Below are positions 1 through 64,000 of a stretch of 64,000 nucleotides of DNA, piece by piece. This DNA comes from Bacteroidota bacterium (GTDB lineage: Bacteria; Bacteroidota; Bacteroidia; Chitinophagales; Saprospiraceae), in NCBI GenBank assembly GCA_016124585.1, contig WGNL01000006.1, positions 1-64,000 on the forward strand, given 5' to 3'. A program made the position numbers and the translations under genes. How positions within the stretch are numbered: position 1 is the first letter of the stretch; each line of letters opens with the position of its first letter. The notes under the pieces were generated by a model, which was not told the DNA's origin, did no database searches, and saw nothing but the letters and a program-made list of their open reading frames with translations.

Positions 1-108
1 GCCGTGCAGCACACGGCCGAGATATGGGCCGGAAAAATTGCCAACGCAAAGGTCATCCTCCTACAGTTTGACGCACTTTTCCCGGACAGGCTGGGAATAA
101 AAATTTGA
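1..108 (+). CDS. 3' end of an unrecognised protein (partial)
   Basis: The first 35 codons are open in frame 1 and end at a TGA at 106-108; the start lies outside the window. The visible tail is an ordinary globular-looking C-terminus that finishes in a hydrophobic, basic stretch (FPDRLGIKI). No catalytic motif can be seen in so short a fragment, so no family is proposed. The codon choice (many GCC, ATC and CTC codons) matches the neighbouring genes, which supports real coding. Confidence 0.55.
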   Translation, partial: AVQHTAEIWAGKIANAKVILLQFDALFPDRLGIKI

Positions 109-193
109 AATTTAATTTACACACTTTTTGAAGCAGTCTCCATAAGGTTGCCCGCCCATTTGTGTTTTCAATCTAAAAAAGCCATTATTCCTC

Positions 194-424
194 GTCAATT
201 ATTCATTATCTCTTGCCATTTTCTCATTATTTTTTTATAAAAAACAACAAAATGTTTTTGATTTAACATTTTATGTTTCCAATTATGCCTTCCTCATCCC
301 TGAGAAACGAATTTAAAAAGCCAGAAAATGAGGTTTATAAAACAAAAAATTAGTTATTATTCAGGATTAATGGAAAAATGACGAGGGAAAATGAGAAAAT
401 GACAAGAGATAATGAATAATTGAC
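194..424. repeat. 34/35-bp inverted repeat with word-like arms
   Basis: Positions 194-228 and 390-424 are inverted copies matching at 34 of 35 positions, separated by 161 bp of AT-rich sequence. Each arm is made of degenerate words around AATGA/ATAATGA/AATTGAC. Together with the AT-rich spacer it fills most of the 430-bp gap 109-538, in which no convincing ORF is seen. It belongs by architecture to the fold-back elements seen later in the window (for example 13167-13241, 51302-51445). It shows no transposase and no clear target duplication. Confidence 0.75.
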
Positions 425-435
425 AAAGAACAATT

Positions 436-470
436 AAAAAATGACCACGATTAATCAATAATCGTGGTCA
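436..470 (-). terminator. Rho-independent terminator of the TonB receptor gene
   Basis: A perfect 12-bp stem (442-453 with 459-470) closes a 5-nt loop. Read on the minus strand it is followed directly by six T (complement of 436-441). It lies about 70 bp after the stop of the receptor gene at 539 and has the right orientation to end its transcript. Confidence 0.8.
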
Positions 471-538
471 AAACAGTTATTTTGCAACGCATTGTTGCAA
501 TTTTTTGTAAAAAAGGGACTTTTTTTAAGAAGATATCC

Positions 539-2914
539 TCAGAACTGCACCCGCCACAACAAATCGGGGAAGAACCCAATCTGATTCACCTGCTGCACCT
601 CACCTTTCTCCCGGTTGAAGCGGTAGGTGAACACGTTTTCATGGTTCGTCACATTCTGGAAATCGAGGAAAAACTGCTGTGACAGCTTGCGCTTTTTGCT
701 GTTCAGGCGGTAGCCAAACTTCACATCCCAGCGCAGGTACGTGTCAATCCGCTCGCTGTATGCCTTGTCTTCCTGGAACACTTGTTTTCCTTCGGCAATG
801 CTCGCCGCCAAGTCAATCGGCGTGTAGTAGCGACCGCCCGCCGCCGTGAATTTGGTGTCAAAAGTCAAGGCATTGCGTTTGTCCTTGCCGATTTTCACCT
901 CCTTGCCCGCCAAGAAATTCATGGTGTATTTGTTATTGAAAGCCGTGTTGCGCTCGATGCCGTCGCTGCCTTTGTATTTACTATCAAAAACAGAACCCGT
1001 CACCAACACGTAGTAGCCACGACTGAAAAATTTCTCCACAGTCAGTTCGGCGCCGTAGTTCTTCCCAGTACCTTCGTTCACCAAATAATGTTCCTCTGGG
1101 AAGCCAAAATCAGCACCCACGTTCAGCATCGAAAAGCTGCCGGGCTCGCTTTGAATCGGAACATTGCCAAGGGCCTGGTAGTACGTTTCTGCTTTGATGC
1201 GCCAGTCGCCGCCCACCTTGACATCGTAACCCAGCACGAATTGGTGGCTGCGGGTGAATTCCATGTCCTTGTTCGTGCGCACCTGCTCGCCATCCGGCAG
1301 CATCACTTGGAGGAAGTACATCGGCAGCGGCTGCATCTGACTGTGCAGGCCGTAGCCGAGGTTCAGGGTTTGGTTTTCGGTCAAATGGTAATTCAGTGCG
1401 AGGCGAGGCTCAATGGCCCAAGTGTCGTTGAAGGTCAGGTACTGGCCGTGCAGACCGCCGTTCAGCGTCAGTTTTTCACTCAAGCGGTACTGCGTCTGGG
1501 CGTAAGCTTGCAGCAGGCCGAGGTTGCCGTCGAAATCCCGCAGCGTTACCCAATCAGGGCGGGCTTCCCTGTCACGCAGGAAATTGTTTAGGTGGAAAAG
1601 CTCAGCAATGACGCCCGTGCGCAGTGTGAGTCGGGCATTGTATTTTTTGTTCAAAAGGCTTGAAAATGTATAGCGGTTCACGGCGTCGTCCACCTCCAAA
1701 TGGCGGCGGATACTGCCATCTTCCTGCACTTTTTCCTCGTTGTAGGTATTGGCGGAATTGGAAGCGGCGATGGTCGTGCGGAGGTAAGTCGTTTCGTTGA
1801 TGAGCAGGCGGTGCGTGAGGCCCAGCACGCCAAATTGCGACTTCACGTAGCTGTTCTGGTCGGTTTCACCGTAAAAATCTTCATCAGAAAGGTCTTTCCC
1901 GATGAAGTCAATATTGCTCAAACCACCGATGCCGAACAGGCTGAAATTGCCGAATTTGGTTTTTGGCAAATCCACTTTAAACGATAAATCCTTGTACTTC
2001 GGCGTAGCTGTTGTGCCGATGTTGAGGCCAGCTTCGTTCGCCAATTCCGCAAACGAGTGGCGGTATGCCACGAGATACGAGCCTCCTTTTTCCTTGCTGA
2101 TGGGGCCTTCGGCCATAGCTTCCAAGCCGCTGAACGCCGCCAATTGGAACGTGTACTCGTGGTTTTCCCTGTTTCCGCTTCGCAACTGAATGTCGAACAC
2201 ACCCGAAAGTGCATTGCCGTATTCAGCAGGGAAAGCTGAAGTGAGGAAATCGCTGTTTTTCAGCAAATTGGTGTTGAGGGCGCTCACGGGGCCGCCCGTC
2301 GTGCCGAGGGTTGAGTAGTGGTTCGGGTTGGGAATGGCTACACCGTCCAAGCGCCAGAGGAGTCCCGTCGGGGAGTTGCCCCGGATGACGATGTCGTTGC
2401 GGCTATCGTCGCTGATATTTACCCCAGCGAAATTGGCGGCCATGCGGGCGGCGTCGTTGCGGGCACCGGAGTAGCGGGTCACTTCTTCGAGGGAAAACTG
2501 CCGAGCACTGATGGTGGCCAGTTCATTGCCAGCCTTGTCCTTGTCCACTTGGGCCGTCACCACCACTTCATTCAGTTGGGTAAAAGACTCGGCCATTTTC
2601 ACTTCCAAGAACACTTCCTTGCCCGCCGTTACGACGATGTTCGGGATGGTGACACCCTCGTAGCCGATGTAACTGAAACGCAGGGTCTGCCTACCAACGG
2701 GCACATTCGGGAGTGCGAAGGAGCCATCGGGTTCGGTGACGGTGCCAGTGGCATCGGCAGCATCCAGTAATTCCACGGTGACGCCGATGAGCGGCGTTTC
2801 GGATTGTTGGTCGAGGACGCTCCCCCGGATGGTCTGGGTAGGGTTTTGGGCAACGCCCATTGCTGCGAAAAGCAGCGACAAAAATGAAATCGTTAAGAGT
2901 CGGGTGATTTTCAT
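539..2914 (-). CDS. TonB-dependent outer membrane receptor with carboxypeptidase-regulatory N-terminal domain
   Basis: The 791-residue product starts with a signal peptide (about residues 1-22, cut before QNPTQ), followed by a CarboxypepD_reg-like beta-sandwich (about 28-110, with the typical GSVLD and YIGYEG segments), a plug domain (about 125-235, including NDIVIRGNSP and LDGVAIPNP) and a long C-terminal beta-barrel rich in alternating aromatic residues that ends in F. This is the standard layout of Bacteroidota TonB-linked receptors that import large or chelated substrates. No SusD-like partner gene is adjacent, so a SusCD glycan system is unlikely, and the substrate cannot be read from the sequence. 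The nearest upstream gene (FKBP, same strand) is 181 bp away, so it probably has its own promoter. Confidence 0.88.
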   Translation of the reverse strand: MKITRLLTISFLSLLFAAMGVAQNPTQTIRGSVLDQQSETPLIGVTVELLDAADATGTVTEPDGSFALPNVPVGRQTLRFSYIGYEGVTIPNIVVTAGKEVFLEVKMAESFTQLNEVVVTAQVDKDKAGNELATISARQFSLEEVTRYSGARNDAARMAANFAGVNISDDSRNDIVIRGNSPTGLLWRLDGVAIPNPNHYSTLGTTGGPVSALNTNLLKNSDFLTSAFPAEYGNALSGVFDIQLRSGNRENHEYTFQLAAFSGLEAMAEGPISKEKGGSYLVAYRHSFAELANEAGLNIGTTATPKYKDLSFKVDLPKTKFGNFSLFGIGGLSNIDFIGKDLSDEDFYGETDQNSYVKSQFGVLGLTHRLLINETTYLRTTIAASNSANTYNEEKVQEDGSIRRHLEVDDAVNRYTFSSLLNKKYNARLTLRTGVIAELFHLNNFLRDREARPDWVTLRDFDGNLGLLQAYAQTQYRLSEKLTLNGGLHGQYLTFNDTWAIEPRLALNYHLTENQTLNLGYGLHSQMQPLPMYFLQVMLPDGEQVRTNKDMEFTRSHQFVLGYDVKVGGDWRIKAETYYQALGNVPIQSEPGSFSMLNVGADFGFPEEHYLVNEGTGKNYGAELTVEKFFSRGYYVLVTGSVFDSKYKGSDGIERNTAFNNKYTMNFLAGKEVKIGKDKRNALTFDTKFTAAGGRYYTPIDLAASIAEGKQVFQEDKAYSERIDTYLRWDVKFGYRLNSKKRKLSQQFFLDFQNVTNHENVFTYRFNREKGEVQQVNQIGFFPDLLWRVQF

Positions 2915-3095
2915 GACGCTAATTTTTGATGAAAAATTTGATGGGACAAAAATGAGCGGTGGACAGAAGGTAAGCGAATGGTTTCCGATGAACTGTAGAA
3001 TGGTTATGATGAATTGTCAGCAAAAAAATCCCAAATACCGTCGAATGATTGACGAATTGGCTTTTGGGCAAATGGGTTTGTTCAGGCTAATCAGT

Positions 3096-3995
3096 TTATT
3101 TCTTCAGCATTTTTATCTTGAAAATCAACACGCTGTTCGCTGGCACCTTGCCGATAGGGATGGCGCCGTAAGCTAATTTGGAAGGCACCAACAGCCAGCC
3201 TTCGCTGCCAGGATTGAAGAACTTCATACCTTCTTCCCAACCCTCGATGACTGTGGCTGCACCCAGCGTGAACTCGAATTTTTCCGATCGATCAAAAATG
3301 GTGTCATCTTTCAAAAAGCCCTCGTAAGCCACGGCAATTTTATCGCCCGGCTTGGCCATTGGGCCTTTGCCCTGCTTGGTGACAGTGTAGCTCAGGCCAG
3401 AATTGGTGCGTCGCACGATCAAGCCATGCGCTGACGCATACGTTTCGATGTCTTTCAAATCTTGCTGAAACTGCTGTACTCGCTCCAATTCGTAAGCTTT
3501 TCGTTCCCGCTCCTCCAAATCACGCATGTACTGGTCGTATTGTTCGAAATTCATCACGTCAAGCAGTTCCACTTCGTAAATCAAGGCTGCGTTTGGCGGT
3601 ACATCCTGAGCGCCGTACTGCTGGTAGCCCAACGCTGGCGGTAAGAAAAGCGTGGCCGTCGTTCCTTTTTGGAGCAATTGCACGCCGTGGTCGAGGCCCT
3701 TAATGACCTCGTGGTTGCCCACTTGGAACACCAGCGGATTTCCCTCCTCCGACTGGTCGAACACGGTGCTGTCGAGCAGCATGCCCCGGTAGTTTAACAG
3801 GACAAAATCACCTTTGGAGGGAGCTGGCCCAGTTCCTTTTTTTGATAAAAAATAATGTATCCCCTCTGGAGAGGCTTGCGTGGCAGGGGCGTTTTTTTGT
3901 AAAAAATTATCCAGTGAAGGCAGGCTGTCAGTTTGTGCCCGCGACCAGTTTACACCCAAGAATGCAAGGAATACGAGGAGTTTAATCTTTTTCAT
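3096..3995 (-). CDS. Exported peptidyl-prolyl isomerase with two FKBP domains
   Basis: This 299-residue protein has a signal peptide (about residues 1-20, ending SRAQ) and two FKBP-type isomerase domains, roughly residues 45-150 and 195-299. Both carry the family signatures: YRG or YEG, a TVFDQS or TIFDRS strand, V-I-G/E-G-x2-x-G-x-x-L or M, and an alanine/tyrosine-rich LGYQQYG or LAYGAIP loop before the final strand. It should speed proline isomerisation and folding of exported proteins in the periplasm. The charged linker between the domains (about 155-190) looks helical. Tandem FKBP proteins are common in Bacteroidota. There is no membrane anchor or lipobox. Confidence 0.88.
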   Translation of the reverse strand: MKKIKLLVFLAFLGVNWSRAQTDSLPSLDNFLQKNAPATQASPEGIHYFLSKKGTGPAPSKGDFVLLNYRGMLLDSTVFDQSEEGNPLVFQVGNHEVIKGLDHGVQLLQKGTTATLFLPPALGYQQYGAQDVPPNAALIYEVELLDVMNFEQYDQYMRDLEERERKAYELERVQQFQQDLKDIETYASAHGLIVRRTNSGLSYTVTKQGKGPMAKPGDKIAVAYEGFLKDDTIFDRSEKFEFTLGAATVIEGWEEGMKFFNPGSEGWLLVPSKLAYGAIPIGKVPANSVLIFKIKMLKK

Positions 3996-4072
3996 CTGAA
4001 TGGACTTTTAAAACTTAAAGCGAATAAGTAGGTGTAGGTGTTGTCCCTTATGAATCCTAAACTCGAAACTTT

Positions 4073-5677
4073 TTAGAGAAGCATCAAATCAATAAATTCC
4101 AATTCCTCTGGGTAATCCGTTGTGTAATGTAGCCCCCGGCTCTCCCGCCGCATAGCCGCCGAGCGGGTGATGAGGTAGGCAATGGTGATGAGATTGCGAA
4201 GCTCACAAAGCTGTGGAGAAATAGTGGTTTTGTTGTACAGCTCTTCAGTCTCCTTGTAAAGCAGGTAGAGACGGTCGCTGGCACGTTTCAAGCGTTCGTT
4301 CGAGCGTACGATGCCCACGTAGTAGCTCATCACGTCTTTCAGTTCCTTAATGCTTTGCGTAATGAGAATCAATTCCTGCGGGTCCATGGTGCCTTGAGCG
4401 TTCCAGTCGGGAATGGCGGCTGTCGGCATGGCTATGCTGTCAATCGTTTCCCGTACTTCAAGGTAGATGCGGTGGGCAAACACCATTGCTTCGAGCAGGG
4501 AGTTGGAGGCGAGGCGGTTGGCGCCGTGTAGTCCCGTGCAAGTACATTCGCCAGCGGCATAAAGACGCTGGATACTGCTGCGTCCCATCTCATCAGTCTT
4601 GATGCCGCCGCACATATAGTGGCAGGCGGGTGTCACGGGTATCATGTCCTTCATCGGGTCAATGCCGATGCTCAGGCATTTTTCGTAGATGGTAGGGAAA
4701 TGGGCAATGAAGCCTTCTTTGTCGAGGTGGCGACAGTCGAGGCACATGTACTCGGCACCTTGGATTTTCATCTCCCGGTCAATAGCCCTCGCCACAATAT
4801 CACGAGGGGCGAGACTACCCCGCTCGTCGTATTTCTGCATGAACTCCTCGCCCTGCGGTGTTTTCAAAATAGCGCCGAAGCCTCGCACTGCCTCTGAAAC
4901 TAGGAAAGCCGGATTGTCTCCAGCTGGATTGTACAGCGCTGTCGGGTGGAACTGCACGAACTCCATGTTCTGGATACGGCCTTTTGCCCGATAGACCATC
5001 GCCATCCCGTCACCAGTAGCGATGACAGGGTTGGTGGTGTTGCGGTAAACTTGGCCAGCCCCGCCCGTGGCCAGCAGCGTGACCTTGGCGAGCAGGGTCT
5101 CGATTTCTCCGGTTTGTTTGTTGAAGGCGTAGGCACCATAGCACTCAATGTCGGGTGTCACCCTTGTCACGGTGTGGCCGAGATGGTGTTGCGTGATGAT
5201 GTCAATGGCAAAGTAATGCTCCAGTACCGTGATATTCGGCATGAGGTCGGCTTGTTCGCTGAGAGTGCGCTGTATTTCCCATCCCGTCAGGTCTTTATAG
5301 TGCAGTATGCGGTTCTCGCTGTGGCCGCCCTCTTTGGCCAAGTCGTAGTGGGCGTCTTTTTTCTTGTCAAAACGGGCACCCCAGTCAATAATTTCCTGTA
5401 CCCGCTGAGGGCCTTCCCTCACTACGATTTCCACAATGTTGGGGTCGCAGAGCCCATCCCCAGCTATCAGTGTGTCCTCGATATGCTTCTGGTAACTGTC
5501 CGTCTCGAAGTTCCAGACGGCGGCCACACCACCTTGGGCGTAGCGGGTATTGCTCTCGGTTTCGTTGGTTTTGGTGAGCACGGTGATTTTCAGGTCGGGG
5601 CGTTCTTGCGCTATCTTGAGGGCGAAGGTAAGTCCAGCAATGCCTGAACCGAGGACCAATAAGTCGCTTTGAATCAT
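4073..5677 (-). CDS. nadB: L-aspartate oxidase
   Basis: NadB oxidises L-aspartate to iminoaspartate with FAD, the first step of de novo NAD synthesis. The 534-residue protein has the dinucleotide-binding motif GSGIAG near residue 11, the family segments NTRYAQGGVAAVW, FHPTALY and HYMCGGI, and the FAD-site segment GLHGANRLASNSLLEA near the C-terminal third; the C-terminal helical domain is complete. nadA and nadC are not adjacent. The separate pnuC gene near 24 kb would supply the salvage route. Two TAnnTTTG-like elements lie just upstream. It resembles the succinate dehydrogenase flavoprotein family, but the SNSLLEA region and length fit NadB. Confidence 0.93.
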   Translation of the reverse strand: MIQSDLLVLGSGIAGLTFALKIAQERPDLKITVLTKTNETESNTRYAQGGVAAVWNFETDSYQKHIEDTLIAGDGLCDPNIVEIVVREGPQRVQEIIDWGARFDKKKDAHYDLAKEGGHSENRILHYKDLTGWEIQRTLSEQADLMPNITVLEHYFAIDIITQHHLGHTVTRVTPDIECYGAYAFNKQTGEIETLLAKVTLLATGGAGQVYRNTTNPVIATGDGMAMVYRAKGRIQNMEFVQFHPTALYNPAGDNPAFLVSEAVRGFGAILKTPQGEEFMQKYDERGSLAPRDIVARAIDREMKIQGAEYMCLDCRHLDKEGFIAHFPTIYEKCLSIGIDPMKDMIPVTPACHYMCGGIKTDEMGRSSIQRLYAAGECTCTGLHGANRLASNSLLEAMVFAHRIYLEVRETIDSIAMPTAAIPDWNAQGTMDPQELILITQSIKELKDVMSYYVGIVRSNERLKRASDRLYLLYKETEELYNKTTISPQLCELRNLITIAYLITRSAAMRRESRGLHYTTDYPEELEFIDLMLL

Positions 5678-5698
5678 GTTAAGTTTTGTTTACAATCA

Positions 5699-5706
5699 CA
5701 AAGTTA
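5699..5706 (-). promoter_or_regulatory. Putative -7 element for nadB
   Basis: On the minus strand this reads TAACTTTG, a full match to the Bacteroidota TAnnTTTG element, 21 bp before the nadB start. A second copy of the same octamer lies at 5720-5727, so two start points are possible. Confidence 0.5.
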
Positions 5707-5761
5707 CAGTGTGATAGGACAAAGTTAGGACGTAAAAAAATTGCGAAGCCACCACCTTCAT

Positions 5762-5791
5762 TTGTTTTTGAAATATATCGCCCTACTTTTG
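5762..5791 (+). promoter_or_regulatory. Putative promoter of the 5.8-kb membrane protein
   Basis: TTG at 5762-5764, 19 bp spacing and TACTTTTG at 5784-5791 match the Bacteroidota -33/-7 pattern. The start codon follows 33 bp downstream. Confidence 0.55.
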
Positions 5792-5824
5792 GTCGCTTAT
5801 TTTTGAACAAAATACAAATGGATT

Positions 5825-6610
5825 ATGGAAACACCTAAGGCAAAAATTGAAAGAATACTTAGCGGACCTACCGATTTCAAATTTGGTGATTATATCGGAC
5901 GAGGTTTCGATATTGTTCAAAAGGATTGGGGCAGCTTCATTGGGTTCACAGTCATTTTCTTAGTTCTTGTGATGGTCATTAGCTTGATACCGTTTGTTGG
6001 CAGCATCGCCAACCAACTTTTGGTAACTCCTGCCCTGACAGTCGGTTTTTTTCTCTACGCCAATAAGTTGGACAAGGGCGAGCGGCCAGAATTCGGCACT
6101 TTTTTCAAAGGCTTTGATTTTGCTGGGCAATTGGTCATCTCTGCTTTAATCATGATGGTCATCATTGGCATTACATTTATTCCCTTCGGCATCGTCGTTT
6201 GGAAATATGGCTGGGTGGAATGGTATATGGAGCTAATGAAAAACCCTAGGGTTCAGCCCGCTGATATGCCTGATTTACCACCTGTATGGTCATTTTTGTT
6301 GTTTCTTCCTGCTATGTTTTTAAGCGTCGCTTATGCATGGACCTACCATTTTGTAGGGCTGTACAAATTGGAGTTTTGGGATGCCTTGGAAGCCAGCCGC
6401 CGCTTGCTGACCCGTCATTGGCTCATGTTTTTTCTCTTTGCCATCGTGACCGGGCTGATAGCTGGCGCTGGGGTGCTTTTGCTTTGCATAGGACTATTGT
6501 TCACGTTGCCTGCCTATATGTGCATGTCCTACGCTGCTTTTGCCGACGTAACTAAATTAAATGAGGATCCTCTTGAAGGGGAAGGGATTGAACAGCATTT
6601 GATTGTGTAA
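5825..6610 (+). CDS. Multi-pass membrane protein of unknown function
   Basis: The 261-residue product has a soluble N-terminus of about 40 residues and then several hydrophobic segments (around residues 38-62, 70-80, 97-125, 156-180 and 200-235) typical of integral membrane proteins of the DUF975/DUF4013-like group, in which an amphipathic FDYIGRGFD-like start precedes paired helices. Function is not known for this type. The ATG at 5818 just upstream is out of frame and stops after six codons, so 5825 is the start. It stands alone between nadB (divergent) and the PLP enzyme (convergent). Confidence 0.75.
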   Translation: METPKAKIERILSGPTDFKFGDYIGRGFDIVQKDWGSFIGFTVIFLVLVMVISLIPFVGSIANQLLVTPALTVGFFLYANKLDKGERPEFGTFFKGFDFAGQLVISALIMMVIIGITFIPFGIVVWKYGWVEWYMELMKNPRVQPADMPDLPPVWSFLLFLPAMFLSVAYAWTYHFVGLYKLEFWDALEASRRLLTRHWLMFFLFAIVTGLIAGAGVLLLCIGLLFTLPAYMCMSYAAFADVTKLNEDPLEGEGIEQHLIV

Positions 6611-6630
6611 GTCACCAAATTCTCTAACGA

Positions 6631-6666
6631 AAAAGCCGCATCGACCAGCTGGTCGATGCGGCTTTT
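6631..6666. terminator. 36-bp perfect palindrome, bidirectional terminator
   Basis: The 36 bases are identical to their own reverse complement: an A tract, an 11-12 bp GC-rich stem and a T tract. Because it is symmetrical it can end transcripts of both convergent genes (5825-6610 on plus and 6685-7719 on minus), 20 and 18 bp from their stops. Confidence 0.85.
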
Positions 6667-6684
6667 ATATGCTAAAATGTTTAA

Positions 6685-7719
6685 TCAAATGCTAGGAATA
6701 AACGCAGGCAATGGCAGCGGCTCTTCCATTTCTTCGTAAACATCGGTGAGGAAGCCCTTGGACTCCATCCACTGGTCGTTGAAAACCTTGCCGAGGTACT
6801 TGCTGCCGTGGTCGGGCAGGATGAGCACCACCACATCGTCCTTCGTGAATTCATCCTGGATTTGCAGCAGCGCCTGAATGCTGCCACCGCTGGAGTAGCC
6901 AGCGAAGATGCCCTCCATAAGCGCCAACTCACGGGTGCGTAGGGCACTCTCCCGGTCGGTCACTTTCACGAATTTATCAATCAACTCGAAATTGCAGTTG
7001 GCAGGAATGATGTTCTTGCCGGTGCCTTCGATTTCGTAGCTGTAAATTTCCTTGGTATCGTACTCGCCCGTTTCGTGGTACTTCTGCAAGGCAGAGCCGT
7101 AGGCATCCACACCAATCACTCGAATATTTGGGTTTTGCTCCTTAAGGTACTGGGCTGTGCCACTCAAGGTGCCGCCTGTGCCAGCACTGGCGATCAGCGC
7201 CGTGATTTTACCTTCGGTCTGCTCCCAGAGTTCTGGGCCAGTGGTCAGGTAGTGCGCACGGGCATTTTCCGTATTGAAATTCTGATTGATGTACAGTGAA
7301 TTAGGAATTTCCCGTGCCTTGCGCTCCGCCACTTTGTAGTAGGAGCGGGGGTCTTCCGGCTTTGCCTCCTTAGGGCAAATGATCACCTCAGCTCCCAGCG
7401 CCTGCAAGCAATCAATTTTTTCCTTGGAAACCTTGCTGGTAAGCGTCAAAACGCATTTGTATCCCTTCACGGCTGCGCACATCGCCAAGCTGAATCCAGT
7501 ATTTCCACTGGTTGCTTCGATGAGCGTACCACCGGGGTGCAGTCTTCCGGCACGCTCGGCTTCTTCTATCATGTGCAAGGCAATACGATCCTTGGCCGAC
7601 TGTCCGGGATTGAATCCTTCACATTTTACATATACTGTGGGAGCTAAGGTCTGGGTAATACGGTTGAGACGGATGAGCGGTGTGCGCCCAATCGCATCTA
7701 GGATGCTGTTATAAGTCAT
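6685..7719 (-). CDS. PLP-dependent cystathionine beta-synthase / cysteine synthase family enzyme
   Basis: This 344-residue fold-type II PLP enzyme carries the cofactor lysine in SAKDR (K43), the SGNTG loop (71-75) and a glycine-rich phosphate loop SAGTGGT near residue 180. The C-terminal segment EGIFAGYSSGG followed by LILPDHGSKYLG and NDQWM is closer to the catalytic core of cystathionine beta-synthases than to CysK/CysM, and there is no C-terminal CBS pair. It may therefore condense serine and homocysteine, or make cysteine from O-acetylserine; sequence reading alone cannot decide. A cystathionine gamma-synthase/lyase gene is present at 32.6 kb, so a transsulfuration route is possible. Confidence 0.82.
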   Translation of the reverse strand: MTYNSILDAIGRTPLIRLNRITQTLAPTVYVKCEGFNPGQSAKDRIALHMIEEAERAGRLHPGGTLIEATSGNTGFSLAMCAAVKGYKCVLTLTSKVSKEKIDCLQALGAEVIICPKEAKPEDPRSYYKVAERKAREIPNSLYINQNFNTENARAHYLTTGPELWEQTEGKITALIASAGTGGTLSGTAQYLKEQNPNIRVIGVDAYGSALQKYHETGEYDTKEIYSYEIEGTGKNIIPANCNFELIDKFVKVTDRESALRTRELALMEGIFAGYSSGGSIQALLQIQDEFTKDDVVVLILPDHGSKYLGKVFNDQWMESKGFLTDVYEEMEEPLPLPAFIPSI

Positions 7720-7768
7720 AAACCAGCGAACTTTTGTGTGCAGTACTTCTTAGCGAATGAATGTGTTG

Positions 7769-7776
7769 CAAAGATA
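7769..7776 (-). promoter_or_regulatory. Putative -7 element of the PLP enzyme gene
   Basis: Minus-strand TATCTTTG matches TAnnTTTG, 50 bp before the start at 7719. No well-spaced TTG was found upstream. Confidence 0.45.
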
Positions 7777-7864
7777 CAACAATGATAACGAAGGTAGGAA
7801 ATCCTTGCAAAGTTTAACCTTTTGAGGCGGGAATTTTGAAAAAAAACCTAAAACTAAGGGACAA

Positions 7865-9964
7865 TTATACCAAGAGGTGGAAGGCTATCCAACTGCCAAA
7901 ATAGGCGAGCAGCCCCATGAACAGGAACTGCACCAGCGGCCATTTCCAACTGTTCGTTTCCCGGCGCACGACGGCTAAGGTACTCATGCATTGCAGCGCA
8001 AAAACATAAAAAACCAGCAGCGAAGCCGAGGTGGCCGCATTGTAAACCTTCTCCCCAGTGGCAGGATTTCGGGCTTGCGCAAGGCGGTTGTGGACGGTGC
8101 CTTCGTCGTCACTGTTGCCGATACTGTAAATGGTGGCCATCGTCGCAACAAAGACTTCCCTAGCAGCAAATGAAGTGATGAGCGCAATGCCGATTTTCCA
8201 GTCGAAGCCCAACGGTTTTATCACGGGTTCGATGAATTTGCCGAGGTGACCAGCGAAGCTCGCCTCGATTTTGTAGCTCGCCACCAGATTGCTCGTAGCC
8301 GTTTCGTCCAAGTTTTTTTGCTGCGCAACGAGCGTGGCCTTTGCTTCGGCAGCCTCCATTTTTGCCGAAGGCCCAAAACTGGCCAAACCCCAAAGTATCA
8401 CACTGGCTACTAAAATCACTTTGCCAGCACTCAATACGAAAGCCGATGTTTTTTCCCAGATAGTAATCCCGACGTTCCGCCAAACCGGAAGGCGGTAGGG
8501 CGGCAGTTGCATCATCAACCACGATGGCTCGGTGGATTTCAATATTTTTTTGAGCACCCAAGCCGAGCCAAGTGCCGCCACGATGCCCATCAGGTAAAGC
8601 CCCATGAAGGCCAGCCCCTGTGCATTGAAAACGCCGAGCACCCGCTTTGACGGCACGACAAATCCAATGAGTACCGTGTAAACTGGAATCCTTGCAGAAC
8701 AACTAATCAGCGGTGTGACGAGGATGGTGATGAGCCGCTCCTTCCAGTTCCCGATGGTGCGGGTGGACATGATGGCGGGTATTGCGCAAGCGCCCCCCGA
8801 AACCAGCGCAACGACGCTGCGCCCGTTCAGCCCGAACTGCTGCATCACCCGGTCAAAAATAAAAACCGCCCGTGACATGTAGCCGACCTCTTCCAGCAGC
8901 GTAACGAGGAAAAACAGAATGGCAATTTGTGGCACAAAAACCACGATGCCGCCCAAGCCAGATAGAATGCCCTCTGTGAGGAGGTCGGTGAGCCAACCGC
9001 TGGGGAGCTTCTCTTTCAACACTTCGGAAAGCCACCCGAAGCTTGATTCAATCCAATCCATCGGGTAGGCAGCCCAAGCAAACATGGCCTGGAACACCAC
9101 GAACATCACCCCGAAAAAAATAATGGGGGCTAGGATGGGTTGAGTCAGTACATTGTCTAGGCGGTCGCTGAAGCTGATTTTCTCGGCTTTTTTCGAAATG
9201 GCTTTTTGTAAAATAGGCGTGAAAAGCTCAAAGCGGTGCATCGTCTCCACGATTTGCAGGCGCAGCCCATTGAAGCCTTCCACTTCGCAAATATGATTCA
9301 CATCTGCTTTTTCTCTTTCCTTTAAATGGGGAAGTTTCTGGGCGTGATGTGCCACCAGCAAAGCTCGATATGCATTTTCGATGCCCAGCAATTGCTGCAC
9401 TTGGGTGAGGGTATTCACCTCCATCGGCCCTGGCGGATAAAGCGGAGCATTGGTTTTTCTGCTTTGCAAAATAGCTGAAATGGCCTCTTTCAATTTGCCT
9501 ATACCTTCTCCAGTGCGTCCGCTCACGCTTAAAACGGGCATTTGAAGAAACTCCGAAAGTTGTTGCTTGTCAGCTACGATGCCCTGCTCCACGGCTGTGT
9601 CAGCCATGTTCAAGGCCAAAATGCAAGGCAAGCCAAGGTCATTGATTTGGGTCAACAGCAGGAAGTGCTTGTCGAGGTTGGTGAGGTCGGCTACGTAAAC
9701 GACAGCGTCGGGGAAGTTTTCACTAGCGGGGTTGGCAAGGACGTTGAGGACTACCCGCTCATCTTCGGAATTGGGGTAAAGGCTGTAGGCACCGGGGAAA
9801 TCCACGAGCACAATCTCCTCCCCATCAGGCAGTTGGAGTTTTCCAGACTTTTTTTCAACGGTAACGCCGGGGAAATTGGCTACTTTCTGTCGTAGTCCGG
9901 TAAGCTGATTAAAGATGGAAGATTTGCCGCTGTTAGGGTTTCCTGCAAGTGCTACGGTGTTCAT
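7865..9964 (-). CDS. feoB: Ferrous iron transport protein B
   Basis: FeoB is the inner-membrane Fe(II) importer with a cytoplasmic GTPase domain. The 699-residue protein shows the G motifs in order: GNPNSGKS (8-15), the NFPG/T35 switch I region, DFPG (55-58), NMAD (119-122) and a G5-like SGRTGEG. After a helical spacer come about eight or more membrane segments from residue 275 on, including the conserved gate region around SGGACAIPAIMSTR. The usual C-terminus is present but without a FeoC domain. It overlaps feoA by four bases (ATGA), so the two are translationally coupled. Confidence 0.95.
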   Translation of the reverse strand: MNTVALAGNPNSGKSSIFNQLTGLRQKVANFPGVTVEKKSGKLQLPDGEEIVLVDFPGAYSLYPNSEDERVVLNVLANPASENFPDAVVYVADLTNLDKHFLLLTQINDLGLPCILALNMADTAVEQGIVADKQQLSEFLQMPVLSVSGRTGEGIGKLKEAISAILQSRKTNAPLYPPGPMEVNTLTQVQQLLGIENAYRALLVAHHAQKLPHLKEREKADVNHICEVEGFNGLRLQIVETMHRFELFTPILQKAISKKAEKISFSDRLDNVLTQPILAPIIFFGVMFVVFQAMFAWAAYPMDWIESSFGWLSEVLKEKLPSGWLTDLLTEGILSGLGGIVVFVPQIAILFFLVTLLEEVGYMSRAVFIFDRVMQQFGLNGRSVVALVSGGACAIPAIMSTRTIGNWKERLITILVTPLISCSARIPVYTVLIGFVVPSKRVLGVFNAQGLAFMGLYLMGIVAALGSAWVLKKILKSTEPSWLMMQLPPYRLPVWRNVGITIWEKTSAFVLSAGKVILVASVILWGLASFGPSAKMEAAEAKATLVAQQKNLDETATSNLVASYKIEASFAGHLGKFIEPVIKPLGFDWKIGIALITSFAAREVFVATMATIYSIGNSDDEGTVHNRLAQARNPATGEKVYNAATSASLLVFYVFALQCMSTLAVVRRETNSWKWPLVQFLFMGLLAYFGSWIAFHLLV

Positions 9965-10194
9965 TCCGTGTCCAATGTCGTCATGATATTGCTGGCCTCT
10001 TCGTTGCGCAGCACGATGGTCATGCCGTCCACTTTCAAGTAGTAGCCACCGTTGAAAGGTGCAATACGTACAACCTGCAACCGACTACCTGGCAGTACAC
10101 CCATCGTCATCAGTTTGCCTGCAATATGGTCATCCGTGAAACGGGTGATTCGACCTCCACTACCTACTTTAAGTTGTCTGACTGAATTGGCCAT
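9961..10194 (-). CDS. feoA: Ferrous iron transport protein A
   Basis: FeoA is a small SH3-like cytoplasmic protein that works with FeoB. The 77-residue product has the family pattern: V-G..G.I.....D......L..MG..PG..L.V....F.GG.Y.L...G....L...EA..I. The frame can be extended 15 residues upstream, but ANSVRQLKVG aligns with the normal FeoA N-terminus, so the ATG at 10194 is preferred. Its TGA overlaps the ATG of feoB. A TAnnTTTG element is found 108 bp upstream and a palindrome further upstream. Confidence 0.9.
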   Translation of the reverse strand: MANSVRQLKVGSGGRITRFTDDHIAGKLMTMGVLPGSRLQVVRIAPFNGGYYLKVDGMTIVLRNEEASNIMTTLDTE

Positions 10195-10301
10195 TTTTAA
10201 AATTTTTTCCCCGAATAAAAAGGTTAGGTTGAACTTCAAATCTGTGTTTTGCGAGCTTTAAAATAACAGCTAACTCACTATTTAGATTTATTTTAGACAA
10301 G

Positions 10302-10309
10302 CAAATGTA
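10302..10309 (-). promoter_or_regulatory. Putative -7 element of feoAB
   Basis: Minus-strand TACATTTG matches TAnnTTTG. It would give feoA a leader of roughly 100 nt. Confidence 0.45.
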
Positions 10310-10366
10310 GGACAGGCATTTAATAAAGAAGATGACTTTTGTCAAAATGGCGAAAAATTGGTGGGG

Positions 10367-10388
10367 CGATACCTAATGTTAGGTATCG
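10367..10388. promoter_or_regulatory. 22-bp palindrome between feoAB and the M1 peptidase gene, candidate operator
   Basis: Ten-base arms CGATACCTAA and TTAGGTATCG are perfect inverted copies around a 2-bp centre. The centre is too small for a stable RNA loop, so a dimeric DNA-binding protein is the more natural reader. The half-site TTAGGTA resembles half-sites bound by DtxR/MntR-type metal regulators (known family behaviour), and the neighbour is an iron transporter, but assignment to such a regulator is inference. It sits about 58 bp from the feoAB -7 element and about 50 bp from the M1 -7 element, inside the 319-bp gap 10195-10513. Confidence 0.45.
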
Positions 10389-10438
10389 AAATACTTTATC
10401 TGCAATTCAAAATGCATATCCTTCCACCCTAATTCTTT

Positions 10439-10446
10439 TATCTTTG
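10439..10446 (+). promoter_or_regulatory. Putative -7 element of the M1 aminopeptidase gene
   Basis: TATCTTTG is a full match to TAnnTTTG, 67 bp before the ATG at 10514. Confidence 0.5.
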
Positions 10447-10513
10447 CCCGCCTTAAAATGCTGTCCAATGCAGCCAATTTGGCATGACATCAATCCTTTA
10501 GTAAAAATTCTCC

Positions 10514-13162
10514 ATGAAAAAATCTTTGTTTTTCTTGTTTGCCATCTCCCTGTTTTGGAGCTGTGCGCCCAAGCAATATTCGGCCATCATGTTGCCGGAA
10601 ACCGATTATGTTGACCTTGATACACTAACCGTCACTGCTCCATCTGAGTATGAAGGCGACCCAATTTCTCTTGATGGAAAAGACTCTACGGAAGATATTG
10701 AACTACCCGAATACCGGGCTAGTGCCAAGCGGGAAAGTGACCTACTGCATACCAAACTTGATCTGCATTTTGACTGGGCAAAAGAACAGGTGATGGGCAA
10801 GGCAACGCTTACGCTTAAGCCCTATTTTTACCCAACCGACAAAGTAGTGCTTGATGCCAAGGGTTTTCAGTTCAACAAAATCAATTTTGAAGGAAGCAAA
10901 GAGCAGCTCAAATACGATTATGACAGCAGCAAGGTGACCATCTACCTCGGCAAGACCTACAACCGGAACCAAGAATACAAGCTTTTCATTGACTATATAG
11001 CTACTCCCGCTGCTTCTGGAGGTAGTGCCGCAATCACTTCCGACAAGGGGCTTTTCTTCATCAACCCACGGGGAGAAGAGGGCGACAAACCGCAACAAAT
11101 CTGGTCACAAGGCGAGACGGAGAACAACTCCCGCTGGTTCCCAACCATTGATAAGCCTAACGAAAGGGCTACTAGCGAAGTGACCCTCACCGTGGAAGAC
11201 AAATTCAAGACCCTCTCCAATGGCCTGCTCGTTTCATCAAAAAAGAATGCGGACGGCACCCGCACCGATCACTGGGTGATGGACATGCCTCACGCCCCTT
11301 ACCTAGTGATGATTGCTGTGGGTGATTTTGCCGTGGTGAAAGACAAATGGAATGGAAAGGATGTGGATTATTATGTGGAGCCCAAATTCGAAAAATATGC
11401 CCGCAATATTTTCCCCAATACCCCCGAATTGCTCCAATTTTATTCAGATAAATTAGGCTTGCCTTATCCTTGGCAGAAGTTCTCACAAGTGGTAGTGCGG
11501 GACTATGTGAGCGGTGCGATGGAAAATACCACAGCAGTAGTTTTTGGCGAGTTTATGCAGGGCACCGATAGGGAACTTATCGACAACCGCCAGAATGAGA
11601 CCATTGTAGCGCATGAGATGTTCCACCACTGGTTTGGAGATTACGTAACTTGCGAATCTTGGTCTAACCTAACGCTGAACGAGGGCTTCGCTAACTACTC
11701 AGAGTACCTCTGGCTAGAGCACAAGCACGGCAAGGACGAGGCCGACTTTCATCGCCTCCAAGAGATGAATGGCTACATGCAATCGGCGGCTCAGGGCATC
11801 CACCCGCTCATTGATTTCAACTATCACGACAAGGAGGACATGTTCGATGCACATAGCTACAACAAGGGTGGCCTCATCCTGCACATGCTCCGCAATTACG
11901 TGGGCGACGACGCTTTTTTTACCGCCCTTCATAATTATCTGACAAAGAATGCTTTCACCGCCGTGGAGGCAGATCAACTGCGGATGGCCTTCGAGGACGT
12001 GACTGGCGAAGACCTTAACTGGTTTTTCAATCAATGGTTTTTCAACAAAGGGCAGCCGACCTTGAAAGTGGAATACGACTACGATGATGATACTAAAGAA
12101 GTAATTGTAATGGTGGAGCAAACGCAGGATGCAAAGAAAATGCCCGGTGTTTTTGTGCTGCCTGTGGCAATTGATGTATATGCTAATGGTAAAATGACCC
12201 GCCAAAATGTGCGGATTGACCAGCGTTCACAGACTTTCCGCTTCCCATCCGACAAAGACCCTGACCTAATTGTTTTCGATGGCGACGGTGTTTTACTCGC
12301 TGATGTACAGGATGAAAAAAGCCTCGAAGAATACATTTACCAATTCAAGCATGCCACAAATTTCGAGCACCGAATCAAGGCGTTGGGACAAATCGTGGAG
12401 AGTGACTCGCCGGAGGCGCTCGAAACGGTGAGTGAGGCATTGGACGATAAGTTCTGGCTGTTCCGGTTGTTTGCCATTGAAAATGAAAAGCTGGACGACA
12501 GGGCAGCCGAACGAGTAGCTGTCATGGCGGAAAAAGACCCCAACTCTGATGTACGGGAGTCTGCCATCCGCAAATTGGCAGGTACCGAGGATAAAAAATG
12601 GGCCCCCCTTGCCAGCCGTGCCGTGGAGCACGATCCGGCGATAAAGGTGGTATCCGCTGCGCTCGAAACCTTGCTTGCCTTGGACAAAGACGCTGCATTG
12701 GCTACGGCTAAAAAGCTCGAAGAAGAGAATGATGAAGGCATCATCCTTGCCTTGGCCGGCATGTATTCCGAAGCTGGAGACCCACAGCGGCTTGGTTTTT
12801 ATGAAGAAAAATTCAGTAAAGTGACGGGCTTCAACCAAGTCGGTTTTGTTCAAAACTATGTGAAGTTGGCGCAAAAAGGCGATGCAGCTGCCATGCTTAA
12901 AACGGCCAACACCATAAAAGGCTTAGCGACAAGCGAAGCTAAAATGTTTTGGATGCGCTTCATGGTCACGAAGAGTATCAATGAACTGCACGCCACGTTG
13001 AGCGGGAAAATAGAGGCTGAAACAGATGCCACCAAAATAGCTGACATGAAGGCCAAGGATGCCGAACTGGTCAAAATCATTGACGGCATCAAAGCCTGGG
13101 AAAAGGACGACCGCGTGATGAATATGTATGAGGCTTTTCCTAATCCAACTCCGAAGCCTTAA
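10514..13162 (+). CDS. Lipoprotein M1-family aminopeptidase with C-terminal HEAT-like repeats
   Basis: The 882-residue protein begins with a lipoprotein signal (hydrophobic stretch ending FWSC, lipid cysteine C17), so it should be anchored in the envelope. The M1 exopeptidase motif GAMEN lies near residue 335 and the zinc site HEMFHHWFGD near 367, with the third ligand glutamate in NEGFANYSEYLWLE about 20 residues later. After the catalytic and beta-sandwich domains (up to about residue 600) comes a helical region of HEAT/ARM-like repeats with lines such as RESAIRKLAG. It should remove N-terminal residues from peptides, probably for nutrient use. It differs from the second M1 enzyme at 46.2 kb, which is secreted by T9SS. 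Confidence 0.92.
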   Translation: MKKSLFFLFAISLFWSCAPKQYSAIMLPETDYVDLDTLTVTAPSEYEGDPISLDGKDSTEDIELPEYRASAKRESDLLHTKLDLHFDWAKEQVMGKATLTLKPYFYPTDKVVLDAKGFQFNKINFEGSKEQLKYDYDSSKVTIYLGKTYNRNQEYKLFIDYIATPAASGGSAAITSDKGLFFINPRGEEGDKPQQIWSQGETENNSRWFPTIDKPNERATSEVTLTVEDKFKTLSNGLLVSSKKNADGTRTDHWVMDMPHAPYLVMIAVGDFAVVKDKWNGKDVDYYVEPKFEKYARNIFPNTPELLQFYSDKLGLPYPWQKFSQVVVRDYVSGAMENTTAVVFGEFMQGTDRELIDNRQNETIVAHEMFHHWFGDYVTCESWSNLTLNEGFANYSEYLWLEHKHGKDEADFHRLQEMNGYMQSAAQGIHPLIDFNYHDKEDMFDAHSYNKGGLILHMLRNYVGDDAFFTALHNYLTKNAFTAVEADQLRMAFEDVTGEDLNWFFNQWFFNKGQPTLKVEYDYDDDTKEVIVMVEQTQDAKKMPGVFVLPVAIDVYANGKMTRQNVRIDQRSQTFRFPSDKDPDLIVFDGDGVLLADVQDEKSLEEYIYQFKHATNFEHRIKALGQIVESDSPEALETVSEALDDKFWLFRLFAIENEKLDDRAAERVAVMAEKDPNSDVRESAIRKLAGTEDKKWAPLASRAVEHDPAIKVVSAALETLLALDKDAALATAKKLEEENDEGIILALAGMYSEAGDPQRLGFYEEKFSKVTGFNQVGFVQNYVKLAQKGDAAAMLKTANTIKGLATSEAKMFWMRFMVTKSINELHATLSGKIEAETDATKIADMKAKDAELVKIIDGIKAWEKDDRVMNMYEAFPNPTPKP

Positions 13163-13166
13163 TGAG

Positions 13167-13241
13167 TTGTTGAATTGCTATATTGCTGAATTATTTTTAC
13201 TGCCTTTTCTCCAACAATTCAGCAATATAGCAATTCAACAA
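13167..13241. terminator. 26-bp perfect fold-back between convergent genes, probable bidirectional terminator
   Basis: 13167-13192 and 13216-13241 are perfect inverted copies (26/26) around a 23-nt loop. The arms consist of related words (TTGAATTGC, TATTGC, TGAATT). It starts 4 bp after the M1 stop and ends 7 bp before the rodA stop, the place of a shared terminator, but T tracts are poor and its size is far above a normal terminator. It belongs to the word-type fold-back family of this window. Confidence 0.65.
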
Positions 13242-13248
13242 TCCCTTC

Positions 13249-14643
13249 TCAATTCTTCTCTGCGTCCAATTTCAGCAGCACACCAATCATGATGGAAAAA
13301 GCAAGGAGGCTGGAGCCGCCCTTGCTGAGGAAGGGGAGCGGGATGCCGATGATGGGCATCAGTCCCATCGTCATGCCAACATTGATGAAAAAATGCACAA
13401 ACAAGATGCTGGCCACGCCGTAGGCATATAGGCGGTTGAAGTCGGATCGCTGCCGCTCGGCCAAGAAGATGATTCGTGCCATTAAGCCGATGTAAAGCGT
13501 AATAATGAAAATTACGCCGATGAAGCCTTGTTCTTCGCCAACGGCGCAAAAAATAAAGTCGGTGGTTTGTTCCGGTACGAAATTGCCTTGCGTGAAAGTT
13601 CCCTCTAAAAAGCCCTTCCCGGTGAGCCCACCGGAGGCGATGGCCATTTTGGAGTGATTGAGGTTATAGGCAGCTCCTTGAGGGTCTGCTTCGGCAGGTT
13701 TGAGCCAAACTAGGATACGCTCCTGCTGGTGGCGGGGCAGTGAATTATAGCCCATATTGGCTACAGAACCTAGGGCGCTTGCAATGATGAATACCCCAAG
13801 TACCAATGTGGACAATTGTCGATTTTTCTTTAACCACTGGTAAATGCCAAGGCCAAACAAAATGCAAAGTGCACCTGCCAGCACAATCATTGGTTGGTCA
13901 TACTGCACACCAATGACACCAGCCGTGACGAAAATGACAAATGCAGAAAGCCAATAGGGCCGTTTTTCGGTGTTCCAAACCAAGAACAGCACGCCAATGG
14001 CTGCAAGTACCATGATGAGTTGGACAGGTGGAGTCACCAAGCCAGCCACGAGCACTGCACCGGCAAAAACCTCAACCGCTAGGATAATACCCGGAAGGCC
14101 TTCTCGGAACAAAACAAATTGCAGGGAAAGGAAAACGAGCGCAGAGCCAGCATCTGGTTGCAGCAATAGTAAAACCATTGGCACCAAGAAAAAAGAATAG
14201 GCGTAAAGCTGTGACTTGAAGGAACGGAGATTGTTGGCGTAGGCGCCCAGATAGCTTGCAAGCGCGATGATGGTACCGAACTTGGCAAATTCTGATGGCT
14301 GCAAGGTGACACCGCCACCGAAGTCAAACCAAGCAGTGGCACCATTAATGTTTTTACCCAAAAAAAGCACCAACACCAATAATAACATACAGGCGATGTA
14401 GATAATATTGGCAAAAGTTCTCCAGAATTTACTATCTATCAAGTAGGCTCCAAACATCACTATCGAAGCCATCATTACCCAAATGAGCTGCTTGCCAGCC
14501 GGGTTTTTAAGGAACTCAAAAAAATTGCCCTCGTAGCCCTTGCCGTAGCCCACCGTATAAATCATAGCCCAGCCAATGAACACCAATGCCAAGTAAATGG
14601 AAAGGATGATCCAGTCGATCTGCTGTTTGTTGCGAGAAGCCAT
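13249..14643 (-). CDS. rodA: Rod shape-determining peptidoglycan polymerase RodA
   Basis: RodA is a SEDS-family glycosyltransferase that polymerises lipid II for cell elongation. The 464-residue protein has about ten membrane segments and the family signatures: LQPSEFAK (about residue 115), LQPDAGSA, the extracellular GLTGKGFLEGTFTQ with FVPEQTTDFIF, EEQGF, and the C-terminal GLMPIIGIPLPFLSKGGSS. Extension by two codons would use TTG, so the ATG at 14643 is preferred. An arm of a fold-back repeat ends 4 bp upstream of this ATG, so the hairpin may hide the initiation region. A penicillin-binding protein partner (mrdA) is not adjacent. Confidence 0.93.
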   Translation of the reverse strand: MASRNKQQIDWIILSIYLALVFIGWAMIYTVGYGKGYEGNFFEFLKNPAGKQLIWVMMASIVMFGAYLIDSKFWRTFANIIYIACMLLLVLVLFLGKNINGATAWFDFGGGVTLQPSEFAKFGTIIALASYLGAYANNLRSFKSQLYAYSFFLVPMVLLLLQPDAGSALVFLSLQFVLFREGLPGIILAVEVFAGAVLVAGLVTPPVQLIMVLAAIGVLFLVWNTEKRPYWLSAFVIFVTAGVIGVQYDQPMIVLAGALCILFGLGIYQWLKKNRQLSTLVLGVFIIASALGSVANMGYNSLPRHQQERILVWLKPAEADPQGAAYNLNHSKMAIASGGLTGKGFLEGTFTQGNFVPEQTTDFIFCAVGEEQGFIGVIFIITLYIGLMARIIFLAERQRSDFNRLYAYGVASILFVHFFINVGMTMGLMPIIGIPLPFLSKGGSSLLAFSIMIGVLLKLDAEKN

Positions 14644-14647
14644 GAGC

Positions 14648-14736
14648 AAGGATTGAATGGGAGAAGGATTAAGGGGTTGAAGGGTTGAAGATGTTGGAGG
14701 TTAACTTAACTTCAATCCTTCTCCCATTCAATCCTT
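14648..14736. repeat. Word-type fold-back element touching the rodA start
   Basis: 14648-14670 and 14714-14736 are perfect 23-bp inverted copies. Arms and loop are built from drifting words (AAGGATTGA, GAAGGATTAA, GGGGTTGAA, GGGTTGAAG). It fills the whole 102-bp space between the stop of the downstream-transcribed barrel gene (14746) and the rodA ATG. Confidence 0.75.
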
Positions 14737-14745
14737 CAATCCTTT

Positions 14746-15465
14746 TTAATCTACATATTCTACTTTGCGAAGAAGGCGAAATCCCGCCGTTATTTCAAAG
14801 GTGACATTGCGAATGGTGCGTTCCTGGATTGTTTTGTTTTGACCTGTGTTTGGGTCGTACACATTTGGGATGGCCGGTTGTTTGTATTGGTAAGAGAAAT
14901 CGGGGTTTACAGTGAACTCCAGCAATGCACCGACCAATTCTCCAAGTTCAAATTCGAGACCTCCGCCTAACGTGACACCGTAGTTCCATTTTTTTACAAA
15001 ACCATTATCTGGGTAAAAAAGGCTTCTGTAGTACTCATTGACTTCCTTGTATTCGTCAAGGTTGGTGCCCAATGTGTAATCGCCACGCAGCCCAAAAAGA
15101 TAGTACCCCTTCATCATGTCGGAAATGTTATACTTGCGTTTGCCCCCCAAAATGACGGAAATATTTTTGAACAGAAATTCCTGCGCAGAAAGGCGGTAGA
15201 AATTGCCATTTTGATCTAAAAAGCTACCATTGCGTAGGGCGCTACCTTTTACGTGGTAACCCGCTTGCGCAAAAATCGAGAAATCGTCGAGGCTTTCAGC
15301 GGAGATAGCACCGTGGTATTTGAAGAGTGGGTCCTGATCAAAGCCGTTCCATTTTTGGATGCCGAGCGTCAGCCCTCCCTTAATGGTATAGGCGGTGCCT
15401 TGTGCGCACAATTTTGTGATAGTCAAGGCGAAAAGGGTAATTGGCAGCAAGAGTTTTACCTTCAT
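14746..15465 (-). CDS. Outer membrane beta-barrel protein
   Basis: The 239-residue product has a signal peptide (about 1-21, ending LCAQ) and then repeated beta-strands with glycine and aromatic residues, e.g. YTIKGGLTLG, FAQAGYHVKG, YYLFGLRGDY and GVTLGGGLEF, as in small outer-membrane barrels of the PorT/OmpW-like types of Bacteroidota. No specific family is recognised. A 30-codon upstream extension passes through the terminator hairpin at 15505-15546, so the ATG at 15465, followed by a clean signal sequence, is chosen. Confidence 0.8.
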   Translation of the reverse strand: MKVKLLLPITLFALTITKLCAQGTAYTIKGGLTLGIQKWNGFDQDPLFKYHGAISAESLDDFSIFAQAGYHVKGSALRNGSFLDQNGNFYRLSAQEFLFKNISVILGGKRKYNISDMMKGYYLFGLRGDYTLGTNLDEYKEVNEYYRSLFYPDNGFVKKWNYGVTLGGGLEFELGELVGALLEFTVNPDFSYQYKQPAIPNVYDPNTGQNKTIQERTIRNVTFEITAGFRLLRKVEYVD

Positions 15466-15504
15466 GATTTTACTTTTTTTGAAAAATGATGGCAGCTTGT
15501 CCCA

Positions 15505-15546
15505 AAAAGCACAGCCAAACCTGACAGTGGGTTTGGCTGTGCTTTT
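15505..15546 (-). terminator. Terminator after the glucosaminidase/LysM gene
   Basis: A perfect 17-bp stem (15505-15521 with 15530-15546) with an 8-nt loop begins and ends with A and T tracts. On the minus strand it follows the stop at 15578 by about 30 bp. Confidence 0.85.
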
Positions 15547-15552
15547 GTCCCG

Positions 15553-15560
15553 CAAAGCTA
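15553..15560 (-). promoter_or_regulatory. Putative -7 element of the barrel protein gene
   Basis: Minus-strand TAGCTTTG matches TAnnTTTG. The predicted start would fall next to the upstream gene's terminator, 88 bp before the ATG at 15465; transcription through the terminator hairpin would be required, so this may instead be chance. Confidence 0.3.
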
Positions 15561-15577
15561 AAAAACAAAGTGGAACA

Positions 15578-16861
15578 TCACTTCACCCGTAATTTTTGAC
15601 CGATACTAATGGTGTTGTCAGTTAAATTGTTGAGTTGCTTCAGGGTATCCACTGAAAGTCCATAGCGGCGGGAAATGTTGTACAAAGTATCGCCTTTTTC
15701 TACCGTATGATAAACTGCACCAGCAGGCTGATCGGTAGTTGGGGGTGTAGTCGGAATAGTCGGCGTTGTTGTCGTTGTATCGATAGGATCCGGTTGCACG
15801 TCGTCGTCCTGCATGAAGCCATCGTCGGGGAGTAGTGGCGGTACGGTCTGTGTTGGTTTGGGTTCGGTTTCGAGGCGAGGCCGGTCACCTTTGCGGATAT
15901 TGAAGCCACGGAGTTTGAGGCGCTGATTTACTTGAACTTCAGTATCATCTGGCACTCGGTTTCTTCTACGAAGTCGTTTCGCTTTTATACCGTACAATTG
16001 CGAGATGTCGAAAATGGTCTCGCCTTCTTTCACATAGTGCCATTTGCTGCCGCCCCGTCTGCCACAACGCTTGGGTTGGATATAGATTCGGGTGTCGTCA
16101 GGCAGTGGTTTCGTCACCACCGGAAGTATTTCATTGTACTTCTCCAGGCGTTTGATGGAGACGTTGGATTTTTGCGAAATATCTTCTACTGTCACATTGT
16201 TTTTAGCAAAAATCACCCTCACGTCGTTCACCCTGCGGAGGTCCAGTCCTGCGATGAAATCCTTGTCATTGCTTGGTCTTCCATCTGGAAAGTTGTCGGT
16301 TGAGAGACGGTCGTATTCATACAGTTTGTAGGTTTCAATGATTTTGATGAGTCGGTCGTCATAATTGCCAGCGGTGGCATAGCCCGATGATTTGAGGCCT
16401 TTAGCCCAGCGTTTGTAGTCCGTGGTTTCCAAACGGAAAAGGAATCCGTATCGGTTGGCTTTTTTGGGGTCGCGCAGGAATTCCGAGTGGGCAATGAAGG
16501 AGTCCTCTGCGTCCTTGTACTTTCGGAAGCAAGATTTCGTCAGGTTGCCAAACTGGTCGTAATCGTCGTCTTCTAACTCGTAAGTTTTTCCTGTCCAATC
16601 AGAGTGGCACTTAATTCCAAAGTGATTATTAGCTTTGCGGGCCAATTCGCTTTTGCCAGCATTGGATTCCAGTAGCGCCTGTGCAAGCTTGATGCTGGCA
16701 GGAATGCCCGCCCTGTCCATTTCGCTGACGGCAATTTTCTTGTACTTGTTGATATAGTCCAGAAAGTCACTGTTTTGGGCAAAAATGTAGGCTGAGGCTA
16801 GAAATGCGAATGCTAACGCAAGGGATTTTTTGAACATGAGGCGGAATGATTGAATTTTCAT
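15578..16861 (-). CDS. Glucosaminidase-domain peptidoglycan hydrolase with LysM repeats
   Basis: After a signal peptide the 427-residue protein has an endo-beta-N-acetylglucosaminidase (GH73-like) domain at about residues 32-195, with the features ASIKLAQALLESNAGKS and NNHFGIKC typical of FlgJ/Bax-like flagellar or wall enzymes, in which the glutamate of the LLES segment is catalytic. LysM wall-binding modules follow at about 220-265 and 275-320 and, after a proline/threonine-rich linker, at 383-427 (YHTVEKGDTLYNISRRYGLS). It probably cleaves glycan strands during growth or division. Residue 9 is a second Met that would give a shorter, more typical signal peptide. Confidence 0.9.
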   Translation of the reverse strand: MKIQSFRLMFKKSLALAFAFLASAYIFAQNSDFLDYINKYKKIAVSEMDRAGIPASIKLAQALLESNAGKSELARKANNHFGIKCHSDWTGKTYELEDDDYDQFGNLTKSCFRKYKDAEDSFIAHSEFLRDPKKANRYGFLFRLETTDYKRWAKGLKSSGYATAGNYDDRLIKIIETYKLYEYDRLSTDNFPDGRPSNDKDFIAGLDLRRVNDVRVIFAKNNVTVEDISQKSNVSIKRLEKYNEILPVVTKPLPDDTRIYIQPKRCGRRGGSKWHYVKEGETIFDISQLYGIKAKRLRRRNRVPDDTEVQVNQRLKLRGFNIRKGDRPRLETEPKPTQTVPPLLPDDGFMQDDDVQPDPIDTTTTTPTIPTTPPTTDQPAGAVYHTVEKGDTLYNISRRYGLSVDTLKQLNNLTDNTISIGQKLRVK

Positions 16862-16953
16862 ATTGGGTGAAAAGGATATGTGTCAGGTTTTGGGAATGAA
16901 CGGTGGCGGTGAAAAATCTATTGCCTTGAGCCTTTTTGCCAGCCGTATTTTTG

Positions 16954-16961
16954 CAAAGATA
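16954..16961 (-). promoter_or_regulatory. Putative -7 element of the glucosaminidase gene
   Basis: Minus-strand TATCTTTG, 93 bp before the start at 16861, matches TAnnTTTG. Confidence 0.45.
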
Positions 16962-17120
16962 AAAACTGTAGCGTCTCTTTTTATTTCACAAAAAATCCAA
17001 TAAAGTTTTACATATTAGCTTCCTTGCATATTTTAGCGTCCAATTCTGAGAAAACGGGAATCAAATAGTTCCAAAACCAACTTAACGTATCACCACACAT
17101 ACCACTAGGCCATTCAAAGC

Positions 17121-17825
17121 ATGAACACACAGACCCGTCGGTATTTATTCATTGATTACGAAAACCTGCTGCAGGTTAAGTTCAAGAAATTAGAGAAGGT
17201 TGCGTCTAAAATCTTCATCTTCGTCGAATCCACGCAGGAAACGGTTCCGCTTGCGCTTGTGCGTCAGGCACAGAGTTCTGGTAAAAACATACGTTGGATA
17301 GTGGTCAACAACCCCAATGGTGGCAAACTGAACTATCATATCGCCTTCATCATGGGCAAACTCCACCAAAAGCTGGAAGACGACGTGGAGTTTGCCGTCG
17401 TGTCTAATGACCCTGAATTTGACCCACTCATCAGCTTTATCAATACCACTGGCCGCAGTTGCATACGCGTAAAACGCAAACAGGACGAAAGCTCCATTTA
17501 CGAAGAATCCAGCCTGAACTACAGCAAGCCACCTGAGTTCGTGGACGAGTTTTCGATGAAAAATTTCCATGAAAATACCGCGGAAGAGGAGGATGGGATG
17601 CCCGTCATGGTAGAGGACGAATTGATTACCCGCACTGCCGAAGAAACCGTCAAGCGCCTTATCCGCTCAGGCAATCGCCCCGCCGAGATTTCAACTTTGA
17701 AAAATTACATACTTTTGCACAGTCAAGAAGTTTCCCTGCACGGAAATGTCGAGCGCATCATTCAGAAGTTGAAGGATACAAAAGACATCGAAATCCAGAA
17801 AGGGGAAGTGATTTACAATTTTTAG
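17121..17825 (+). CDS. PIN-like domain protein, putative nuclease
   Basis: The N-terminal part (about 1-125) of this 234-residue protein resembles the PIN/NYN nuclease fold: the first strand carries the acidic start YLFIDYENLL (D12, E14), a later strand ends VVSNDPEFDPLI with two more acidic residues, and a final strand reads RSCIRVKR. The C-terminal 70 residues form a small helical domain (TAEETVKRLIRSGNRPAEI...) similar to winged-helix/OST-HTH tails of such proteins. It is likely RNA-related, but the substrate is unknown. It lies upstream of frr, with a repeat in the 91-bp gap, so co-transcription is possible. Confidence 0.72.
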   Translation: MNTQTRRYLFIDYENLLQVKFKKLEKVASKIFIFVESTQETVPLALVRQAQSSGKNIRWIVVNNPNGGKLNYHIAFIMGKLHQKLEDDVEFAVVSNDPEFDPLISFINTTGRSCIRVKRKQDESSIYEESSLNYSKPPEFVDEFSMKNFHENTAEEEDGMPVMVEDELITRTAEETVKRLIRSGNRPAEISTLKNYILLHSQEVSLHGNVERIIQKLKDTKDIEIQKGEVIYNF

Positions 17826-17899
17826 ACAATGGACCTAAGACTTTAGAAAAAGCTAGTCCCGGTCTAAAGTCCAACATCTAATTTCTCAAAGTCTAAAAA
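17819..17899. repeat. Word-type repeat between the PIN-like gene and frr
   Basis: TTTTTAGAC at 17819-17827 and GTCTAAAAA at 17891-17899 are inverted copies, and inside them words such as GACTTTAGA and TCTAAAGTC recur in both directions. The left arm contains the stop codon of the PIN-like gene (17823-17825). Arms are less perfect than in the other elements. Confidence 0.5.
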
Positions 17900-17916
17900 C
17901 AGACACGACTACGCAA

Positions 17917-18477
17917 ATGGAAGACATTAATAGTTTATTGCAATCTGCCGAGGATTCCATGAAGGCCTCCATTGAACACCTTCAATACGAACTTACCAAA
18001 ATCAGAACCGGCAAAGCCTCCTCCAATCTTCTCAACGATATTGCGGTCAGCTACTACGGTACCATGACGCCGATCAACCAAGTGGCCAGCGTTTCCACAG
18101 CCGATGCTCGCACCATCGTCATTCAGCCTTGGGAGAAAAACATGCTTCGTCCTATCGAAAATGCGATTTTCGAAGCTAATCTCGGCATCACACCGATGAA
18201 CGACGGCGAAGTCATCCGCCTTACCGTCCCAATGCTCACGGAAGAGCGTCGCCGTGACCTCGTGAAGCAGGCAAAACATATTGGTGAAGAAGCCAAAGTG
18301 AGCGTCCGCAGCGTTCGCCACAAGGCACTTGACACCATTAAAAAAGCGGTGAAAGACGGTTTTTCAGAAGATGGTGGCAAGGACATGGAAAACAGTGTCC
18401 AAAACCTCGTCAATAAATATGTGGGCAATATTGACCACATGATTGAGGTGAAGGAGAAAGACGTGATGCACGTATAA
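17917..18477 (+). CDS. frr: Ribosome recycling factor
   Basis: RRF splits post-termination ribosomes together with EF-G. The 186-residue length is exactly that of the family, and the sequence has the hallmarks: an initial long helix with KIRTGKAS, then YYGTMTPINQVASVSTADARTIVIQPW, the loop NLGITPMNDGEVIRLTVPMLTEERR and a C-terminal helix with VRSVRHKA. It follows the PIN-like gene on the same strand and is ended by a strong hairpin. Confidence 0.96.
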   Translation: MEDINSLLQSAEDSMKASIEHLQYELTKIRTGKASSNLLNDIAVSYYGTMTPINQVASVSTADARTIVIQPWEKNMLRPIENAIFEANLGITPMNDGEVIRLTVPMLTEERRRDLVKQAKHIGEEAKVSVRSVRHKALDTIKKAVKDGFSEDGGKDMENSVQNLVNKYVGNIDHMIEVKEKDVMHV

Positions 18478-18541
18478 AAATTGGCAGTTTGACAGTTGGC
18501 AGTGTGCAGTCAACTTGGAAATAGCTTGCAAATATCTATAC

Positions 18542-18589
18542 AAAAAGAAGAGAGGTGACACTTTTTAGAATGTCACCTCTCTTCTTTTT
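18542..18589. terminator. Strong bidirectional terminator between frr and the DUF5682 gene
   Basis: A perfect 19-bp stem (18542-18560 with 18571-18589) and 10-nt loop, starting with an A tract and ending in a T tract, separates the convergent genes. Just before it, 18480-18518 holds single-arm word repeats (TTGGCAGT, TGACAGT, TTGGCAGT, GTGCAGT). Confidence 0.88.
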
Positions 18590-18609
18590 GAATCATCAAA
18601 TAATAGAAA

Positions 18610-20889
18610 TCACCCAAGCAGCCCCCTCACCAGTGGCAACACTTGCCCTGCCCTATCCTCCTCAAAATCAGCTACTTCCGCCATCTTTTCTATCACCTGA
18701 CCTCGTTTGGCAATGTTCAACATCCGCTCCCGCTCCGGCGCTGGAAAACGAGAGAAGGTTCGCCGCAGCAGTGGGAGTGTATCCCTGAAAACATCCTCGT
18801 GCAGGCCGTCCACCCAGTTGTCCAACAGGTTCCAGAGAGCGGAATTGTGGAGCAAAAGCAGGCCGCTACCTTGCAGGAATCCCTCCAACCATTGCGCAGC
18901 CTCCAGCGGTGGCGTGGCTTGGGAAAGCGAGTATTCCATGCGGATGGCAGTCTCAGCTTCCGACCTGATTTTTTTATCAAATAAAATACGGGTACAAGCG
19001 CCCGTCAGAATTCCATTGACCAATTGGTTGTCAGCGATGAAGGCAATGCAGTCGAACCACTGGCCGAAAAAACTGGGCTCATTGAGCAGGCCGAGTGCCC
19101 GGTTTACCCCCATCAATTTTTCAAAAGCTTCCCGACTGGCATCCTCGTCGAGGTTGACAACGGCAGCAGGCAGTCCAATGCAGATGCGGGGTACGAGATG
19201 CTGCACTACTAACTCCACCGCCCGCACATCAGTGCCACGGGTATTGCCGTAGCGCACGATTTGCGCCAGCGGTGGTAGCGCTTCCATCAAGTGGTAAACA
19301 TCGGTGGTGAGGGCGGCAAGATTCTCCAATTTGCGCAGCAACAAACCGAAAGCTGCTGGCAAATCGGCGTTCAACACCTGCTTCACGAGCTGCGTGAGCG
19401 CAGGCAGCGCCTCGGTTTCTTCCGTTTTTTTGGTTAAAAAATTGACACAGGCTTCTTCCACAGTATTCCCCCAAGCTCCTTTTTCAATGATGCGGATGGC
19501 GAAATCCGGCGACCATTTCAGCTTCCAAAACTCTTTAAAGCCGCCCGCCGATTGATGGCGGTTCAGTTCCATGAGCCTGCCCCAAGGGATACCGAGCAAC
19601 TGGAGGCGGTGCAACAGGTGGCTTTTCATCCGCCCTGATTCTTCCCGAAGGTCAATGCCTCCCTGCGGCGAAGCAGCAGTGGCACCGAGCCATTCCTCGT
19701 CGGTGTTTGACCAATATTTGGTCAAACGGGCAGATTTCACCGCCTGTTCGATGTCTTTTTGCAGGGGCACGGTGGGAATGTCATCAGGAACACTGCCCAC
19801 TTTTTTTCCCGTAATTAGCTTATTTTCAATCAGTTGCAGCTTCTCCAAATCGCCTTCACAAATGGTGGTGACTGCCGCTTCCCGCAATTCGTCAATGCCC
19901 GGCAGGGCCAATCCCCGCATCGTTGCCAGTGTCTCCGCCAGCCGGATGGCCTCAATCACATTGGCCGACGAGGCGTCGAGGTCTTCTTTGCGGAGCAATA
20001 TGGCTACCTGGACCATCCAGTGTGTCGCAGCGTTTTTCCCTTCCGAAAAAATCAGTTCGTACCACGCCGGGGAGACGATGCCCGCCCGATAACCGCTCTG
20101 GAAAGTGAGGCGGTCGTAGCTCCATGGAATCCAGGTAGCCGTGGTCTTGATTTTTTTGATGCCCTTCAGCAGGGCGGCGTCGTGGCTGGCTTTTATTTTT
20201 TCAAAACCGGCCAGCGCAGGCACGTGCCACGCCCCGCACACGACGGCGATATTTTGAAAACCGTCCTTCTCGGCCTTCCGAATGGCTTGCCGCATGTACG
20301 CCTCCCGCAGCAGGGTTCGGAGGCTTTCCTCGGTGCCTTCCCGCAGGGCGGCCATCATCTTCGCAATGGCGGCAAAAATCTCCGCCCCGTTCCCGGCACT
20401 CTCGAACATGGCTTCCCACCAGCGTTCGCTGTCCGTGTAGCCTGCCAGCGTGGCGAGGTGCGCCATCGGGTCGGCCCGGAAGGCACGCTCTTCGGGGGTC
20501 ATTTTTTCCAAAAATCCGAGCGCCGACTGCGGGTTTTGCCGCTCGGCCTCGTCAAGGGCGAAATGGATGTCCATGCCCAAGTCCATGAAGCGAACGGGGA
20601 TGTTCCGTTGCTGCGCAAACTGGATGGCCTGCCACTCCGGCGAGAACTCGGCGAAGGGGAGATAGCTCGCTCGCCCCAGGTCTTTGGGGTCGTAGATGAG
20701 CATGGCGACGGGGGGTATCAAGGATTGAGGGGTTGTAGGATTGAGGGATTTAATATGAGCGGCCATTGGCTCGGCATCGGCTGGGGCTTCGACGAGAAGA
20801 CAGTCAGGCGGATTGGCTTCGAGGGCCGAAAGGACGGCTTTGGTAGAGCCGGGGCCATGATGTCGGATGCCGAGGAGTGAGATGGTCAT
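18610..20889 (-). CDS. DUF5682 family protein
   Basis: The 759-residue protein begins LLGIRHHGPGSTKAV and LLVEAPADAE, the recognisable start of the DUF5682 family, which contains conserved RHHGPGS and later FAEFSPEWQ and CGAWHVPAL segments. In other bacteria such genes lie with SWIM-finger, DUF5691, MoxR-type AAA and VWA genes, a suspected multi-component system of unknown role; none of those partners is here, so it is an orphan copy. Residues 46-58, between MAAH and PPVAM, are encoded by repeated TCAATCCT-type words (20720-20754) like those in the intergenic fold-back elements, probably a later insertion. Function is unknown. Confidence 0.8.
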   Translation of the reverse strand: MTISLLGIRHHGPGSTKAVLSALEANPPDCLLVEAPADAEPMAAHIKSLNPTTPQSLIPPVAMLIYDPKDLGRASYLPFAEFSPEWQAIQFAQQRNIPVRFMDLGMDIHFALDEAERQNPQSALGFLEKMTPEERAFRADPMAHLATLAGYTDSERWWEAMFESAGNGAEIFAAIAKMMAALREGTEESLRTLLREAYMRQAIRKAEKDGFQNIAVVCGAWHVPALAGFEKIKASHDAALLKGIKKIKTTATWIPWSYDRLTFQSGYRAGIVSPAWYELIFSEGKNAATHWMVQVAILLRKEDLDASSANVIEAIRLAETLATMRGLALPGIDELREAAVTTICEGDLEKLQLIENKLITGKKVGSVPDDIPTVPLQKDIEQAVKSARLTKYWSNTDEEWLGATAASPQGGIDLREESGRMKSHLLHRLQLLGIPWGRLMELNRHQSAGGFKEFWKLKWSPDFAIRIIEKGAWGNTVEEACVNFLTKKTEETEALPALTQLVKQVLNADLPAAFGLLLRKLENLAALTTDVYHLMEALPPLAQIVRYGNTRGTDVRAVELVVQHLVPRICIGLPAAVVNLDEDASREAFEKLMGVNRALGLLNEPSFFGQWFDCIAFIADNQLVNGILTGACTRILFDKKIRSEAETAIRMEYSLSQATPPLEAAQWLEGFLQGSGLLLLHNSALWNLLDNWVDGLHEDVFRDTLPLLRRTFSRFPAPERERMLNIAKRGQVIEKMAEVADFEEDRAGQVLPLVRGLLG

Positions 20890-20942
20890 GGGGTAAAATT
20901 AGGCAAAAGGTTTTGACCGAAAACAATTTGCACTAGCGCAAA

Positions 20943-20976
20943 AAAAGGCGAAGCGACACTAGCCACTTCGCCTTTT
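20943..20976 (-). terminator. Terminator of the cohesin/SprB T9SS gene
   Basis: An 11-bp stem (20943-20953 with 20966-20976) with a 12-nt loop is followed on the minus strand by a run of T. It is 30 bp after the stop at 21006. Confidence 0.8.
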
Positions 20977-21005
20977 CACTGAGAAATGGCGATTGCGCTT
21001 CGCCC

Positions 21006-23621
21006 CTATTGTACTACTAGTTTCAGCTGCCCAGCTGGTTGGTCGTCCATTTCAAAAAGCACGATATACAGTCCGCTGACAAGCGGTGCTTCTATTTGCC
21101 GAGTAGATCGGAGCGCCGATAAAATAAACTGTTCTTGGGCCACCTTTTTGCCATTGTCAGAGATGATGGTGGCCTTGATTTTTCCCGGTTTTTTGACCGA
21201 AAAAACTATCGTCATTTCCTGATTGGTACGGGCAGGGTTAGGATAAAACTCGACGGCTTCTAAGTTGCTTCCAGTCTCTATGGTTCCCGTAAAAAGGCCG
21301 TAAACTTCGTAGCCGAACACATGTTGGCAACCCACACCATCTGTGATGGTGACTACATAGTCGCCTGGTGGAACATTCATCAAGGACTGTGTTGTGGCGC
21401 CGTTGTTCCATTGGAAACTAAAAGGCCCGCCGCCCCCGTTCACCCCAGAAATTATGACAGAGCCGTCTGAACTGGTCATGTTGGAAGCATTTGTGACATT
21501 TACTACTGGCATGATGGAGCCAGGGCTTTGGATGTCAAAACTGGCCGTGGAAGTGCAACCGGCGCCATCCGTAACGGTCACCGTGTAATTCCCAGCGTAG
21601 AGGTCATCATTGATGCGGGTCGTGCTTCCATCGCTCCACAGGTAGTGAAACGGGGCTTCCCCACCAGTAATCTGAAGCTCAATAGAGCCATCCACGAGGT
21701 AGGCACAGGACATATCGGAAACTTGTGCGTCAATGCCGATAGGCACTGGTGTGCCAACATTGTAAACCTTCACCAATGGGCAACCTCCTGAAGCATCTGT
21801 GATGGTTACCCGATATTCTCCAACAGCGAGCAAGAAAATATCCTGTGTGGTAGCGCCGTTGCTCCATAGATAGTTGAGCGTCCCATTGCCACCTGTAGCC
21901 GTCAGGTCAATGGCACCGTTAGCTTGGCCGCTGCAATCAGTAGACTGAACAAGTGCCGAGGCGGTAATTGTGGAGTTGTTGTCGATGATAAAATTACCAT
22001 CATTACTGCCTGGCACTACTTGGGTAAGGTTTTGATGAACAACCAAATTGTCGGTGATGGAACCTGTGAAGCTCAATGGCGTGCTAGCTCCAATGCTGCC
22101 ATTCGCTACAAATTTCAGTTCGCAGATAGCTGTGCCATTCGCTGCTGTGACGCCGGATGAGGTTTGGGTATTGACCCAGACTAAGCTCAGCTTGCCATTG
22201 TTGATAGCGGCTTGGCCGAGGCTGTTGTTCGTGAACCCAACCAAATTGAAGTTAGCTGCAGAAAGAAATTGCAAGATGCTGGCATCCCATTCCAACGTGA
22301 ATTGAAAGCCCCGGATGTTTTGAAAGTCTTCCACTCGAAGGTGATAAACAACTGTGTCACCCGTATTGCAGGCATTGAGGTTTTCTAATGAAAAACTGGT
22401 GTTCAGTGCTGGCGGGGCATCAGTGGATGGGTCTGCCACGTCGCCAATTTTTATCCCATAAAAATCCTGACCAACAAGGGAGTCCTGAAGGTTTGTCACA
22501 AGAATACTCTCTGGGAACTGTGGCATGAAAGGGTTTAGGGGGTTGGGGAAAACATAATTTTTTGGAACAAAACGCCAAGATGTGCTCATAGGGAAATTGG
22601 GTGAATTCCCGAAAAGTACATCCCGGATGGCAGCTATATCTGTGAATGTGATAATGTTGTCAATATTGGCATTGGCCGCAATCAGCCGATAGGGATCGGT
22701 GATGGGTTGGCTATTGTTGATGTGCTGCGCAATGGCAATCAAGTCCACTACCGTGATGCCTTCTTTATGATTAATGTCTTTGAAAGGAAGTAATTCATAA
22801 TCGGAACCAGAGAGGAGAGTCCCGCAATCGTAATTTCCATTTGCGTCGGTCACGTCCATGCTAATGGAAGCAGCTTTTACATCCACATCTGGTACGGGTG
22901 TTCCGTTTGGTCGGGTAATATTACCAGAGATGGTGAGTGGGTCGCTGTTCTGGAAGATGAGAAAACCTGCCCCGCCACCAATGTCTAAGTTTTTTACCCA
23001 AAATTCGCCGTATGGATAGCCATTGAAATCACCAGCCGTCCAATCTGGTTGTGCGCCGGGGAACATATCGTAGAGGGTGTATGCAGCATTGAATGGCTGT
23101 GTGGAAGTTGCCAAAGGATACAAACCACCTGCATTGCTGATGGTAAACATGTACAGGTCTTCGGATTGGTCCACAAGGAACCCAAAATCATCTACCGTTT
23201 GGGCAACGTCTGAAATATCAACAGCCGTAAAATAAAACCTGACTTTCAAAGAATCCACGATGGGGTTGGCACCAGTAATTTGCCAATACCGATTGGCCAC
23301 GATCCAAATTTCTGTGTTGATGTAATCTGCACCAGAAAGGTTGTAACCACCTGTGTTGAAGCTGGGCAAGGTGCCCGATTTCACTGTCATGCCTTGATTA
23401 ATGGAGCCGATGTCCTGTCCATTTTTTTTGATGGAAAACAAGATTCGGTTGTTGGTGCTGTTGTAGTAGTGCGTCCAACCCTCGGCATCCGTACATTCCT
23501 CATCAGCGACTAGCACCTGATTAGTCATATTGATAACTTCGAGCGCAGAGAGGTCACATTGGGCATTGGCAAAGCCAATGAAAGCCCAAATGAAAATAGT
23601 GACAAGTGTAAAAAATTTCAT
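21006..23621 (-). CDS. Secreted T9SS type A protein with dockerin-like, cohesin and SprB-repeat domains
   Basis: The 871-residue protein has a signal peptide (about 1-20), an N-terminal region without recognised family, a short carboxypeptidase-regulatory-like strand set followed by a dockerin-like part (about 260-330, with DINHKEGITVVDLIAIAQHI and ANIDNIITFTDIAAIRDVLF), a cohesin-type beta-sandwich (about 405-545, RGFQFTLEWDASILQF), three SprB-type repeats (about 555-785, each with YLWSNGATTQ or similar, then YTVTVTDGAGC), and a type A sorting domain (about 795-871, VEFYPNPA ... SGLYIVLF) for export and surface anchoring by T9SS. It probably acts in adhesion or matrix building. Having cohesin- and dockerin-like modules in one chain is notable. 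Confidence 0.85.
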   Translation of the reverse strand: MKFFTLVTIFIWAFIGFANAQCDLSALEVINMTNQVLVADEECTDAEGWTHYYNSTNNRILFSIKKNGQDIGSINQGMTVKSGTLPSFNTGGYNLSGADYINTEIWIVANRYWQITGANPIVDSLKVRFYFTAVDISDVAQTVDDFGFLVDQSEDLYMFTISNAGGLYPLATSTQPFNAAYTLYDMFPGAQPDWTAGDFNGYPYGEFWVKNLDIGGGAGFLIFQNSDPLTISGNITRPNGTPVPDVDVKAASISMDVTDANGNYDCGTLLSGSDYELLPFKDINHKEGITVVDLIAIAQHINNSQPITDPYRLIAANANIDNIITFTDIAAIRDVLFGNSPNFPMSTSWRFVPKNYVFPNPLNPFMPQFPESILVTNLQDSLVGQDFYGIKIGDVADPSTDAPPALNTSFSLENLNACNTGDTVVYHLRVEDFQNIRGFQFTLEWDASILQFLSAANFNLVGFTNNSLGQAAINNGKLSLVWVNTQTSSGVTAANGTAICELKFVANGSIGASTPLSFTGSITDNLVVHQNLTQVVPGSNDGNFIIDNNSTITASALVQSTDCSGQANGAIDLTATGGNGTLNYLWSNGATTQDIFLLAVGEYRVTITDASGGCPLVKVYNVGTPVPIGIDAQVSDMSCAYLVDGSIELQITGGEAPFHYLWSDGSTTRINDDLYAGNYTVTVTDGAGCTSTASFDIQSPGSIMPVVNVTNASNMTSSDGSVIISGVNGGGGPFSFQWNNGATTQSLMNVPPGDYVVTITDGVGCQHVFGYEVYGLFTGTIETGSNLEAVEFYPNPARTNQEMTIVFSVKKPGKIKATIISDNGKKVAQEQFILSALRSTRQIEAPLVSGLYIVLFEMDDQPAGQLKLVVQ

Positions 23622-23639
23622 GGGTTTTCGATTTCTGAG

Positions 23640-23759
23640 TGTGAGAAAATGATCATCTCAAATTGAGGGGGAGCGGCCAAAAGGCGCATTGTATGCAGGT
23701 TTTGGTTGAGTGGCAACCAGTTCAAAAAACCTTTTTGGCCGTAACTCACAATATGAGAT
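23640..23759 (-). other. Nested inverted repeats in the leader of the T9SS gene, possible structured RNA
   Basis: Complementary pairs are nested here: CGGCCAAAAGG (23674-23684) with CCTTTTTGGCCG (23730-23741, one bulge) enclosing TGGTTG-agtgg-CAACCA (23703-23719). TGTGAG (23640-23645) can pair with CTCACA (23745-23750), which competes with ATCTCA (23655-23660) pairing TGAGAT (23754-23759). The block lies 20-140 bp upstream of the ATG at 23621. No known riboswitch motif was recognised. Confidence 0.4.
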
Positions 23760-23782
23760 ATTTCAAAAAAAGCAAATATTAT

Positions 23783-23901
23783 GATTCTACCCTGTTTAGG
23801 GCATTTTGTTTCATGCAAAAACCAGTAATATGTGTAGTTTAATCTGTCCTTTCACAGGGTTTCCCGAAAGGAGAAGTGGAGGTAGAATCGGCATGCTGCC
23901 G
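23783..23901 (+). other. Inverted-repeat block upstream of pnuC, possible structured RNA
   Basis: GATTCTACC (23783-23791) and GGTAGAATC (23881-23889) form a perfect 9-bp closing stem. Inside, CCTTTC and GAAAGG enclose GGGtttCCC (about 23858-23880), and CTGT/ACAG can compete with it; after the closing stem CGGCATGCTGCCG makes a small hairpin. No TPP or other known riboswitch consensus was seen. A near match to the -7 element (CATATTTG, about 23932-23939) lies downstream, so it is not certain that the block is transcribed with pnuC. Confidence 0.4.
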
Positions 23902-23984
23902 TACATTGCCCCACAAAATAAGAACCCCTAGGCCATATTTGCAAAAAAAGCATTTAAAACTAACTGGATAACGGTAGGGCTAAA

Positions 23985-24596
23985 ATGGATTTTCAGGCGT
24001 TTATCACAGATTTTGCGGAGCAGCTAAAAAGCCAAACTCCGATAGATTGGGCTATTACGTTCACAGCCTTGTTGTACGTTTGGCTAGCGGCAAGAGAGAG
24101 CCCATGGTGCTGGGTGTCGGGAATTGTGAGCAGTGGGCTTTGGGCTTGGGCTGATTTTGCCCGCTACAACCTCTGGTTGGATGGCCTGCTGCAGGCCTTC
24201 TACGTGCTGATGGGTTTCATTGGGTTGTACACTTGGCTTTTTGCGAAGCAAAGAAACCAAGCTAAGCTCGCCATACAAAGGTTATCACTGCGCCAACATG
24301 GATTGCTATGGTTGGCTGGCGGAGCGCTCACATTTGCACTGGGTTTTTTGTTTAAAAAATACACGACAACCTCCTTTCCCTACGCTGATTCTTTTATTAC
24401 AGCTTTCAGCATTATTGCCACATTCTTGACCATCAAGAAAGTGTTGGAGAACTGGCTTTATTGGGTGCTTTTCGACACATTGGCTATTTTTCTTTTTCTC
24501 GCAAAAGATGCGGTGTTGGTGGCCGTGGTTATGGTCGTTTACACGGCAATGGCCATTTATGGTTACTTAAATTGGAAAAAGGAAATGTTACATTAG
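23985..24596 (+). CDS. pnuC: Nicotinamide riboside transporter PnuC family protein
   Basis: PnuC proteins carry nicotinamide riboside or related vitamins (thiamine in the PnuT branch) across the inner membrane. The 203-residue protein has about seven hydrophobic segments and the typical tryptophan-rich features ESPWCWVSGIVSSGLWAW, LQAFYVLMGFIGLYTW and ENWLYWVLFD near the C-terminus. The substrate cannot be told from sequence alone; with nadB elsewhere in the window a role in NAD supply is reasonable, while thiamine uptake is the alternative. The T9SS-B gene starts 4 bp after its stop. Confidence 0.85.
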   Translation: MDFQAFITDFAEQLKSQTPIDWAITFTALLYVWLAARESPWCWVSGIVSSGLWAWADFARYNLWLDGLLQAFYVLMGFIGLYTWLFAKQRNQAKLAIQRLSLRQHGLLWLAGGALTFALGFLFKKYTTTSFPYADSFITAFSIIATFLTIKKVLENWLYWVLFDTLAIFLFLAKDAVLVAVVMVVYTAMAIYGYLNWKKEMLH

Positions 24597-24600
24597 CAGC

Positions 24601-26226
24601 ATGAAACAGAAACTTGGACTCCTTGCACTTACCTGTGTGTTAAATATCGGTTGCCTGTCGGCCCAGTTCATCCTCAACGGTTCGGCGGTACAAGTGAATG
24701 ATACCTGTTGGACACTCACCGAAGCCCAAAACTGGCAGGTGGGCTCCATCTGGAACGAAACGAAAATTGACCTCAACAACAGCTTTCAGGTCATCATGGA
24801 GCTTAAGCTTGGTTGCAATGACAATGGTGCCGATGGCATCCTCTTTGGGTTGCAACCAGTGAGCACAAGCATTGGGGAACAGGGCGAGGGCATTGGCTTT
24901 CAGGGCGTTTCGCCTTCCTTAGGCATCGAGTTCGATACTTGGCAGAATTCTAATCTTAACGATCCCGCCTACGACCACGTGGCCATTTCTAAAAACGGCG
25001 TGCTCAACCACTCCTCTCCCAACAACCTAGCTGGCCCGGTACAGGCCAATGCATCCAATGCGAACATTGAGGATTGTGATTTCCACAAGCTCCGGGTAAA
25101 TTGGGATGCCGTTACCCACACCATTGAAGTTTGGTTCGACTGCAAATTGCGGCTGACTTATACTGGCGACATCGTGAACGATATTTTTGGTGGTGACCCC
25201 TATGTTTACTGGGGTTTCACTTCTGCGACGGGTGGTGCCAACAATCTCCAACAGGTCTGTTTCAGCTACACCACTTTCTTGGATAAATTTGATGACGTCG
25301 TTATCTGCCCAGGCGGGCAGTACCAAATCACGCTCAGCGGCGGTGTGGAATACCATTGGGCACCTGCCGCTGGCCTTAGCAACCCAAATATTGCCAACCC
25401 CATTGCCAAGCCTGACTCAACGACTGACTACCAAGTTGAGGTGATCGATGCCTGCGGCAACCAATTCTTTGATACCATCAATGTCGCCATAGATGGTGAT
25501 ACGGTTTTTTTTGAACTTGGCGTGGACACGATGATTTGCGAGGGCGAATCGTTGCTATTGGATGCAACATCCTTTGGAACCAATTCAGTGGATTATAAAT
25601 GGTCAAATGGACAAACTACCCCAACCATTGGTGCCACTACTACAGGCCTTTACGCCGTGACAGTCACCATTGACGACTACTGCGTGGCAGACGACCGCAA
25701 AGCCATTACCGTGGTACCTTTGCCAAAAGCCAACCTGCCGCCTGACACAGTACTTTGCCTCGAACAAGTATTGATGCTGGATGCTAGCAATGGCATTGGC
25801 GAATATCTGTGGCAGGACGGGCTGACGGATCCCTTACGTACTGTGACCGAACCTGGCGGCACCTACATCATTGTCGCTTCAAATATTTGCGGTGAAGAAA
25901 AGGCCAGCATCTCAGTGCTTTATGAAGATTGCAGACAGGTTTATTTCCCAAATGTTTTTTCTCCGAACGATGATGGTATCAATGACATTTTCCTCCCTTT
26001 TGACGGTGGCGATGTACTCATAGTCCTTTCCCTGCAAATCTTTGATCGCTGGGGAGGGCGGGTATTTGAAGCGTATGAATTTCCCCCGAATGATTTTGCC
26101 TTGGGCTGGGACGGGCTGGTTCGAGGCAAAAAGGCCAACCCCGGCGTGTACGCTTGGTTTGCGGAGGTTGAGTTTCGGGATGGGAAAAAGGAATTGAAAA
26201 AAGGCGAAGTAACCTTACTGCGGTGA
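24601..26226 (+). CDS. Secreted lectin-like protein with T9SS type B sorting domain
   Basis: The 541-residue protein has a signal peptide (about 1-20), an L-type-lectin-like beta-sandwich (about 25-225) with the family phrases ADGILFGLQP, GIEFDTWQN, HKLRVNWDAVTHTIEVWFD and YWGFTSATGG, then two or three Ig/PKD-like repeats ending in YTVEV-like strands, and the gliding-motility-type (type B) sorting domain from about residue 443: VYFPNVFSPNDDGIND, FDRWG and NPGVYAW. It should be exported by T9SS and bind carbohydrate on the cell surface or outside. It begins 4 bp after pnuC, but a functional link is unlikely. Confidence 0.88.
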   Translation: MKQKLGLLALTCVLNIGCLSAQFILNGSAVQVNDTCWTLTEAQNWQVGSIWNETKIDLNNSFQVIMELKLGCNDNGADGILFGLQPVSTSIGEQGEGIGFQGVSPSLGIEFDTWQNSNLNDPAYDHVAISKNGVLNHSSPNNLAGPVQANASNANIEDCDFHKLRVNWDAVTHTIEVWFDCKLRLTYTGDIVNDIFGGDPYVYWGFTSATGGANNLQQVCFSYTTFLDKFDDVVICPGGQYQITLSGGVEYHWAPAAGLSNPNIANPIAKPDSTTDYQVEVIDACGNQFFDTINVAIDGDTVFFELGVDTMICEGESLLLDATSFGTNSVDYKWSNGQTTPTIGATTTGLYAVTVTIDDYCVADDRKAITVVPLPKANLPPDTVLCLEQVLMLDASNGIGEYLWQDGLTDPLRTVTEPGGTYIIVASNICGEEKASISVLYEDCRQVYFPNVFSPNDDGINDIFLPFDGGDVLIVLSLQIFDRWGGRVFEAYEFPPNDFALGWDGLVRGKKANPGVYAWFAEVEFRDGKKELKKGEVTLLR

Positions 26227-26302
26227 GTTTTGGTAAAATCAAACCAAAAGGAGTAGCTTTCGACCGCAATTTTTGCACAAAACAAAAATCAACTTTAAGC
26301 AG

Positions 26303-28087
26303 ATGCAACTATCCACACTTGATTGGTCAATCGTGGCCGCATTCTTTGTGCTGTCATTGGTCATTGGTCTTGTAGTCAGCAAACGGGCTGGCGAAAGTGC
26401 CTCCGAATATTTCCTCTCCGGGCGCTCTATGCCTTGGTGGTTGCTGGGCTTTTCGATGGTCGCCACCACCTTCAGTGCCGATACTCCGAACCTTGTCACG
26501 GATATTGTTCGGAAAAATGGTGTCAGTGGCAACTGGCAGTGGTGGGCTTTCCTGCTTACGGGCATGTTGACTGTATTTGTTTACGCTAAACTCTGGCGGC
26601 GTAGTGGCGTACTAACTGACCTCGAATTTTACGAACTGCGCTACTCCGGCAAAGAAGCCGCCTTTCTGCGGGGCTTCCGGGCGCTGTACCTCGGTGTGTT
26701 TTTCAATGTGATGATCATGGCGACGGTCTCGCTTGCCGCTATAAAAATCGGTGGTGTGTTGCTAGGGCTTTCGCCAATTCAAACCATCCTGATTGCAAGC
26801 ATTGTGACAGTGGCCTACACTTCACTGGGTGGTCTAACGGGGGTTATCTGGACAGATTTTTTTCAGTTCATTGTTGCCATGATCGGCGTGGCGGGAGCGG
26901 CTTATGTGGTGGTCAATTTGCCCCAAGTGGGAGGCTTGTCGGCCATGTTGGCACACCCTAACGTGGCTGGTAAGTTGAGTGTATTGCCTGACTTTCACGA
27001 TATGAGTGTGCTAGTGCCTTTCCTAATCATGCCCCTCGCCATTCAATGGTGGAGCGTATGGTATCCCGGAGCCGAGCCGGGCGGAGGCGGCTACATCGCT
27101 CAGCGGATGCTTTCTGCCAAAAACGAGAACCACGCCATCACGGCTACCTTGTTCTTCAATTTTGTGCATTATGCACTGCGTCCTTGGCCTTGGATTGCTG
27201 TGGCCTTAGCTTCACTTATCGTTTTTCCCGATGTGGCTTCCTTGAAAACGGCCTTTCCGAACTTGCCAGCCAATATCATCAACGATGACCTTGCTTATCC
27301 AGCCATGATGTCCTTCTTGCCAAGCGGCCTTTTAGGCATCATTGTGGCGGCACTGATAGCGGCATATATGTCCACCATTGCTACTCACCTCAATTGGGGC
27401 TCAAGCTACGTGGTCAATGATTTTTACAAGCGGTTCATCAAGCCGGAAGCCAGTGACAAAGAGCAAGTGACAGTAGGTAGGATTTCGACGCTGGTACTGA
27501 TGGTTTTTTCCGCATTGTTGGCATTGTTGCTTTCAAATGCGCTGCAAGCTTTCAATATCCTCCTGCAAATCGGTGCAGGTACGGGTCTGATTTTCATCCT
27601 CCGCTGGTTCTGGTGGCGTATCAATGCTTGGAGCGAGATTTCGGCAATGATTATTTCGTTTGTGGTGGCTTGTGTTTTTGAATTTGGGTTCCCTGATGTA
27701 CCCTCGCATATCAAACTCATGGCTGGGGTAGGTATCACTACAATCGGGTGGATAGTGGTCACTTTCATGACCCAGCCCACTGCTCATTCCAAATTGCTTA
27801 ATTTTTACAAACTCATTAAACCACAGCCGACTGGCTGGCAAGCCGTCATTCAACCTGCCCTTACGACTGGGGAATTGCAGCCTAGCGATGTAGTTCCCGG
27901 CAAACTTCCGCTTGAAATCATGTGCATGATTGCTGGCTGCTTCTTGGTGTACGGAGCGTTGTTCGGTCTCGGTTTCTGGATGTATGGGGAGATTGGCAAA
28001 GCGCTGATTGGGCTTGCGGTTTCTGCCTTAGCTACTTTGGTTTTGGTGAAATCATGGAGTCAGGTAAAAGGCAGTATGTTGGAGTAG
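26303..28087 (+). CDS. Sodium:solute symporter family transporter
   Basis: The 594-residue product is a multi-pass membrane protein of the SSS family, with about 12-14 segments. Family features include SASEYFLSGRSMPWWLLGFSMVATTFSADTP at the N-terminal side (the sodium-site region), SLGGLTGVIWTDFFQF and the GLLGIIVAALIAAYMSTIATHLNWGSSYVVNDFY stretch. The solute (sugar, amino acid or other) cannot be read. Extending ten codons upstream would need a TTG start, so the ATG at 26303 is used. It follows the T9SS-B gene by 76 bp on the same strand. Confidence 0.9.
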   Translation: MQLSTLDWSIVAAFFVLSLVIGLVVSKRAGESASEYFLSGRSMPWWLLGFSMVATTFSADTPNLVTDIVRKNGVSGNWQWWAFLLTGMLTVFVYAKLWRRSGVLTDLEFYELRYSGKEAAFLRGFRALYLGVFFNVMIMATVSLAAIKIGGVLLGLSPIQTILIASIVTVAYTSLGGLTGVIWTDFFQFIVAMIGVAGAAYVVVNLPQVGGLSAMLAHPNVAGKLSVLPDFHDMSVLVPFLIMPLAIQWWSVWYPGAEPGGGGYIAQRMLSAKNENHAITATLFFNFVHYALRPWPWIAVALASLIVFPDVASLKTAFPNLPANIINDDLAYPAMMSFLPSGLLGIIVAALIAAYMSTIATHLNWGSSYVVNDFYKRFIKPEASDKEQVTVGRISTLVLMVFSALLALLLSNALQAFNILLQIGAGTGLIFILRWFWWRINAWSEISAMIISFVVACVFEFGFPDVPSHIKLMAGVGITTIGWIVVTFMTQPTAHSKLLNFYKLIKPQPTGWQAVIQPALTTGELQPSDVVPGKLPLEIMCMIAGCFLVYGALFGLGFWMYGEIGKALIGLAVSALATLVLVKSWSQVKGSMLE

Positions 28088-28100
28088 TTTTTTGCTAAGT

Positions 28101-28997
28101 TTAATTTGGGTGGAAAACAAACACTTTGCCCGGCAAATCATCCAAACCTTCATTTGCAATGTACATCGTGCCATCCTCATCAAAGCAAATGCCCTCAGGT
28201 TGGTTGTGCATGCTTTTTTTGAGGCGTTCCAGGTAGAGGATTTTTCCTGTTGAATCCAGCACCAGCAAAGTATTGCCACGAGCAGAGGTTACGTAAATAT
28301 CGCCTGTAATTGGGTGGATGGCAATGCCTGATGGGCTAAACTTCATCTGTTCATCCTTCTGAACATACACATGCTCCATTTTCTTTTTGGCGCCCGGATC
28401 CCCGCAGTTTTCCAGAAATCCCTGCAAATTGGGAAGGGTGAGCAAAAATGCAGGTTCATCCCCAACAGTTTTCGTATTTAGGTCAAAAGCGTAAATGGCT
28501 TTGTTCAACGGTGTGCCCTCTTTGTCAACGCCTTTGCCTTTGCAGCCTAAAAGTAGGCGGTTGTTTTTTTTGTCGTAAGCAAGGCCCTCCACGTCGTTGT
28601 CTTTGTTCAAAAATGATTTGAAAGTTTGCACTTCGGGGTCAGGCTCTAGGAAGTTTTTTATTTGGTAGAGCGTACCGTTGCTCTTGATGGCCCATACATC
28701 ATTGCCTACGATTTCCAACCCCTCGAAGTCACCAGAGTCTTTGAACAACACTTGCTTTTTCACTTCCCCAGTAGTTTTATCCAACAAATAAACTATGCCC
28801 TTTTCATCATTAATGGTTGCGAGCAGTTGGCCCTGTATGCCCAGACCTGATACTTCTTTAAGCTCCTCTGGCATGATTAAAGTAGCATCGGGTGCCTCTA
28901 GTTCGTAAGGAAACGAGGAAAAATATTCATTGTTCAGACAACTGTTTTCGAGGGTAAACCAAGTAGGGAAAAGAATCAGCAGCAGTAGTTTCGACAT
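28101..28997 (-). CDS. SdiA-regulated-like beta-propeller protein
   Basis: This 298-residue exported protein has a weak signal peptide (about 1-20, with a cysteine in ENSCLNN that could be a lipid site) and six-bladed-propeller-type repeats of the SdiA-regulated family: KEVSGLGIQGQLLATINDEKG, GDFEGLEIVGNDVWAI, NDVEGLAYDKKNNRLLLGCKG, PSGIAIHPITGDIYVTSARG and QPEGICFDEDGTMYIANEG. Each blade has the repeated D/N-E-G or G-I-A pattern. Such proteins are envelope proteins of unknown biochemical role. It converges with the symporter gene, with only 13 bp between stops. Confidence 0.8.
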   Translation of the reverse strand: MSKLLLLILFPTWFTLENSCLNNEYFSSFPYELEAPDATLIMPEELKEVSGLGIQGQLLATINDEKGIVYLLDKTTGEVKKQVLFKDSGDFEGLEIVGNDVWAIKSNGTLYQIKNFLEPDPEVQTFKSFLNKDNDVEGLAYDKKNNRLLLGCKGKGVDKEGTPLNKAIYAFDLNTKTVGDEPAFLLTLPNLQGFLENCGDPGAKKKMEHVYVQKDEQMKFSPSGIAIHPITGDIYVTSARGNTLLVLDSTGKILYLERLKKSMHNQPEGICFDEDGTMYIANEGLDDLPGKVFVFHPN

Positions 28998-29035
28998 GTT
29001 GGGTGTGGTTATTTTTGTGAAAACGCTTTGTGAAG

Positions 29036-29043
29036 CAAAGCTA
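29036..29043 (-). promoter_or_regulatory. Putative -7 element of the propeller gene
   Basis: Minus-strand TAGCTTTG matches TAnnTTTG, 38 bp upstream of the start at 28997. Confidence 0.5.
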
Positions 29044-29140
29044 CGGGATTACGGGGCGGAAAGTTGCTCTTGGTATAAAACGAAGGCTTTTGGATAATTG
29101 GTATTCCATTAGAGTATGACAAAATGAGAAACATTTCATA

Positions 29141-29168
29141 AAAAAAGTCGCACCCATAAGGTGCGACT
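29141..29168 (-). terminator. Hairpin with T tract and no gene upstream of it
   Basis: AGTCGCACC (29146-29154) and GGTGCGACT (29160-29168) form a 9-bp stem with a 5-nt loop; on the minus strand it is followed by six T (29141-29146). There is no minus-strand gene between it and 29337, so it either ends a short unannotated RNA or antisense transcript, or has another role. The rest of the 340-bp gap 28998-29337 holds only an imperfect inverted pair (TTTAGGCTTTTG near 29209 and CAAGAGCCTAAA near 29275) and no convincing ORF. Confidence 0.6.
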
Positions 29169-29337
29169 GCCATAAACAAATTATAATCTCATGAAATAAA
29201 CGAAAATCTTTAGGCTTTTGAGGAGGATGTACACTTTGTATTTACAACCACGAAAAACTTTCAGAAGTTTACACCAAGAGCCTAAAATCAATCTGAGGGC
29301 ATAATTGCTAACAGGTTTTTAACAAATAGAAAAAAGT

Positions 29338-30177
29338 ATGAAGGGCATTTCCAAGACGGACATCGTGCGGGTGCAAGGCCAACAGCAAAGGTTACTTGAG
29401 GACTTTGTCGTGACCGAGGAGCCGCTCGAAATCAGGTTGGGATTCCTAAAGAATGGGAGACGGGCGCAAAAAAGCATCTCAGTGACCATGCGCACCCCTG
29501 GTCATGATGAGGAATTGGCACTGGGCTTTCTCTTCACTGAAGGAGTCATCGCCCATGTCGAGCAGGTGACGGGTTTTGGCCGCCCTCCAGTTCGCTGGAA
29601 ACAAGCCAAGGAAAATGTGATTCTAGCCGAACTGGGCGATGAAGTAGAAGTGGATATTGGGCGTTTGAATCGCAATTTTTACACCACCTCCTCTTGTGGA
29701 GTATGCGGCAAGGCGAGCATTGAAGCGGTTCGGGTACAGGGTAGGTACGAGTTGCCGGAGGCAGTACCAATGTTTTCGGCTAAACTGCTGCACGAAATGC
29801 CTGAAATGCTGGCAACTAAGCAGTCTATATTTGACTGCACAGGTGGTTTGCATGGTGCGGCCTTGTTCGATACAAGCGGCAAACTGCTGCTTTCCCGCGA
29901 GGACGTAGGTCGCCATAATGCCCTCGACAAGCTCATTGGAGCTGCGTTGCAGCAAGGTCTGGTGCCGCTTTCGGGGAAATTAGTGCTTGTGAGCGGTCGG
30001 GCCGGTTTTGAGTTGGTGCAGAAGTCGGTCATGGCAGGGGTGGCAGTGCTAGCCGCCGTGGGTGCCCCGACAAGTCTTTCCGTGGAACTGTCAGTGGAGG
30101 CAGGCATGTCTCTCGTTGGGTTTCTTCGAAATGGGCAGTTTAATATTTATAGTGGCGCTGAGCGTATCAGTTTTTAG
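29338..30177 (+). CDS. fdhD: Formate dehydrogenase accessory sulfurtransferase FdhD
   Basis: FdhD passes sulfur from a cysteine desulfurase to the molybdenum cofactor of formate dehydrogenase. The 279-residue protein has the catalytic pair in SSCGVCGK (C120, C123) and the conserved segments HDEELALGFLFTEG, FDCTGGLHGAALFD, REDVGRHNALDKLIG and VSGRAGFELVQKSVMAG. No formate dehydrogenase or molybdopterin genes are in the window, so its client is elsewhere. Downstream lies THX on the same strand with its own promoter. Confidence 0.94.
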   Translation: MKGISKTDIVRVQGQQQRLLEDFVVTEEPLEIRLGFLKNGRRAQKSISVTMRTPGHDEELALGFLFTEGVIAHVEQVTGFGRPPVRWKQAKENVILAELGDEVEVDIGRLNRNFYTTSSCGVCGKASIEAVRVQGRYELPEAVPMFSAKLLHEMPEMLATKQSIFDCTGGLHGAALFDTSGKLLLSREDVGRHNALDKLIGAALQQGLVPLSGKLVLVSGRAGFELVQKSVMAGVAVLAAVGAPTSLSVELSVEAGMSLVGFLRNGQFNIYSGAERISF

Positions 30178-30196
30178 ACTTTGTTGGAAAAACCGT

Positions 30197-30204
30197 TACT
30201 TTTG
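30197..30204 (+). promoter_or_regulatory. Putative -7 element of the THX gene
   Basis: TACTTTTG matches TAnnTTTG, 49 bp before the ATG at 30254. Confidence 0.5.
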
Positions 30205-30253
30205 CCAGCTTTTTATTACAAACTAATTTCATCACCATTTAAAAATACCTAAC

Positions 30254-30376
30254 ATGGGCAGAGGAGACAAGAGAACCACCAAAGGCAAAATTGCAAGGGG
30301 TTCGCACGGCAAAAGTCGTAACAAAAAGACGAACAGTGCAGCACAGCCGAAGAAAGAAGTAAAGAAGAACGGCTAA
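30254..30376 (+). CDS. 30S ribosomal protein THX family
   Basis: This 40-residue, very basic protein starts MGRGDKRTTKGKIARGSHGK, which follows the THX pattern (MGKGDxRTxxGKIxxGxYG) of the small protein that stabilises the head of the 30S subunit in Thermus and is widely found in Bacteroidota. The C-terminal half is Lys/Asn/Ala-rich and low in complexity, longer than the minimal Thermus form. A good promoter element precedes it, and the reading frame ends 68 bp before the next ATG. Confidence 0.85.
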   Translation: MGRGDKRTTKGKIARGSHGKSRNKKTNSAAQPKKEVKKNG

Positions 30377-30444
30377 GATAACCCGTTGGATGTTGCTTGC
30401 TCCACTCTAGGACGAGCAACAACCAACTGGTTAAACAAAGTTTT

Positions 30445-30828
30445 ATGAAAATTCGCATCCAAGGCAATTCCATCCGCCTGCGGCTTTCACAATCAGAAGT
30501 GACTAAATTCCACGAAACTGGTAGTGTTTCAGACAGTATCAGCTTTGGTGGGATTTTGGGTGCAAAATTGAGTTATTCACTGGAGCGCACTGACATGCCT
30601 GATATGTCTGCCACATTTGATAACAACCAAATCAGTGTTTTCGTACCAACTGAACTGGGGGTCCGTTGGGCTACTTCTGTGGAAGAGGTAGGGATGGAGC
30701 ATCTGCAACGTGTAGCCGCCATCGATGAAGCACTGCGGATTTTAGTTGAAAAGGACTTCAAATGCTTGGCAGAGCGGCCTGATGCTGACGAATCTGACAA
30801 TTTCCCGAATCCGAACCTTAGTTGCTGA
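30445..30828 (+). CDS. Conserved small protein, DUF7009-like
   Basis: The 127-residue product starts KIRIQGNSIRLRLSQSEV, a start that I associate with the DUF7009 family of uncharacterised bacterial proteins. Secondary structure looks like a short beta-sheet domain followed by an amphipathic helix (MEHLQRVAAIDEALRILVEKD) and an acidic/Asn/Pro tail with a cysteine at the very end. No signal peptide is present, so it is cytoplasmic. Sixteen upstream codons are open, but the ATG at 30445 matches the conserved beginning. Confidence 0.65.
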   Translation: MKIRIQGNSIRLRLSQSEVTKFHETGSVSDSISFGGILGAKLSYSLERTDMPDMSATFDNNQISVFVPTELGVRWATSVEEVGMEHLQRVAAIDEALRILVEKDFKCLAERPDADESDNFPNPNLSC

Positions 30829-30942
30829 TTCCCCACGCATTTTAAATTACTGACCTGAAATATCACCTTCCGGCGTTTTTCCACCAAACCTAATATTTTG
30901 AGAATGCTTTTTAGCCTACTATTTGGTTATTAACTTGCCCTG

Positions 30943-31053
30943 TATTTATTAGGGTTTTGAGTATAAAATGGACGGGGCGTAAGCCGAATCTTGCTCGACT
31001 AACACCCCGATTTGGCTTTTCACAGAAAAAATTTGAGAAAAACCTAATAAATA
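30943..31053. repeat. 111-bp element bounded by 16-bp inverted repeats
   Basis: The ends TATTTATTAGG-GTTTT (30943-30958) and its inverse (31038-31053) match at 15 of 16 positions. Inside, GGGG/CCCC and GCCGAATC/GATTTGGC are also complementary, so the whole unit can fold. No ORF covers it convincingly and no target duplication is visible. It may be a small non-autonomous element, or a structured RNA gene. It makes up much of the 271-bp gap 30829-31099. Confidence 0.45.
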
Positions 31054-31099
31054 CGCCAAAAACCTAGCAATTGCTGAAACACCTGCTTGTTTGAAAGCG

Positions 31100-31297
31100 T
31101 TAGTGTGATCGTTTATAAACGTTTTTCGGGAAAAGTCCCGATCTGGTTTTTGACTTTGGATAATTACCTTTTTTATCTGGCTGTGCATGTGCCGAGTCGT
31201 TCATCGGGCATCCAGAGCCACGGTTGCATGCCGTGGCAGATAGAAGGAAAACAATGGCTGCGAGGCCGAACACAAGCGAAAACCTTGACTTAATCAT
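31100..31297 (-). CDS. Small lipoprotein with GSGCP motif
   Basis: The 65-residue product has a lipoprotein signal: two basic residues, a hydrophobic stretch and the lipobox SATAC with lipid cysteine C24. The mature part of about 40 residues begins CNRGSGCPMND (second cysteine C30) and is then very basic with SGLFPK near the end. I have the impression of similar tiny Bacteroidota lipoproteins with a GxGCP and LFPK pattern, but no function is known. The ATG at 31297 is chosen over an upstream TTG. Confidence 0.6.
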   Translation of the reverse strand: MIKSRFSLVFGLAAIVFLLSATACNRGSGCPMNDSAHAQPDKKGNYPKSKTRSGLFPKNVYKRSH

Positions 31298-31411
31298 TTG
31301 CGAAAACAAATTTTAGCTTAAAAGAATGGTGCAAAGTTGGGCAAAATACCCGTCAAATGCGAGCTTTAGATGAAAAGTCCAATAAAATCAGGCATTTTTC
31401 TCTTTAAAACG

Positions 31412-31441
31412 TTGGCGGATATGGATGCTTGTATATTTTTG
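31412..31441 (+). promoter_or_regulatory. Putative promoter of the HU gene
   Basis: TTG at 31412-31414, a 19-bp spacer and TATTTTTG at 31434-31441 fit the Bacteroidota -33/-7 pattern very well. The start codon is 42 bp downstream. Confidence 0.65.
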
Positions 31442-31483
31442 CGCCACTTTTTTAAAAACTGTAATTTATTAAACCATTTTAAG

Positions 31484-31756
31484 ATGAACAAAGGAGATTT
31501 GATCAACAAAGTCGCAGAAAGCGCAGGCCTTACCAAAGCACAAGCCACTTCTGCTGTTAACACAGTATTTGAAGCAATTGGTGAGTCACTCACTAACGGT
31601 GACAAAGTTACACTCATCGGCTTCGGTACTTTCTCTGTATCTAAGCGCGAAGCTCGTCAGGGCCGCAACCCACAGACTGGCCAATCCATCACGATTGCTG
31701 CTAAAACTTCTGTGAAGTTCAAAGCTGGCAAAGAACTGGCGGATTCTGTGAACTAA
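31484..31756 (+). CDS. HU family DNA-binding protein
   Basis: HU is a small dimeric nucleoid protein that bends DNA. The 90-residue product is full-length and begins MNKGDLINKVAESAGLTKAQ, with the family signature GFGTFSVSKREARQGRNPQTG followed by the IxIxAxxxxKFKAGKELxxxVN end. The DNA-binding arms and the proline of RNPQTG are intact. It is a single gene with its own promoter and a strong terminator. The frame is open for 38 more codons upstream, but these lie across the promoter. Confidence 0.95.
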   Translation: MNKGDLINKVAESAGLTKAQATSAVNTVFEAIGESLTNGDKVTLIGFGTFSVSKREARQGRNPQTGQSITIAAKTSVKFKAGKELADSVN

Positions 31757-31781
31757 TCACAAACCGAAAGATCTAGCTTTC

Positions 31782-31829
31782 AAAAAGGAAAGGGCAACCG
31801 GGAAATCCCCAGTTGCCCTTTTCCTTTTT
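31782..31829 (+). terminator. Terminator of the HU gene
   Basis: A 17-bp stem with one extra T on the right arm (31782-31798 with 31812-31829) and a 13-nt loop ends in T-rich sequence, 26 bp after the HU stop. Confidence 0.85.
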
Positions 31830-31837
31830 CCTTTTCC

Positions 31838-31845
31838 TACCTTTG
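31838..31845 (+). promoter_or_regulatory. Putative -7 element of the methyltransferase gene
   Basis: TACCTTTG matches TAnnTTTG, 35 bp before the ATG at 31881 and directly behind the HU terminator. Confidence 0.5.
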
Positions 31846-31880
31846 TATGCTGATTATTCAGCAAAGGCATCAATTTTACC

Positions 31881-32615
31881 ATGTACGAGGCAGTAAAAAA
31901 GCTGGCAAAAAAGTCTTTCCCAAAGCAATTGCTCCTTAAAAATGAGTTGTTCCTTCGGAAAATCCTCGCTGTCAGCTATCGAGGTAATGCGGTTTGCTGC
32001 AATATTTGCGAGAGCAAGCTCAGCCACTTCATCTACCTCGAAAACGGAGAACTGCTCTGCCCAGCCTGCGGAAGCCTACCACGCAATCGCCGGCTTTGGC
32101 AACAGTTAGGGGAGCAGGATTTGCTTAGAGGAAACGTCCTAGATTTTTCGCCTAGCCGATGCTTGGCAAGGAAAATGCGGGTGCAAAAGGGCATCCGCTA
32201 CGTCAGCAGTGATTTCGTCGGGGAGTTTGAAGCTGAAAAATCGCATGACATCACAGCCATCGCCGAACCGGATGACAGTTTCGATCTCGTTATTTGCTAC
32301 CATGTGTTGGAGCATGTGGATAATGATCAGAGAGCCATGCAGGAGCTTTTTCGAGTGTTGAAACTCGGTGGCAAAGTGCTGATTCAGACGCCTTTCAAAG
32401 AGGGCGACATTTACGAAGACCCTACTATCATCAGCCCGGAAGCCCGGTTGGAGCATTTTGGGCAGGAAGACCACGTTCGGATTTACTCCGAAAGCGGCTT
32501 GGCAAAGAGGTTAGGGAGTGCAGGCTTTTCAGTGGAAATTAAGCATTTCGAAGAAGACCTGAAATTTGGAATGAAGGAAAACGAAACTCTTTTAATAGCA
32601 ACAAAACCTAAGTAA
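31881..32615 (+). CDS. SAM-dependent methyltransferase with N-terminal zinc-ribbon-like motif
   Basis: The 244-residue protein has four cysteines in two CxxC pairs at about residues 40-66 (CNICES, CPACGS), a likely zinc ribbon, then a class I methyltransferase core from about 80: NVLDFSPS (weak motif I), a SSDF motif II position, FDLVICYHVLEHVDNDQRAMQELFRVLKLGGKVLIQTPF with the HVLEH and LKLGG signatures. Motif I lacks the usual GxGxG. The substrate is unknown; related proteins occur in polysaccharide and lipid modification loci. metB-type gene follows after 7 bp, so the two are likely co-transcribed. Confidence 0.82.
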   Translation: MYEAVKKLAKKSFPKQLLLKNELFLRKILAVSYRGNAVCCNICESKLSHFIYLENGELLCPACGSLPRNRRLWQQLGEQDLLRGNVLDFSPSRCLARKMRVQKGIRYVSSDFVGEFEAEKSHDITAIAEPDDSFDLVICYHVLEHVDNDQRAMQELFRVLKLGGKVLIQTPFKEGDIYEDPTIISPEARLEHFGQEDHVRIYSESGLAKRLGSAGFSVEIKHFEEDLKFGMKENETLLIATKPK

Positions 32616-32622
32616 GAAATAC

Positions 32623-33759
32623 ATGAAATTCGCAACAAAGACTATTCATGCAGGCATTGAGCCAGATCCCAGCACTGGGGCGGTGATGACGCCGATTTAC
32701 CAGACCTCTACCTACGCCCAAGCTGCCCCCGGCGATCACAAGGGCTACGAATATGCCCGCACGCAGAACCCAACACGTCATGCTTTGGAAGCCAACCTGG
32801 CCGCCCTTGAAAACGGTGCGGATGGGATTTGTTTTGGGAGTGGCCTCGCCGCCATGGATGCCATCCTAAAGCTGCTGGATGCTGGCGATGAAATCGTGGC
32901 CACTAACGACCTCTACGGAGGTTCCTACCGCCTCATCACCAAGATTTACGAACGATTTGGGCTGAAGGGCCACTTTGTGCCGATGTACGATGCCACCCAG
33001 TTTGAGCAATATTTGACGCCGAAAACAAAGCTGATTTGGATTGAAACGCCCACGAATCCGATGCTCAACATCGTGGACATTGAGGCGATTTGTTCTATTG
33101 CAAAAAAGCGGGGCATTCTTACGGCAGTAGACAACACCTTCGCCACACCGTACCTCCAAAACCCACTTGACCTCGGCGCCGATATGGTGATTCACTCGGC
33201 TACTAAATACCTTGGCGGCCACTCCGACACGGTGCTTGGTGCTGTCGTGACGAAGACCGAGGAGCTTGCGCAACGGATGCATTTCATCCAAAATGCCAGC
33301 GGCGGTGTGCCCGGCCCGATGGACTGCTTCCTCGTGCTACGGGGTATCAAAACGCTCCACTTGCGGGTGCAGCGAGCTTGTGAAAATGCTGAAAAAATTG
33401 CCCAAGCACTGCTCGGCAATCCAAAAATAAACAAGGTTTATTACCCAGGATTTGCTGACCATCCCGGCCATGCGTTGGCCAAAAAACAAATGAACCACTT
33501 CGGGGCGATGGTGTCTTTTGACCTCAAGGAAGACACGCTGGAAAATGCGAATCAAATATTAACGAAAACCAAACTGTTTACCTTGGCCGAATCGCTGGGC
33601 GGCGTGGAGTCGCTTATCGGCCACCCATCAACCATGACACATGCCTCCATCCCACGGGCGGAGCGGCTGAAAGTCGGCCTGACCGACTCGCTCATTCGCC
33701 TCAGCGTTGGCATTGAGGATGTGGACGACCTGCTCGCAGACCTGCAACAAGCAATGTGA
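32623..33759 (+). CDS. Cystathionine gamma-synthase/lyase family PLP enzyme
   Basis: A 378-residue fold-type I enzyme of the Cys/Met metabolism family. PLP lysine K195 lies in HSATKYLGGHSD; YEYARTQNPTR (substrate/PLP tyrosine and arginine), GSGLAAMDAI and AVDNTFATPYLQNP are all present, as is the C-terminal SLGGVESLIGHPSTMTHAS. It acts on cystathionine, either making it from activated homoserine and cysteine (MetB) or cleaving it (CGL); the two activities cannot be separated by reading. With the CBS-like enzyme at 6.7 kb, cleavage in a reverse transsulfuration route is possible. It is second in an operon with the methyltransferase. Confidence 0.9.
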   Translation: MKFATKTIHAGIEPDPSTGAVMTPIYQTSTYAQAAPGDHKGYEYARTQNPTRHALEANLAALENGADGICFGSGLAAMDAILKLLDAGDEIVATNDLYGGSYRLITKIYERFGLKGHFVPMYDATQFEQYLTPKTKLIWIETPTNPMLNIVDIEAICSIAKKRGILTAVDNTFATPYLQNPLDLGADMVIHSATKYLGGHSDTVLGAVVTKTEELAQRMHFIQNASGGVPGPMDCFLVLRGIKTLHLRVQRACENAEKIAQALLGNPKINKVYYPGFADHPGHALAKKQMNHFGAMVSFDLKEDTLENANQILTKTKLFTLAESLGGVESLIGHPSTMTHASIPRAERLKVGLTDSLIRLSVGIEDVDDLLADLQQAM

Positions 33760-34105
33760 GTGAGGAGAATATTGGGTGTTTAGTTTGGGGTATTATGGGA
33801 TAATAAAAAAAGCCTTTTTAATATCTCGAAATTATAATCACCCAAAATCGTTGTGCTGCATGGCGCAGCAATATTTTTTAAAATTGATTTTGATTTGTTG
33901 AGTGGATATGTTTGACGAAGCGATAGGATAATTTACCAACAACACCAGCAAAATCAAGCATTGAGATTGTTCTGTAAGCGCATATATTATTAACCCGTAG
34001 TCGATTGCATATCTTCTTGTTTTAGTAATAAAACCATGTTTTATAGCTCGCTATGTGTTCATTAAAAAAGTTATTTTCAGTGCTATCTCAGCCATTTAAT
34101 AACGA
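33760..34105. other. 346-bp AT-rich gap, weak terminator and long helicase leader
   Basis: No ORF is supported. A 6-bp hairpin (TGCTGC-atggc-GCAGCA, 33854-33870) followed by a T-rich tract could end the metB-type transcript. The remaining 230 bp before the helicase ATG are AT-rich; long 5' leaders are known for cold-induced DEAD-box helicase genes, but no specific element was recognised here. Confidence 0.4.
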
Positions 34106-35827
34106 ATGAAATTCACAGATTTAAACCTCATCGAACCCATCCTGCGCTCGTTGCAGGAAGAAGGTTATGATACGCCTACCCCCATTCAGCAGCAGAGCAT
34201 TCCGTACTCCATAAAAGGGCGTGACCTGCTTGCTTGCGCACAGACTGGCACCGGAAAGACTGCAGCATTTGCAATTCCAATTTTACAGCGACTGAACGAG
34301 AAGTACCCCACTGGAACGGGCAGCAACCACATCAAAACACTGATACTGACCCCGACCCGTGAGTTAGCCATCCAAATCGGCGAAAGTTTCTCAGCTTATG
34401 GCCGTCATTTGAAGCTCCGCAATTTTGTGGTTTTCGGGGGAGTAGGCCAAAAACCACAGGAAGATGCCCTGCGCCGTGGGGTGGACATCCTCATCGCTAC
34501 ACCGGGCCGATTGCTCGACCTGATGAATCAGGGTTTCGTCAGCTTGAACCAACTCGAAATCTTCGTGCTCGATGAGGCCGACCGGATGCTCGACATGGGC
34601 TTTATTCATGACGTGCGCAGGGTCATCAAGGCGCTACCGGCTGTTCGGCAGACACTGTTTTTCTCAGCAACGATGCCTACAGAAATTGCAAAGCTGGCTC
34701 ATGACATCCTCACTGACCCAGTGAAAGTAGCAGTGACACCCGTGAGCAGTACGGCAGAGATGATTGACCAGTCCATTTATTTTGTGGACAAAAACCGTAA
34801 GAAACACCTGTTGTTGCATTTGTTGCAAAACAACGATGTGAAGTCGGCCCTCGTGTTTACCCGTACCAAACATGGGGCAAACCGGGTGGCACAGGATCTG
34901 ACGAAATCGGGCATTCATTCAATGGCCATACACGGTAACAAGTCGCAGACCGCCCGCCAGAATGCCCTCCAGAATTTCAAAACAGGTGATATCCAAGTGT
35001 TGGTAGCAACGGACATTGCTGCTCGAGGAATTGACTTGGAGGAATTGTCGCACGTGATTAACTTTGACCTGCCCAACGTTCCCGAAACTTATGTGCACCG
35101 GATTGGCCGCACGGGTCGGGCAGGGGCCAGTGGGATTGCGTTTTCCTTTTGTGACCAAGAAGAAAAAGCTTACCTGCGTGACATTGAAAAGCTCATCAAT
35201 AAAAAAGTACCCATCGTGAACGACCATCCGTACCCACCTGGCAGTGGTGCCAATGATAAGCCCGAAGCCGAGGACCGACCACCACGCCAACCCCGTAATC
35301 CTCAAAGGGATAAGCAGCCACGCCGTGATCAAGGCCAGCGCAATGAATCTCAAGGAGGCAGGTCACAAAGAGATAACCAAACTCACCGTGAGCCACAGGG
35401 CGATAAGCCACAAAATCAGCGCAACGAATCCCGCCCAATAGCCGATGGAGAGGCTCGGCCAGAAATGGGCGGTGGAGAAGAACGCTCACGGTCATCTCGT
35501 CGTCGGGGTCGTGGTGGTAGAGGCCGAGGTGGCCGTGGCCGTAGTGGCAACAATCCGACTGGTGAAAACCGCCAAGCACAAGGAACTGATGCACCCCAAC
35601 AGCCCCGACCACCCAAACCACAAAATCAGCAGCAGCCAAGACCTGAGAAAAAGGAAAACACGGGTGCTGAGGACAAGCCAAAATGGTCTTCCATCTTCAA
35701 AGAACCAACCACGGGCAAGAAGGGCTTCGTGATAAAAAGCGACCGGGACGAAATGTCGAAGGCACGGGACAAGAACCGCAGAGGCGGTGGGGGGCCACCA
35801 CGAAGCGGTAAAGGTAGGGGCAGGTAA
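34106..35827 (+). CDS. DEAD-box ATP-dependent RNA helicase with Arg/Gly-rich tail
   Basis: The 573-residue protein carries all motifs in order: Q motif ([10 protein letters not shown], about 25-34), Walker A AQTGTGKT (45-52), [16 protein letters not shown] (156-159), SAT, then the second RecA domain with [20 protein letters not shown] and [10 protein letters not shown]. The core ends near residue 375. The last 190 residues are low-complexity: Gln/Asn/Arg/Pro-rich, then [15 protein letters not shown], then a conserved-looking WSSIFKEP end; such tails bind RNA non-specifically. It should remodel RNA in ribosome assembly or decay, as RhlE/CsdA-type proteins do. A good terminator follows. Confidence 0.94.
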
Positions 35828-35846
35828 TTACACCAAAATACCAAGC

Positions 35847-35888
35847 AAGCGGTAACATCTTTCAAAAATTAGATGTCACCGCTTTTTT
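35847..35888 (+). terminator. Terminator of the DEAD-box helicase gene
   Basis: A 14-bp stem with one mismatch (35847-35860 with 35871-35884) is followed by a T run, 20 bp after the helicase stop. Confidence 0.82.
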
Positions 35889-35967
35889 GTTTTTTGAAAA
35901 AACGGTTTGTCCTTGCTGGCTGATTTCTTCTATCTTTCTCGCAATTATTGAAACAACAAAACTGAGC

Positions 35968-36771
35968 ATGAAGCAAGCACTTATTTCTACCATCATCCTC
36001 ATCTCGCTGGCGCAAACAACGACCTCCTGCCAAGTAAGCAGGGATTTCACCTTCCCCAACGGTGCTAAAGCCGCCATTTGCCTCACCTATGATGACGGAC
36101 TGCCGAGCCACATCCACAATGTAGCTCCGGCACTGGCAAAATACGGCTTGAAAGGCACTTTTTTCGTTACCATGAATTCTACTTCTGTGCAGGATGAAAT
36201 GGAAAAATGGCGTGGATTGGCGATTGAAGGCCATGAACTGGCCAATCATTCCGTCTATCACCCATGCCGGAAATCCTTGCCGGGTATGGACTGGGTGAGA
36301 GATTATTATGACCTCGATCACTACACCGTGGCACAGGTGCTTGCTGAAATCAGGGTCGCCAATGGCTATCTACAAGCATTGGATGGAAAGAAAAATAGAA
36401 CTTACGCCTACCCTTGCGCCCATCTTTTTGCCGGAGGCGTCAGTTTCAAGGATTCAATTGCACAGGTTGCTACCGCTGCAAGAGGCGTACACGACAAGCT
36501 AGTACCTCCGGATGAAATTGACCTGAACAACGTTGCCTCTTGGTCACCCACAGAAGTATCTGGCAAGGAACTGATAGCCTACGTCCAATCCGTCATTGAC
36601 AAGAAAACACTGGGGACTTTTTGCTTTCACGGGGTCGGTGGAGATTACCTCTCAATTTCTAATCAAGCTCACGAAGAACTGCTTGAATGGCTTGCTGAGC
36701 ACAGCAGTGAGGTATGGGTGACGACATTTCAGGAGGTGACAGATTATGTGAGGGAGAAGAGGGGGAAGTGA
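35968..36771 (+). CDS. Exported polysaccharide deacetylase (NodB-like)
   Basis: The 267-residue product has an N-terminal hydrophobic signal with a possible lipobox (TTSC, C21) and a NodB homology domain: motif 1 TYDDG (D42, D43; the first residue pair is usually TFDD), a zinc motif region EGHELANHSVYHPC, AYPCAHL and a late FHGVGGD. It should remove acetyl groups from a polysaccharide in the envelope, such as peptidoglycan, chitin-like or exopolysaccharide material. The ATG at 35968 is preferred to an upstream start that runs into the helicase terminator. Confidence 0.85.
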   Translation: MKQALISTIILISLAQTTTSCQVSRDFTFPNGAKAAICLTYDDGLPSHIHNVAPALAKYGLKGTFFVTMNSTSVQDEMEKWRGLAIEGHELANHSVYHPCRKSLPGMDWVRDYYDLDHYTVAQVLAEIRVANGYLQALDGKKNRTYAYPCAHLFAGGVSFKDSIAQVATAARGVHDKLVPPDEIDLNNVASWSPTEVSGKELIAYVQSVIDKKTLGTFCFHGVGGDYLSISNQAHEELLEWLAEHSSEVWVTTFQEVTDYVREKRGK

Positions 36772-36806
36772 GACCATTTGTACCCATTACAATATAAACC
36801 ACTAAA

Positions 36807-37175
36807 ATGCATTCAATGAATGCAGAACCTGAGAAAGCACAAGCATTAGTTTATTATCGAGATTTGTTGATGACGACTATCGATTATTACTTGAGCAGAC
36901 CCAGCATATTTGCCCATAAACATTTGGATGCAGCGGAAACACGATGTTTTCACCATTTAAAACTGCAATCAGCAGCACTTTATCACAAAGACAGACTTGC
37001 CCAACTCAAACGATGGTTTAGAGACTTGACTGAACCGATAATAGAATCCCACGATTTCATCTTTGATAAATACCTGCAAGAAACTACTGGTTACCAAATT
37101 TCTGTTTTCAAATCATATCGCGAGCGGGTAGAGAAAATTCTTAAAAAGGGGAAGATTAGCACTGATAATCAATAA
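36807..37175 (+). CDS. Unrecognised 122-residue protein
   Basis: An all-helical-looking soluble protein without signal peptide or known motif; it has several histidines and tyrosines and a basic C-terminus (RVEKILKKGKISTDNQ). A second ATG at 36816 is possible. Its base composition is more AT-rich than that of the neighbours, as is the gene-free stretch after it (37176-37432), so the pair may be a recent arrival. It follows the deacetylase by 35 bp on the same strand. No function is proposed. Confidence 0.6.
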   Translation: MHSMNAEPEKAQALVYYRDLLMTTIDYYLSRPSIFAHKHLDAAETRCFHHLKLQSAALYHKDRLAQLKRWFRDLTEPIIESHDFIFDKYLQETTGYQISVFKSYRERVEKILKKGKISTDNQ

Positions 37176-37432
37176 CTTGACCTTTTGATGAAACTTAATC
37201 AATTATGCCCTATAAACACTTCGTATGTAATGCAACTAAACTTATTAATAGCTGACTATGAGCAAAAAAGAATCAGTAGGAATATTTCATGAAAGTTAAT
37301 CTCATACTTCAAAAGCCCATTTCTCAAGGCAGTCTCCTTGGCATCATTATGGTGGAAAATTCCGATAATTTATGTTTTTAACTTTTAAAACAGAATACCT
37401 CTGCTAATCCTTTGATAGGCCAACATACCTGT

Positions 37433-37771
37433 TCACCACCTCAAATCCTCATCCACTTCCTCACTCCGCTGGCTGCCGTATTTTTTCTTGGTTTCCATGC
37501 GCTGGCGTTGGCGCTCCATCACCAAATTGGCGAGGGCCACATTCGCAGGCTCGGGATTGCCCGGCGATAGTGCGTCGTGGATTTTATGCTCCAGCACATC
37601 GTTGCGGTAGAGCAGGCTCATCAGGTACTCCATGTTGTGCTCAATGAGGTAGGAAATGCGGTCGCAGAGCATCTCAAAAATCGCCTCCTCCGAAGCTGAC
37701 TCAGATGTTAGCGATTCCAGCTCAAATTCGCTGATAATCAAGTCGTTGGGATTGTCGTTGGGTAAGGTCAT
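37433..37771 (-). CDS. Small conserved acidic protein next to the GH3-family gene
   Basis: The 112-residue protein is acidic at the N-terminus and helical, with FEMLCDRISYLIEHNMEYLMSLLYRNDVLEHKI in the middle and a charged C-terminal tail. I do not recognise a named domain; the central pattern of short helices with L-Y-R-x-D-V-x-E looks like that of small conserved Bacteroidota proteins. It starts 9 bp after the stop of the GH3-family gene and should be co-transcribed with it. Function unknown. Confidence 0.7.
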   Translation of the reverse strand: MTLPNDNPNDLIISEFELESLTSESASEEAIFEMLCDRISYLIEHNMEYLMSLLYRNDVLEHKIHDALSPGNPEPANVALANLVMERQRQRMETKKKYGSQRSEEVDEDLRW

Positions 37772-37780
37772 GTGTATTTT

Positions 37781-39304
37781 TTATGCAAAAATGCCGGAAA
37801 ATTCGAGGATTTCCTCCACGTATTTCCGGTTGTTGGAAAGGCGAGGCACTTTGTGTTGGCCGCCGTATTTGCCCTTGGCACGAAGCCAATCGGCAAATGT
37901 TCCTGTCGGGACAGTGTGCAGCTGTAGGCGGTCTAACGCCATTGAATTGAAGCGTTTCTGCTCGTAGTTCGAATTAACTTTTTGGAGGTTTTTATCCAGT
38001 TGCTCTGCAAAAGTTTCGATGCAGGGCGGCTCCTTTTGGAATTCCACGATCCACTCGTGGCCACCTTTTTTCCCTTGGTTGAAATATACGGGCGCCATGG
38101 TGTAATCACTGACTTGGGCACCGAGTTCGTGGCAGGTCTGCGTGATTGCGCTGTCGGTATTGGAGATGATGACATCCTCGCCGAATGCATTCACGTAAAG
38201 GCTGGTGCGACCGCTCACCTTGATTTTGAAGGGATTCAGCGAGGTGAACTGTACCGTGTCGCCGAGGGTGTAGCGCCAGAGGCCCGCATTCGTAGTGATG
38301 ACGATGGCGTAATCCTGCCCCAGTTCGACTTCTTGTAGCGGGATGGCCCTTGGGTTTTCCATGTCCCACTCCGATTTCGGTAAAAATTCGAAGTAGGTGC
38401 CACTGTCCAGCAACAGCAACATGCTGTTGTCTTGAAGGTCGTTTTGCGTGGAAAAAAATCCTTCAGAGGCGTTGTAGATTTCTTGGTAGTAGAATTTTTT
38501 CGAAGAAAAATACTGGTCGAACTGCTTGCGGTGCGGCTCGAAATTGACGCCCCCGTGGATGTAGTTTTCGAGGTTCGGCCAGATGTCGAAGATGTTGTTT
38601 TTGCCAGAGGCTTGCAGCACGTTTTGCAGAAAAATATGCGTCCAAGTTGGCACGCCGCCGATCATCGAAATATCCTCTTCGAGCAGCATCTCGGACATCA
38701 TCACGATTTTTTCCTCCCAATTGCGAAGCGTAGCTACCCGTGGGTCGGGCACGTAGAACAGCCGCCCCACCAAGGGCATCTGCCGCACCAGCAGTGCTGA
38801 AATATCGCAGATCGTGACGGCGGGATAATTGTCGTCCGGGTAAAAAGTACCGCCCATCACCAGATTTTTATGAGCGAAAACATTGCAGTTTGGATTGTTG
38901 TCGTAGAGGAAAGCGAGGGTGTCCCAAGAGCCTTTGACATGGTTCTGCATGAGGCTGTCCTGCGTCACGGGCAGATATTTGCTGACCGCCCCGGTCGTGC
39001 CGCTCGACTTGGCGAACCACTCCACAAAGCCTGCCACCAGCACGTCCGACTCACCACGCATCATCCGCTCGATGTAGGGCTGTAGGCTGAGGTAGGTCTG
39101 GATGGGCACCTTTCGGGCGTAGTCAGCAGGGGATTTTATTCGGGCAAAATCATGCTGCCGCCCCCACTCCGTGTCGGCGTTGGCTTCCAGCAAATCCATG
39201 AGCACCCGCCGCTGTGTTTCGTGCGGTGAAGCCATGAAATTCCGGTTAGCCTCCATGCGGAACTCCAGATATTTCGAGAAAATTTTGTTGACTAGGGTCC
39301 TCAT
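37781..39304 (-). CDS. GH3 auxin-responsive promoter family protein (acyl-adenylating)
   Basis: The 507-residue product belongs to the GH3 family, named after plant enzymes that adenylate a carboxylate and join it to an amino acid. Recognisable parts are the N-terminal VLMDLLEANADTEWGRQHDF, the ATP loop FAKSSGTTGAVSKYLPVT, a central YNASEGFF and the GLWRYTLGDTVQFTSL block with the following KVSGRTSLYVNAFGEDV. Bacterial members are common in Bacteroidota, but their substrates are unknown. It forms a two-gene unit with the small protein at 37.4 kb. Confidence 0.88.
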   Translation of the reverse strand: MRTLVNKIFSKYLEFRMEANRNFMASPHETQRRVLMDLLEANADTEWGRQHDFARIKSPADYARKVPIQTYLSLQPYIERMMRGESDVLVAGFVEWFAKSSGTTGAVSKYLPVTQDSLMQNHVKGSWDTLAFLYDNNPNCNVFAHKNLVMGGTFYPDDNYPAVTICDISALLVRQMPLVGRLFYVPDPRVATLRNWEEKIVMMSEMLLEEDISMIGGVPTWTHIFLQNVLQASGKNNIFDIWPNLENYIHGGVNFEPHRKQFDQYFSSKKFYYQEIYNASEGFFSTQNDLQDNSMLLLLDSGTYFEFLPKSEWDMENPRAIPLQEVELGQDYAIVITTNAGLWRYTLGDTVQFTSLNPFKIKVSGRTSLYVNAFGEDVIISNTDSAITQTCHELGAQVSDYTMAPVYFNQGKKGGHEWIVEFQKEPPCIETFAEQLDKNLQKVNSNYEQKRFNSMALDRLQLHTVPTGTFADWLRAKGKYGGQHKVPRLSNNRKYVEEILEFSGIFA

Positions 39305-39454
39305 CGTTTGTCCATCAACTTTTGAAATCCTTTCTACCTTTACCGTTTCACGGGAGCTTTTGTTTTCGAAATGAGCATGGATAGGGCGAAAATAAGGAGA
39401 TGTTTGGATTTGCCGCTATCCAATTCGGGCAAGCACCTGCAATAACACTTTACC

Positions 39455-40345
39455 TTGTTTGGAGTAATAAATGTTGAGACATTTCTGCAAGCCGTGCTGG
39501 CGCTGATCATGTTGAGTGTCGGGCTGTCCTTGACCACCGAAGATTTTAAGTACATCCTCCAAAACCCCCGTATCACTATAATCGGACTGCTGCTGAAAAT
39601 GTTTTGCTTCCCGTTCATCGGCGTGGCAATTGCCAGCCTGCTCGGCCTATCCATCACGTTTCAGTTGGGCGTTTTTATCCTGTTGATTTGCCCCGGCGGT
39701 ACCACTTCTAATCTCATAACCTATTGGTTTTCAGGCAATAAGGCGCTCACAATTGCACTTACGACCTTGGCTAGTTTCATCGCCGTGGTCACAATTCCAG
39801 TTTTCACCAACTGGGCGCACCGCCACTATTTTGGCGATGAGGTGCTGGTGGAATTGCCCGTTTTTGACACCATCGCCAATATTTTCATCGTAATGATTTT
39901 GCCAGTGCTGACGGGCATGCTACTTCGCTGGCGATTCGAGAAGCCGTCCAAGGTAGCAGAGAATGTGCTGAAATATGTTTCGGTGGTGTTGCTCGCTGTG
40001 GTGTACATCATCAAGTTTTTCGCCAGCAAAGAAAACGGGGGCACGGAAATCAGCAAAGACGAGCTTTTCACACTGCTGCCTGTTCTGTTGGCCATCAATT
40101 TCACTGGATTGGTCTTTGGCTTGGTGGCTTCCAGAATCCTGCGGGTCAATACGCAGGACAGCATGACCATCGGCATCGAAGTGGGCTTGGAAAACGTGAG
40201 CCTCGCCATCGTCATCGGCAGCGTGCTCCTCCACAACGAAGACCTCGTGAAACCCGGCCTCATTTACGCCATGTTCTCCTTCTGGACGGCGATGGCGTTT
40301 GCGGTGGTGGTGAAGAAATTGTTTTTTGGGAAAAATTGGGCGTAA
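39455..40345 (+). CDS. Bile acid:sodium symporter family (BASS) transporter
   Basis: The protein of up to 296 residues has about nine hydrophobic segments and the BASS features LSVGLSLTTEDF, CFPFIGVAIA, LICPGGTTSNLITYWFSGNKALTIALTT (the crossing region with a conserved NxxT-like part) and IGIEVGLENVSLAIVIGSVLL (a conserved E). These carriers bring organic anions in with sodium. No in-frame ATG precedes the first membrane segment: the earliest is codon 19, within it. A TTG at 39455 is therefore taken as start; GTG (codon 14) is another choice. Confidence 0.82.
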   Translation: MFGVINVETFLQAVLALIMLSVGLSLTTEDFKYILQNPRITIIGLLLKMFCFPFIGVAIASLLGLSITFQLGVFILLICPGGTTSNLITYWFSGNKALTIALTTLASFIAVVTIPVFTNWAHRHYFGDEVLVELPVFDTIANIFIVMILPVLTGMLLRWRFEKPSKVAENVLKYVSVVLLAVVYIIKFFASKENGGTEISKDELFTLLPVLLAINFTGLVFGLVASRILRVNTQDSMTIGIEVGLENVSLAIVIGSVLLHNEDLVKPGLIYAMFSFWTAMAFAVVVKKLFFGKNWA

Positions 40346-40394
40346 ACCCTTCCACTGCGTACATTCGACGTAGAATTAACGCTGAAACCATACT

Positions 40395-41663
40395 ATGAAA
40401 GAAGACCTCCTCCACTTCCTGTGGCGCACCCGCCGCTTTGAGCAAACAGGACTGCGCACCACCGAGGGCGAACCGCTTCAAATCCTCAGCCCCGGCAATC
40501 ACAACACCCATGCTGGCCCTGATTTTCTCAACGCCCGCCTCATTATCGGTGAAACCACTTGGGCTGGCAATGTGGAAATGCACCTCAGCGCGAGCGATTG
40601 GCTGCGGCATGGCCACCAGTCCGATGCAGCCTACGCCAACGTCATTCTGCACGTGGTGCTCGACGAAGACCAGCCCGTGCTGCGCCCCGATGGCAGCCGC
40701 ATCCCCTGCCTCGAAATGCGCCGACTCGTGCCGCTCGGCATCGAAGCGAACTACCTCAAACTGCTGCACAACGAGCACTGGATTCCCTGCCACAATTTCT
40801 TTCACAGCGTGCCGTCCATGACCCGCAGCCTCTGGCTCGACCGGATGCTGGTGGAGCGCTTGGAGCAAAAAACGGATGCTATCCGGGAGGCGCTGGAGCG
40901 GAACGGTGGGGATTGGGAGGAGACTTTTTATCAAATTCTCGCCCGGAATTTTGGGCTGAAAGTGAACGCCGAACCCTTCGAGATGCTGGCCCGCTCGTTG
41001 CCGCAGCGCATCCTCGCCCGCCACAAGGACAATCTGCTCCAGCTCGAAGCCCTGCTCTTTGGCCAGTCCGGCCTGTTGCCCGATGCCACAGACGAGGACT
41101 ACCCACTTTCCCTCAAAAAAGAATACAGTTTCCTTCGGAAAAAATACCAACTGACCCCGCTCGAAGCCATGCAGTGGCGCTTCCTGCGGCTGCATCCCGG
41201 CAATTTCCCAACAATTCGGTTGGCGGAGTTTGCGAAGCTCACGGCAAAGTCGGCGCACCTGTTCAGCCGCATTTTGGAGGTGGAAAAACAGACGGACATC
41301 GAGGCGCTTTTCAACGTGAAGCTCGACGGCTACTGGCTCACGCACTACACTTTCGGCAACGAATCCCCGAAGAAAAACAAATCGCTGGGCAAGGAGGCCA
41401 TCCGGCTTTTGACCATCAACACCATCGTGCCGTTTCTTTTTCTCTACGGTAAAATGCGCAGGGAAGACGCCTTCAAGGACAAGGCTTTGCAATTACTGGA
41501 AGCCTTGCCGCCAGAGCGAAACGCCATCTTGGACGGTTGGCAGCGGCTAGGCGTGGAGCCACCCTCAGCGTACCAGACACAGGCGCTTTTGCAGTTGAAA
41601 AATGTGTATTGCGATAAAAAACGGTGCTTGGAATGTGCGGTGGGGGCGGCGGTGTTGAAGTGA
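40395..41663 (+). CDS. DUF2851 family protein
   Basis: This 422-residue soluble protein begins KEDLLHFLWRTRRF and contains GNHNTHAGPDFLNARLIIGETTWAGNVEMHL, the most conserved part of DUF2851, plus HVVLDED, and a C-terminal cluster VYCDKKRCLECAVG with three cysteines. The HAGPDF / GNVEMH region looks like a nuclease-type active site, and the cysteines could bind metal, but both are inference; no activity is known for the family. It is convergent with purH, the two stops being one base apart. Confidence 0.85.
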   Translation: MKEDLLHFLWRTRRFEQTGLRTTEGEPLQILSPGNHNTHAGPDFLNARLIIGETTWAGNVEMHLSASDWLRHGHQSDAAYANVILHVVLDEDQPVLRPDGSRIPCLEMRRLVPLGIEANYLKLLHNEHWIPCHNFFHSVPSMTRSLWLDRMLVERLEQKTDAIREALERNGGDWEETFYQILARNFGLKVNAEPFEMLARSLPQRILARHKDNLLQLEALLFGQSGLLPDATDEDYPLSLKKEYSFLRKKYQLTPLEAMQWRFLRLHPGNFPTIRLAEFAKLTAKSAHLFSRILEVEKQTDIEALFNVKLDGYWLTHYTFGNESPKKNKSLGKEAIRLLTINTIVPFLFLYGKMRREDAFKDKALQLLEALPPERNAILDGWQRLGVEPPSAYQTQALLQLKNVYCDKKRCLECAVGAAVLK

Positions 41664-41664
41664 A

Positions 41665-43212
41665 TCAATGTCGAAAATGCCTCACCCCCGTCATCACCAT
41701 CCCCATCCCATTTGCATCGCAGTAATCCACGCTGTCCTGGTCCTTGATGGAGCCGCCTGGGTGGATGACAGCGTCAATGCCCTCGCCGTGGGCGATTTCC
41801 ACGCAGTCGGGAAACGGGAAAAAGGCATCGCTGGCCATGACTGCACCTTTCAGGTCAAAACCAAAAGATTTGGCCTTGTGAATGGCTTGGCGCAGCGCAT
41901 CCACCCGGTTGGGTTGACCGCAGCCCATGCCGATGAGTTGGCGGTCTTTCACCAAAGCAATTCCATTGGATTTGAGGTGCTTCACGCAGGTGCTGGCGAA
42001 AATCAGGTCGCCGATTTCGGCGTCAGATGGGGCAAGTTTCGTGACTTGCTTGAGGTCGGCGGATGTCTCGCCTTTCAGGTCGGTGTCCTGTTCCACCACA
42101 CCATTCAAGAGGCTGCGGAAAGAACGGGGCAGCACGTAGAAGTCCTTGATTTTCAGTAGGATGCGATTCTTTTTGGAGGATAAATGGGCGAGTGCATCCG
42201 CATCGAAGCCGGGCGCAATCAGCACTTCGTAAAACAGTTGGTCAATCTCCTGTGCAGTCGCCAAATCCACATTTTTATTGCAAACAAAAATACCGCCGAA
42301 GGCGCTCACGTTGTCGCAGGCAAGGGCGGCTTTCCACGCTTCCACGAGCGTTGGGCGGGTCGCCACACCGCAGGCGTTGGTATGCTTCAGAATGGCAAAC
42401 GTCGGGTCGCTGTGCTGGAACTCCCGCATGAGTTGCACGGCGGCGTCCACATCCACGAGGTTGTTGTAGCTGAGTTGCTTACCGTTCAGCACCTCGAACA
42501 TTTCTTCCAAATTCCCATAGAAAACCCCCGATTGGTGCGGGTTTTCGCCATAGCGCAGCACCTCTGATTGATGCAGGCTTTGCTTGAAACTCAGTTCCGC
42601 ATTTCCCCGGTTGAAATAGTTGAAAATGGCCGTATCGTAATGGCTGGACACTTTGAAGCCACGGCGGGCCAATTCCCGGCGGTCTTCGAGGTCGGTGCAG
42701 CCGTCTTTTTGCTGCAAGCAATCCAAAAGGAAAGCGTACTCGTCTTTGCTAGGCACCACGGCCACATCGCCGAAGTTTTTGGCGGCTGCACGGATGAGTG
42801 AGATACCGCCAATGTCAATCTTTTCGATGATTTCGGCCTCGTCCTGCGTCTTGGCCACCGTTTCTTCGAAAGGGTACAAATCCACAATCACAAGGTCAAT
42901 CTCAGGAATATCGTACTTCCGCAACTGCGACTGGTGCGCCTCCTCCCGTATCGCCAAGATGCCGCCAAACACATTGGGGTGCAGCGTTTTCACCCGACCG
43001 TCGAGGATGGAAGGGTAGCCAGTCAGTCCTTCTACCGTCTTCACTGGGACACCAAGGCTTTCGATGAAGGACTGTGTGCCGCCTGTGGAGTAGATGGTCA
43101 CGTTGTGCTTGTGCAATTCGTGAATGATGGGTTCGAGGCCGTCTTTGTAGAATACGGAAATAAGGGCGGACGTGATTTTTTTCGTTTTCACAGTAAATGT
43201 TTTTGCGGCCAT
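41665..43212 (-). CDS. purH: Bifunctional AICAR formyltransferase / IMP cyclohydrolase
   Basis: PurH carries out the last two steps of IMP synthesis. The 515-residue protein has the IMP cyclohydrolase (MGS-like) domain at about 1-200 (STGGTQSFIESLGVPV, TGYPSILDGRVKTLHPNVFGGIL, DLVIVDLYPFEETV, IGGISLIRAAAKN) and the AICAR transformylase domain after it (LRYGENPHQ, ILKHTNACGVA, DNVSAFGGI, and near the end GMGCGQPNRVDA and DAFFPFPD). The last is the usual VIHPGGSIKD end. A start two codons upstream would be TTG; the ATG at 43212 is used. It is monocistronic, with a well-formed promoter. Confidence 0.96.
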   Translation of the reverse strand: MAAKTFTVKTKKITSALISVFYKDGLEPIIHELHKHNVTIYSTGGTQSFIESLGVPVKTVEGLTGYPSILDGRVKTLHPNVFGGILAIREEAHQSQLRKYDIPEIDLVIVDLYPFEETVAKTQDEAEIIEKIDIGGISLIRAAAKNFGDVAVVPSKDEYAFLLDCLQQKDGCTDLEDRRELARRGFKVSSHYDTAIFNYFNRGNAELSFKQSLHQSEVLRYGENPHQSGVFYGNLEEMFEVLNGKQLSYNNLVDVDAAVQLMREFQHSDPTFAILKHTNACGVATRPTLVEAWKAALACDNVSAFGGIFVCNKNVDLATAQEIDQLFYEVLIAPGFDADALAHLSSKKNRILLKIKDFYVLPRSFRSLLNGVVEQDTDLKGETSADLKQVTKLAPSDAEIGDLIFASTCVKHLKSNGIALVKDRQLIGMGCGQPNRVDALRQAIHKAKSFGFDLKGAVMASDAFFPFPDCVEIAHGEGIDAVIHPGGSIKDQDSVDYCDANGMGMVMTGVRHFRH

Positions 43213-43266
43213 TGCCAAAGCCTAAAGCCTGATTTTTATGAAAATGTGGTCGTAAAATTAAGGGCG

Positions 43267-43296
43267 CAAAGGTAGTTCGTTCCGGCAGTTCGGCAA
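43267..43296 (-). promoter_or_regulatory. Putative promoter of purH
   Basis: On the minus strand TTG (complement of 43294-43296), a 19-bp spacer and TACCTTTG (complement of 43267-43274) match the Bacteroidota pattern, 55 bp before the ATG. Confidence 0.6.
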
Positions 43297-43399
43297 ATGA
43301 AAAAGTAGCTGATTATTTACTTGGAAAGGATGAAGTTCAAGTTTTAGAAACCTGACTTTTAGGATAGTTTGGTTAGCCAGCGCTACTTTCAGCCCGTTA

Positions 43400-43586
43400 C
43401 TTTGTACCCATGATAAGTAGCTATGAAAGCTGACAATTGAGTTAGCATCTAGACAAAACGAGAACACGCTCCACCTATTTTTTCCTTCTTTTTTTGACTC
43501 CAGATACCGAGCTGTGAAAACTTTGGGACTATTTCATACAGGATTTCGACGGCCCGCTGGCAACGCTCCCAGCGGGCTGTTTTTTT
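43400..43586 (+). ncRNA. Candidate small RNA upstream of purH (boundaries uncertain)
   Basis: The 430-bp gap 43213-43642 has no plus-strand ORF, yet a strong plus-strand terminator sits at 43552-43586. Upstream, TTACTTTG at about 43398-43405 is a 7/8 match to the -7 element, which would give a transcript of roughly 175 nt. It contains a 6-bp hairpin (GCTGAC-aattga-GTTAGC) and a TGAAA/TTTCA pair before the terminator. No similarity to tmRNA, SRP or RNase P RNA was seen; a 6S-type or other regulatory RNA is possible. The 5' end is a guess. Confidence 0.4.
43552..43586 (+). terminator. Rho-independent terminator without an obvious upstream gene
   Basis: GCCCGCTGG (43552-43560) and CCAGCGGGC (43569-43577) form a perfect GC-rich 9-bp stem with an 8-nt loop, followed by TG and seven T. 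It ends a plus-strand transcript, but the only plus gene upstream (DUF2851) lies beyond purH. Confidence 0.85.
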
Positions 43587-43592
43587 GTCGTG

Positions 43593-43668
43593 TCATTGAT
43601 CATTAGGGTCATTTGTCATTAAGTAAATGCGGTATCAAATGACTAATGACTTCCAATGACCCCCAATG
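43593..43668. repeat. Word-type fold-back that also encodes the end of the HAD protein
   Basis: Left words TCATTGATCATTAGGGTCATTTGTCATT and, inverted, the right words AATGACTAATGAC, CCAATGACC and CCCAATG are imperfectly complementary. The right arm holds the last eight codons and the stop of the HAD gene (minus strand, tail residues ALGVIGSH). Confidence 0.6.
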
Positions 43669-44257
43669 CTGTAAGTTCCTCCCGCAATTTTTCAGGTGAA
43701 TGGAACTGAATGGACTCAATGCCCATCTCCTTTCCAGCTAGCACATTACGAAGATTATCATCTATGAATATGGCCTCCGAAGGCGCCACCTCGTAGCGGT
43801 CAAGTAGGATTTGGTAAAATTCTGGGAAAGGTTTGCGGGTCATTTCCGTTCCGCTGACCACGATACCATCGAACCAATGCAGGAAATCGAATTTCTCCAA
43901 AGCAATCGGAAAAGTCTCCGCCGACCAGTTCGTTAGGGCATAGATTTTATATTTCCCCGAGTCTTTCAGTTCCTTGAAAATATCAACGGTACCTTGGATA
44001 CAATCACCCAGCATCTCTGACCACCGGCCATAATAGGCAGCGATTTCAGTCTGCCATTCAGGGTGTTCATCCAGCAGCAAGTCGGTGGCAGCTTGTAGTG
44101 TCCGGCCTGCGTCCTGCTCTTCGTTCCAGTGCGGGGTGCAGATATTTTCGTAGAAAAATTTTTTGCGCTCGGGATCGTCGAAGATGGTGTCAAAAACATA
44201 GTCCGGATTCCAGTCGATGAGGACGCCACCGAGGTCAAAAATGATGGTATTGTACAT
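43643..44257 (-). CDS. HAD-superfamily hydrolase (phosphatase-like)
   Basis: The 204-residue protein has the HAD motifs: motif I FDLGGVLID (the nucleophile aspartate is in FDLGG; the +2 residue is Gly instead of the usual Asp, as in YihX-type haloacid-dehalogenase-like phosphatases), motif II ALTNWS, a lysine in MTRKPFPEFY, and motif IV AIFIDDNLRNV. A helical cap lies at about 15-90. It should act on small phosphorylated or halogenated compounds. The start is ATG 44257; seven codons before it would need TTG. The C-terminal tail is written in repeat sequence. Confidence 0.87.
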   Translation of the reverse strand: MYNTIIFDLGGVLIDWNPDYVFDTIFDDPERKKFFYENICTPHWNEEQDAGRTLQAATDLLLDEHPEWQTEIAAYYGRWSEMLGDCIQGTVDIFKELKDSGKYKIYALTNWSAETFPIALEKFDFLHWFDGIVVSGTEMTRKPFPEFYQILLDRYEVAPSEAIFIDDNLRNVLAGKEMGIESIQFHSPEKLREELTALGVIGSH

Positions 44258-44313
44258 TAAAATAGTTGCGAGTTTCAAGTTATGGTTTTCGAGTAGGTAG
44301 GAGGTTAAAGCGG

Positions 44314-45699
44314 CTACCCCCGCAGCGCCTCCACTTCCTCTACCGTCTTCGGTACAGGCTTGCCTAAAACCTGATGACCATTCTCTGTAATCAGCACATT
44401 GTCCTCAATGCGGATGCCGCCAAAGCTGCGCCAATCTTGAAGCGCTCCATAGTTGATGAAATCCATGAATTTGCCTTCGCTTTCCCATTGATACATCAGC
44501 TCCGGGATGAAATAGAGGCCCGGCTCTACCGTCAACACAAAACCCGGCTCCAGTTTTCGGCCTAAACGCAGATAGGCCGTACCGAACTGCTCGCTGCGCT
44601 GCACCTCGTCTGAGTAGCCCACGTAGTTTTCCCCCAAATCCTCCATGTCGTGAACGTCCAGTCCAATCATGTGGCCGAGACCATGTGGGAAAAACAGCGC
44701 ATGGGCGCCCTGCGCCACTGCTTCGTCAAGGTCACCCTTCATCAAACCTAGTGATTTCAGGCCTTCGGCCATGCGACGGGCAGTGGCGAGGTGGACTTCC
44801 TTGTAGGTGAAACCGGGCTTAAGGGAAGCGATGGCGCTCACCTCGGCCTCCAACACGATATTGTAAATGTCTTTTTGCCGTTGGGTAAAAACCTTGTCCA
44901 CCGGACAGGTACGGGTCAGGTCGCCAGCGTAGTGCATGGCCGTTTCGGCACCGTGGTCGCCGAGCAGCAATTGGCCACTGCGCAGGGTGTTATGATGGTG
45001 GTGGTTGTGCAGCACTTGACCGTGGATGGACATGATAACTCCGTAAGCCAGCGCCCCGCCCATTCCCGTGGCGATGCCTGCGGCGATGCCCGCTAGTTCC
45101 GCCTCCTTTTTGCCAGCAGCGGCGGCCTTCATCACGGCCACGTGCATGGCCCCGCTGATGTCAACGGCCCGTTCCATCTCGGCTACTTCCTCCGCTGACT
45201 TGTGGGAGCGCTGCGCCACGATAGCCCGAATGAGTGTTTCCGAGGCATTTTCCTTCAGCTTCGCAATGGGCTGCCCGAGCATTTCCGATAGGGAAATCAT
45301 GTTGTCGTGGCGGTAGGGTGGCGTGAAATGTACCGTGCGACCTTGCTCCACTGCCTTTTTCACAAAATCACCCAGCATGTTGAAGGGCAGCGTCTTGCTT
45401 ACGCCAACTTTTTGAGCTTGCTCCGCAATGGTCGGCAGCGGCCCTGTCCACACCACGTCCTCCATCGTCAGTTCGTCGCCGAAGATGATGTCCTCACCTG
45501 CCTCCACGTCCAGTAAGGCGGCTAAGCTGGGCTGGTCAAGGCCAAAGAAGTAAAGGAAATTCGAGTCCTGCCGGAAATGATAGGGATTGGCCCGGTAGTT
45601 CATCGGTGCATCGTTGTTGCCAAGGATGAGGATGAGGCCAGCGCCAACATCTTGGCGGAGGCGCTCACGACGGGCGGTGTAGGTTGCTGCTGAAAACAT
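44314..45699 (-). CDS. Xaa-Pro aminopeptidase (M24B family)
   Basis: The 461-residue protein splits the Xaa-Pro bond at peptide N-termini. An N-terminal creatinase-like domain (about 1-160, with NDAPMNYRANPYHFRQDSNFLYFFG) is followed by the pita-bread fold with the metal ligands visible: aspartates in LLGDHGAE and AGDLTRT, His in HGLGHMIGLDVHD, Glu in LTVEPGLYF and Glu in GGIRIEDN. HNHHHHN lies in the substrate-side loop. The frame is open for 22 more codons through the 45.7-kb repeat; the ATG at 45699 is the natural start. No signal peptide, so it is cytoplasmic. Confidence 0.92.
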   Translation of the reverse strand: MFSAATYTARRERLRQDVGAGLILILGNNDAPMNYRANPYHFRQDSNFLYFFGLDQPSLAALLDVEAGEDIIFGDELTMEDVVWTGPLPTIAEQAQKVGVSKTLPFNMLGDFVKKAVEQGRTVHFTPPYRHDNMISLSEMLGQPIAKLKENASETLIRAIVAQRSHKSAEEVAEMERAVDISGAMHVAVMKAAAAGKKEAELAGIAAGIATGMGGALAYGVIMSIHGQVLHNHHHHNTLRSGQLLLGDHGAETAMHYAGDLTRTCPVDKVFTQRQKDIYNIVLEAEVSAIASLKPGFTYKEVHLATARRMAEGLKSLGLMKGDLDEAVAQGAHALFFPHGLGHMIGLDVHDMEDLGENYVGYSDEVQRSEQFGTAYLRLGRKLEPGFVLTVEPGLYFIPELMYQWESEGKFMDFINYGALQDWRSFGGIRIEDNVLITENGHQVLGKPVPKTVEEVEALRG

Positions 45700-45703
45700 T
45701 TTT

Positions 45704-45778
45704 TTAATGGTGAATTGTAAACGGTGATTGGTGAATGGTAAGCAATTGCCTATTTGACCATTCACCGTTTACCATTAA
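45704..45778. repeat. Word-type fold-back between the M24 peptidase and Dabb genes
   Basis: The left arm (45704-45739) is made of GGTGAA/GGTAAA-type words; the right arm (45757-45778) is its inverse except for two 5-nt blocks present only on the left. It fills the whole 79-bp space from 4 bp before the M24 ATG to the stop of the Dabb gene. Its size and position could stop or slow transcription. Confidence 0.65.
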
Positions 45779-46189
45779 TTAAATTGCATCGATTGAATCA
45801 TAGACCACGACCTTCTCCCACAAATGCTTGTAGTTGTCAACGAAAGCGAGGTGAATCGGGTCAATTTGATAGGCATCTTGTGCGGTGCGGTCCTTGAGGG
45901 TGTTCAGCCAGGAGATGGCGTAGCTGCCGTCGATGACCTCTCGGCTGGTGCCAGCCGGAACGCCGATGTGCCAAGTTTTGATGTGCTTGATTTTGGTGAG
46001 CGTCATCAGGCCTTCCACGAGCTTATCACGGTCGGCTTGGCTGCTGGGGTTTTTCAACCAGAAGAAAACATGGTGTACGAAGATGCTTTTCATTGCCTTG
46101 GGTTTTGAATCTATGTTTTTGGCGACCAACGGCAAAGTGCTTGCTGCGGCTGCGGTTTTGATGAAATTACGACGGGTGGTGTTTTCCAT
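45779..46189 (-). CDS. Dabb-domain (stress-responsive alpha/beta barrel) protein with Tat signal
   Basis: The 136-residue product has a twin-arginine signal (TRRNFIKTAAAAS, about 1-30) and one Dabb domain from about residue 36: VHHVFFWLKNP, a helix ADRDKLVEGLMTL, IKTWHIGVP and SYAISWLNTLKD, ending PIHLAFVDNYKHLWEKVVVYDS. Dabb proteins are small ferredoxin-like barrels of mostly unknown role. Its start is 3 bp after the stop of the T9SS M1 peptidase gene, so they are probably one transcript. Confidence 0.87.
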   Translation of the reverse strand: MENTTRRNFIKTAAAASTLPLVAKNIDSKPKAMKSIFVHHVFFWLKNPSSQADRDKLVEGLMTLTKIKHIKTWHIGVPAGTSREVIDGSYAISWLNTLKDRTAQDAYQIDPIHLAFVDNYKHLWEKVVVYDSIDAI

Positions 46190-46192
46190 TTT

Positions 46193-48658
46193 TTAATTTT
46201 TTATCAATTTTTCCACAGCTTGAAAGCGCCCGCTTTCATCGCTGATTTTAACGAAGTAAACGCCAGTAGGCAAATTGCCTACCTCTAATTTTTGCGCAAG
46301 CAGCCCGCCATTTACTTGTATATTTTGCTGGCGCAACAGGCGGCCAGTCGCATCGAATAATTCCATTTTCACAGGTGAGTTGCTGGTTAGAAGTGCTTGA
46401 ACCGTCACACTTTGCGAAGCAGGATTCGGGAAAATGCTCAAATTGACATTCGCCTTGTTTTTGCCAAAATCCAATACGCCTGTGGCAAGTGGCAAGCTTC
46501 CAGCTGCGAAAGCGTAGTCGCCCGGCAGGAGGCTGTCAATTCGGATGAAACCATTGCCGTCGTTGGCACTCAGTGGTATTTTTTTATAGTAGGGGTATTG
46601 TCCCCAGTTCACTCCGGGACGTGGCCGCCAAACGAGCGTGAGGCTATCTTCGGGCATGGTTGTCAGGTCATGGTCAAGGTCGCCTTCACTGGAACCTTTG
46701 TAAGTGAGCTGCACCTTGGCATTGAAGCCAGGCGGGAGGATGCCGCCGTAGCGCCAGTAATGGTTAGCGGAAATTTGGAGCCCACTGGGGTCAGGGTCGG
46801 CAGGGCCGAGGTAGTGGATGAAGCTGACCAATGCAGAATCGCCCGCTGGTAATGCAATGGCGTTTAGACCGCCCAAATCGCAATAGCTCAGGGCAAAAGT
46901 ACCTGTGTTTTTTATCACCGTCCGGTCTTGGAAGCGGGCTAAATTGAGCTTGTGGTTGTCATTCAGCACTTGCCAAACTGGCTGGAAGGGCACATTGACT
47001 ACCGCCTCGGTGTACTCGCCACTTGCCATAAATTCAGTGGTGTAGGTCTGCCAATTTTCATCGAAAAAAGTAATTTCCATTGGCACGTTCGTGTGCATGT
47101 GCGGAGCGTGGTGGAGTTTCTGCTGAACAAAAAGCCTTGCTTCGTAGCCATTCCCCGCAGGGGTCAGGTGCATGGAATCCAATTCGAAAAGCGAATAGCC
47201 TGGCGCAAAAATCCAATCGTCGAAGAACGAGGTCAAGTCAACGCCCGTATTGGCAGTGAGTTGGTCACGAAATAGTTCGGCATCAACTGACTGGAATTCG
47301 TAGGTGTCGAGGATGGAACGCATGCCCTGCTGGAAGAGCGAGTCGCCGAGGTAGCCCCGGAGGTTGTGCATGGCGGCGGCACCACCATTGTAGGTGTGGG
47401 TGCCATAGGTGTTCTCGTAGGGCAAGCCGGATAGCGGCAAGTAGTCACCGTCGTCAACGTGTGCGTTTTTTACAACATTGTAAAAATTGTTTTTCACTTG
47501 TTGCAAAAATTTCGCTTTGCCGAAGGTGTACTCAAAAAACAGGTGAGCGCTATACTCTGCATTACCTTCTTTGATCCACATGTTGGTAGGGCAACTTAAA
47601 GTTGTGACGTTGCCCCACCAATGGTGCCCCAATTCATGCGCCATCAGTCGGTTCATACCATCGGTTGCCCCACCATCGATGCTGAAATCAGGGAATGCGA
47701 TAAGCGAGGCATGCTCCATAGCTCCTGCAGTCGTGAGTACATAGCCCACTTGTCCCCAGCGATAAGGACCAAACCACGATTCCAGCATGCCCACAGCATC
47801 TGGGAGGTACTGGAAGGAGGTCTTCATTTGTGTGGTATCGCCGGGTTTGCCCAAAAGTAGCATCGGATAGGTACCGTATTGGCCAGTGTATTGCCTGTGA
47901 ATTTCACCGTAGTTGCTGGTGGCAGTGCCAACGAGGTAGGTCGGCAAGGGCAGATTCATCCGGTAGCGGCGCAGCAGGGTGTCACCGCCCAGATTGGTCT
48001 CGTCGATAAATTGGCCAATGCCGTAACCCTTCCTCCCTCCGCTGGAAATGACATTAAGGTCGTAAGTTGCACGTTCCACGAAATTGTCGAAGCAAGGGTG
48101 CCAGCTCCGACCAAAATTGTAGGGGTTACTGGAAAGGCCTATGCCGAGGTTGTAGGCGTAGCCATTTTCGAAGACAAAACCACCGAAGCCGCTTGGGTCG
48201 GCGGTCGGTTTTCCGTTGTAAAAAACGGTCAATTCTGACGTGTCGCCAATATTGAGCGAAGCTGGAAGGTGGACATTCAGCAGGGTGTCGTTATAGTCAA
48301 AGGCCAATGCCGCACCGTTTTGTGTTACGGAGTCAACGGTGAGCTTAAGCAAGTCGAGTGGTAGGAAGTCAAGACCATTTTGCTTGGCCGTGAATTTGAT
48401 TTTACAAAAAGCATTGATTTTTTTGCCCCCAAAGTCAGTGACGTCCAAGGTCACGTTGTAGTTCAGAACATCAATGCTGTCACTTCGGGCGTTGCTGCCA
48501 CAGTTCTCCCTCTCGTTTCCCCAGTCGGCGGGGTCCAATTTCATGTGGTAAAAACCGCAGCCATTATATCCAGGGCTGTCCATGTCGATTTGTGCCAAAA
48601 TGCTCGAAGAGGCAAGGGTAATGAGCAGCAAGGAAAACAGGAGTCGGGTTGTAGTCAT
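46193..48658 (-). CDS. Secreted M1-family metallopeptidase with T9SS type A sorting domain
   Basis: The 821-residue protein has a signal peptide (about 1-22), an N-terminal beta-domain, the M1 exopeptidase motif in form GAMEHAS (about 312), the zinc site MAHELGHHWWG (about 332-342) with third ligand in KEGNAEYSAHLFFE, a helical/beta C-terminal half, and a type A sorting domain over the last 80 residues (LSIFPNPASQSVTV ... GRLLRQQNIQ ... LPTGVYFVKI). It should be sent outside by T9SS and cut N-terminal residues from external peptides. GAMEH in place of GAMEN occurs in several secreted relatives. Together with the 10.5-kb lipoprotein it gives two M1 enzymes with different locations. Confidence 0.92.
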   Translation of the reverse strand: MTTTRLLFSLLLITLASSSILAQIDMDSPGYNGCGFYHMKLDPADWGNERENCGSNARSDSIDVLNYNVTLDVTDFGGKKINAFCKIKFTAKQNGLDFLPLDLLKLTVDSVTQNGAALAFDYNDTLLNVHLPASLNIGDTSELTVFYNGKPTADPSGFGGFVFENGYAYNLGIGLSSNPYNFGRSWHPCFDNFVERATYDLNVISSGGRKGYGIGQFIDETNLGGDTLLRRYRMNLPLPTYLVGTATSNYGEIHRQYTGQYGTYPMLLLGKPGDTTQMKTSFQYLPDAVGMLESWFGPYRWGQVGYVLTTAGAMEHASLIAFPDFSIDGGATDGMNRLMAHELGHHWWGNVTTLSCPTNMWIKEGNAEYSAHLFFEYTFGKAKFLQQVKNNFYNVVKNAHVDDGDYLPLSGLPYENTYGTHTYNGGAAAMHNLRGYLGDSLFQQGMRSILDTYEFQSVDAELFRDQLTANTGVDLTSFFDDWIFAPGYSLFELDSMHLTPAGNGYEARLFVQQKLHHAPHMHTNVPMEITFFDENWQTYTTEFMASGEYTEAVVNVPFQPVWQVLNDNHKLNLARFQDRTVIKNTGTFALSYCDLGGLNAIALPAGDSALVSFIHYLGPADPDPSGLQISANHYWRYGGILPPGFNAKVQLTYKGSSEGDLDHDLTTMPEDSLTLVWRPRPGVNWGQYPYYKKIPLSANDGNGFIRIDSLLPGDYAFAAGSLPLATGVLDFGKNKANVNLSIFPNPASQSVTVQALLTSNSPVKMELFDATGRLLRQQNIQVNGGLLAQKLEVGNLPTGVYFVKISDESGRFQAVEKLIKN

Positions 48659-48785
48659 GGCTGTAGTTGTTTTTAGTGGACGGCCAAATTAGGGCGCTAG
48701 GGCGAGGTGGCAAAATTTTATTCATTTTTGCCCCAGACCAGCCAACCGCCCGACAATTTTATGGTTGTTCTCAAAAAATTATCAA

Positions 48786-49775
48786 ATGCAGACCCAAACT
48801 GAAGTTTCCCCACTTGACCTACTCATCATCGGTGCCGGACCCACTGGCCTTGCTATCGCTATCGAAGCGGAAAAGGCAGGGCTGAATTACCTCGTGATTG
48901 AAAAAGGGGTTTTGGTCAATTCCATTTTCCGGTTTCCAGCGAACATGACCTTTTTTTCCACCTCCCTCAACCTCGAAATCGGAAATGTGCCATTTATCTC
49001 TCATGTGGATAAACCCACCCGGAAGGAAGCACTGGAATATTACCGCCGGATCCTCGAAAGCTGGAAGCTGAAGGTAAAAACCTATGAGCCTGTACTTGGA
49101 ATGGAACGCCTTAGCGATGGCATTTACGATGTGAAAACCACGAAAAACAGCTACACTACCCGGCATGTCGCTATTGCCACTGGTTTCTACGATATTCCCC
49201 GCCTGATGAATGTACCCGGCGAAGATTTGCCGAAGGTAAAGCATTTCTACGACGAGGCGCACCCCTACGTTGGGCAAAAAGTGCTCGTGGTGGGCGCCGC
49301 CAATTCCGCTTGTGACGTGGCGCTGGAGACTTTCATGAAAGGTGCGGAGGTAACTATGTGCATACGGGAGGATGGCATTTATGAAAACGTGAAATATTGG
49401 ATTCGCCCAAACATCGAGAACCGTATCAAGGAGGGCAGCATCAAGGCATTTTTTAATTCATTGGTGAAAGAAATCCGCCCACACGAGGTGTTGTTGAACA
49501 CCCCCGATGGAGAAGTGACGCTAGAAAACGATTTCGTGCTGGCGATGACGGGCTACCAACCAGACTACGGTTTTTTGGAAACATTGGGCATTGAATTTCA
49601 AGCGGACGAGGCCCGAAAACCGGTGATGAACGAGGAAACTTTTGAATCAAATTTGACGGGCGTTTATCTGGCGGGCGTCGTGCAGGCGGGAATGAACACG
49701 AGCAAACTTTTTATCGAAAATACGAGGCACCATGGGAAGGTGATCGTACGGGGAGTATTGAGAAATCAAGGATAA
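48786..49775 (+). CDS. ypdA: YpdA family bacillithiol-disulfide reductase (putative)
   Basis: The 329-residue FAD/NADPH protein has the FAD motif GAGPTG (16-21), the YpdA-typical early block FRFPANMTFFSTSLNLEIG, the NADPH motif VVGAANSACDVALE and a late LAGVVQAGMNTSKLFIENTRHHG. Known YpdA enzymes reduce bacillithiol disulfide with NADPH. They lack the CxxC of thioredoxin reductases, and none is seen here. The assignment implies that the cell makes bacillithiol, whose synthesis genes are not in the window. The ATG at 48786 is preferred over an upstream non-ATG start. Its last 10 bases overlap the HNH gene on the other strand. Confidence 0.86.
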   Translation: MQTQTEVSPLDLLIIGAGPTGLAIAIEAEKAGLNYLVIEKGVLVNSIFRFPANMTFFSTSLNLEIGNVPFISHVDKPTRKEALEYYRRILESWKLKVKTYEPVLGMERLSDGIYDVKTTKNSYTTRHVAIATGFYDIPRLMNVPGEDLPKVKHFYDEAHPYVGQKVLVVGAANSACDVALETFMKGAEVTMCIREDGIYENVKYWIRPNIENRIKEGSIKAFFNSLVKEIRPHEVLLNTPDGEVTLENDFVLAMTGYQPDYGFLETLGIEFQADEARKPVMNEETFESNLTGVYLAGVVQAGMNTSKLFIENTRHHGKVIVRGVLRNQG

Positions 49776-50176
49776 CGATTGGTTTCCATCAACAAACGTC
49801 GGAGAATGATACGGTCTGGTGCATTTAGTTTTAGCAATTTTATAGTCGCCTCTGCAATTCTAGTTTTTGCTATGATTTCGCCATCATCCAAGCCAAAATG
49901 TAAGTTCCATTCATCCTCCCTTGGGTTGAAAATCGTTGCAATGTCTTTGTATGATTTCAAAAATGTGACCATGTCAGAACTCTTGTGCTGATTGCAATGA
50001 GGGCAAGCATATGCAAGGTTTTCAGGCTCATTTCCTCCACCATGTTTTACGCTGATTATATGGTCTATTTCAAAGGGCAGAAAAGAGTCGTCTTCATGCA
50101 TTCGGCAATATTCGCAGCGAGAGCCTGCACGTTGGACAACTAATCGTCTTAAAGTGAGTGAAACTTGGCGACTCAT
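49766..50176 (-). CDS. HNH endonuclease
   Basis: The 136-residue protein has a complete HNH fold: CEYC (C21, C24), the catalytic pair in EIDHI (D38, H39), N53 in PENLAYACPHCN (zinc C58, C61) and H64. The short helical end (about 85-136) follows. It starts inside the stop of the small gene upstream (ATGA overlap), so both are made together; the same order of a small helical protein plus an HNH nuclease is common in cyanobacteria and other bacteria. The DNA target is unknown, and a toxin-like or mobile-element role is possible. Confidence 0.85.
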   Translation of the reverse strand: MSRQVSLTLRRLVVQRAGSRCEYCRMHEDDSFLPFEIDHIISVKHGGGNEPENLAYACPHCNQHKSSDMVTFLKSYKDIATIFNPREDEWNLHFGLDDGEIIAKTRIAEATIKLLKLNAPDRIILRRLLMETNRYP

Positions 50177-50409
50177 GCGGCAAGTAGTCGGTGAGCACGT
50201 GCCTTGGCAAGATTAATCAACATATCCAAGGCAAGGTAACGCTCCAGTTCATTGGCTTCCTCTTGGGATAACTGCCCTTCTTTTTTCTTTGCCACTAAAA
50301 CCTCCACTCTTTTGGACATAATTTTAGGTGCTTTCAAAGCCACAATCTTCGCCGGATCCATCTGGGCGAGCAATCCAGCTACATCGTCAAAAACTTCAGT
50401 TACTGTCAT
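50173..50409 (-). CDS. Small helical partner of the HNH nuclease
   Basis: A 78-residue helical protein with KEGQLSQEEANELERYLALDMLINLAKARAHRLL at the C-terminus. This kind of short protein, with a -E-E-x-E-L-x-x-Y-L-x-L-D-x-L- pattern, is often found directly before HNH genes, and I recognise it from such pairs, but no activity is established. Its stop overlaps the HNH start by four bases. A regulatory or antitoxin-like role is inference only. Confidence 0.7.
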   Translation of the reverse strand: MTVTEVFDDVAGLLAQMDPAKIVALKAPKIMSKRVEVLVAKKKEGQLSQEEANELERYLALDMLINLAKARAHRLLAA

Positions 50410-50459
50410 TTCGAATGATTTTCAACAAATTTACAGAAGCAGTGTCAGAATACCAATTG

Positions 50460-51254
50460 TCAAATACCCAACTTCACCTTCGCCTCATCCCACAGTGCAT
50501 CCATCTCTGCCAGCGTCATGTCATCCAAAGGCTTCGGCGCATTCGCTTCAATGTACTCGAAGCGAGCCTTGAACTTGCGGTTTACCCGCTCCAGCGCCGT
50601 TTCCGGCTCAATGTGAAGGAATCGGGCGTAGTTCACCAGCGCAAACAGCACATCACCGAATTCCTCTTCCTTTTTTTCTTGCGAAAAATCGCCTTCAACG
50701 GCCTCCCGCAGTTCGCCAATCTCCTCCTCGACTTTTGCCCAAACCTGCTCGGTCGTTTCCCATTCAAAGCCGATTTGCGCCGTTTTCTGCTGCATCCGCC
50801 AAGCCTTCACGAGAGCGGGCAAGGAGGTCGGAACGCCTTCCAGCAATGACTTTTTACCACTTTTCAATTTCAGTTTCTCCCAATTACGCTTCACTTCCTC
50901 CTCATCAGCCACTTGGGTGTCGCCGTACACGTGCGGGTGCCGCTGCACCAATTTGTCGCAGATGGCATGGAGCGCATCGGCCATGTCCCATGCCTGTTTT
51001 TCCTCTGCAATTTTTGCATAAAAAACCATGTGCAGCAGGATGTCCCCGATTTCCTCCTTTATGCCTTTGAGGTCATCGTCAAGGATGGCATCGGCCAGTT
51101 CGTAGGTTTCTTCGATGGTCAAGTTGCGCAGGGTCTGGAAGGTTTGCTTGCGATCCCAGGGGCATTTTTCCCGAAGGTCATCCATGATTTGGAGCAGGCG
51201 GGCGAAGGCGTCAAGTTTGGCGGGGAGGTTTGTAACTGTGTTTGTCATTTTCAT
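50460..51254 (-). CDS. mazG: Nucleoside triphosphate pyrophosphohydrolase MazG
   Basis: MazG hydrolyses NTPs to NMP and pyrophosphate and cleans the nucleotide pool. The 264-residue protein has the two tandem MazG domains: the first with CPWDRKQTFQTLRNLTIEETYELADAI and EEIGDILLHMVFYA (the EExxE..ExxD metal sites), the second with QVWAKVEEEIGELREAV and EEFGDVLFALVNYARF. This matches full-length E. coli-type MazG. Starts at 51254 and 51248 are both possible. A fold-back repeat separates it from aspS, which precedes it on the same strand. Confidence 0.93.
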   Translation of the reverse strand: MKMTNTVTNLPAKLDAFARLLQIMDDLREKCPWDRKQTFQTLRNLTIEETYELADAILDDDLKGIKEEIGDILLHMVFYAKIAEEKQAWDMADALHAICDKLVQRHPHVYGDTQVADEEEVKRNWEKLKLKSGKKSLLEGVPTSLPALVKAWRMQQKTAQIGFEWETTEQVWAKVEEEIGELREAVEGDFSQEKKEEEFGDVLFALVNYARFLHIEPETALERVNRKFKARFEYIEANAPKPLDDMTLAEMDALWDEAKVKLGI

Positions 51255-51301
51255 AAAATTATGGGAATACCAAGGGTAGGGCTTCAATTGGAACGAGTAG
51301 A

Positions 51302-51445
51302 ATTTGATTTAAGATTCCAGATTACATGATTCCAGATTTATGATTTTACGAGACGAGTACAGCTTGGGTCAAACAATCGGAAATCCCCAAATCGCTTTTC
51401 CAATCTAAAATTTTAAATCATGTAATCTGCAATCTTAAATCAAAT
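51302..51445. repeat. Word-type fold-back between aspS and mazG
   Basis: 51302-51331 and 51416-51445 are inverted copies identical at 29 of 30 positions, 84 bp apart. The arms and their flanks are made of GATTTAAGATT, CCAGATTACAT, GATTCCAGATT-type words. It fills most of the 227-bp space between mazG start and aspS stop. Confidence 0.75.
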
Positions 51446-51481
51446 ACAACAGATTTGCCTGAAGAACGGTGAGCGCCAAAC

Positions 51482-53263
51482 CTACCCCTTGGCGACCACT
51501 TTCAAATTCAACTCCGTAAGCTGCGCCTCATCCAGCACATCTGGTGCGTCGATCATCATATCCCGGCCCATGTTGTTCTTCGGGAAGGCGATGAAATCAC
51601 GGATATTGGTCTGGCCACGCATCACAGCGCAGAGGCGGTCAAGGCCGAAGGCGATGCCGCCGTGCGGTGGTGCGCCGAACTCGAAGGCACCGAGCAGGAA
51701 GCCAAACTGGTTCTCAGCCTGTTCAGGCGTGAAGCCAAGCAGCTTGAAATTCTTCTCCTGCAAGGCCCGGTCGTGGATACGGATGCTGCCGCCGCCGATT
51801 TCCACACCGTTCAGCACGAGGTCGTAGGCGTTGGCACGTAGGTTTTTCAGCGTCTCGTGGTCGCCAGACATCATCTTCTCAGCATCCTCTGGTAGCGGTG
51901 CAGTGAACGGGTGGTGCATGGCATAAAAGCGTTGCGTTTCCTCGTCCCACTCCAGTAGCGGGAAGTTGACAACCCAAAGCGGCTTGAAATCGCCCGCTTT
52001 CATCAGGCCCATGCGGCGGCCCATTTCGAGGCGGAGTTCATTGAGTTGCTTGCGGGTTTTTTCGGCTTCGCCGGAAAGCACGAGCATCAGGTCGCCCGGC
52101 TTGGCGCCCATTTTATCAGCAAACGCCTGCAATTGGTCTTCGCTGTAGAACTTGCTGACGCTGCTACGGAAGCGGCCAAATTCGCCGTTCGGATCGAGGT
52201 TGTATTTTATCCAAACCAAGCCTTTCGCCCCGATTTGCGGGCGCTGCATCCATTCGGTCAGTTCCTTGATGTCTTTGTTGGAAAACGATTCAGCCTGTCC
52301 TTCGGCACAGATGCCTACGACCAGTTCGGCGCTGTCAAAAACGGAGAAGCCGTGGCCTTGTGCTACCGAATTCAGCTCGCAAAACTCCATGCCGAAGCGG
52401 ATGTCCGGCTTGTCGGAACCGTAACGGGTCATGGCTTCGTCGTAGCTCATGCGAGGGAAGTCGGCCATGTCCAAGCCAAGCACGGACTTGAACAGGTGCT
52501 TGGTCAATCCTTCGAAGGTGTTGAGAACATCCTCACGGGTCACGAAGGCCATCTCGCAGTCTATCTGCGTGAACTCCGGCTGGCGGTCGGCCCGTAGGTC
52601 TTCGTCCCGGAAGCATTTCACGATTTGGAAATACTTGTCCATGCCCGCTACCATCAGGATTTGCTTGAAAGTCTGCGGCGACTGCGGCAGTGCGTAAAAC
52701 TGGCCAGGGTTCATGCGGCTAGGAACCACGAAATCACGGGCACCTTCCGGGGTGCTCTTGATGAGGTTTGGCGTTTCTATTTCGATGAAGCCCTCGCCTG
52801 CCAAGTGCTTGCGGGTCTCAATGGCCACCTGCGAACGGAACATGAGGTTTTGCTGCACGGGCGCACGGCGGATGTCAAGGTAGCGGTACTTCATGCGGAG
52901 GTCGTCGCCACCGTCGCTGGTATCTTCGATGGTGAAAGGTGGAGTCTTTGAAGCATTCAGGATTTGCAATTCTTTCACCTCAATCTCGATGTCACCTGTG
53001 GGGCGATTGGGGTTCTTGCTGGAGCGTTCCCGCACTTTGCCGAAGGCAGAAATGACAAACTCACGACCCATTTTGCGGGCACGTTCGCAGAGCGCAGCAT
53101 CATCGTCCATGTTGAAAACGAGCTGTGTGATGCCGTAGCGGTCACGGAGGTCAACGAAGGTGAGGCCGCCGAAATCACGCCCAGTCTGCACCCAGCCTGA
53201 TAGTTTCACTTCTTGTCCAACGTGTGAGATGCGGAGCTCGCCGCAGTTGTGTGTACGATACAT
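51482..53263 (-). CDS. aspS: Aspartate--tRNA ligase
   Basis: AspRS charges tRNA-Asp. The 593-residue protein has an OB-fold anticodon domain (about 1-105, [26 protein letters not shown]), class II motif 2 around [18 protein letters not shown], an inserted GAD domain typical of bacterial AspRS (about 285-415) and motif 3 GIAFGLDRL near the C-terminus. Length and domains are normal for the bacterial type. A large fold-back repeat starts 17 bp upstream of its start codon. Confidence 0.96.
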
Positions 53264-53279
53264 TTGTCTTAGTTAATCC

Positions 53280-53424
53280 AAGTTGCGGATGTTGGTTGAT
53301 AATGGTTGATAAAGTTGATAACGGTTGAATTTTGCGAATTAGTAGGCAAAAATCAACCGTTATCAACCCTTATAAACTGTTATCAACCTTATCAACCCTG
53401 CCTTTTCTAAGTTATCCGCAACTT
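53280..53424. repeat. Large word-type fold-back upstream of aspS
   Basis: Within 145 bp the words GGTTGATAA/GTTGATAACGG recur on the left and TTATCAACC on the right. Perfect pairs are 53280-53290 with 53414-53424 (11 bp) and 53315-53328 with 53353-53366 (14 bp). Next to it (53425-53510) another block of GAGTTATGAG/GAGCTTTGAG words follows. Both lie in the 541-bp gap 53264-53804, whose remainder holds only the promoter of the M23 gene and a -7-like TATTTTTG on minus (53528-53535) that may serve aspS; transcripts of aspS would then carry the fold-back in their leader. Confidence 0.7.
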
Positions 53425-53697
53425 GAGTTTAGTTATGAGTGATGGGCTATGAGCTTTGAGTTGTTGGAGTTTCAGTTTTAACGCCAAATTCTCAACACGA
53501 AACTCAAATCTTTTTTTAAAAAGTGCGCAAAAATAGCAGGTTCTACGCCAAAAGAATTGGTGAGTTTTCAAAATTGACACGTTTTTTGAAATAGGGGGTA
53601 AGGGTTGGCGTATCTGGCAATTTTTTAGACACCGCTCGGAACACCAGCTTGTCCCATCCTCCCACCGATTCTAAGCCCTGATATTGCGCAAGGTCTA

Positions 53698-53725
53698 TTG
53701 AAATTAACGGCTATCGTTATATTTG
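53698..53725 (+). promoter_or_regulatory. Putative promoter of the M23 peptidase gene
   Basis: TTG (53698-53700), a 17-bp spacer and TATATTTG (53718-53725) fit the Bacteroidota pattern, 79 bp before the ATG at 53805. Confidence 0.5.
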
Positions 53726-53804
53726 CTAACCGTTCACACATGGCACTACCGCGATATTTGTTATTCACCCTGTCATTTTGCCAAGAACTAAAGAACAAAT
53801 TGAG

Positions 53805-55553
53805 ATGAAAAGGAATTCATTGGTGTTCATACTTCCCTTGCTGTTTTTTGCTTTTACTGTTCCAAAGTTCAAGCCCACGGTTCGGGGCACTTATCCAAGC
53901 AATTATTTTCAAGCCCCTGTTGCGCAGACGCTGCTGCTGGCTGGTACTTTCGGTGAGCTTCGGCCTAACCATTTCCATGCTGGAATTGACATAAAATCGG
54001 CCAAAGGTGTGATCGGCGATGCCGTTTTTTCTGCTGCTGATGGTTTTGTTTCAAGGATAAAAGTAGATAGGAGCGGCTATGGTAATTCCTTGTACATCAG
54101 CCACCCTAATGGCTACACAACGGTGTATGCCCACTTGGATCGGTTCAAGCCGGAAATCGAAAATTATGTGAAGGCACAACAGTATATCCGTGAATCGTTC
54201 GAGGTGGATATTGATTTGACGCACGATAAATTTCCTGTTTCACAAGGCGACGAAATTGCCAAAATGGGAAATACGGGCTCCTCAAACGGAGCGCACCTGC
54301 ATTTCGAGGTACGTGAAACAAGCACTCAAAATCCCATCAACCCGCTGCTTTTTGGTCTCCGAGTGACTGACAATATTGCTCCAAAAATGCACTCGCTCAA
54401 AATTTATTCCCTCAACGAAAAAAGGGAAGAACTGGGTTCGAAAGCTATTTCTTTGGTGCAGATGGGCGATAGTTACAAAGTAAAAGGCGATACAGTACTG
54501 CTCGACGCCGGGCAAACAGGCTTTGGCCTCAAAGTATACGACCACTTCGATCGGGTGAGCAATTGGAATGGCATCTATGAGCTTTCCATGTACCAAGATG
54601 ACACGCTGGTGTACGATTTCAGCTTGGAATCCTTCAAGTTTGACGAGAGCCGTTATATCAATGCCCACTGTGATTACGAGGAGCGAGTGACCAAAAATAG
54701 CTATTACAATCGTTGTTATACCTTGCCCGGTAATCATCTCTCAATCTACCGACACATGGCCGACAATGGCGTCATTTCTTTATCTGATGGACAGACCAGC
54801 AAGATAACCTTGGTGGCCGCCGATGTAGCTGGCAATAACTCTACACTTGAGTTTTGGGTAAAAGGAAAGCCCGGGTCCTCCAATTTGTCACAACCTGCTA
54901 CGAGTCAAAAATATGACTATATTCTACCCTACAACGAAGGCAACATGATACGTACCGAAGGTCTGTATTTGCACATGCCACCTGGTACGCTCTATGAAGA
55001 CCTTTACCTGAAATATGATGTATTGAAGGATCGCTCCAATGGTTATTACTCTGATGTACACCGCCTGAGTGACAGCAAAACGCCCGTACATGATTTCTTC
55101 GACATCGGTATTCGACCAACGCAGTCCATTCCGGCCGAGCTAAAGCCCAAGGTTTTTGTTGCTTATTGCGAAGGAAGCAGGATTCTCAATTGTGGTGGCC
55201 GGTGGGAAGATGGCCTGTTGCGGGCAAAGGTGAGGGGACTTGGCAGTTACGCCATCATGGCAGATGTGACCCCACCCACTATTCGGCAGCTTGTTTTTGG
55301 GCAAAACATGCAGAAATACCAAAAATTCAGTTTCAAAATCAGCGACAATGTGGCAACTGCCCCTGATGTGGAAGAGCTTTCGTTCGATGCCCACGTGGAT
55401 GGTCAGTGGATTTTGATGGAATACGACAAAAAGAACGGAACCATCACCCATGATTTTGATGGAGTGATAGGGCCAGGTGAGCATAATTTTAGGCTAGTGG
55501 TGCGGGATGCTGTAGGAAATGAGGCAGTGTTTGAAAGGAAGTTTTTCAGATAG
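53805..55553 (+). CDS. Exported M23-family (LytM-type) metallopeptidase
   Basis: The 582-residue protein has an N-terminal signal/anchor sequence and an M23 domain at about 35-180: zinc ligands in HFHAGID (H58, D62) and HLHFE (H166), with H110 in VYAHLD. These LytM-type enzymes cut peptide cross-links in the wall. Residues 130-147 form an insert between the motifs. The remaining 400 residues are beta-rich and include Ig-like strands (e.g. ADVAGNNSTLEFWV, VVRDAVGNEAVFERKF), probably for placement on the wall or outer membrane. The ATG at 53805 starts the signal sequence; nine codons upstream would begin with TTG. Confidence 0.88.
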   Translation: MKRNSLVFILPLLFFAFTVPKFKPTVRGTYPSNYFQAPVAQTLLLAGTFGELRPNHFHAGIDIKSAKGVIGDAVFSAADGFVSRIKVDRSGYGNSLYISHPNGYTTVYAHLDRFKPEIENYVKAQQYIRESFEVDIDLTHDKFPVSQGDEIAKMGNTGSSNGAHLHFEVRETSTQNPINPLLFGLRVTDNIAPKMHSLKIYSLNEKREELGSKAISLVQMGDSYKVKGDTVLLDAGQTGFGLKVYDHFDRVSNWNGIYELSMYQDDTLVYDFSLESFKFDESRYINAHCDYEERVTKNSYYNRCYTLPGNHLSIYRHMADNGVISLSDGQTSKITLVAADVAGNNSTLEFWVKGKPGSSNLSQPATSQKYDYILPYNEGNMIRTEGLYLHMPPGTLYEDLYLKYDVLKDRSNGYYSDVHRLSDSKTPVHDFFDIGIRPTQSIPAELKPKVFVAYCEGSRILNCGGRWEDGLLRAKVRGLGSYAIMADVTPPTIRQLVFGQNMQKYQKFSFKISDNVATAPDVEELSFDAHVDGQWILMEYDKKNGTITHDFDGVIGPGEHNFRLVVRDAVGNEAVFERKFFR

Positions 55554-55604
55554 GTGATGATTTAAATGGGCGGTGCCTTATCAAAATAGCTTCACTTCAA
55601 GCAT

Positions 55605-56558
55605 CTATTTCACTTCAATAACTTCATCAATCAAACTCATATCAAGAATAGTCTTTCCACTGCCATCAGGATCAGGAAAGTACATTGGCTTGAATTTTAC
55701 ACCCCAAATGAATTCCTCATCGCAGTAGGAGGCATTGGCAAAAATGGTTTGCGAGAAAATCTCATCAAAAGCTTCTATCAATACAATTACCTCTACGTTC
55801 ATCTCTTTTACCTCTTCTGGCGTCCGTCGAAACAAGGGGCTATCTTCGTCAATGGGGTGGACTATATTCCAATTCAAGGGCAGCATCACCACTTTTTCCC
55901 GTTCTAGTTCCAGCCTTGAGAAGCGGCGTTGCTTCGAGCCGTCAGGGTTTGTGTCCACCCACGACATGGTGAGGGTCACGCTAAGGTTGATGAGGCGGCT
56001 GTTTCGCTTATTGGCGATCCGGAACTGGAAACTGGTGCCGTCTTTGTAAGGTGCGATGATAGCGTTTTTACTGAAAACAAGCTGGGAGGTTGGCTTCGCA
56101 AAACGGGCAAACAGCAGTCCAGTGGCTAATGCTGCTGACATGAGACCAACTAGTGCAATCATTGCGGCTATAAAATTGGAGGAAACGCAGGAAGGGCTCA
56201 TGCTCCCGTAGCCCACCGTCGTGAAGGTTTGAACACTGAAAAACCAGGCTTGGACAAAATTTTCCAACCAGTGGCCGGGCGCAAGCCCTGTGAGGCACTC
56301 AACACCTACCATGCTTAGCATCAAAGCGAAAATGGCATTTACTCCAATGAAAAATGCCATGACTATTCTGAAAAATCGGCCCCAACTCATTTCCACCAAG
56401 TCCTGGTAAGGGCTTCGGGATCTGAGACCAATTCGTTCTACATTGAATCCGCCATCTTTAGCTATCAGTCGGTCCCGCTCCCCAGTGATACGGTTGCCAA
56501 ATCCGAGGTCGTCGGACTCCTTAATTCGTTGACTGCGGAAAGGATTTCTGATGGCCAT
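55605..56558 (-). CDS. Inward-rectifier (Kir-type) potassium channel
   Basis: The 317-residue protein has two membrane helices (about 62-86 and 128-152) around a pore loop with the potassium filter TVGYG (114-118), and a C-terminal cytoplasmic Ig-like domain of about 160 residues (FRIANKRNSRLINLSVTLTMSW, LPLNWNIVHPIDEDSPLF) as in KirBac channels. The amphipathic slide helix before the first helix reads YQDLVEMSWGRFF. It should carry K+ across the inner membrane. Upstream codons beyond the ATG at 56558 would extend into the terminator region. A terminator of the Omp28 gene lies just above it. Confidence 0.92.
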   Translation of the reverse strand: MAIRNPFRSQRIKESDDLGFGNRITGERDRLIAKDGGFNVERIGLRSRSPYQDLVEMSWGRFFRIVMAFFIGVNAIFALMLSMVGVECLTGLAPGHWLENFVQAWFFSVQTFTTVGYGSMSPSCVSSNFIAAMIALVGLMSAALATGLLFARFAKPTSQLVFSKNAIIAPYKDGTSFQFRIANKRNSRLINLSVTLTMSWVDTNPDGSKQRRFSRLELEREKVVMLPLNWNIVHPIDEDSPLFRRTPEEVKEMNVEVIVLIEAFDEIFSQTIFANASYCDEEFIWGVKFKPMYFPDPDGSGKTILDMSLIDEVIEVK

Positions 56559-56581
56559 TTTTCTTCGTACCTGATTTATAT

Positions 56582-56627
56582 AAAAAAAAGGCTGATATTC
56601 AGCAAGACATGCCAATATCAGCCCTTT
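56582..56627 (-). terminator. Terminator of the Omp28-like gene
   Basis: GGCTGATATT (56590-56599) and AATATCAGCC (56614-56623) form a 10-bp stem; on the minus strand a run of eight T follows (56582-56589). It is 32 bp after the stop at 56659. Confidence 0.82.
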
Positions 56628-56658
56628 TATTCATTTGGACTGGACGAACCTAAAAATA

Positions 56659-57504
56659 TTATTCAACCACATGCACTTGGTGCGCCTGCAAAACTTCCTT
56701 ACTTGCCCCAGCAAGGCTGACAATTGCTACAATTTCAACGTTTTCTTCCTTCCATTCGGCAGGCATCGTAAAATTGTAAGACTTGCTGATTTCAGCGCCC
56801 TGTGACAGCGTTTCCGTAATTGGGTCGCCGCTGTACGATGTGAGCATATCCCTCAGAACATGTCGGTGCGTGTAATCTGGCACTGGACTGGAACTGCCAG
56901 GTTTCAGTTGCAGGTCATGTATTTCACTCTCGGTCAGCATGATGCTGAGCCTAACGTCGGCGTCGCTGATGGCTTGGTCAATGTACAGGGTGACATCTGC
57001 TGTAAGCTTGCGGGTACCTGCGTCAAAACTAGGTTCGATGGCAATTCGTACTTTCGGTGCAATTTCCAACTCAGAGGCTATAGAACCCGCCCAGTCGCCT
57101 TGGCCTAGTTGAAGGCTGCTCTTCCCAGGAAATAATTTGCGATCTACCGAAGCAGATGGGTACCCGAATGGTTCGTTCAAATAAGATAAAAGCTGGTCGC
57201 CCTCTTCCGTGCGGAAATCGTATTGGCTAGCGGAGTAGGGTGGTGAAAAATCTCCTGCATGGATTGATACAGCAACAAGTTGCTCTCCGTGGATGGCCAA
57301 CAAATCTTGGATGAAAGCCGAACCGGCAGGGCATTGTACGCACCGAACGCCAGTAAATTCTTCAATAATGACCTGCCGCTTCTGATCTTCAACTGGGTTG
57401 GGTTCTACCGGACCACCCATAGATCCGGTAACCTTTGGCGGAATTTCGTCACAAGCGTTTAAGGAAAACATTGCGATAGCTAAAAAGAGGATATATTTTT
57501 TCAT
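56659..57504 (-). CDS. Omp28-related lipoprotein with thioredoxin-like CxxC motif
   Basis: The 281-residue protein has a lipoprotein signal (LNAC, lipid C18) and an Omp28-type domain beginning VIIEEFTGVRCVQCPAG, a thioredoxin-like fold with active-site pair C55/C58. It continues LVAVSIHAGDFSPP and YPSASVDR, then a beta-rich C-terminal half (about 150-281). It is probably an outer-membrane lipoprotein with a thiol-redox role. It lies directly after the DUF6029 gene (61 bp, same strand), and a TlpA-type gene is divergent on the other side, suggesting a shared redox task. Confidence 0.83.
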   Translation of the reverse strand: MKKYILFLAIAMFSLNACDEIPPKVTGSMGGPVEPNPVEDQKRQVIIEEFTGVRCVQCPAGSAFIQDLLAIHGEQLVAVSIHAGDFSPPYSASQYDFRTEEGDQLLSYLNEPFGYPSASVDRKLFPGKSSLQLGQGDWAGSIASELEIAPKVRIAIEPSFDAGTRKLTADVTLYIDQAISDADVRLSIMLTESEIHDLQLKPGSSSPVPDYTHRHVLRDMLTSYSGDPITETLSQGAEISKSYNFTMPAEWKEENVEIVAIVSLAGASKEVLQAHQVHVVE

Positions 57505-57565
57505 ATTGTTGAATTGTTAGATGGTTGTAATGTCTGCTTGCCCGACTGGGAGGGCTAAGCAATCA

Positions 57566-59266
57566 TCAGAATGTAGAGTTTACAGACATTTTCACTCCAC
57601 TGAAGGCCGGCTCCAAACGGCAGATACCCCCTGAGCAAACGATGCCTTCAACTTGTTTTACATAACTCACTGAAAAACGATTGGCATGGTGCGTATAGTA
57701 AATATCGAAACGGGGGTAATGGATTTTTTCCTGCTTGCCAGTGCTAGCGTCAACAGGCGAAAGCTTGCCCGGATCAATATTGAACATATCTGAAACTGTA
57801 ACCGCCCAGTGAGGCGCTAGGGTAAATTCGGCGAGTCCGAACACCCAGTTGCCATAATCGGAACGGACGCCGTGTTCCTTGCTCATGTTCATATACTGCG
57901 ACTCTAAGCGGATAGAAGTCTTTGGGTTGAACTTGTAGAGAAAATCAAAATACGGTGTCACTGTCTCCAAAAGCGGCGCTTCCGGCTTTCCATAATAAAC
58001 TTCTTGGTTGTACTGTTGGAGTTGCACGCCTGTTGTGAGTGTCCATTTTCGGTGGTATTTATAGTAAATTTCTGTGAAAATTTCCCGGTAAAGCTGGTCC
58101 CCGTCTAGGTTGGTGATATTTGAAAAATTGGCAGTCAGGTTCAGCTTTTTGTTGACAGCGTAACTGGCGTCCACTTGGAATGCCTGCTCCCCGACGAACT
58201 GTGTTGCCGCTGCATACCTAGCCAACAATCGGTAGGTGTTCACACGGGTCATTGGAGGGATGTAGTGCAACAAACCTCGGACAGCCGTTTCTTGTGGGCT
58301 AGAGCGGAAGTCAAAGTTTTCCGTCCGCTTACCTTCCAATGTCAAGCCAAGGCCAGATTTAGCGTAGCTGATACTGGTGTAAAGTACGGAACCTTTCCCT
58401 TGAACATAGCGCCCCACGATGGTGTCCCCACTCACCGTAATCCGTTCTTTGAATGGGTCAACAAAGGCGTCGGCCGTTTTATAAGCACCTTCTAAGTACC
58501 ATGAAATCGGTCCGGCAGTCAAAGTGTTATATGCACTGAAAGCATAGGTGTTGTATTTAGGAGTAAAAATATCCGACTTTGCATAGGTATTCAGCGTAGC
58601 CACCAGGTTGTTCATTGAGCCGTCATCAAGCGTGCGGCCTACCACGCCGAAGCCGGGAGCTAAAGTTACTCCTGAAGAATCACTGGCGAAAAAACCATCA
58701 ATTGCCGCCCCACGTAAAACGCTGCCGTAGGTGTCGAACTGCTTTTTCTGTCTGCCTGTAAAGCCTTTTATTGTCCAATTGTCGGCTATGTCATAGGTTA
58801 GGCGCACCCCGTAAAGTGCTTGGTCAATGGCCAGTGGTCGCTCTTCGTATGCCCGGAAAATAATGCCACTGCCGATGATGTCGTATATGTACCCAGCAGT
58901 AATTCCTAACTTGTTGATTTTCTTGGAAATATACCAACGTCCGATGCCAAGGGCAGAGTAGGAGTCCGTGGGGTTGAGCAGATTGGAATTGTTGAACATG
59001 TCGAAGCGGATGCCCATATCGAAGCCCCAGTTTTGGTAATTGAGGTTCAGCCAAGAATCCGCGCCAAAAAGCTGGCGGTCATACTGCGGGGTGTTGGCAG
59101 CGCCAATGGAAGAGTCCCGCATGAAAAAATTGCCATTAAGTTGGAGGTTTCCCGATAATCGGCCTTGGTTCGTTGTAGTGGTTTGTTCGTTTTCTGCATC
59201 CTGTGCTGTTACGGTTTGAACCAAAATCGTCATAATCAGGATTGGCAGCCAATATTTTGAAATCAT
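57566..59266 (-). CDS. DUF6029 family outer-membrane protein
   Basis: The 566-residue protein has a signal peptide (about 1-21) and a long beta-strand-rich body with alternating aromatic residues ending in F, so a barrel in the outer membrane is likely. I recognise the family as DUF6029 from GNFFMRDSSIGAANTPQYDRQLFGADSWLNLNYQNWGFDMGIRFDMFNNSNL near the start (residues about 46-97). Two cysteines, C544 and C549, stand in IVCSGGICRL close to the C-terminus, the only pair visible. They could be substrates of the neighbouring CxxC proteins. No function is established for the family. Confidence 0.82.
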   Translation of the reverse strand: MISKYWLPILIMTILVQTVTAQDAENEQTTTTNQGRLSGNLQLNGNFFMRDSSIGAANTPQYDRQLFGADSWLNLNYQNWGFDMGIRFDMFNNSNLLNPTDSYSALGIGRWYISKKINKLGITAGYIYDIIGSGIIFRAYEERPLAIDQALYGVRLTYDIADNWTIKGFTGRQKKQFDTYGSVLRGAAIDGFFASDSSGVTLAPGFGVVGRTLDDGSMNNLVATLNTYAKSDIFTPKYNTYAFSAYNTLTAGPISWYLEGAYKTADAFVDPFKERITVSGDTIVGRYVQGKGSVLYTSISYAKSGLGLTLEGKRTENFDFRSSPQETAVRGLLHYIPPMTRVNTYRLLARYAAATQFVGEQAFQVDASYAVNKKLNLTANFSNITNLDGDQLYREIFTEIYYKYHRKWTLTTGVQLQQYNQEVYYGKPEAPLLETVTPYFDFLYKFNPKTSIRLESQYMNMSKEHGVRSDYGNWVFGLAEFTLAPHWAVTVSDMFNIDPGKLSPVDASTGKQEKIHYPRFDIYYTHHANRFSVSYVKQVEGIVCSGGICRLEPAFSGVKMSVNSTF

Positions 59267-59352
59267 GTTAGAACACCAGTTTAAAATACCCTGAAAGTAG
59301 TTAAGGGTAGGTTAATCAATTAAAAATTAGTGGAAGTGAACGGATTTCGGGA

Positions 59353-59360
59353 TAGTTTTG
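59353..59360 (+). promoter_or_regulatory. Putative -7 element of the TlpA-like gene
   Basis: TAGTTTTG matches TAnnTTTG, 76 bp before the ATG at 59437. Confidence 0.45.
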
Positions 59361-59379
59361 CACGCTGAATTTTAGACGC

Positions 59380-59387
59380 CAAAGGTA
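59380..59387 (-). promoter_or_regulatory. Putative -7 element of the DUF6029 gene
   Basis: Minus-strand TACCTTTG matches TAnnTTTG, 113 bp before the start at 59266. The two divergent elements overlap in their upstream parts, so the DUF6029 and TlpA-like genes may be regulated together. Confidence 0.45.
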
Positions 59388-59436
59388 GCCAATGGACTGC
59401 CGCAATTTTATTTTTAACCAGTAAATATCGAAAAAT

Positions 59437-59934
59437 ATGAAGCAAGCGACAATTTCTCTGTTTCTTTTTCTCTGCTTCGCAATGGTTGCGACAGCGCAAA
59501 AAACAGTGCCCAATGTGAACGTAAAAACCCTTAACGGCCAAGTGGTCAACCTCAAAGAATACGCTGCAAAAAGCGGAAAAATCGTCGTTATTGACTTTTG
59601 GGCATCTTGGTGCTCACCTTGCAAAAAAGAATTGGACACGGTAGCTGACTATTACGAAGAATGGCAGAAAAAATACGGTGTTGAATTGTTGGCAATCACC
59701 ATTGACAACCAAAAAGGTCTTCCAAAAGTACCTAGCATCGTGGAGTCCAAAGGATGGGATTACACCATTTTTGCTGGCAATGAAGAGGACATGCGCAATG
59801 CCTTCAATTTCCAGACCATCCCGCAAACATTAGTGGTGGATAAAAATGGCAACATCGTCTTTGAGCACAGCGGTTATGTGCCGGGCGACGAGGAAGAACT
59901 CGAAAAAGCTGTTGTAAAAGCAGCCGGAAAGTAA
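59437..59934 (+). CDS. TlpA-like exported thioredoxin
   Basis: The 165-residue protein has a signal peptide (about 1-20) and a thioredoxin fold with WASWCSPCKKE (C59, C62) and the cis-proline loop TIPQT about residue 130. It has the LNGQVVNLKEY start of the TlpA/ResA type. It should reduce or shuffle disulfides in the periplasm. It is divergent from the DUF6029/Omp28 pair, which also has CxxC or CxxxxC motifs. Confidence 0.92.
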   Translation: MKQATISLFLFLCFAMVATAQKTVPNVNVKTLNGQVVNLKEYAAKSGKIVVIDFWASWCSPCKKELDTVADYYEEWQKKYGVELLAITIDNQKGLPKVPSIVESKGWDYTIFAGNEEDMRNAFNFQTIPQTLVVDKNGNIVFEHSGYVPGDEEELEKAVVKAAGK

Positions 59935-59953
59935 TTTTCTTTATTGGTTTCGA

Positions 59954-60002
59954 AAAAAAGATCAGGGGCCTCGATTCAAAATTGAGGCTCCTGATCTTTT
60001 TT
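59954..60002. terminator. Bidirectional terminator after the TlpA-like gene and the Rieske operon
   Basis: A 19-bp stem with one G-U pair (59954-59972 with 59984-60002) has A and T tracts on the two sides. It is 19 bp after the TlpA-like stop and 14 bp after the last gene of the 60-63 kb operon. Confidence 0.88.
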
Positions 60003-60016
60003 AAAACTGGTTAGTT

Positions 60017-60844
60017 TTATTTGCAAAGTGGCAGTTCCTTCCTCATAGTTTCCGGTGCCAATGCTAGATTTTTATCAGCAAATTTGTAGAGCACCATCCA
60101 ATCACCCACCATTTTCACTTCCCCGCAAACCACCACTTGGTCGCCCACATAGGGCAAAATTTGGTCGTTCAGCGGAGAACCATCCTCATTCACCAGCAGG
60201 TAATATTCCAAATTGCCGTTGTCGGAAATAGTCTTCAAAACGGGTGGAATGCCGCCAGCGATACAGCGTGCACCACAGGAGCGGTGGGGTTTCCCGTAGC
60301 CCGGTTTCATGACACCGAATAGGCATTTTGGGTCGGCGATTTCACCTACAAAAGTCCCTGAACCAATCGGTTTAAATGGTAGCATTACGTGTATTCCTGT
60401 CGTGTCCAGCATCAAGGAAGTAATTTTTTCCACTTCCATCATGGTCTTGCCGTCATGGTAAATTAGGGAGCCTTGCAGTTTCACGAACTGACCATCGAGG
60501 CTGTGTTTCAAGTTTTTTTCAAGGTCGCTGATTTCTTCTCCCATACCGTGTTTTCCAGGTTTCACCAATAAAATATGCTGGAAGATGAGCTTGTCATTCA
60601 CGTCATTTCCTCGATAAATCTCTAAAAATGGAGCGGGCGTGGTAATCAAAGCCCCCTCCAGTTCCGTGGTTTCCCCGAATTCAAAATTGGACGACACAAA
60701 TCCCCGTTGATTCAACGCCAGCAAGGCCCCAATGATTGGAACTATCACGCACACCGCGACGATAAACATTCTCACCCTTCGGGAAATGCCATCTGGTGCG
60801 GCCTCTTGCCAGCCGATGTAGAATTCATCCGTTTGCTTCTCCAT
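60017..60844 (-). CDS. Membrane-anchored protein with DPKC...CGARC motif
   Basis: The 275-residue protein has a short cytoplasmic start, one membrane helix (about 25-45) and an outside part of two beta-rich, OB-fold-like segments (about 60-150 and 200-260). Between them lies a conserved-looking motif with three cysteines, DPKC (C174), ... HRSCGARC (C190, C194), followed by IAGGIPPV. I recall this motif from uncharacterised membrane proteins but know of no function; metal or heme binding, or thiol chemistry, is possible. It overlaps the Rieske gene by 20 bases and should be translated with it. Confidence 0.7.
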   Translation of the reverse strand: MEKQTDEFYIGWQEAAPDGISRRVRMFIVAVCVIVPIIGALLALNQRGFVSSNFEFGETTELEGALITTPAPFLEIYRGNDVNDKLIFQHILLVKPGKHGMGEEISDLEKNLKHSLDGQFVKLQGSLIYHDGKTMMEVEKITSLMLDTTGIHVMLPFKPIGSGTFVGEIADPKCLFGVMKPGYGKPHRSCGARCIAGGIPPVLKTISDNGNLEYYLLVNEDGSPLNDQILPYVGDQVVVCGEVKMVGDWMVLYKFADKNLALAPETMRKELPLCK

Positions 60845-61913
60845 CTGATTTTTCGATTTTGGTTAATCGTTTTAACGCGCTGTGAATAGGACAGGGCGGG
60901 CGCTCCGTGCCTTCCTGGTAGGGCGTTGGGTTCACGTACACCCAACCGTCCAGCAGTTTCACATCGTAGGTTTCCACTTTTTCGGTGAAAGGTGGCGGCG
61001 ATTGGCCGTTGTGCGGCAGGTACTGGTAGCCGTGCCAAGGGCAAGTGATGCAGCCGTCCACAATTTTTCCCTCACCGAGCGGCCCGTTCTGGTGACGGCA
61101 CAGGTTGTTAATGGCCGACAGCTTGTTTTCGTATTTGAAAATGGCAATATTTTCACCGTCAATCAGCACAGTTTTCGCCCGATTTTCGGCGATGTCTTCG
61201 ACTGCACAGACCCGGACGAAACCTTCGGTTTCTCGCTCGCTTGGTTCGTTTGTTTGTTTTTTATTCAAAATAGCTGCCCAAACATGAAGCCCCGTTACTG
61301 TTAATATGCCCAACCCTAAAACCCCAATCAGTACAGGCGATTTTTCCAGTTGAATAACACCTAGTAACACGTGCGCCACGAGCATTGCGTAAGCAAAATA
61401 GACTATCATGTGCAGCGCTTTCCAAACCTTGGGACTGAGGTTTTTTAGCCAAAAATCATGACTCGTGGCTGCCATCAACAGCAAGATAAGCAAAGCGAAA
61501 AAACCAAAAATTTCAAAAGGAAACCTACCAATGGAGTTGTAATTCACATTGGAAATAAACATGGAAACGAGCGGGTCAGCATTGCCGAAGGCTTGGAATT
61601 GGATGATATTGAAAACACCGTGAACCAGTGCCACGCAGCACATCGTCACGCCCAAGTGGCGGCGGTTGTAGAGTAATGGCAAAAACCGAGGGTCAATCCT
61701 TGTCAGTGGCCCCATGCACAGAATGATATGCAGCATAAAAAAAGCCAGCGTACCAGTGGCCCGGATGATGAGCGTTTCGGCGGTGATGGTTGGGTAAAAA
61801 ATGAGTTGCAGCCCGATGAAAACTGCAATGAACAGCCCCATGAAACCGAACATGAGTCGGTCGTAGATTTTTTTCTGGCGGTTCCAAAGTATGGGGGCGT
61901 AGTTGACGCTCAT
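60825..61913 (-). CDS. Ferric-reductase-like membrane protein fused to a Rieske [2Fe-2S] domain
   Basis: The 362-residue protein has six membrane segments in its first 215 residues with histidines in the pattern of heme-binding ferric-reductase-like (cytochrome b-type) domains: FFMLHIILCMG, ALVHGVFNI, WKALHMIVYFAYAMLVAHV. The C-terminal 130 residues are a Rieske domain with all cluster ligands: C272 and H274 (CRH), C291 and H294 (CPWH). It may pass electrons between quinol or another donor and the Rieske centre. The natural donor and acceptor are unknown. Fused layouts of this type exist but are not well studied. It is the fourth gene of five in one operon. Confidence 0.82.
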   Translation of the reverse strand: MSVNYAPILWNRQKKIYDRLMFGFMGLFIAVFIGLQLIFYPTITAETLIIRATGTLAFFMLHIILCMGPLTRIDPRFLPLLYNRRHLGVTMCCVALVHGVFNIIQFQAFGNADPLVSMFISNVNYNSIGRFPFEIFGFFALLILLLMAATSHDFWLKNLSPKVWKALHMIVYFAYAMLVAHVLLGVIQLEKSPVLIGVLGLGILTVTGLHVWAAILNKKQTNEPSERETEGFVRVCAVEDIAENRAKTVLIDGENIAIFKYENKLSAINNLCRHQNGPLGEGKIVDGCITCPWHGYQYLPHNGQSPPPFTEKVETYDVKLLDGWVYVNPTPYQEGTERPPCPIHSALKRLTKIEKSDGEANG

Positions 61914-61929
61914 TGTTTTTGAATTGTGG

Positions 61930-62367
61930 TCACAGCTTCAAGGTCGCTATTTTGAGGTGTGTGATAGGGTCAAAAAGCAGCAGGTATTCTTGCCCAGAAA
62001 GGTTTTTCCCCGCATCGAGTCGGTAGATTTTTCGACTCGAAAGACTACCGAGCAGCTTACCCGTTGCTGGGTCGGCATTTTCATCAGCAATTAAATACAC
62101 CAACGTGGATGGGTTGGTCAATGCCTGTTTCAATTCAATTTCCACTTGCCGCTCGCCCGTCGCCGAATCTTGGCGAAGTGTAGCAACCAACAGGTCAGAA
62201 CTCGCTGTTTTTACTACTTTCGGCAATGCTTCAGGTTGATTATCAGGTGTGCTTGGGCTGGTTCTTTCCGCTGGAATGACAGCAATGGCCGCCACCAACA
62301 AAATAGGAAGCAACCCTGCCAGAAAAAACCAGATGCGGCGGTGGTATTTTCTCAAATTGGGGGTCAT
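61930..62367 (-). CDS. Small single-pass membrane protein of the Rieske operon
   Basis: The 145-residue protein has an N-terminal membrane helix (about 12-33: IWFFLAGLLPILLVAAIAV) and an outside beta-rich domain (about 60-145) with EIELKQALTNPSTLVYLIADE and KIYRLDAGKNLSGQEYLLLFDPI. I do not recognise the family. Its ATG overlaps the stop of the gene upstream (ATGA), and the Rieske gene begins 16 bp after its stop, so all are coupled. It may be an accessory subunit. Confidence 0.68.
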   Translation of the reverse strand: MTPNLRKYHRRIWFFLAGLLPILLVAAIAVIPAERTSPSTPDNQPEALPKVVKTASSDLLVATLRQDSATGERQVEIELKQALTNPSTLVYLIADENADPATGKLLGSLSSRKIYRLDAGKNLSGQEYLLLFDPITHLKIATLKL

Positions 62368-62567
62368 GCGCTTCGAAGGTATTTTCGTAGTAAAACTGGC
62401 CAAAGCAAAACGGAACCGGGCAACAGTAAAAGCCGTAGTTTCCAAGGACTGCCGCTCACCCCTCCATCAACTTTGTCCACGCCTTTGACCACGAACCACA
62501 CGCTGAACATCAATCCAATGGTCAGGTATAGGTAGAATCCATAGACAAATAGGATGGCCAGTTTCAT
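62364..62567 (-). CDS. 67-residue membrane protein of the Rieske operon
   Basis: The product has one or two hydrophobic segments (about 3-28 and 45-58), a glycine-rich middle (VDKVDGGVSGSP) and a basic end (LRKYLRSA). It is encoded 14 bp after the SDR gene and overlaps the next gene by four bases. Such overlaps at both sides and continuous strand direction support it as a real gene. It looks like a small subunit of a membrane complex; no family is recognised. Confidence 0.65.
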   Translation of the reverse strand: MKLAILFVYGFYLYLTIGLMFSVWFVVKGVDKVDGGVSGSPWKLRLLLLPGSVLLWPVLLRKYLRSA

Positions 62568-62581
62568 TCAAGACTTGTTTT

Positions 62582-63268
62582 TCAAGCTTCGTTGTAAACT
62601 TTCAGGACAGTTTCCCGCAGCGTTTTACCAGCGTCAGTCAGCAAGAAGGCAATGTTTTCGGCGATGTCCGAGGCTTTTATCCATTTTGAAAAATCGGCAT
62701 CGGGCATGGCATGGCGGTTGGGCGGTGTGTCAATCGTACTGGGTACAATGACGGTGGCGGTGATATGCTTGCCTTTTCCAGCGGCATTGATGAGTTCGGC
62801 GAGATGAAAAACGAGGGATTTTCCCAGTGAATAAGCAACATTGTTTTTCCCGGCGTGAGCGTCAAGTGCTGGCCTTGCCCCAACGAGGATAAACTGCCCG
62901 CCGCCCATTTTTTCAAAATGCTCCAACAACGGGCGCACCACGAAATAGGCGGTTTTGAAGTTCAGCGCAATTTGCTTGTCAATGGCAGCGGAATCCGTAT
63001 CCTTGATACCTCCAGCCGCATAGCCGCCAACCAACAATACCGCAGCACAAATGCCGGGGTGTTGGCCTGTAATTTCCTGTACATATTGGTGGGTTTCCGC
63101 TTCGTCCATCAGGTTCACGACAAGGCTTTCCTTGGTCATTTCATCAAAATTATCGGGAAGTGGGCCGGGGCCGACGGCAGCGCAAACGCCGTAGCCTATG
63201 TCGTAAAGTTTTTTCACTACTTCTGTTCCGAGGTTGCCGTTTGCACCTGTGATTAGGACAGTTTTCAT
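62582..63268 (-). CDS. Short-chain dehydrogenase/reductase family protein
   Basis: The 228-residue product has a Rossmann start MKTVLITGANGNLGTEVV (NAD(P) motif TGxxxxxG), a later YSLGKS with the Y-x-x-x-K catalytic pair, and a PSTIDTPPNRHAMPD loop. This is a typical cytoplasmic oxidoreductase, possibly of the quinoid/dihydropteridine-reductase-like branch by its short length and AAVLLVGGYAAG segment. It is the first gene of the operon that leads to the Rieske gene. Upstream in-frame codons exist, but the ATG at 63268 exactly starts the fold. Confidence 0.87.
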   Translation of the reverse strand: MKTVLITGANGNLGTEVVKKLYDIGYGVCAAVGPGPLPDNFDEMTKESLVVNLMDEAETHQYVQEITGQHPGICAAVLLVGGYAAGGIKDTDSAAIDKQIALNFKTAYFVVRPLLEHFEKMGGGQFILVGARPALDAHAGKNNVAYSLGKSLVFHLAELINAAGKGKHITATVIVPSTIDTPPNRHAMPDADFSKWIKASDIAENIAFLLTDAGKTLRETVLKVYNEA

Positions 63269-63300
63269 TTTTATGATTGTTTTTTGTGAAGAATGTGTAT

Positions 63301-63308
63301 CAAAATTA
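63301..63308 (-). promoter_or_regulatory. Putative -7 element of the SDR/Rieske operon
   Basis: Minus-strand TAATTTTG matches TAnnTTTG, 32 bp before the SDR start. A TTG follows 22 bp further upstream (complement of 63331-63333). Confidence 0.5.
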
Positions 63309-63465
63309 GTGTTGTTCAATTTCGTTTTTCCAACATGATTGATTGGAAATTGGCCAAAAATAAGGAACTGGGACAGCGTAAATATTTTTAGACAATAATT
63401 TTTTGATAACCTTACAAATACGTAGGTTCGCCACAACAAATTACACCTAACAAGCACAACATTCT

Positions 63466-64000
63466 ATGGAAAACTACCCTCCAATTGCCAGCGTACCTAT
63501 TACCGCATGGGCCGAAGATGATAGACCCCGTGAAAAACTGTTGGCCAATGGCCGTCAAACCCTTTCCGATTCAGAACTCATTGCAATCCTGATTGGCTCC
63601 GGCAGTAGAAATGAATCAGCACTCGCCCTTTCCCAACGCATCCTTGATTCCGTCGGCAAAAACCTGAATGACCTGGGCAAGCGCTCTGTTGCTGAGTTGA
63701 TGAAGTTTAAAGGGATTGGAGAAGCTAAGGCCATCACCATCGCTGCTGCCTTGGAGCTTGGTCGCCGCCGACAAACCGCTGACCTGCCCGAACGCCCGGA
63801 AATTCGGGGCAGCAGGGATGCCTACCACATTCTTGGCCCTTTGCTGCTCGACTTGCCGCACGAGGAGAGTTGGGTGCTTTTTTTAAGCAAAAAAAATAAG
63901 GTCGTTGGGAAGGAAAAACTCAGTATTGGTGGTACGGATGCTACCATCATGGACGCAAAAATTGTGTTTCGAAAGGCGCTGGAAGGGAATGCGGCTGCTA
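63466..64000 (+). CDS. radC: DNA repair-type protein RadC (5' part, runs off the window)
   Basis: The frame opens at the ATG at 63466 and is open to the last base (178 codons seen). It has the UPF0758/RadC N-terminal helix-hairpin-helix part: RPREKLLANGRQTLSDSELIAILIGSG (about 21-47), LMKFKGIGEAKAITIAAALELGRR (about 82-105), and the start of the JAB/MPN domain (HEESWVLFLSKKNKV, about 135-150). The metal motif (HxH...SxxD) must lie beyond the end. Despite its name the family is not a proven repair enzyme. It is divergent from the SDR/Rieske operon. Confidence 0.9.
   Translation, partial: MENYPPIASVPITAWAEDDRPREKLLANGRQTLSDSELIAILIGSGSRNESALALSQRILDSVGKNLNDLGKRSVAELMKFKGIGEAKAITIAAALELGRRRQTADLPERPEIRGSRDAYHILGPLLLDLPHEESWVLFLSKKNKVVGKEKLSIGGTDATIMDAKIVFRKALEGNAAA

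Follow-up and report, generated by a model that had tools for sequence, protein, structure and literature searches.

Word-built intergenic fold-backs with a one-way strand composition at gene ends in the Saprospirales

The window, which is the whole 64,000-nt stretch of DNA analysed here (G000:C10:1-64000), belongs to a genome of 6.63 Mb in 45 contigs. The host is a member of the Saprospirales (Bacteroidota) and not a cyanobacterium; its peptidase M1 gene has its named relatives in the Saprospiraceae and other Saprospirales. Inspection of the intergenic regions revealed fold-backs whose arms consist of short tandem words. The first fills the convergent gap between the peptidase M1 and FtsW/RodA genes, with the two stop codons 4 and 7 nt away, and the second fills the gap from the start of the FtsW/RodA gene to the stop codon of the gene at 14746-15465 on the minus strand. 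Another lies between the start of a peptidase M24 gene and the stop codon, 2 nt off, of a Dabb-domain gene. The class II (D, K, N) tRNA synthetase gene (51482-53263, minus strand) carries one fold-back downstream and one upstream, the latter in a divergent gap and one of just two divergent cases in the whole sample.

The original prediction had listed eight sites sharing one plan, an arm of drifting words and an inverted copy of it (Table 1). Comparison of each site, gaps allowed, with 200 mononucleotide shuffles of the same stretch showed that six of the eight beat the best shuffle, while 43593-43668 was borderline (score 11.0 against a shuffle maximum of 12.0 and mean of 6.0) and 17819-17899 gave no significant inverted repeat (score 9.0 against a maximum of 9.5 in 200 shuffles). 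The four arm matches quoted for the best sites were exact. The window holds six gapless inverted repeats with a score of at least 18, whereas 10 first-order Markov sequences gave none; 6631-6666 and 18541-18590, two of these six, are terminator-like and not word-built. Strong terminator-like hairpins with an A-run and a T-run (both strands) form a contrast class in the window, made up of these two and of 15505-15546 and 59954-60002. No gathering-threshold match to Rfam was obtained in the window, and BLAST against plasmids gave one weak partial match for 45700-45782 and none for 43590-43672.

Table 1. Positions, arms and words of the inverted repeats considered in the window.
Feature	Position	Strand	Arms	Arm match	Words	Remark
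Fold-back	13167..13241	.	13167-13195 / 13213-13241	28/29 columns (26/26 gapless, 13167-13192 / 13216-13241)	TTGAATTGC/TATATTGC	
Fold-back	14648..14744	.	14648-14670 / 14714-14736	23/23	8-nt, AAGGATTGA	
Fold-back	45713..45776	.	45713-45735 / 45754-45776	20/23	7-nt, AATGGTG	
Fold-back	51302..51445	.	51302-51345 / 51402-51445	38/44 (core 29/30, 51302-51331 / 51416-51445)	7-nt, GATTACA/GATTTAA	
Fold-back	53294..53388	.	53294-53335 / 53346-53388	37/43	10-nt, GGTTGATAA	
Inverted repeat	194..424	.	194-228 / 390-424	34/35		loop 161 nt
Degenerate word fold-back	43592..43660	.	43592-43615 / 43636-43660	22/27 columns	GTCATTN	borderline against shuffles
Site listed in the original prediction	17819..17899	.		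best arm 9/9		not significant

The survey took in 857 kb from the own genome plus 124 stretches from relatives, together 2.32 Mb with 1354 gaps; the relatives are mostly metagenome assemblies, with one genome per species. Genes were called with a home-made caller, and loops were limited to 90 nt and arms to at least 15 bp, which places site 194-424 outside the survey. A total of 297 inverted repeats was found; with arms of at least 15 bp there were 67 terminator-like repeats (A-run and T-run), 56 word-built repeats (periodicity p < 0.01, terminator-like repeats excluded) and 99 that showed no word structure (p > 0.1), and the remainder were intermediate. Periodicity at p < 0.01 was observed in 56 of 180 non-terminator repeats against 2 of 67 terminator-like ones. 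Removal of duplicates left 55 distinct word-built fold-backs in the 2.3 Mb of own and related DNA; duplicates are removed from the 55-element counts given below, while the counts of 101, 56 and 269 still contain a few.

Of the 557 gaps in the 857 kb of own-genome sequence, 119 reached a score of 20 against 3.2 expected, and inverted repeats with a score of at least 18 numbered 38 in 121 kb of intergenic DNA against 5 in 736 kb of coding DNA. Tandem arrays chosen regardless of inversion were also far more numerous than in shuffled gaps (269 against 19), and 118 of them had an inverted partner with a score of at least 12, against none after shuffling. No array was found in the 76 gaps of an E. 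coli control (150 kb). Eleven loci of cultured isolates yielded 16 arrays in 150 gaps with 2 paired elements, and isolates of Lewinella or Neolewinella are among the carriers of such elements (loci L126 and L128). The cyanobacterial sequences examined were a Gloeothece plasmid (250 kb) with 28 arrays, of which 1 was paired, and a Nostoc plasmid with 5 arrays, of which 3 were paired (2 elements; one array was counted with the opposite polarity, for a net skew of +1). The 23 elements of the own genome were distributed over contigs C10 (11 elements; 257 kb, GC 0.480), C23 (10; 120 kb sampled, 0.487) and C35 (2; 480 kb, 0.417), a density of about 27 per Mb which is uneven and extrapolates roughly to about 178 per genome.

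Other repeats were noted in the same sample. Contig C35 is low in GC (0.417 against about 0.48 for the other two contigs, C10 and C23) and poor in word fold-backs; it may represent another replicon region, an island or a binning mixture. It harbors a separate palindrome family (gtaacacggactgccagtccgtg) at 20042-20132, 60735-60825, 65983-66075 and 285256-285403, which together with a weak Y1 transposase match in an open 217-aa frame (C35:60968-61183) is possibly a REP/RAYT pair. Two MITE-like elements of 160 bp with inverted ends aggaacgrtgaaa were found at G000:C10:88231-88391 and G000:C23:8543-8705, and the motif is also present in one relative (L183). An inverted-repeat family starting with ggattg(a/g)aaagcc and free of words was located at G000:C10:162024-162108, 170988-171068 and 174980-175044 and at C23:106350-106435.

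Analysis of the word structure indicated that the best period was 8 nt in 29 and 7 nt in 25 of the 56 fold-backs. The claim of the original prediction that arms agree better with each other than the words within an arm was borne out. In the 43 elements with arms of at least 22 bp, which had been selected for inversion, arm-to-arm identity was 0.907 against a best within-arm word identity of 0.721, and the former exceeded the latter in 40 of the 43; arrays picked by tandem words alone with a partner score of at least 14 (n = 101) pointed in the same direction (0.905 against 0.830). Perfect arms were uncommon (7/56). The predicted RNA stability of the fold-backs was high, with a median of -43.4 kcal/mol against -26.6 kcal/mol for the terminator-like repeats.

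The strongest regularity, which is new here and was overlooked in the original prediction, is a near-absolute polarity. The 5' arm carried more G than C in 54 of the 55 distinct word-built fold-backs, more C than G in none, and one was tied; the corresponding ratios (G>C to C>G) were 45:43 for the other inverted repeats and 26:31 for the terminator-like ones. The composition of the word-built 5' arm was 27% A, 6% C, 35% G and 32% T. Among distinct paired arrays, 58 were G-rich with the partner at the right and 41 C-rich with the partner at the left, with no case of the opposite arrangement (99:0). Since a fold-back reads alike on both strands, this polarity is independent of gene direction. 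Paired arrays within 15 nt of a gene were G-rich in 41 of 41 cases after stops and C-rich in 27 of 27 cases before starts. Unpaired arrays near genes showed the same polarity in a weaker form (39 G-rich and 8 C-rich after stops, 20 C-rich and 4 G-rich before starts), so it may be a property of gene borders rather than of strand snap-back. In 16 gaps with two unrelated unpaired arrays, the G-rich array preceded the C-rich one in 10 and followed it in 1, and both were of the same kind in 5. Six of the eight window sites had a 5' arm with more G than C and one was tied; the exception is 194-424, whose loop is above the survey limit and whose polarity is reversed (5' arm with 2 G and 8 C).

The fold-backs are closely tied to gene ends. 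At 47 of the 67 adjoining gene ends the fold-back started no more than 10 nt from the stop codon, against 32/126 for other inverted repeats and 8/95 for terminator-like ones, and the median gap length was 108 nt against 241 and 147 nt in the two other repeat classes. By gap type, fold-backs occupied 50 of 861 tandem gaps, 21 of 235 convergent gaps and 2 of 251 divergent gaps, and the avoidance of divergent gaps was significant (2/251 against 71/1096 other gaps, p = 7e-5). A terminator-like repeat was present in 3 of 74 fold-back gaps and in 64 of 1280 others, with no significant mutual exclusion.

The original prediction had suggested that the elements may be a way of building terminators or spacers, or the trace of a copying process. 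Their position supports a link with 3' ends, but the idea of a canonical terminator found no support. Like intrinsic terminators, they are hairpins beside the stop codon and occupy the same orthologous junctions, but their stems are longer, the 5' arm is C-poor rather than A-rich, and a sense-strand T-run followed the fold-back at only 2 of 67 gene ends (against 45/95 for terminator-like repeats, a class chosen partly by its A/T runs, and 28/126 for other repeats). The missing T-run argues against classical intrinsic termination, and termination would therefore need another helper. Taken together, the position after stops, the rarity in divergent gaps and the junctions shared with terminators suggest a role at transcript ends. 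Stable stem-loops after bacterial stop codons, within about 50 bp and favouring convergent gaps, have been described (Petrillo et al. 2006, PMC1590033); the fold-backs resemble them in these respects, whereas the word 'tandem' is absent from that report and polarity is not mentioned in the accessible part of it.

Orthologous junctions were compared in five sets of up to 12 same-genus genomes, around the class II tRNA synthetase, M1 peptidase, FtsW/RodA and peptidase M24 genes (assigned by Pfam); the M1 and FtsW/RodA sets have one junction in common in the own genome and in one relative (G007). Word fold-backs made up 14 of the 59 junction rows and canonical terminators another 13; the remaining rows were 9 with other hairpins, 10 with unpaired arrays, 8 with none of these and 5 with gaps shorter than 30 nt, the classifier having missed two own fold-backs, those at 14648 and 51302, which it scored as 'other hairpin'. 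Sister species carry at the same junction fold-backs with other words, ordinary terminators or nothing.

At the junction upstream of the FtsW/RodA gene (window 14648-14744), the elements of seven species were compared, two of the sequences being cut short; the comparison leaves aside one fragment and four relatives, of which two have unpaired arrays and two have gaps shorter than 30 nt. The words ranged from AAGGATTGA and GAGGATTTGA through to GACGGTTGAC across species, while the arms within each element agreed with identities of 0.96, 0.94, 0.83, 0.83, 0.96, 0.92 and 0.78 (scores 24, 30, 23, 24, 26, 39 and 18). The within-element score was above every cross-species arm score in five of the seven, with one tie and one lower; as a counter-case, the right arms of two relatives (G011 and G006) were 0.96 alike against 0.83 within the element of G011. 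The suggestion that orthologous arms change together was supported at the FtsW/RodA junction, the one analysed in depth, and by eye at the synthetase junction.

The further statement that each site uses a different word, so that the sites are not copies, failed. Word vocabularies recur genome-wide, and a shared vocabulary is specific to each genome: 29 of 72 own arrays matched another own array with a score of at least 18, but 9 did so when the comparison set was 71 foreign arrays, and none when it was shuffled arrays. The frame GGATTGAANNNGAGAAGGATTGAA, allowing up to two mismatches, gave 34 matches in the genome (reversed control 0), including window positions 14650 and 14711, and was matched in at least 10 of 14 same-genus genomes. 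For the 23 arm pairs among the matches listed, the middle 6 nt were identical in 6 against 1.00 expected when arms were re-dealt, and the mean number of mismatches was 2.00 against 2.57 (p = 0.004); re-dealing mixes genomes, and shared vocabulary may contribute to this agreement.

The agreement between arms could result from copying of one arm onto the other or from selection on RNA pairing, and the same pattern could come from either. The reading that we tentatively prefer, and to which we would give somewhat less than an even chance, is that the elements are 3'-flank hairpins whose sequence turns over fast through copying. Polymerase slippage would generate drifting arrays of 7-8 nt words in short intergenic gaps; the array would fold back, and the nascent strand may switch template onto the opposite arm, so that one arm would be copied onto the other and the arms would stay in step while the words change. 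Snap-back would fall to the C-poor strand, in which G.T and A-T pairs may allow self-priming that the G-poor strand could not achieve, and a one-way polarity would result. The hairpin would be kept at transcript ends as a partial terminator or a 3'-end protector without a U-tract. Slippage and template switching may in this way explain the words, the arm fidelity and their joint change. Work on quasi-palindromes in yeast describes template switches that extend the identity between imperfect arms (PMC3820800). SbcD is present in the genome, so hairpin cutting is not simply missing and loss of the hairpin nuclease was rejected; reverse transcription of the telomerase-like, retron or DRT kind was likewise rejected, as PF00078 gave no match in a genome of 100% completeness with positive controls.

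Selection without copying, in which RNA 3'-end hairpins (terminators or exonuclease barriers) are maintained by ordinary compensatory mutation and the words are incidental slippage, is the main rival; it appears unlikely to us, though it deserves weight. It accounts for the high stability, for the adjacency to stop codons and avoidance of divergent gaps, and for the orthologous junctions shared with canonical terminators. A wobble signature of selection on transcripts was absent from the arm mismatches in tandem gaps (26 wobble on the sense strand, 35 on the antisense strand and 47 neither), which is a weak test, and long stems may tolerate wobble and non-wobble mismatches alike. More difficult for such selection are the whole-word change from GGATTGA to GACGGTT at one junction, which would need many paired point mutations, and the 99:0 polarity, which it leaves unexplained.

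Two further explanations were considered, and both seem improbable. According to one, gene-border composition comes first: C-free sequence would be favoured downstream of stops and G-free sequence upstream of starts (readthrough stops, open leaders), and the fold-backs would then arise from the near-complementarity of the two halves. The polarity of the unpaired arrays at both borders (39:8 and 20:4), the ordering of two-array gaps (G then C in 10/16, C then G in 1/16) and the G-poverty of array-free gaps before starts agree with it. Such a rule does not produce arms that are alike in their drift, and array-free gaps after stops have no skew; when word structure was kept, stops were barely enriched (3.25 against 2.91 +- 0.17), although the codon TGA was (166 against 97). 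A stop-codon cassette was rejected on the same ground: plain shuffling had favoured stops in all three frames (0.34 against 0.13), and permutation of the letters within words removed the effect (0.36 against 0.34).

According to the other, the elements belong, with a greater diversity of words, to the polar G-rich heptamer repeats that Xanthomonas and Nostoc carry, and act through a G-quadruplex or i-motif. These heptamers (GGGNATC and GGGGA(C/T)T) are found on the sense strand downstream of stops and on the antisense strand upstream of starts. Inverted pairs of them number 70 and 75, few occur between divergent genes, and at a given gene junction both their length and their sequence differ among sister species; the authors favour quadruplexes without settling on a function (Rehm et al. 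2015, PMC4692102). The placing, the inverted pairs, the avoidance of divergent gaps and the changed sequence at the same junctions all speak for kinship (PMC4692102), and a kinship of repeat type is likely. However, none of the 56 5' arms and 5 of the 269 arrays contained four G-runs of three, and quadruplexes therefore cannot be the common cause; four G-runs of two occurred in 21 of the 56 arms.

A mobile palindrome family (REP/RAYT or MITE) spread through the gaps is the least probable explanation, for although the vocabulary is in common, with one frame matched 34 times in the genome and in at least 10 of 14 same-genus genomes, and Y1 transposases were found in 16 of 20 genomes searched, the own-genome Y1 matches are two overlapping stretches with stops and one below the cut-off, with one weak match lying in an open 217-aa frame, no common end sequence was found, position is conserved across species while the words differ, and words vary among sites as well as at one junction among species.

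The comparison with the STRR heptamers of filamentous cyanobacteria, which are short tandem words in gaps, amounts to a likeness between phyla, since the host is one of the Saprospirales, though two similar fold-backs were found on a 43-kb Nostoc plasmid. On that plasmid (L198, Nostoc sphaeroides plasmid p1) the word-built fold-backs lie at 1782-1927 and 26267-26376 and carry CAGTTATCAGTTATCAGT and GGGTGTAGGGTGTAGGG. TAACTGA heptamer repeats have been reported from Beggiatoaceae, Cyanobacteria and some Bacteroidetes, and their stops in all three frames were noted (MacGregor 2015, PMC4679880). They resemble the fold-backs in being intergenic 7-nt words with Bacteroidetes among the hosts, but are built, as far as that report describes, on one fixed word, lie mostly just 5' of start codons and are direct, with one inverted case in the main genome (PMC4679880). 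The TAACTGA unit was not among the words of the 56 fold-back arms, and TAACTGATAACTGA-like words were found just on the Nostoc plasmid. The closest precedent is the GGGNATC heptamer of Xanthomonas and Nostoc, which is alike in polarity. As far as described, both are tandem intergenic 7-nt words with the G-rich strand outward, form inverted pairs and avoid divergent gaps; the heptamers use one fixed, quadruplex-forming word, whereas the fold-backs use many words and their arms track each other. Among the papers listed from the open-licence literature, outside of which subscription papers mostly lie, there was none on polar word-built fold-backs with arms in step.

The copying of hairpins may be combined with a word-independent rule of gene borders, by which C-poor arrays of short words would lie on the strand that leads out of a gene and copying would keep the opposite borders complementary, the words being freely replaceable; that such a rule operates in this order, with a kin form in Xanthomonas and Nostoc, is possible, albeit doubtful. 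Under this rule, polarity and pairing, and not sequence, would be the information that is kept.

A polarity described for a quadruplex-forming heptamer needs no quadruplexes, which reopens the question of what such repeats do. Elements that keep pairing and polarity but not sequence escape homology tools and Rfam. If the arms are copied, the gaps of this genome would be natural records of template switching, at about 27 per Mb in the own sample, unevenly distributed.
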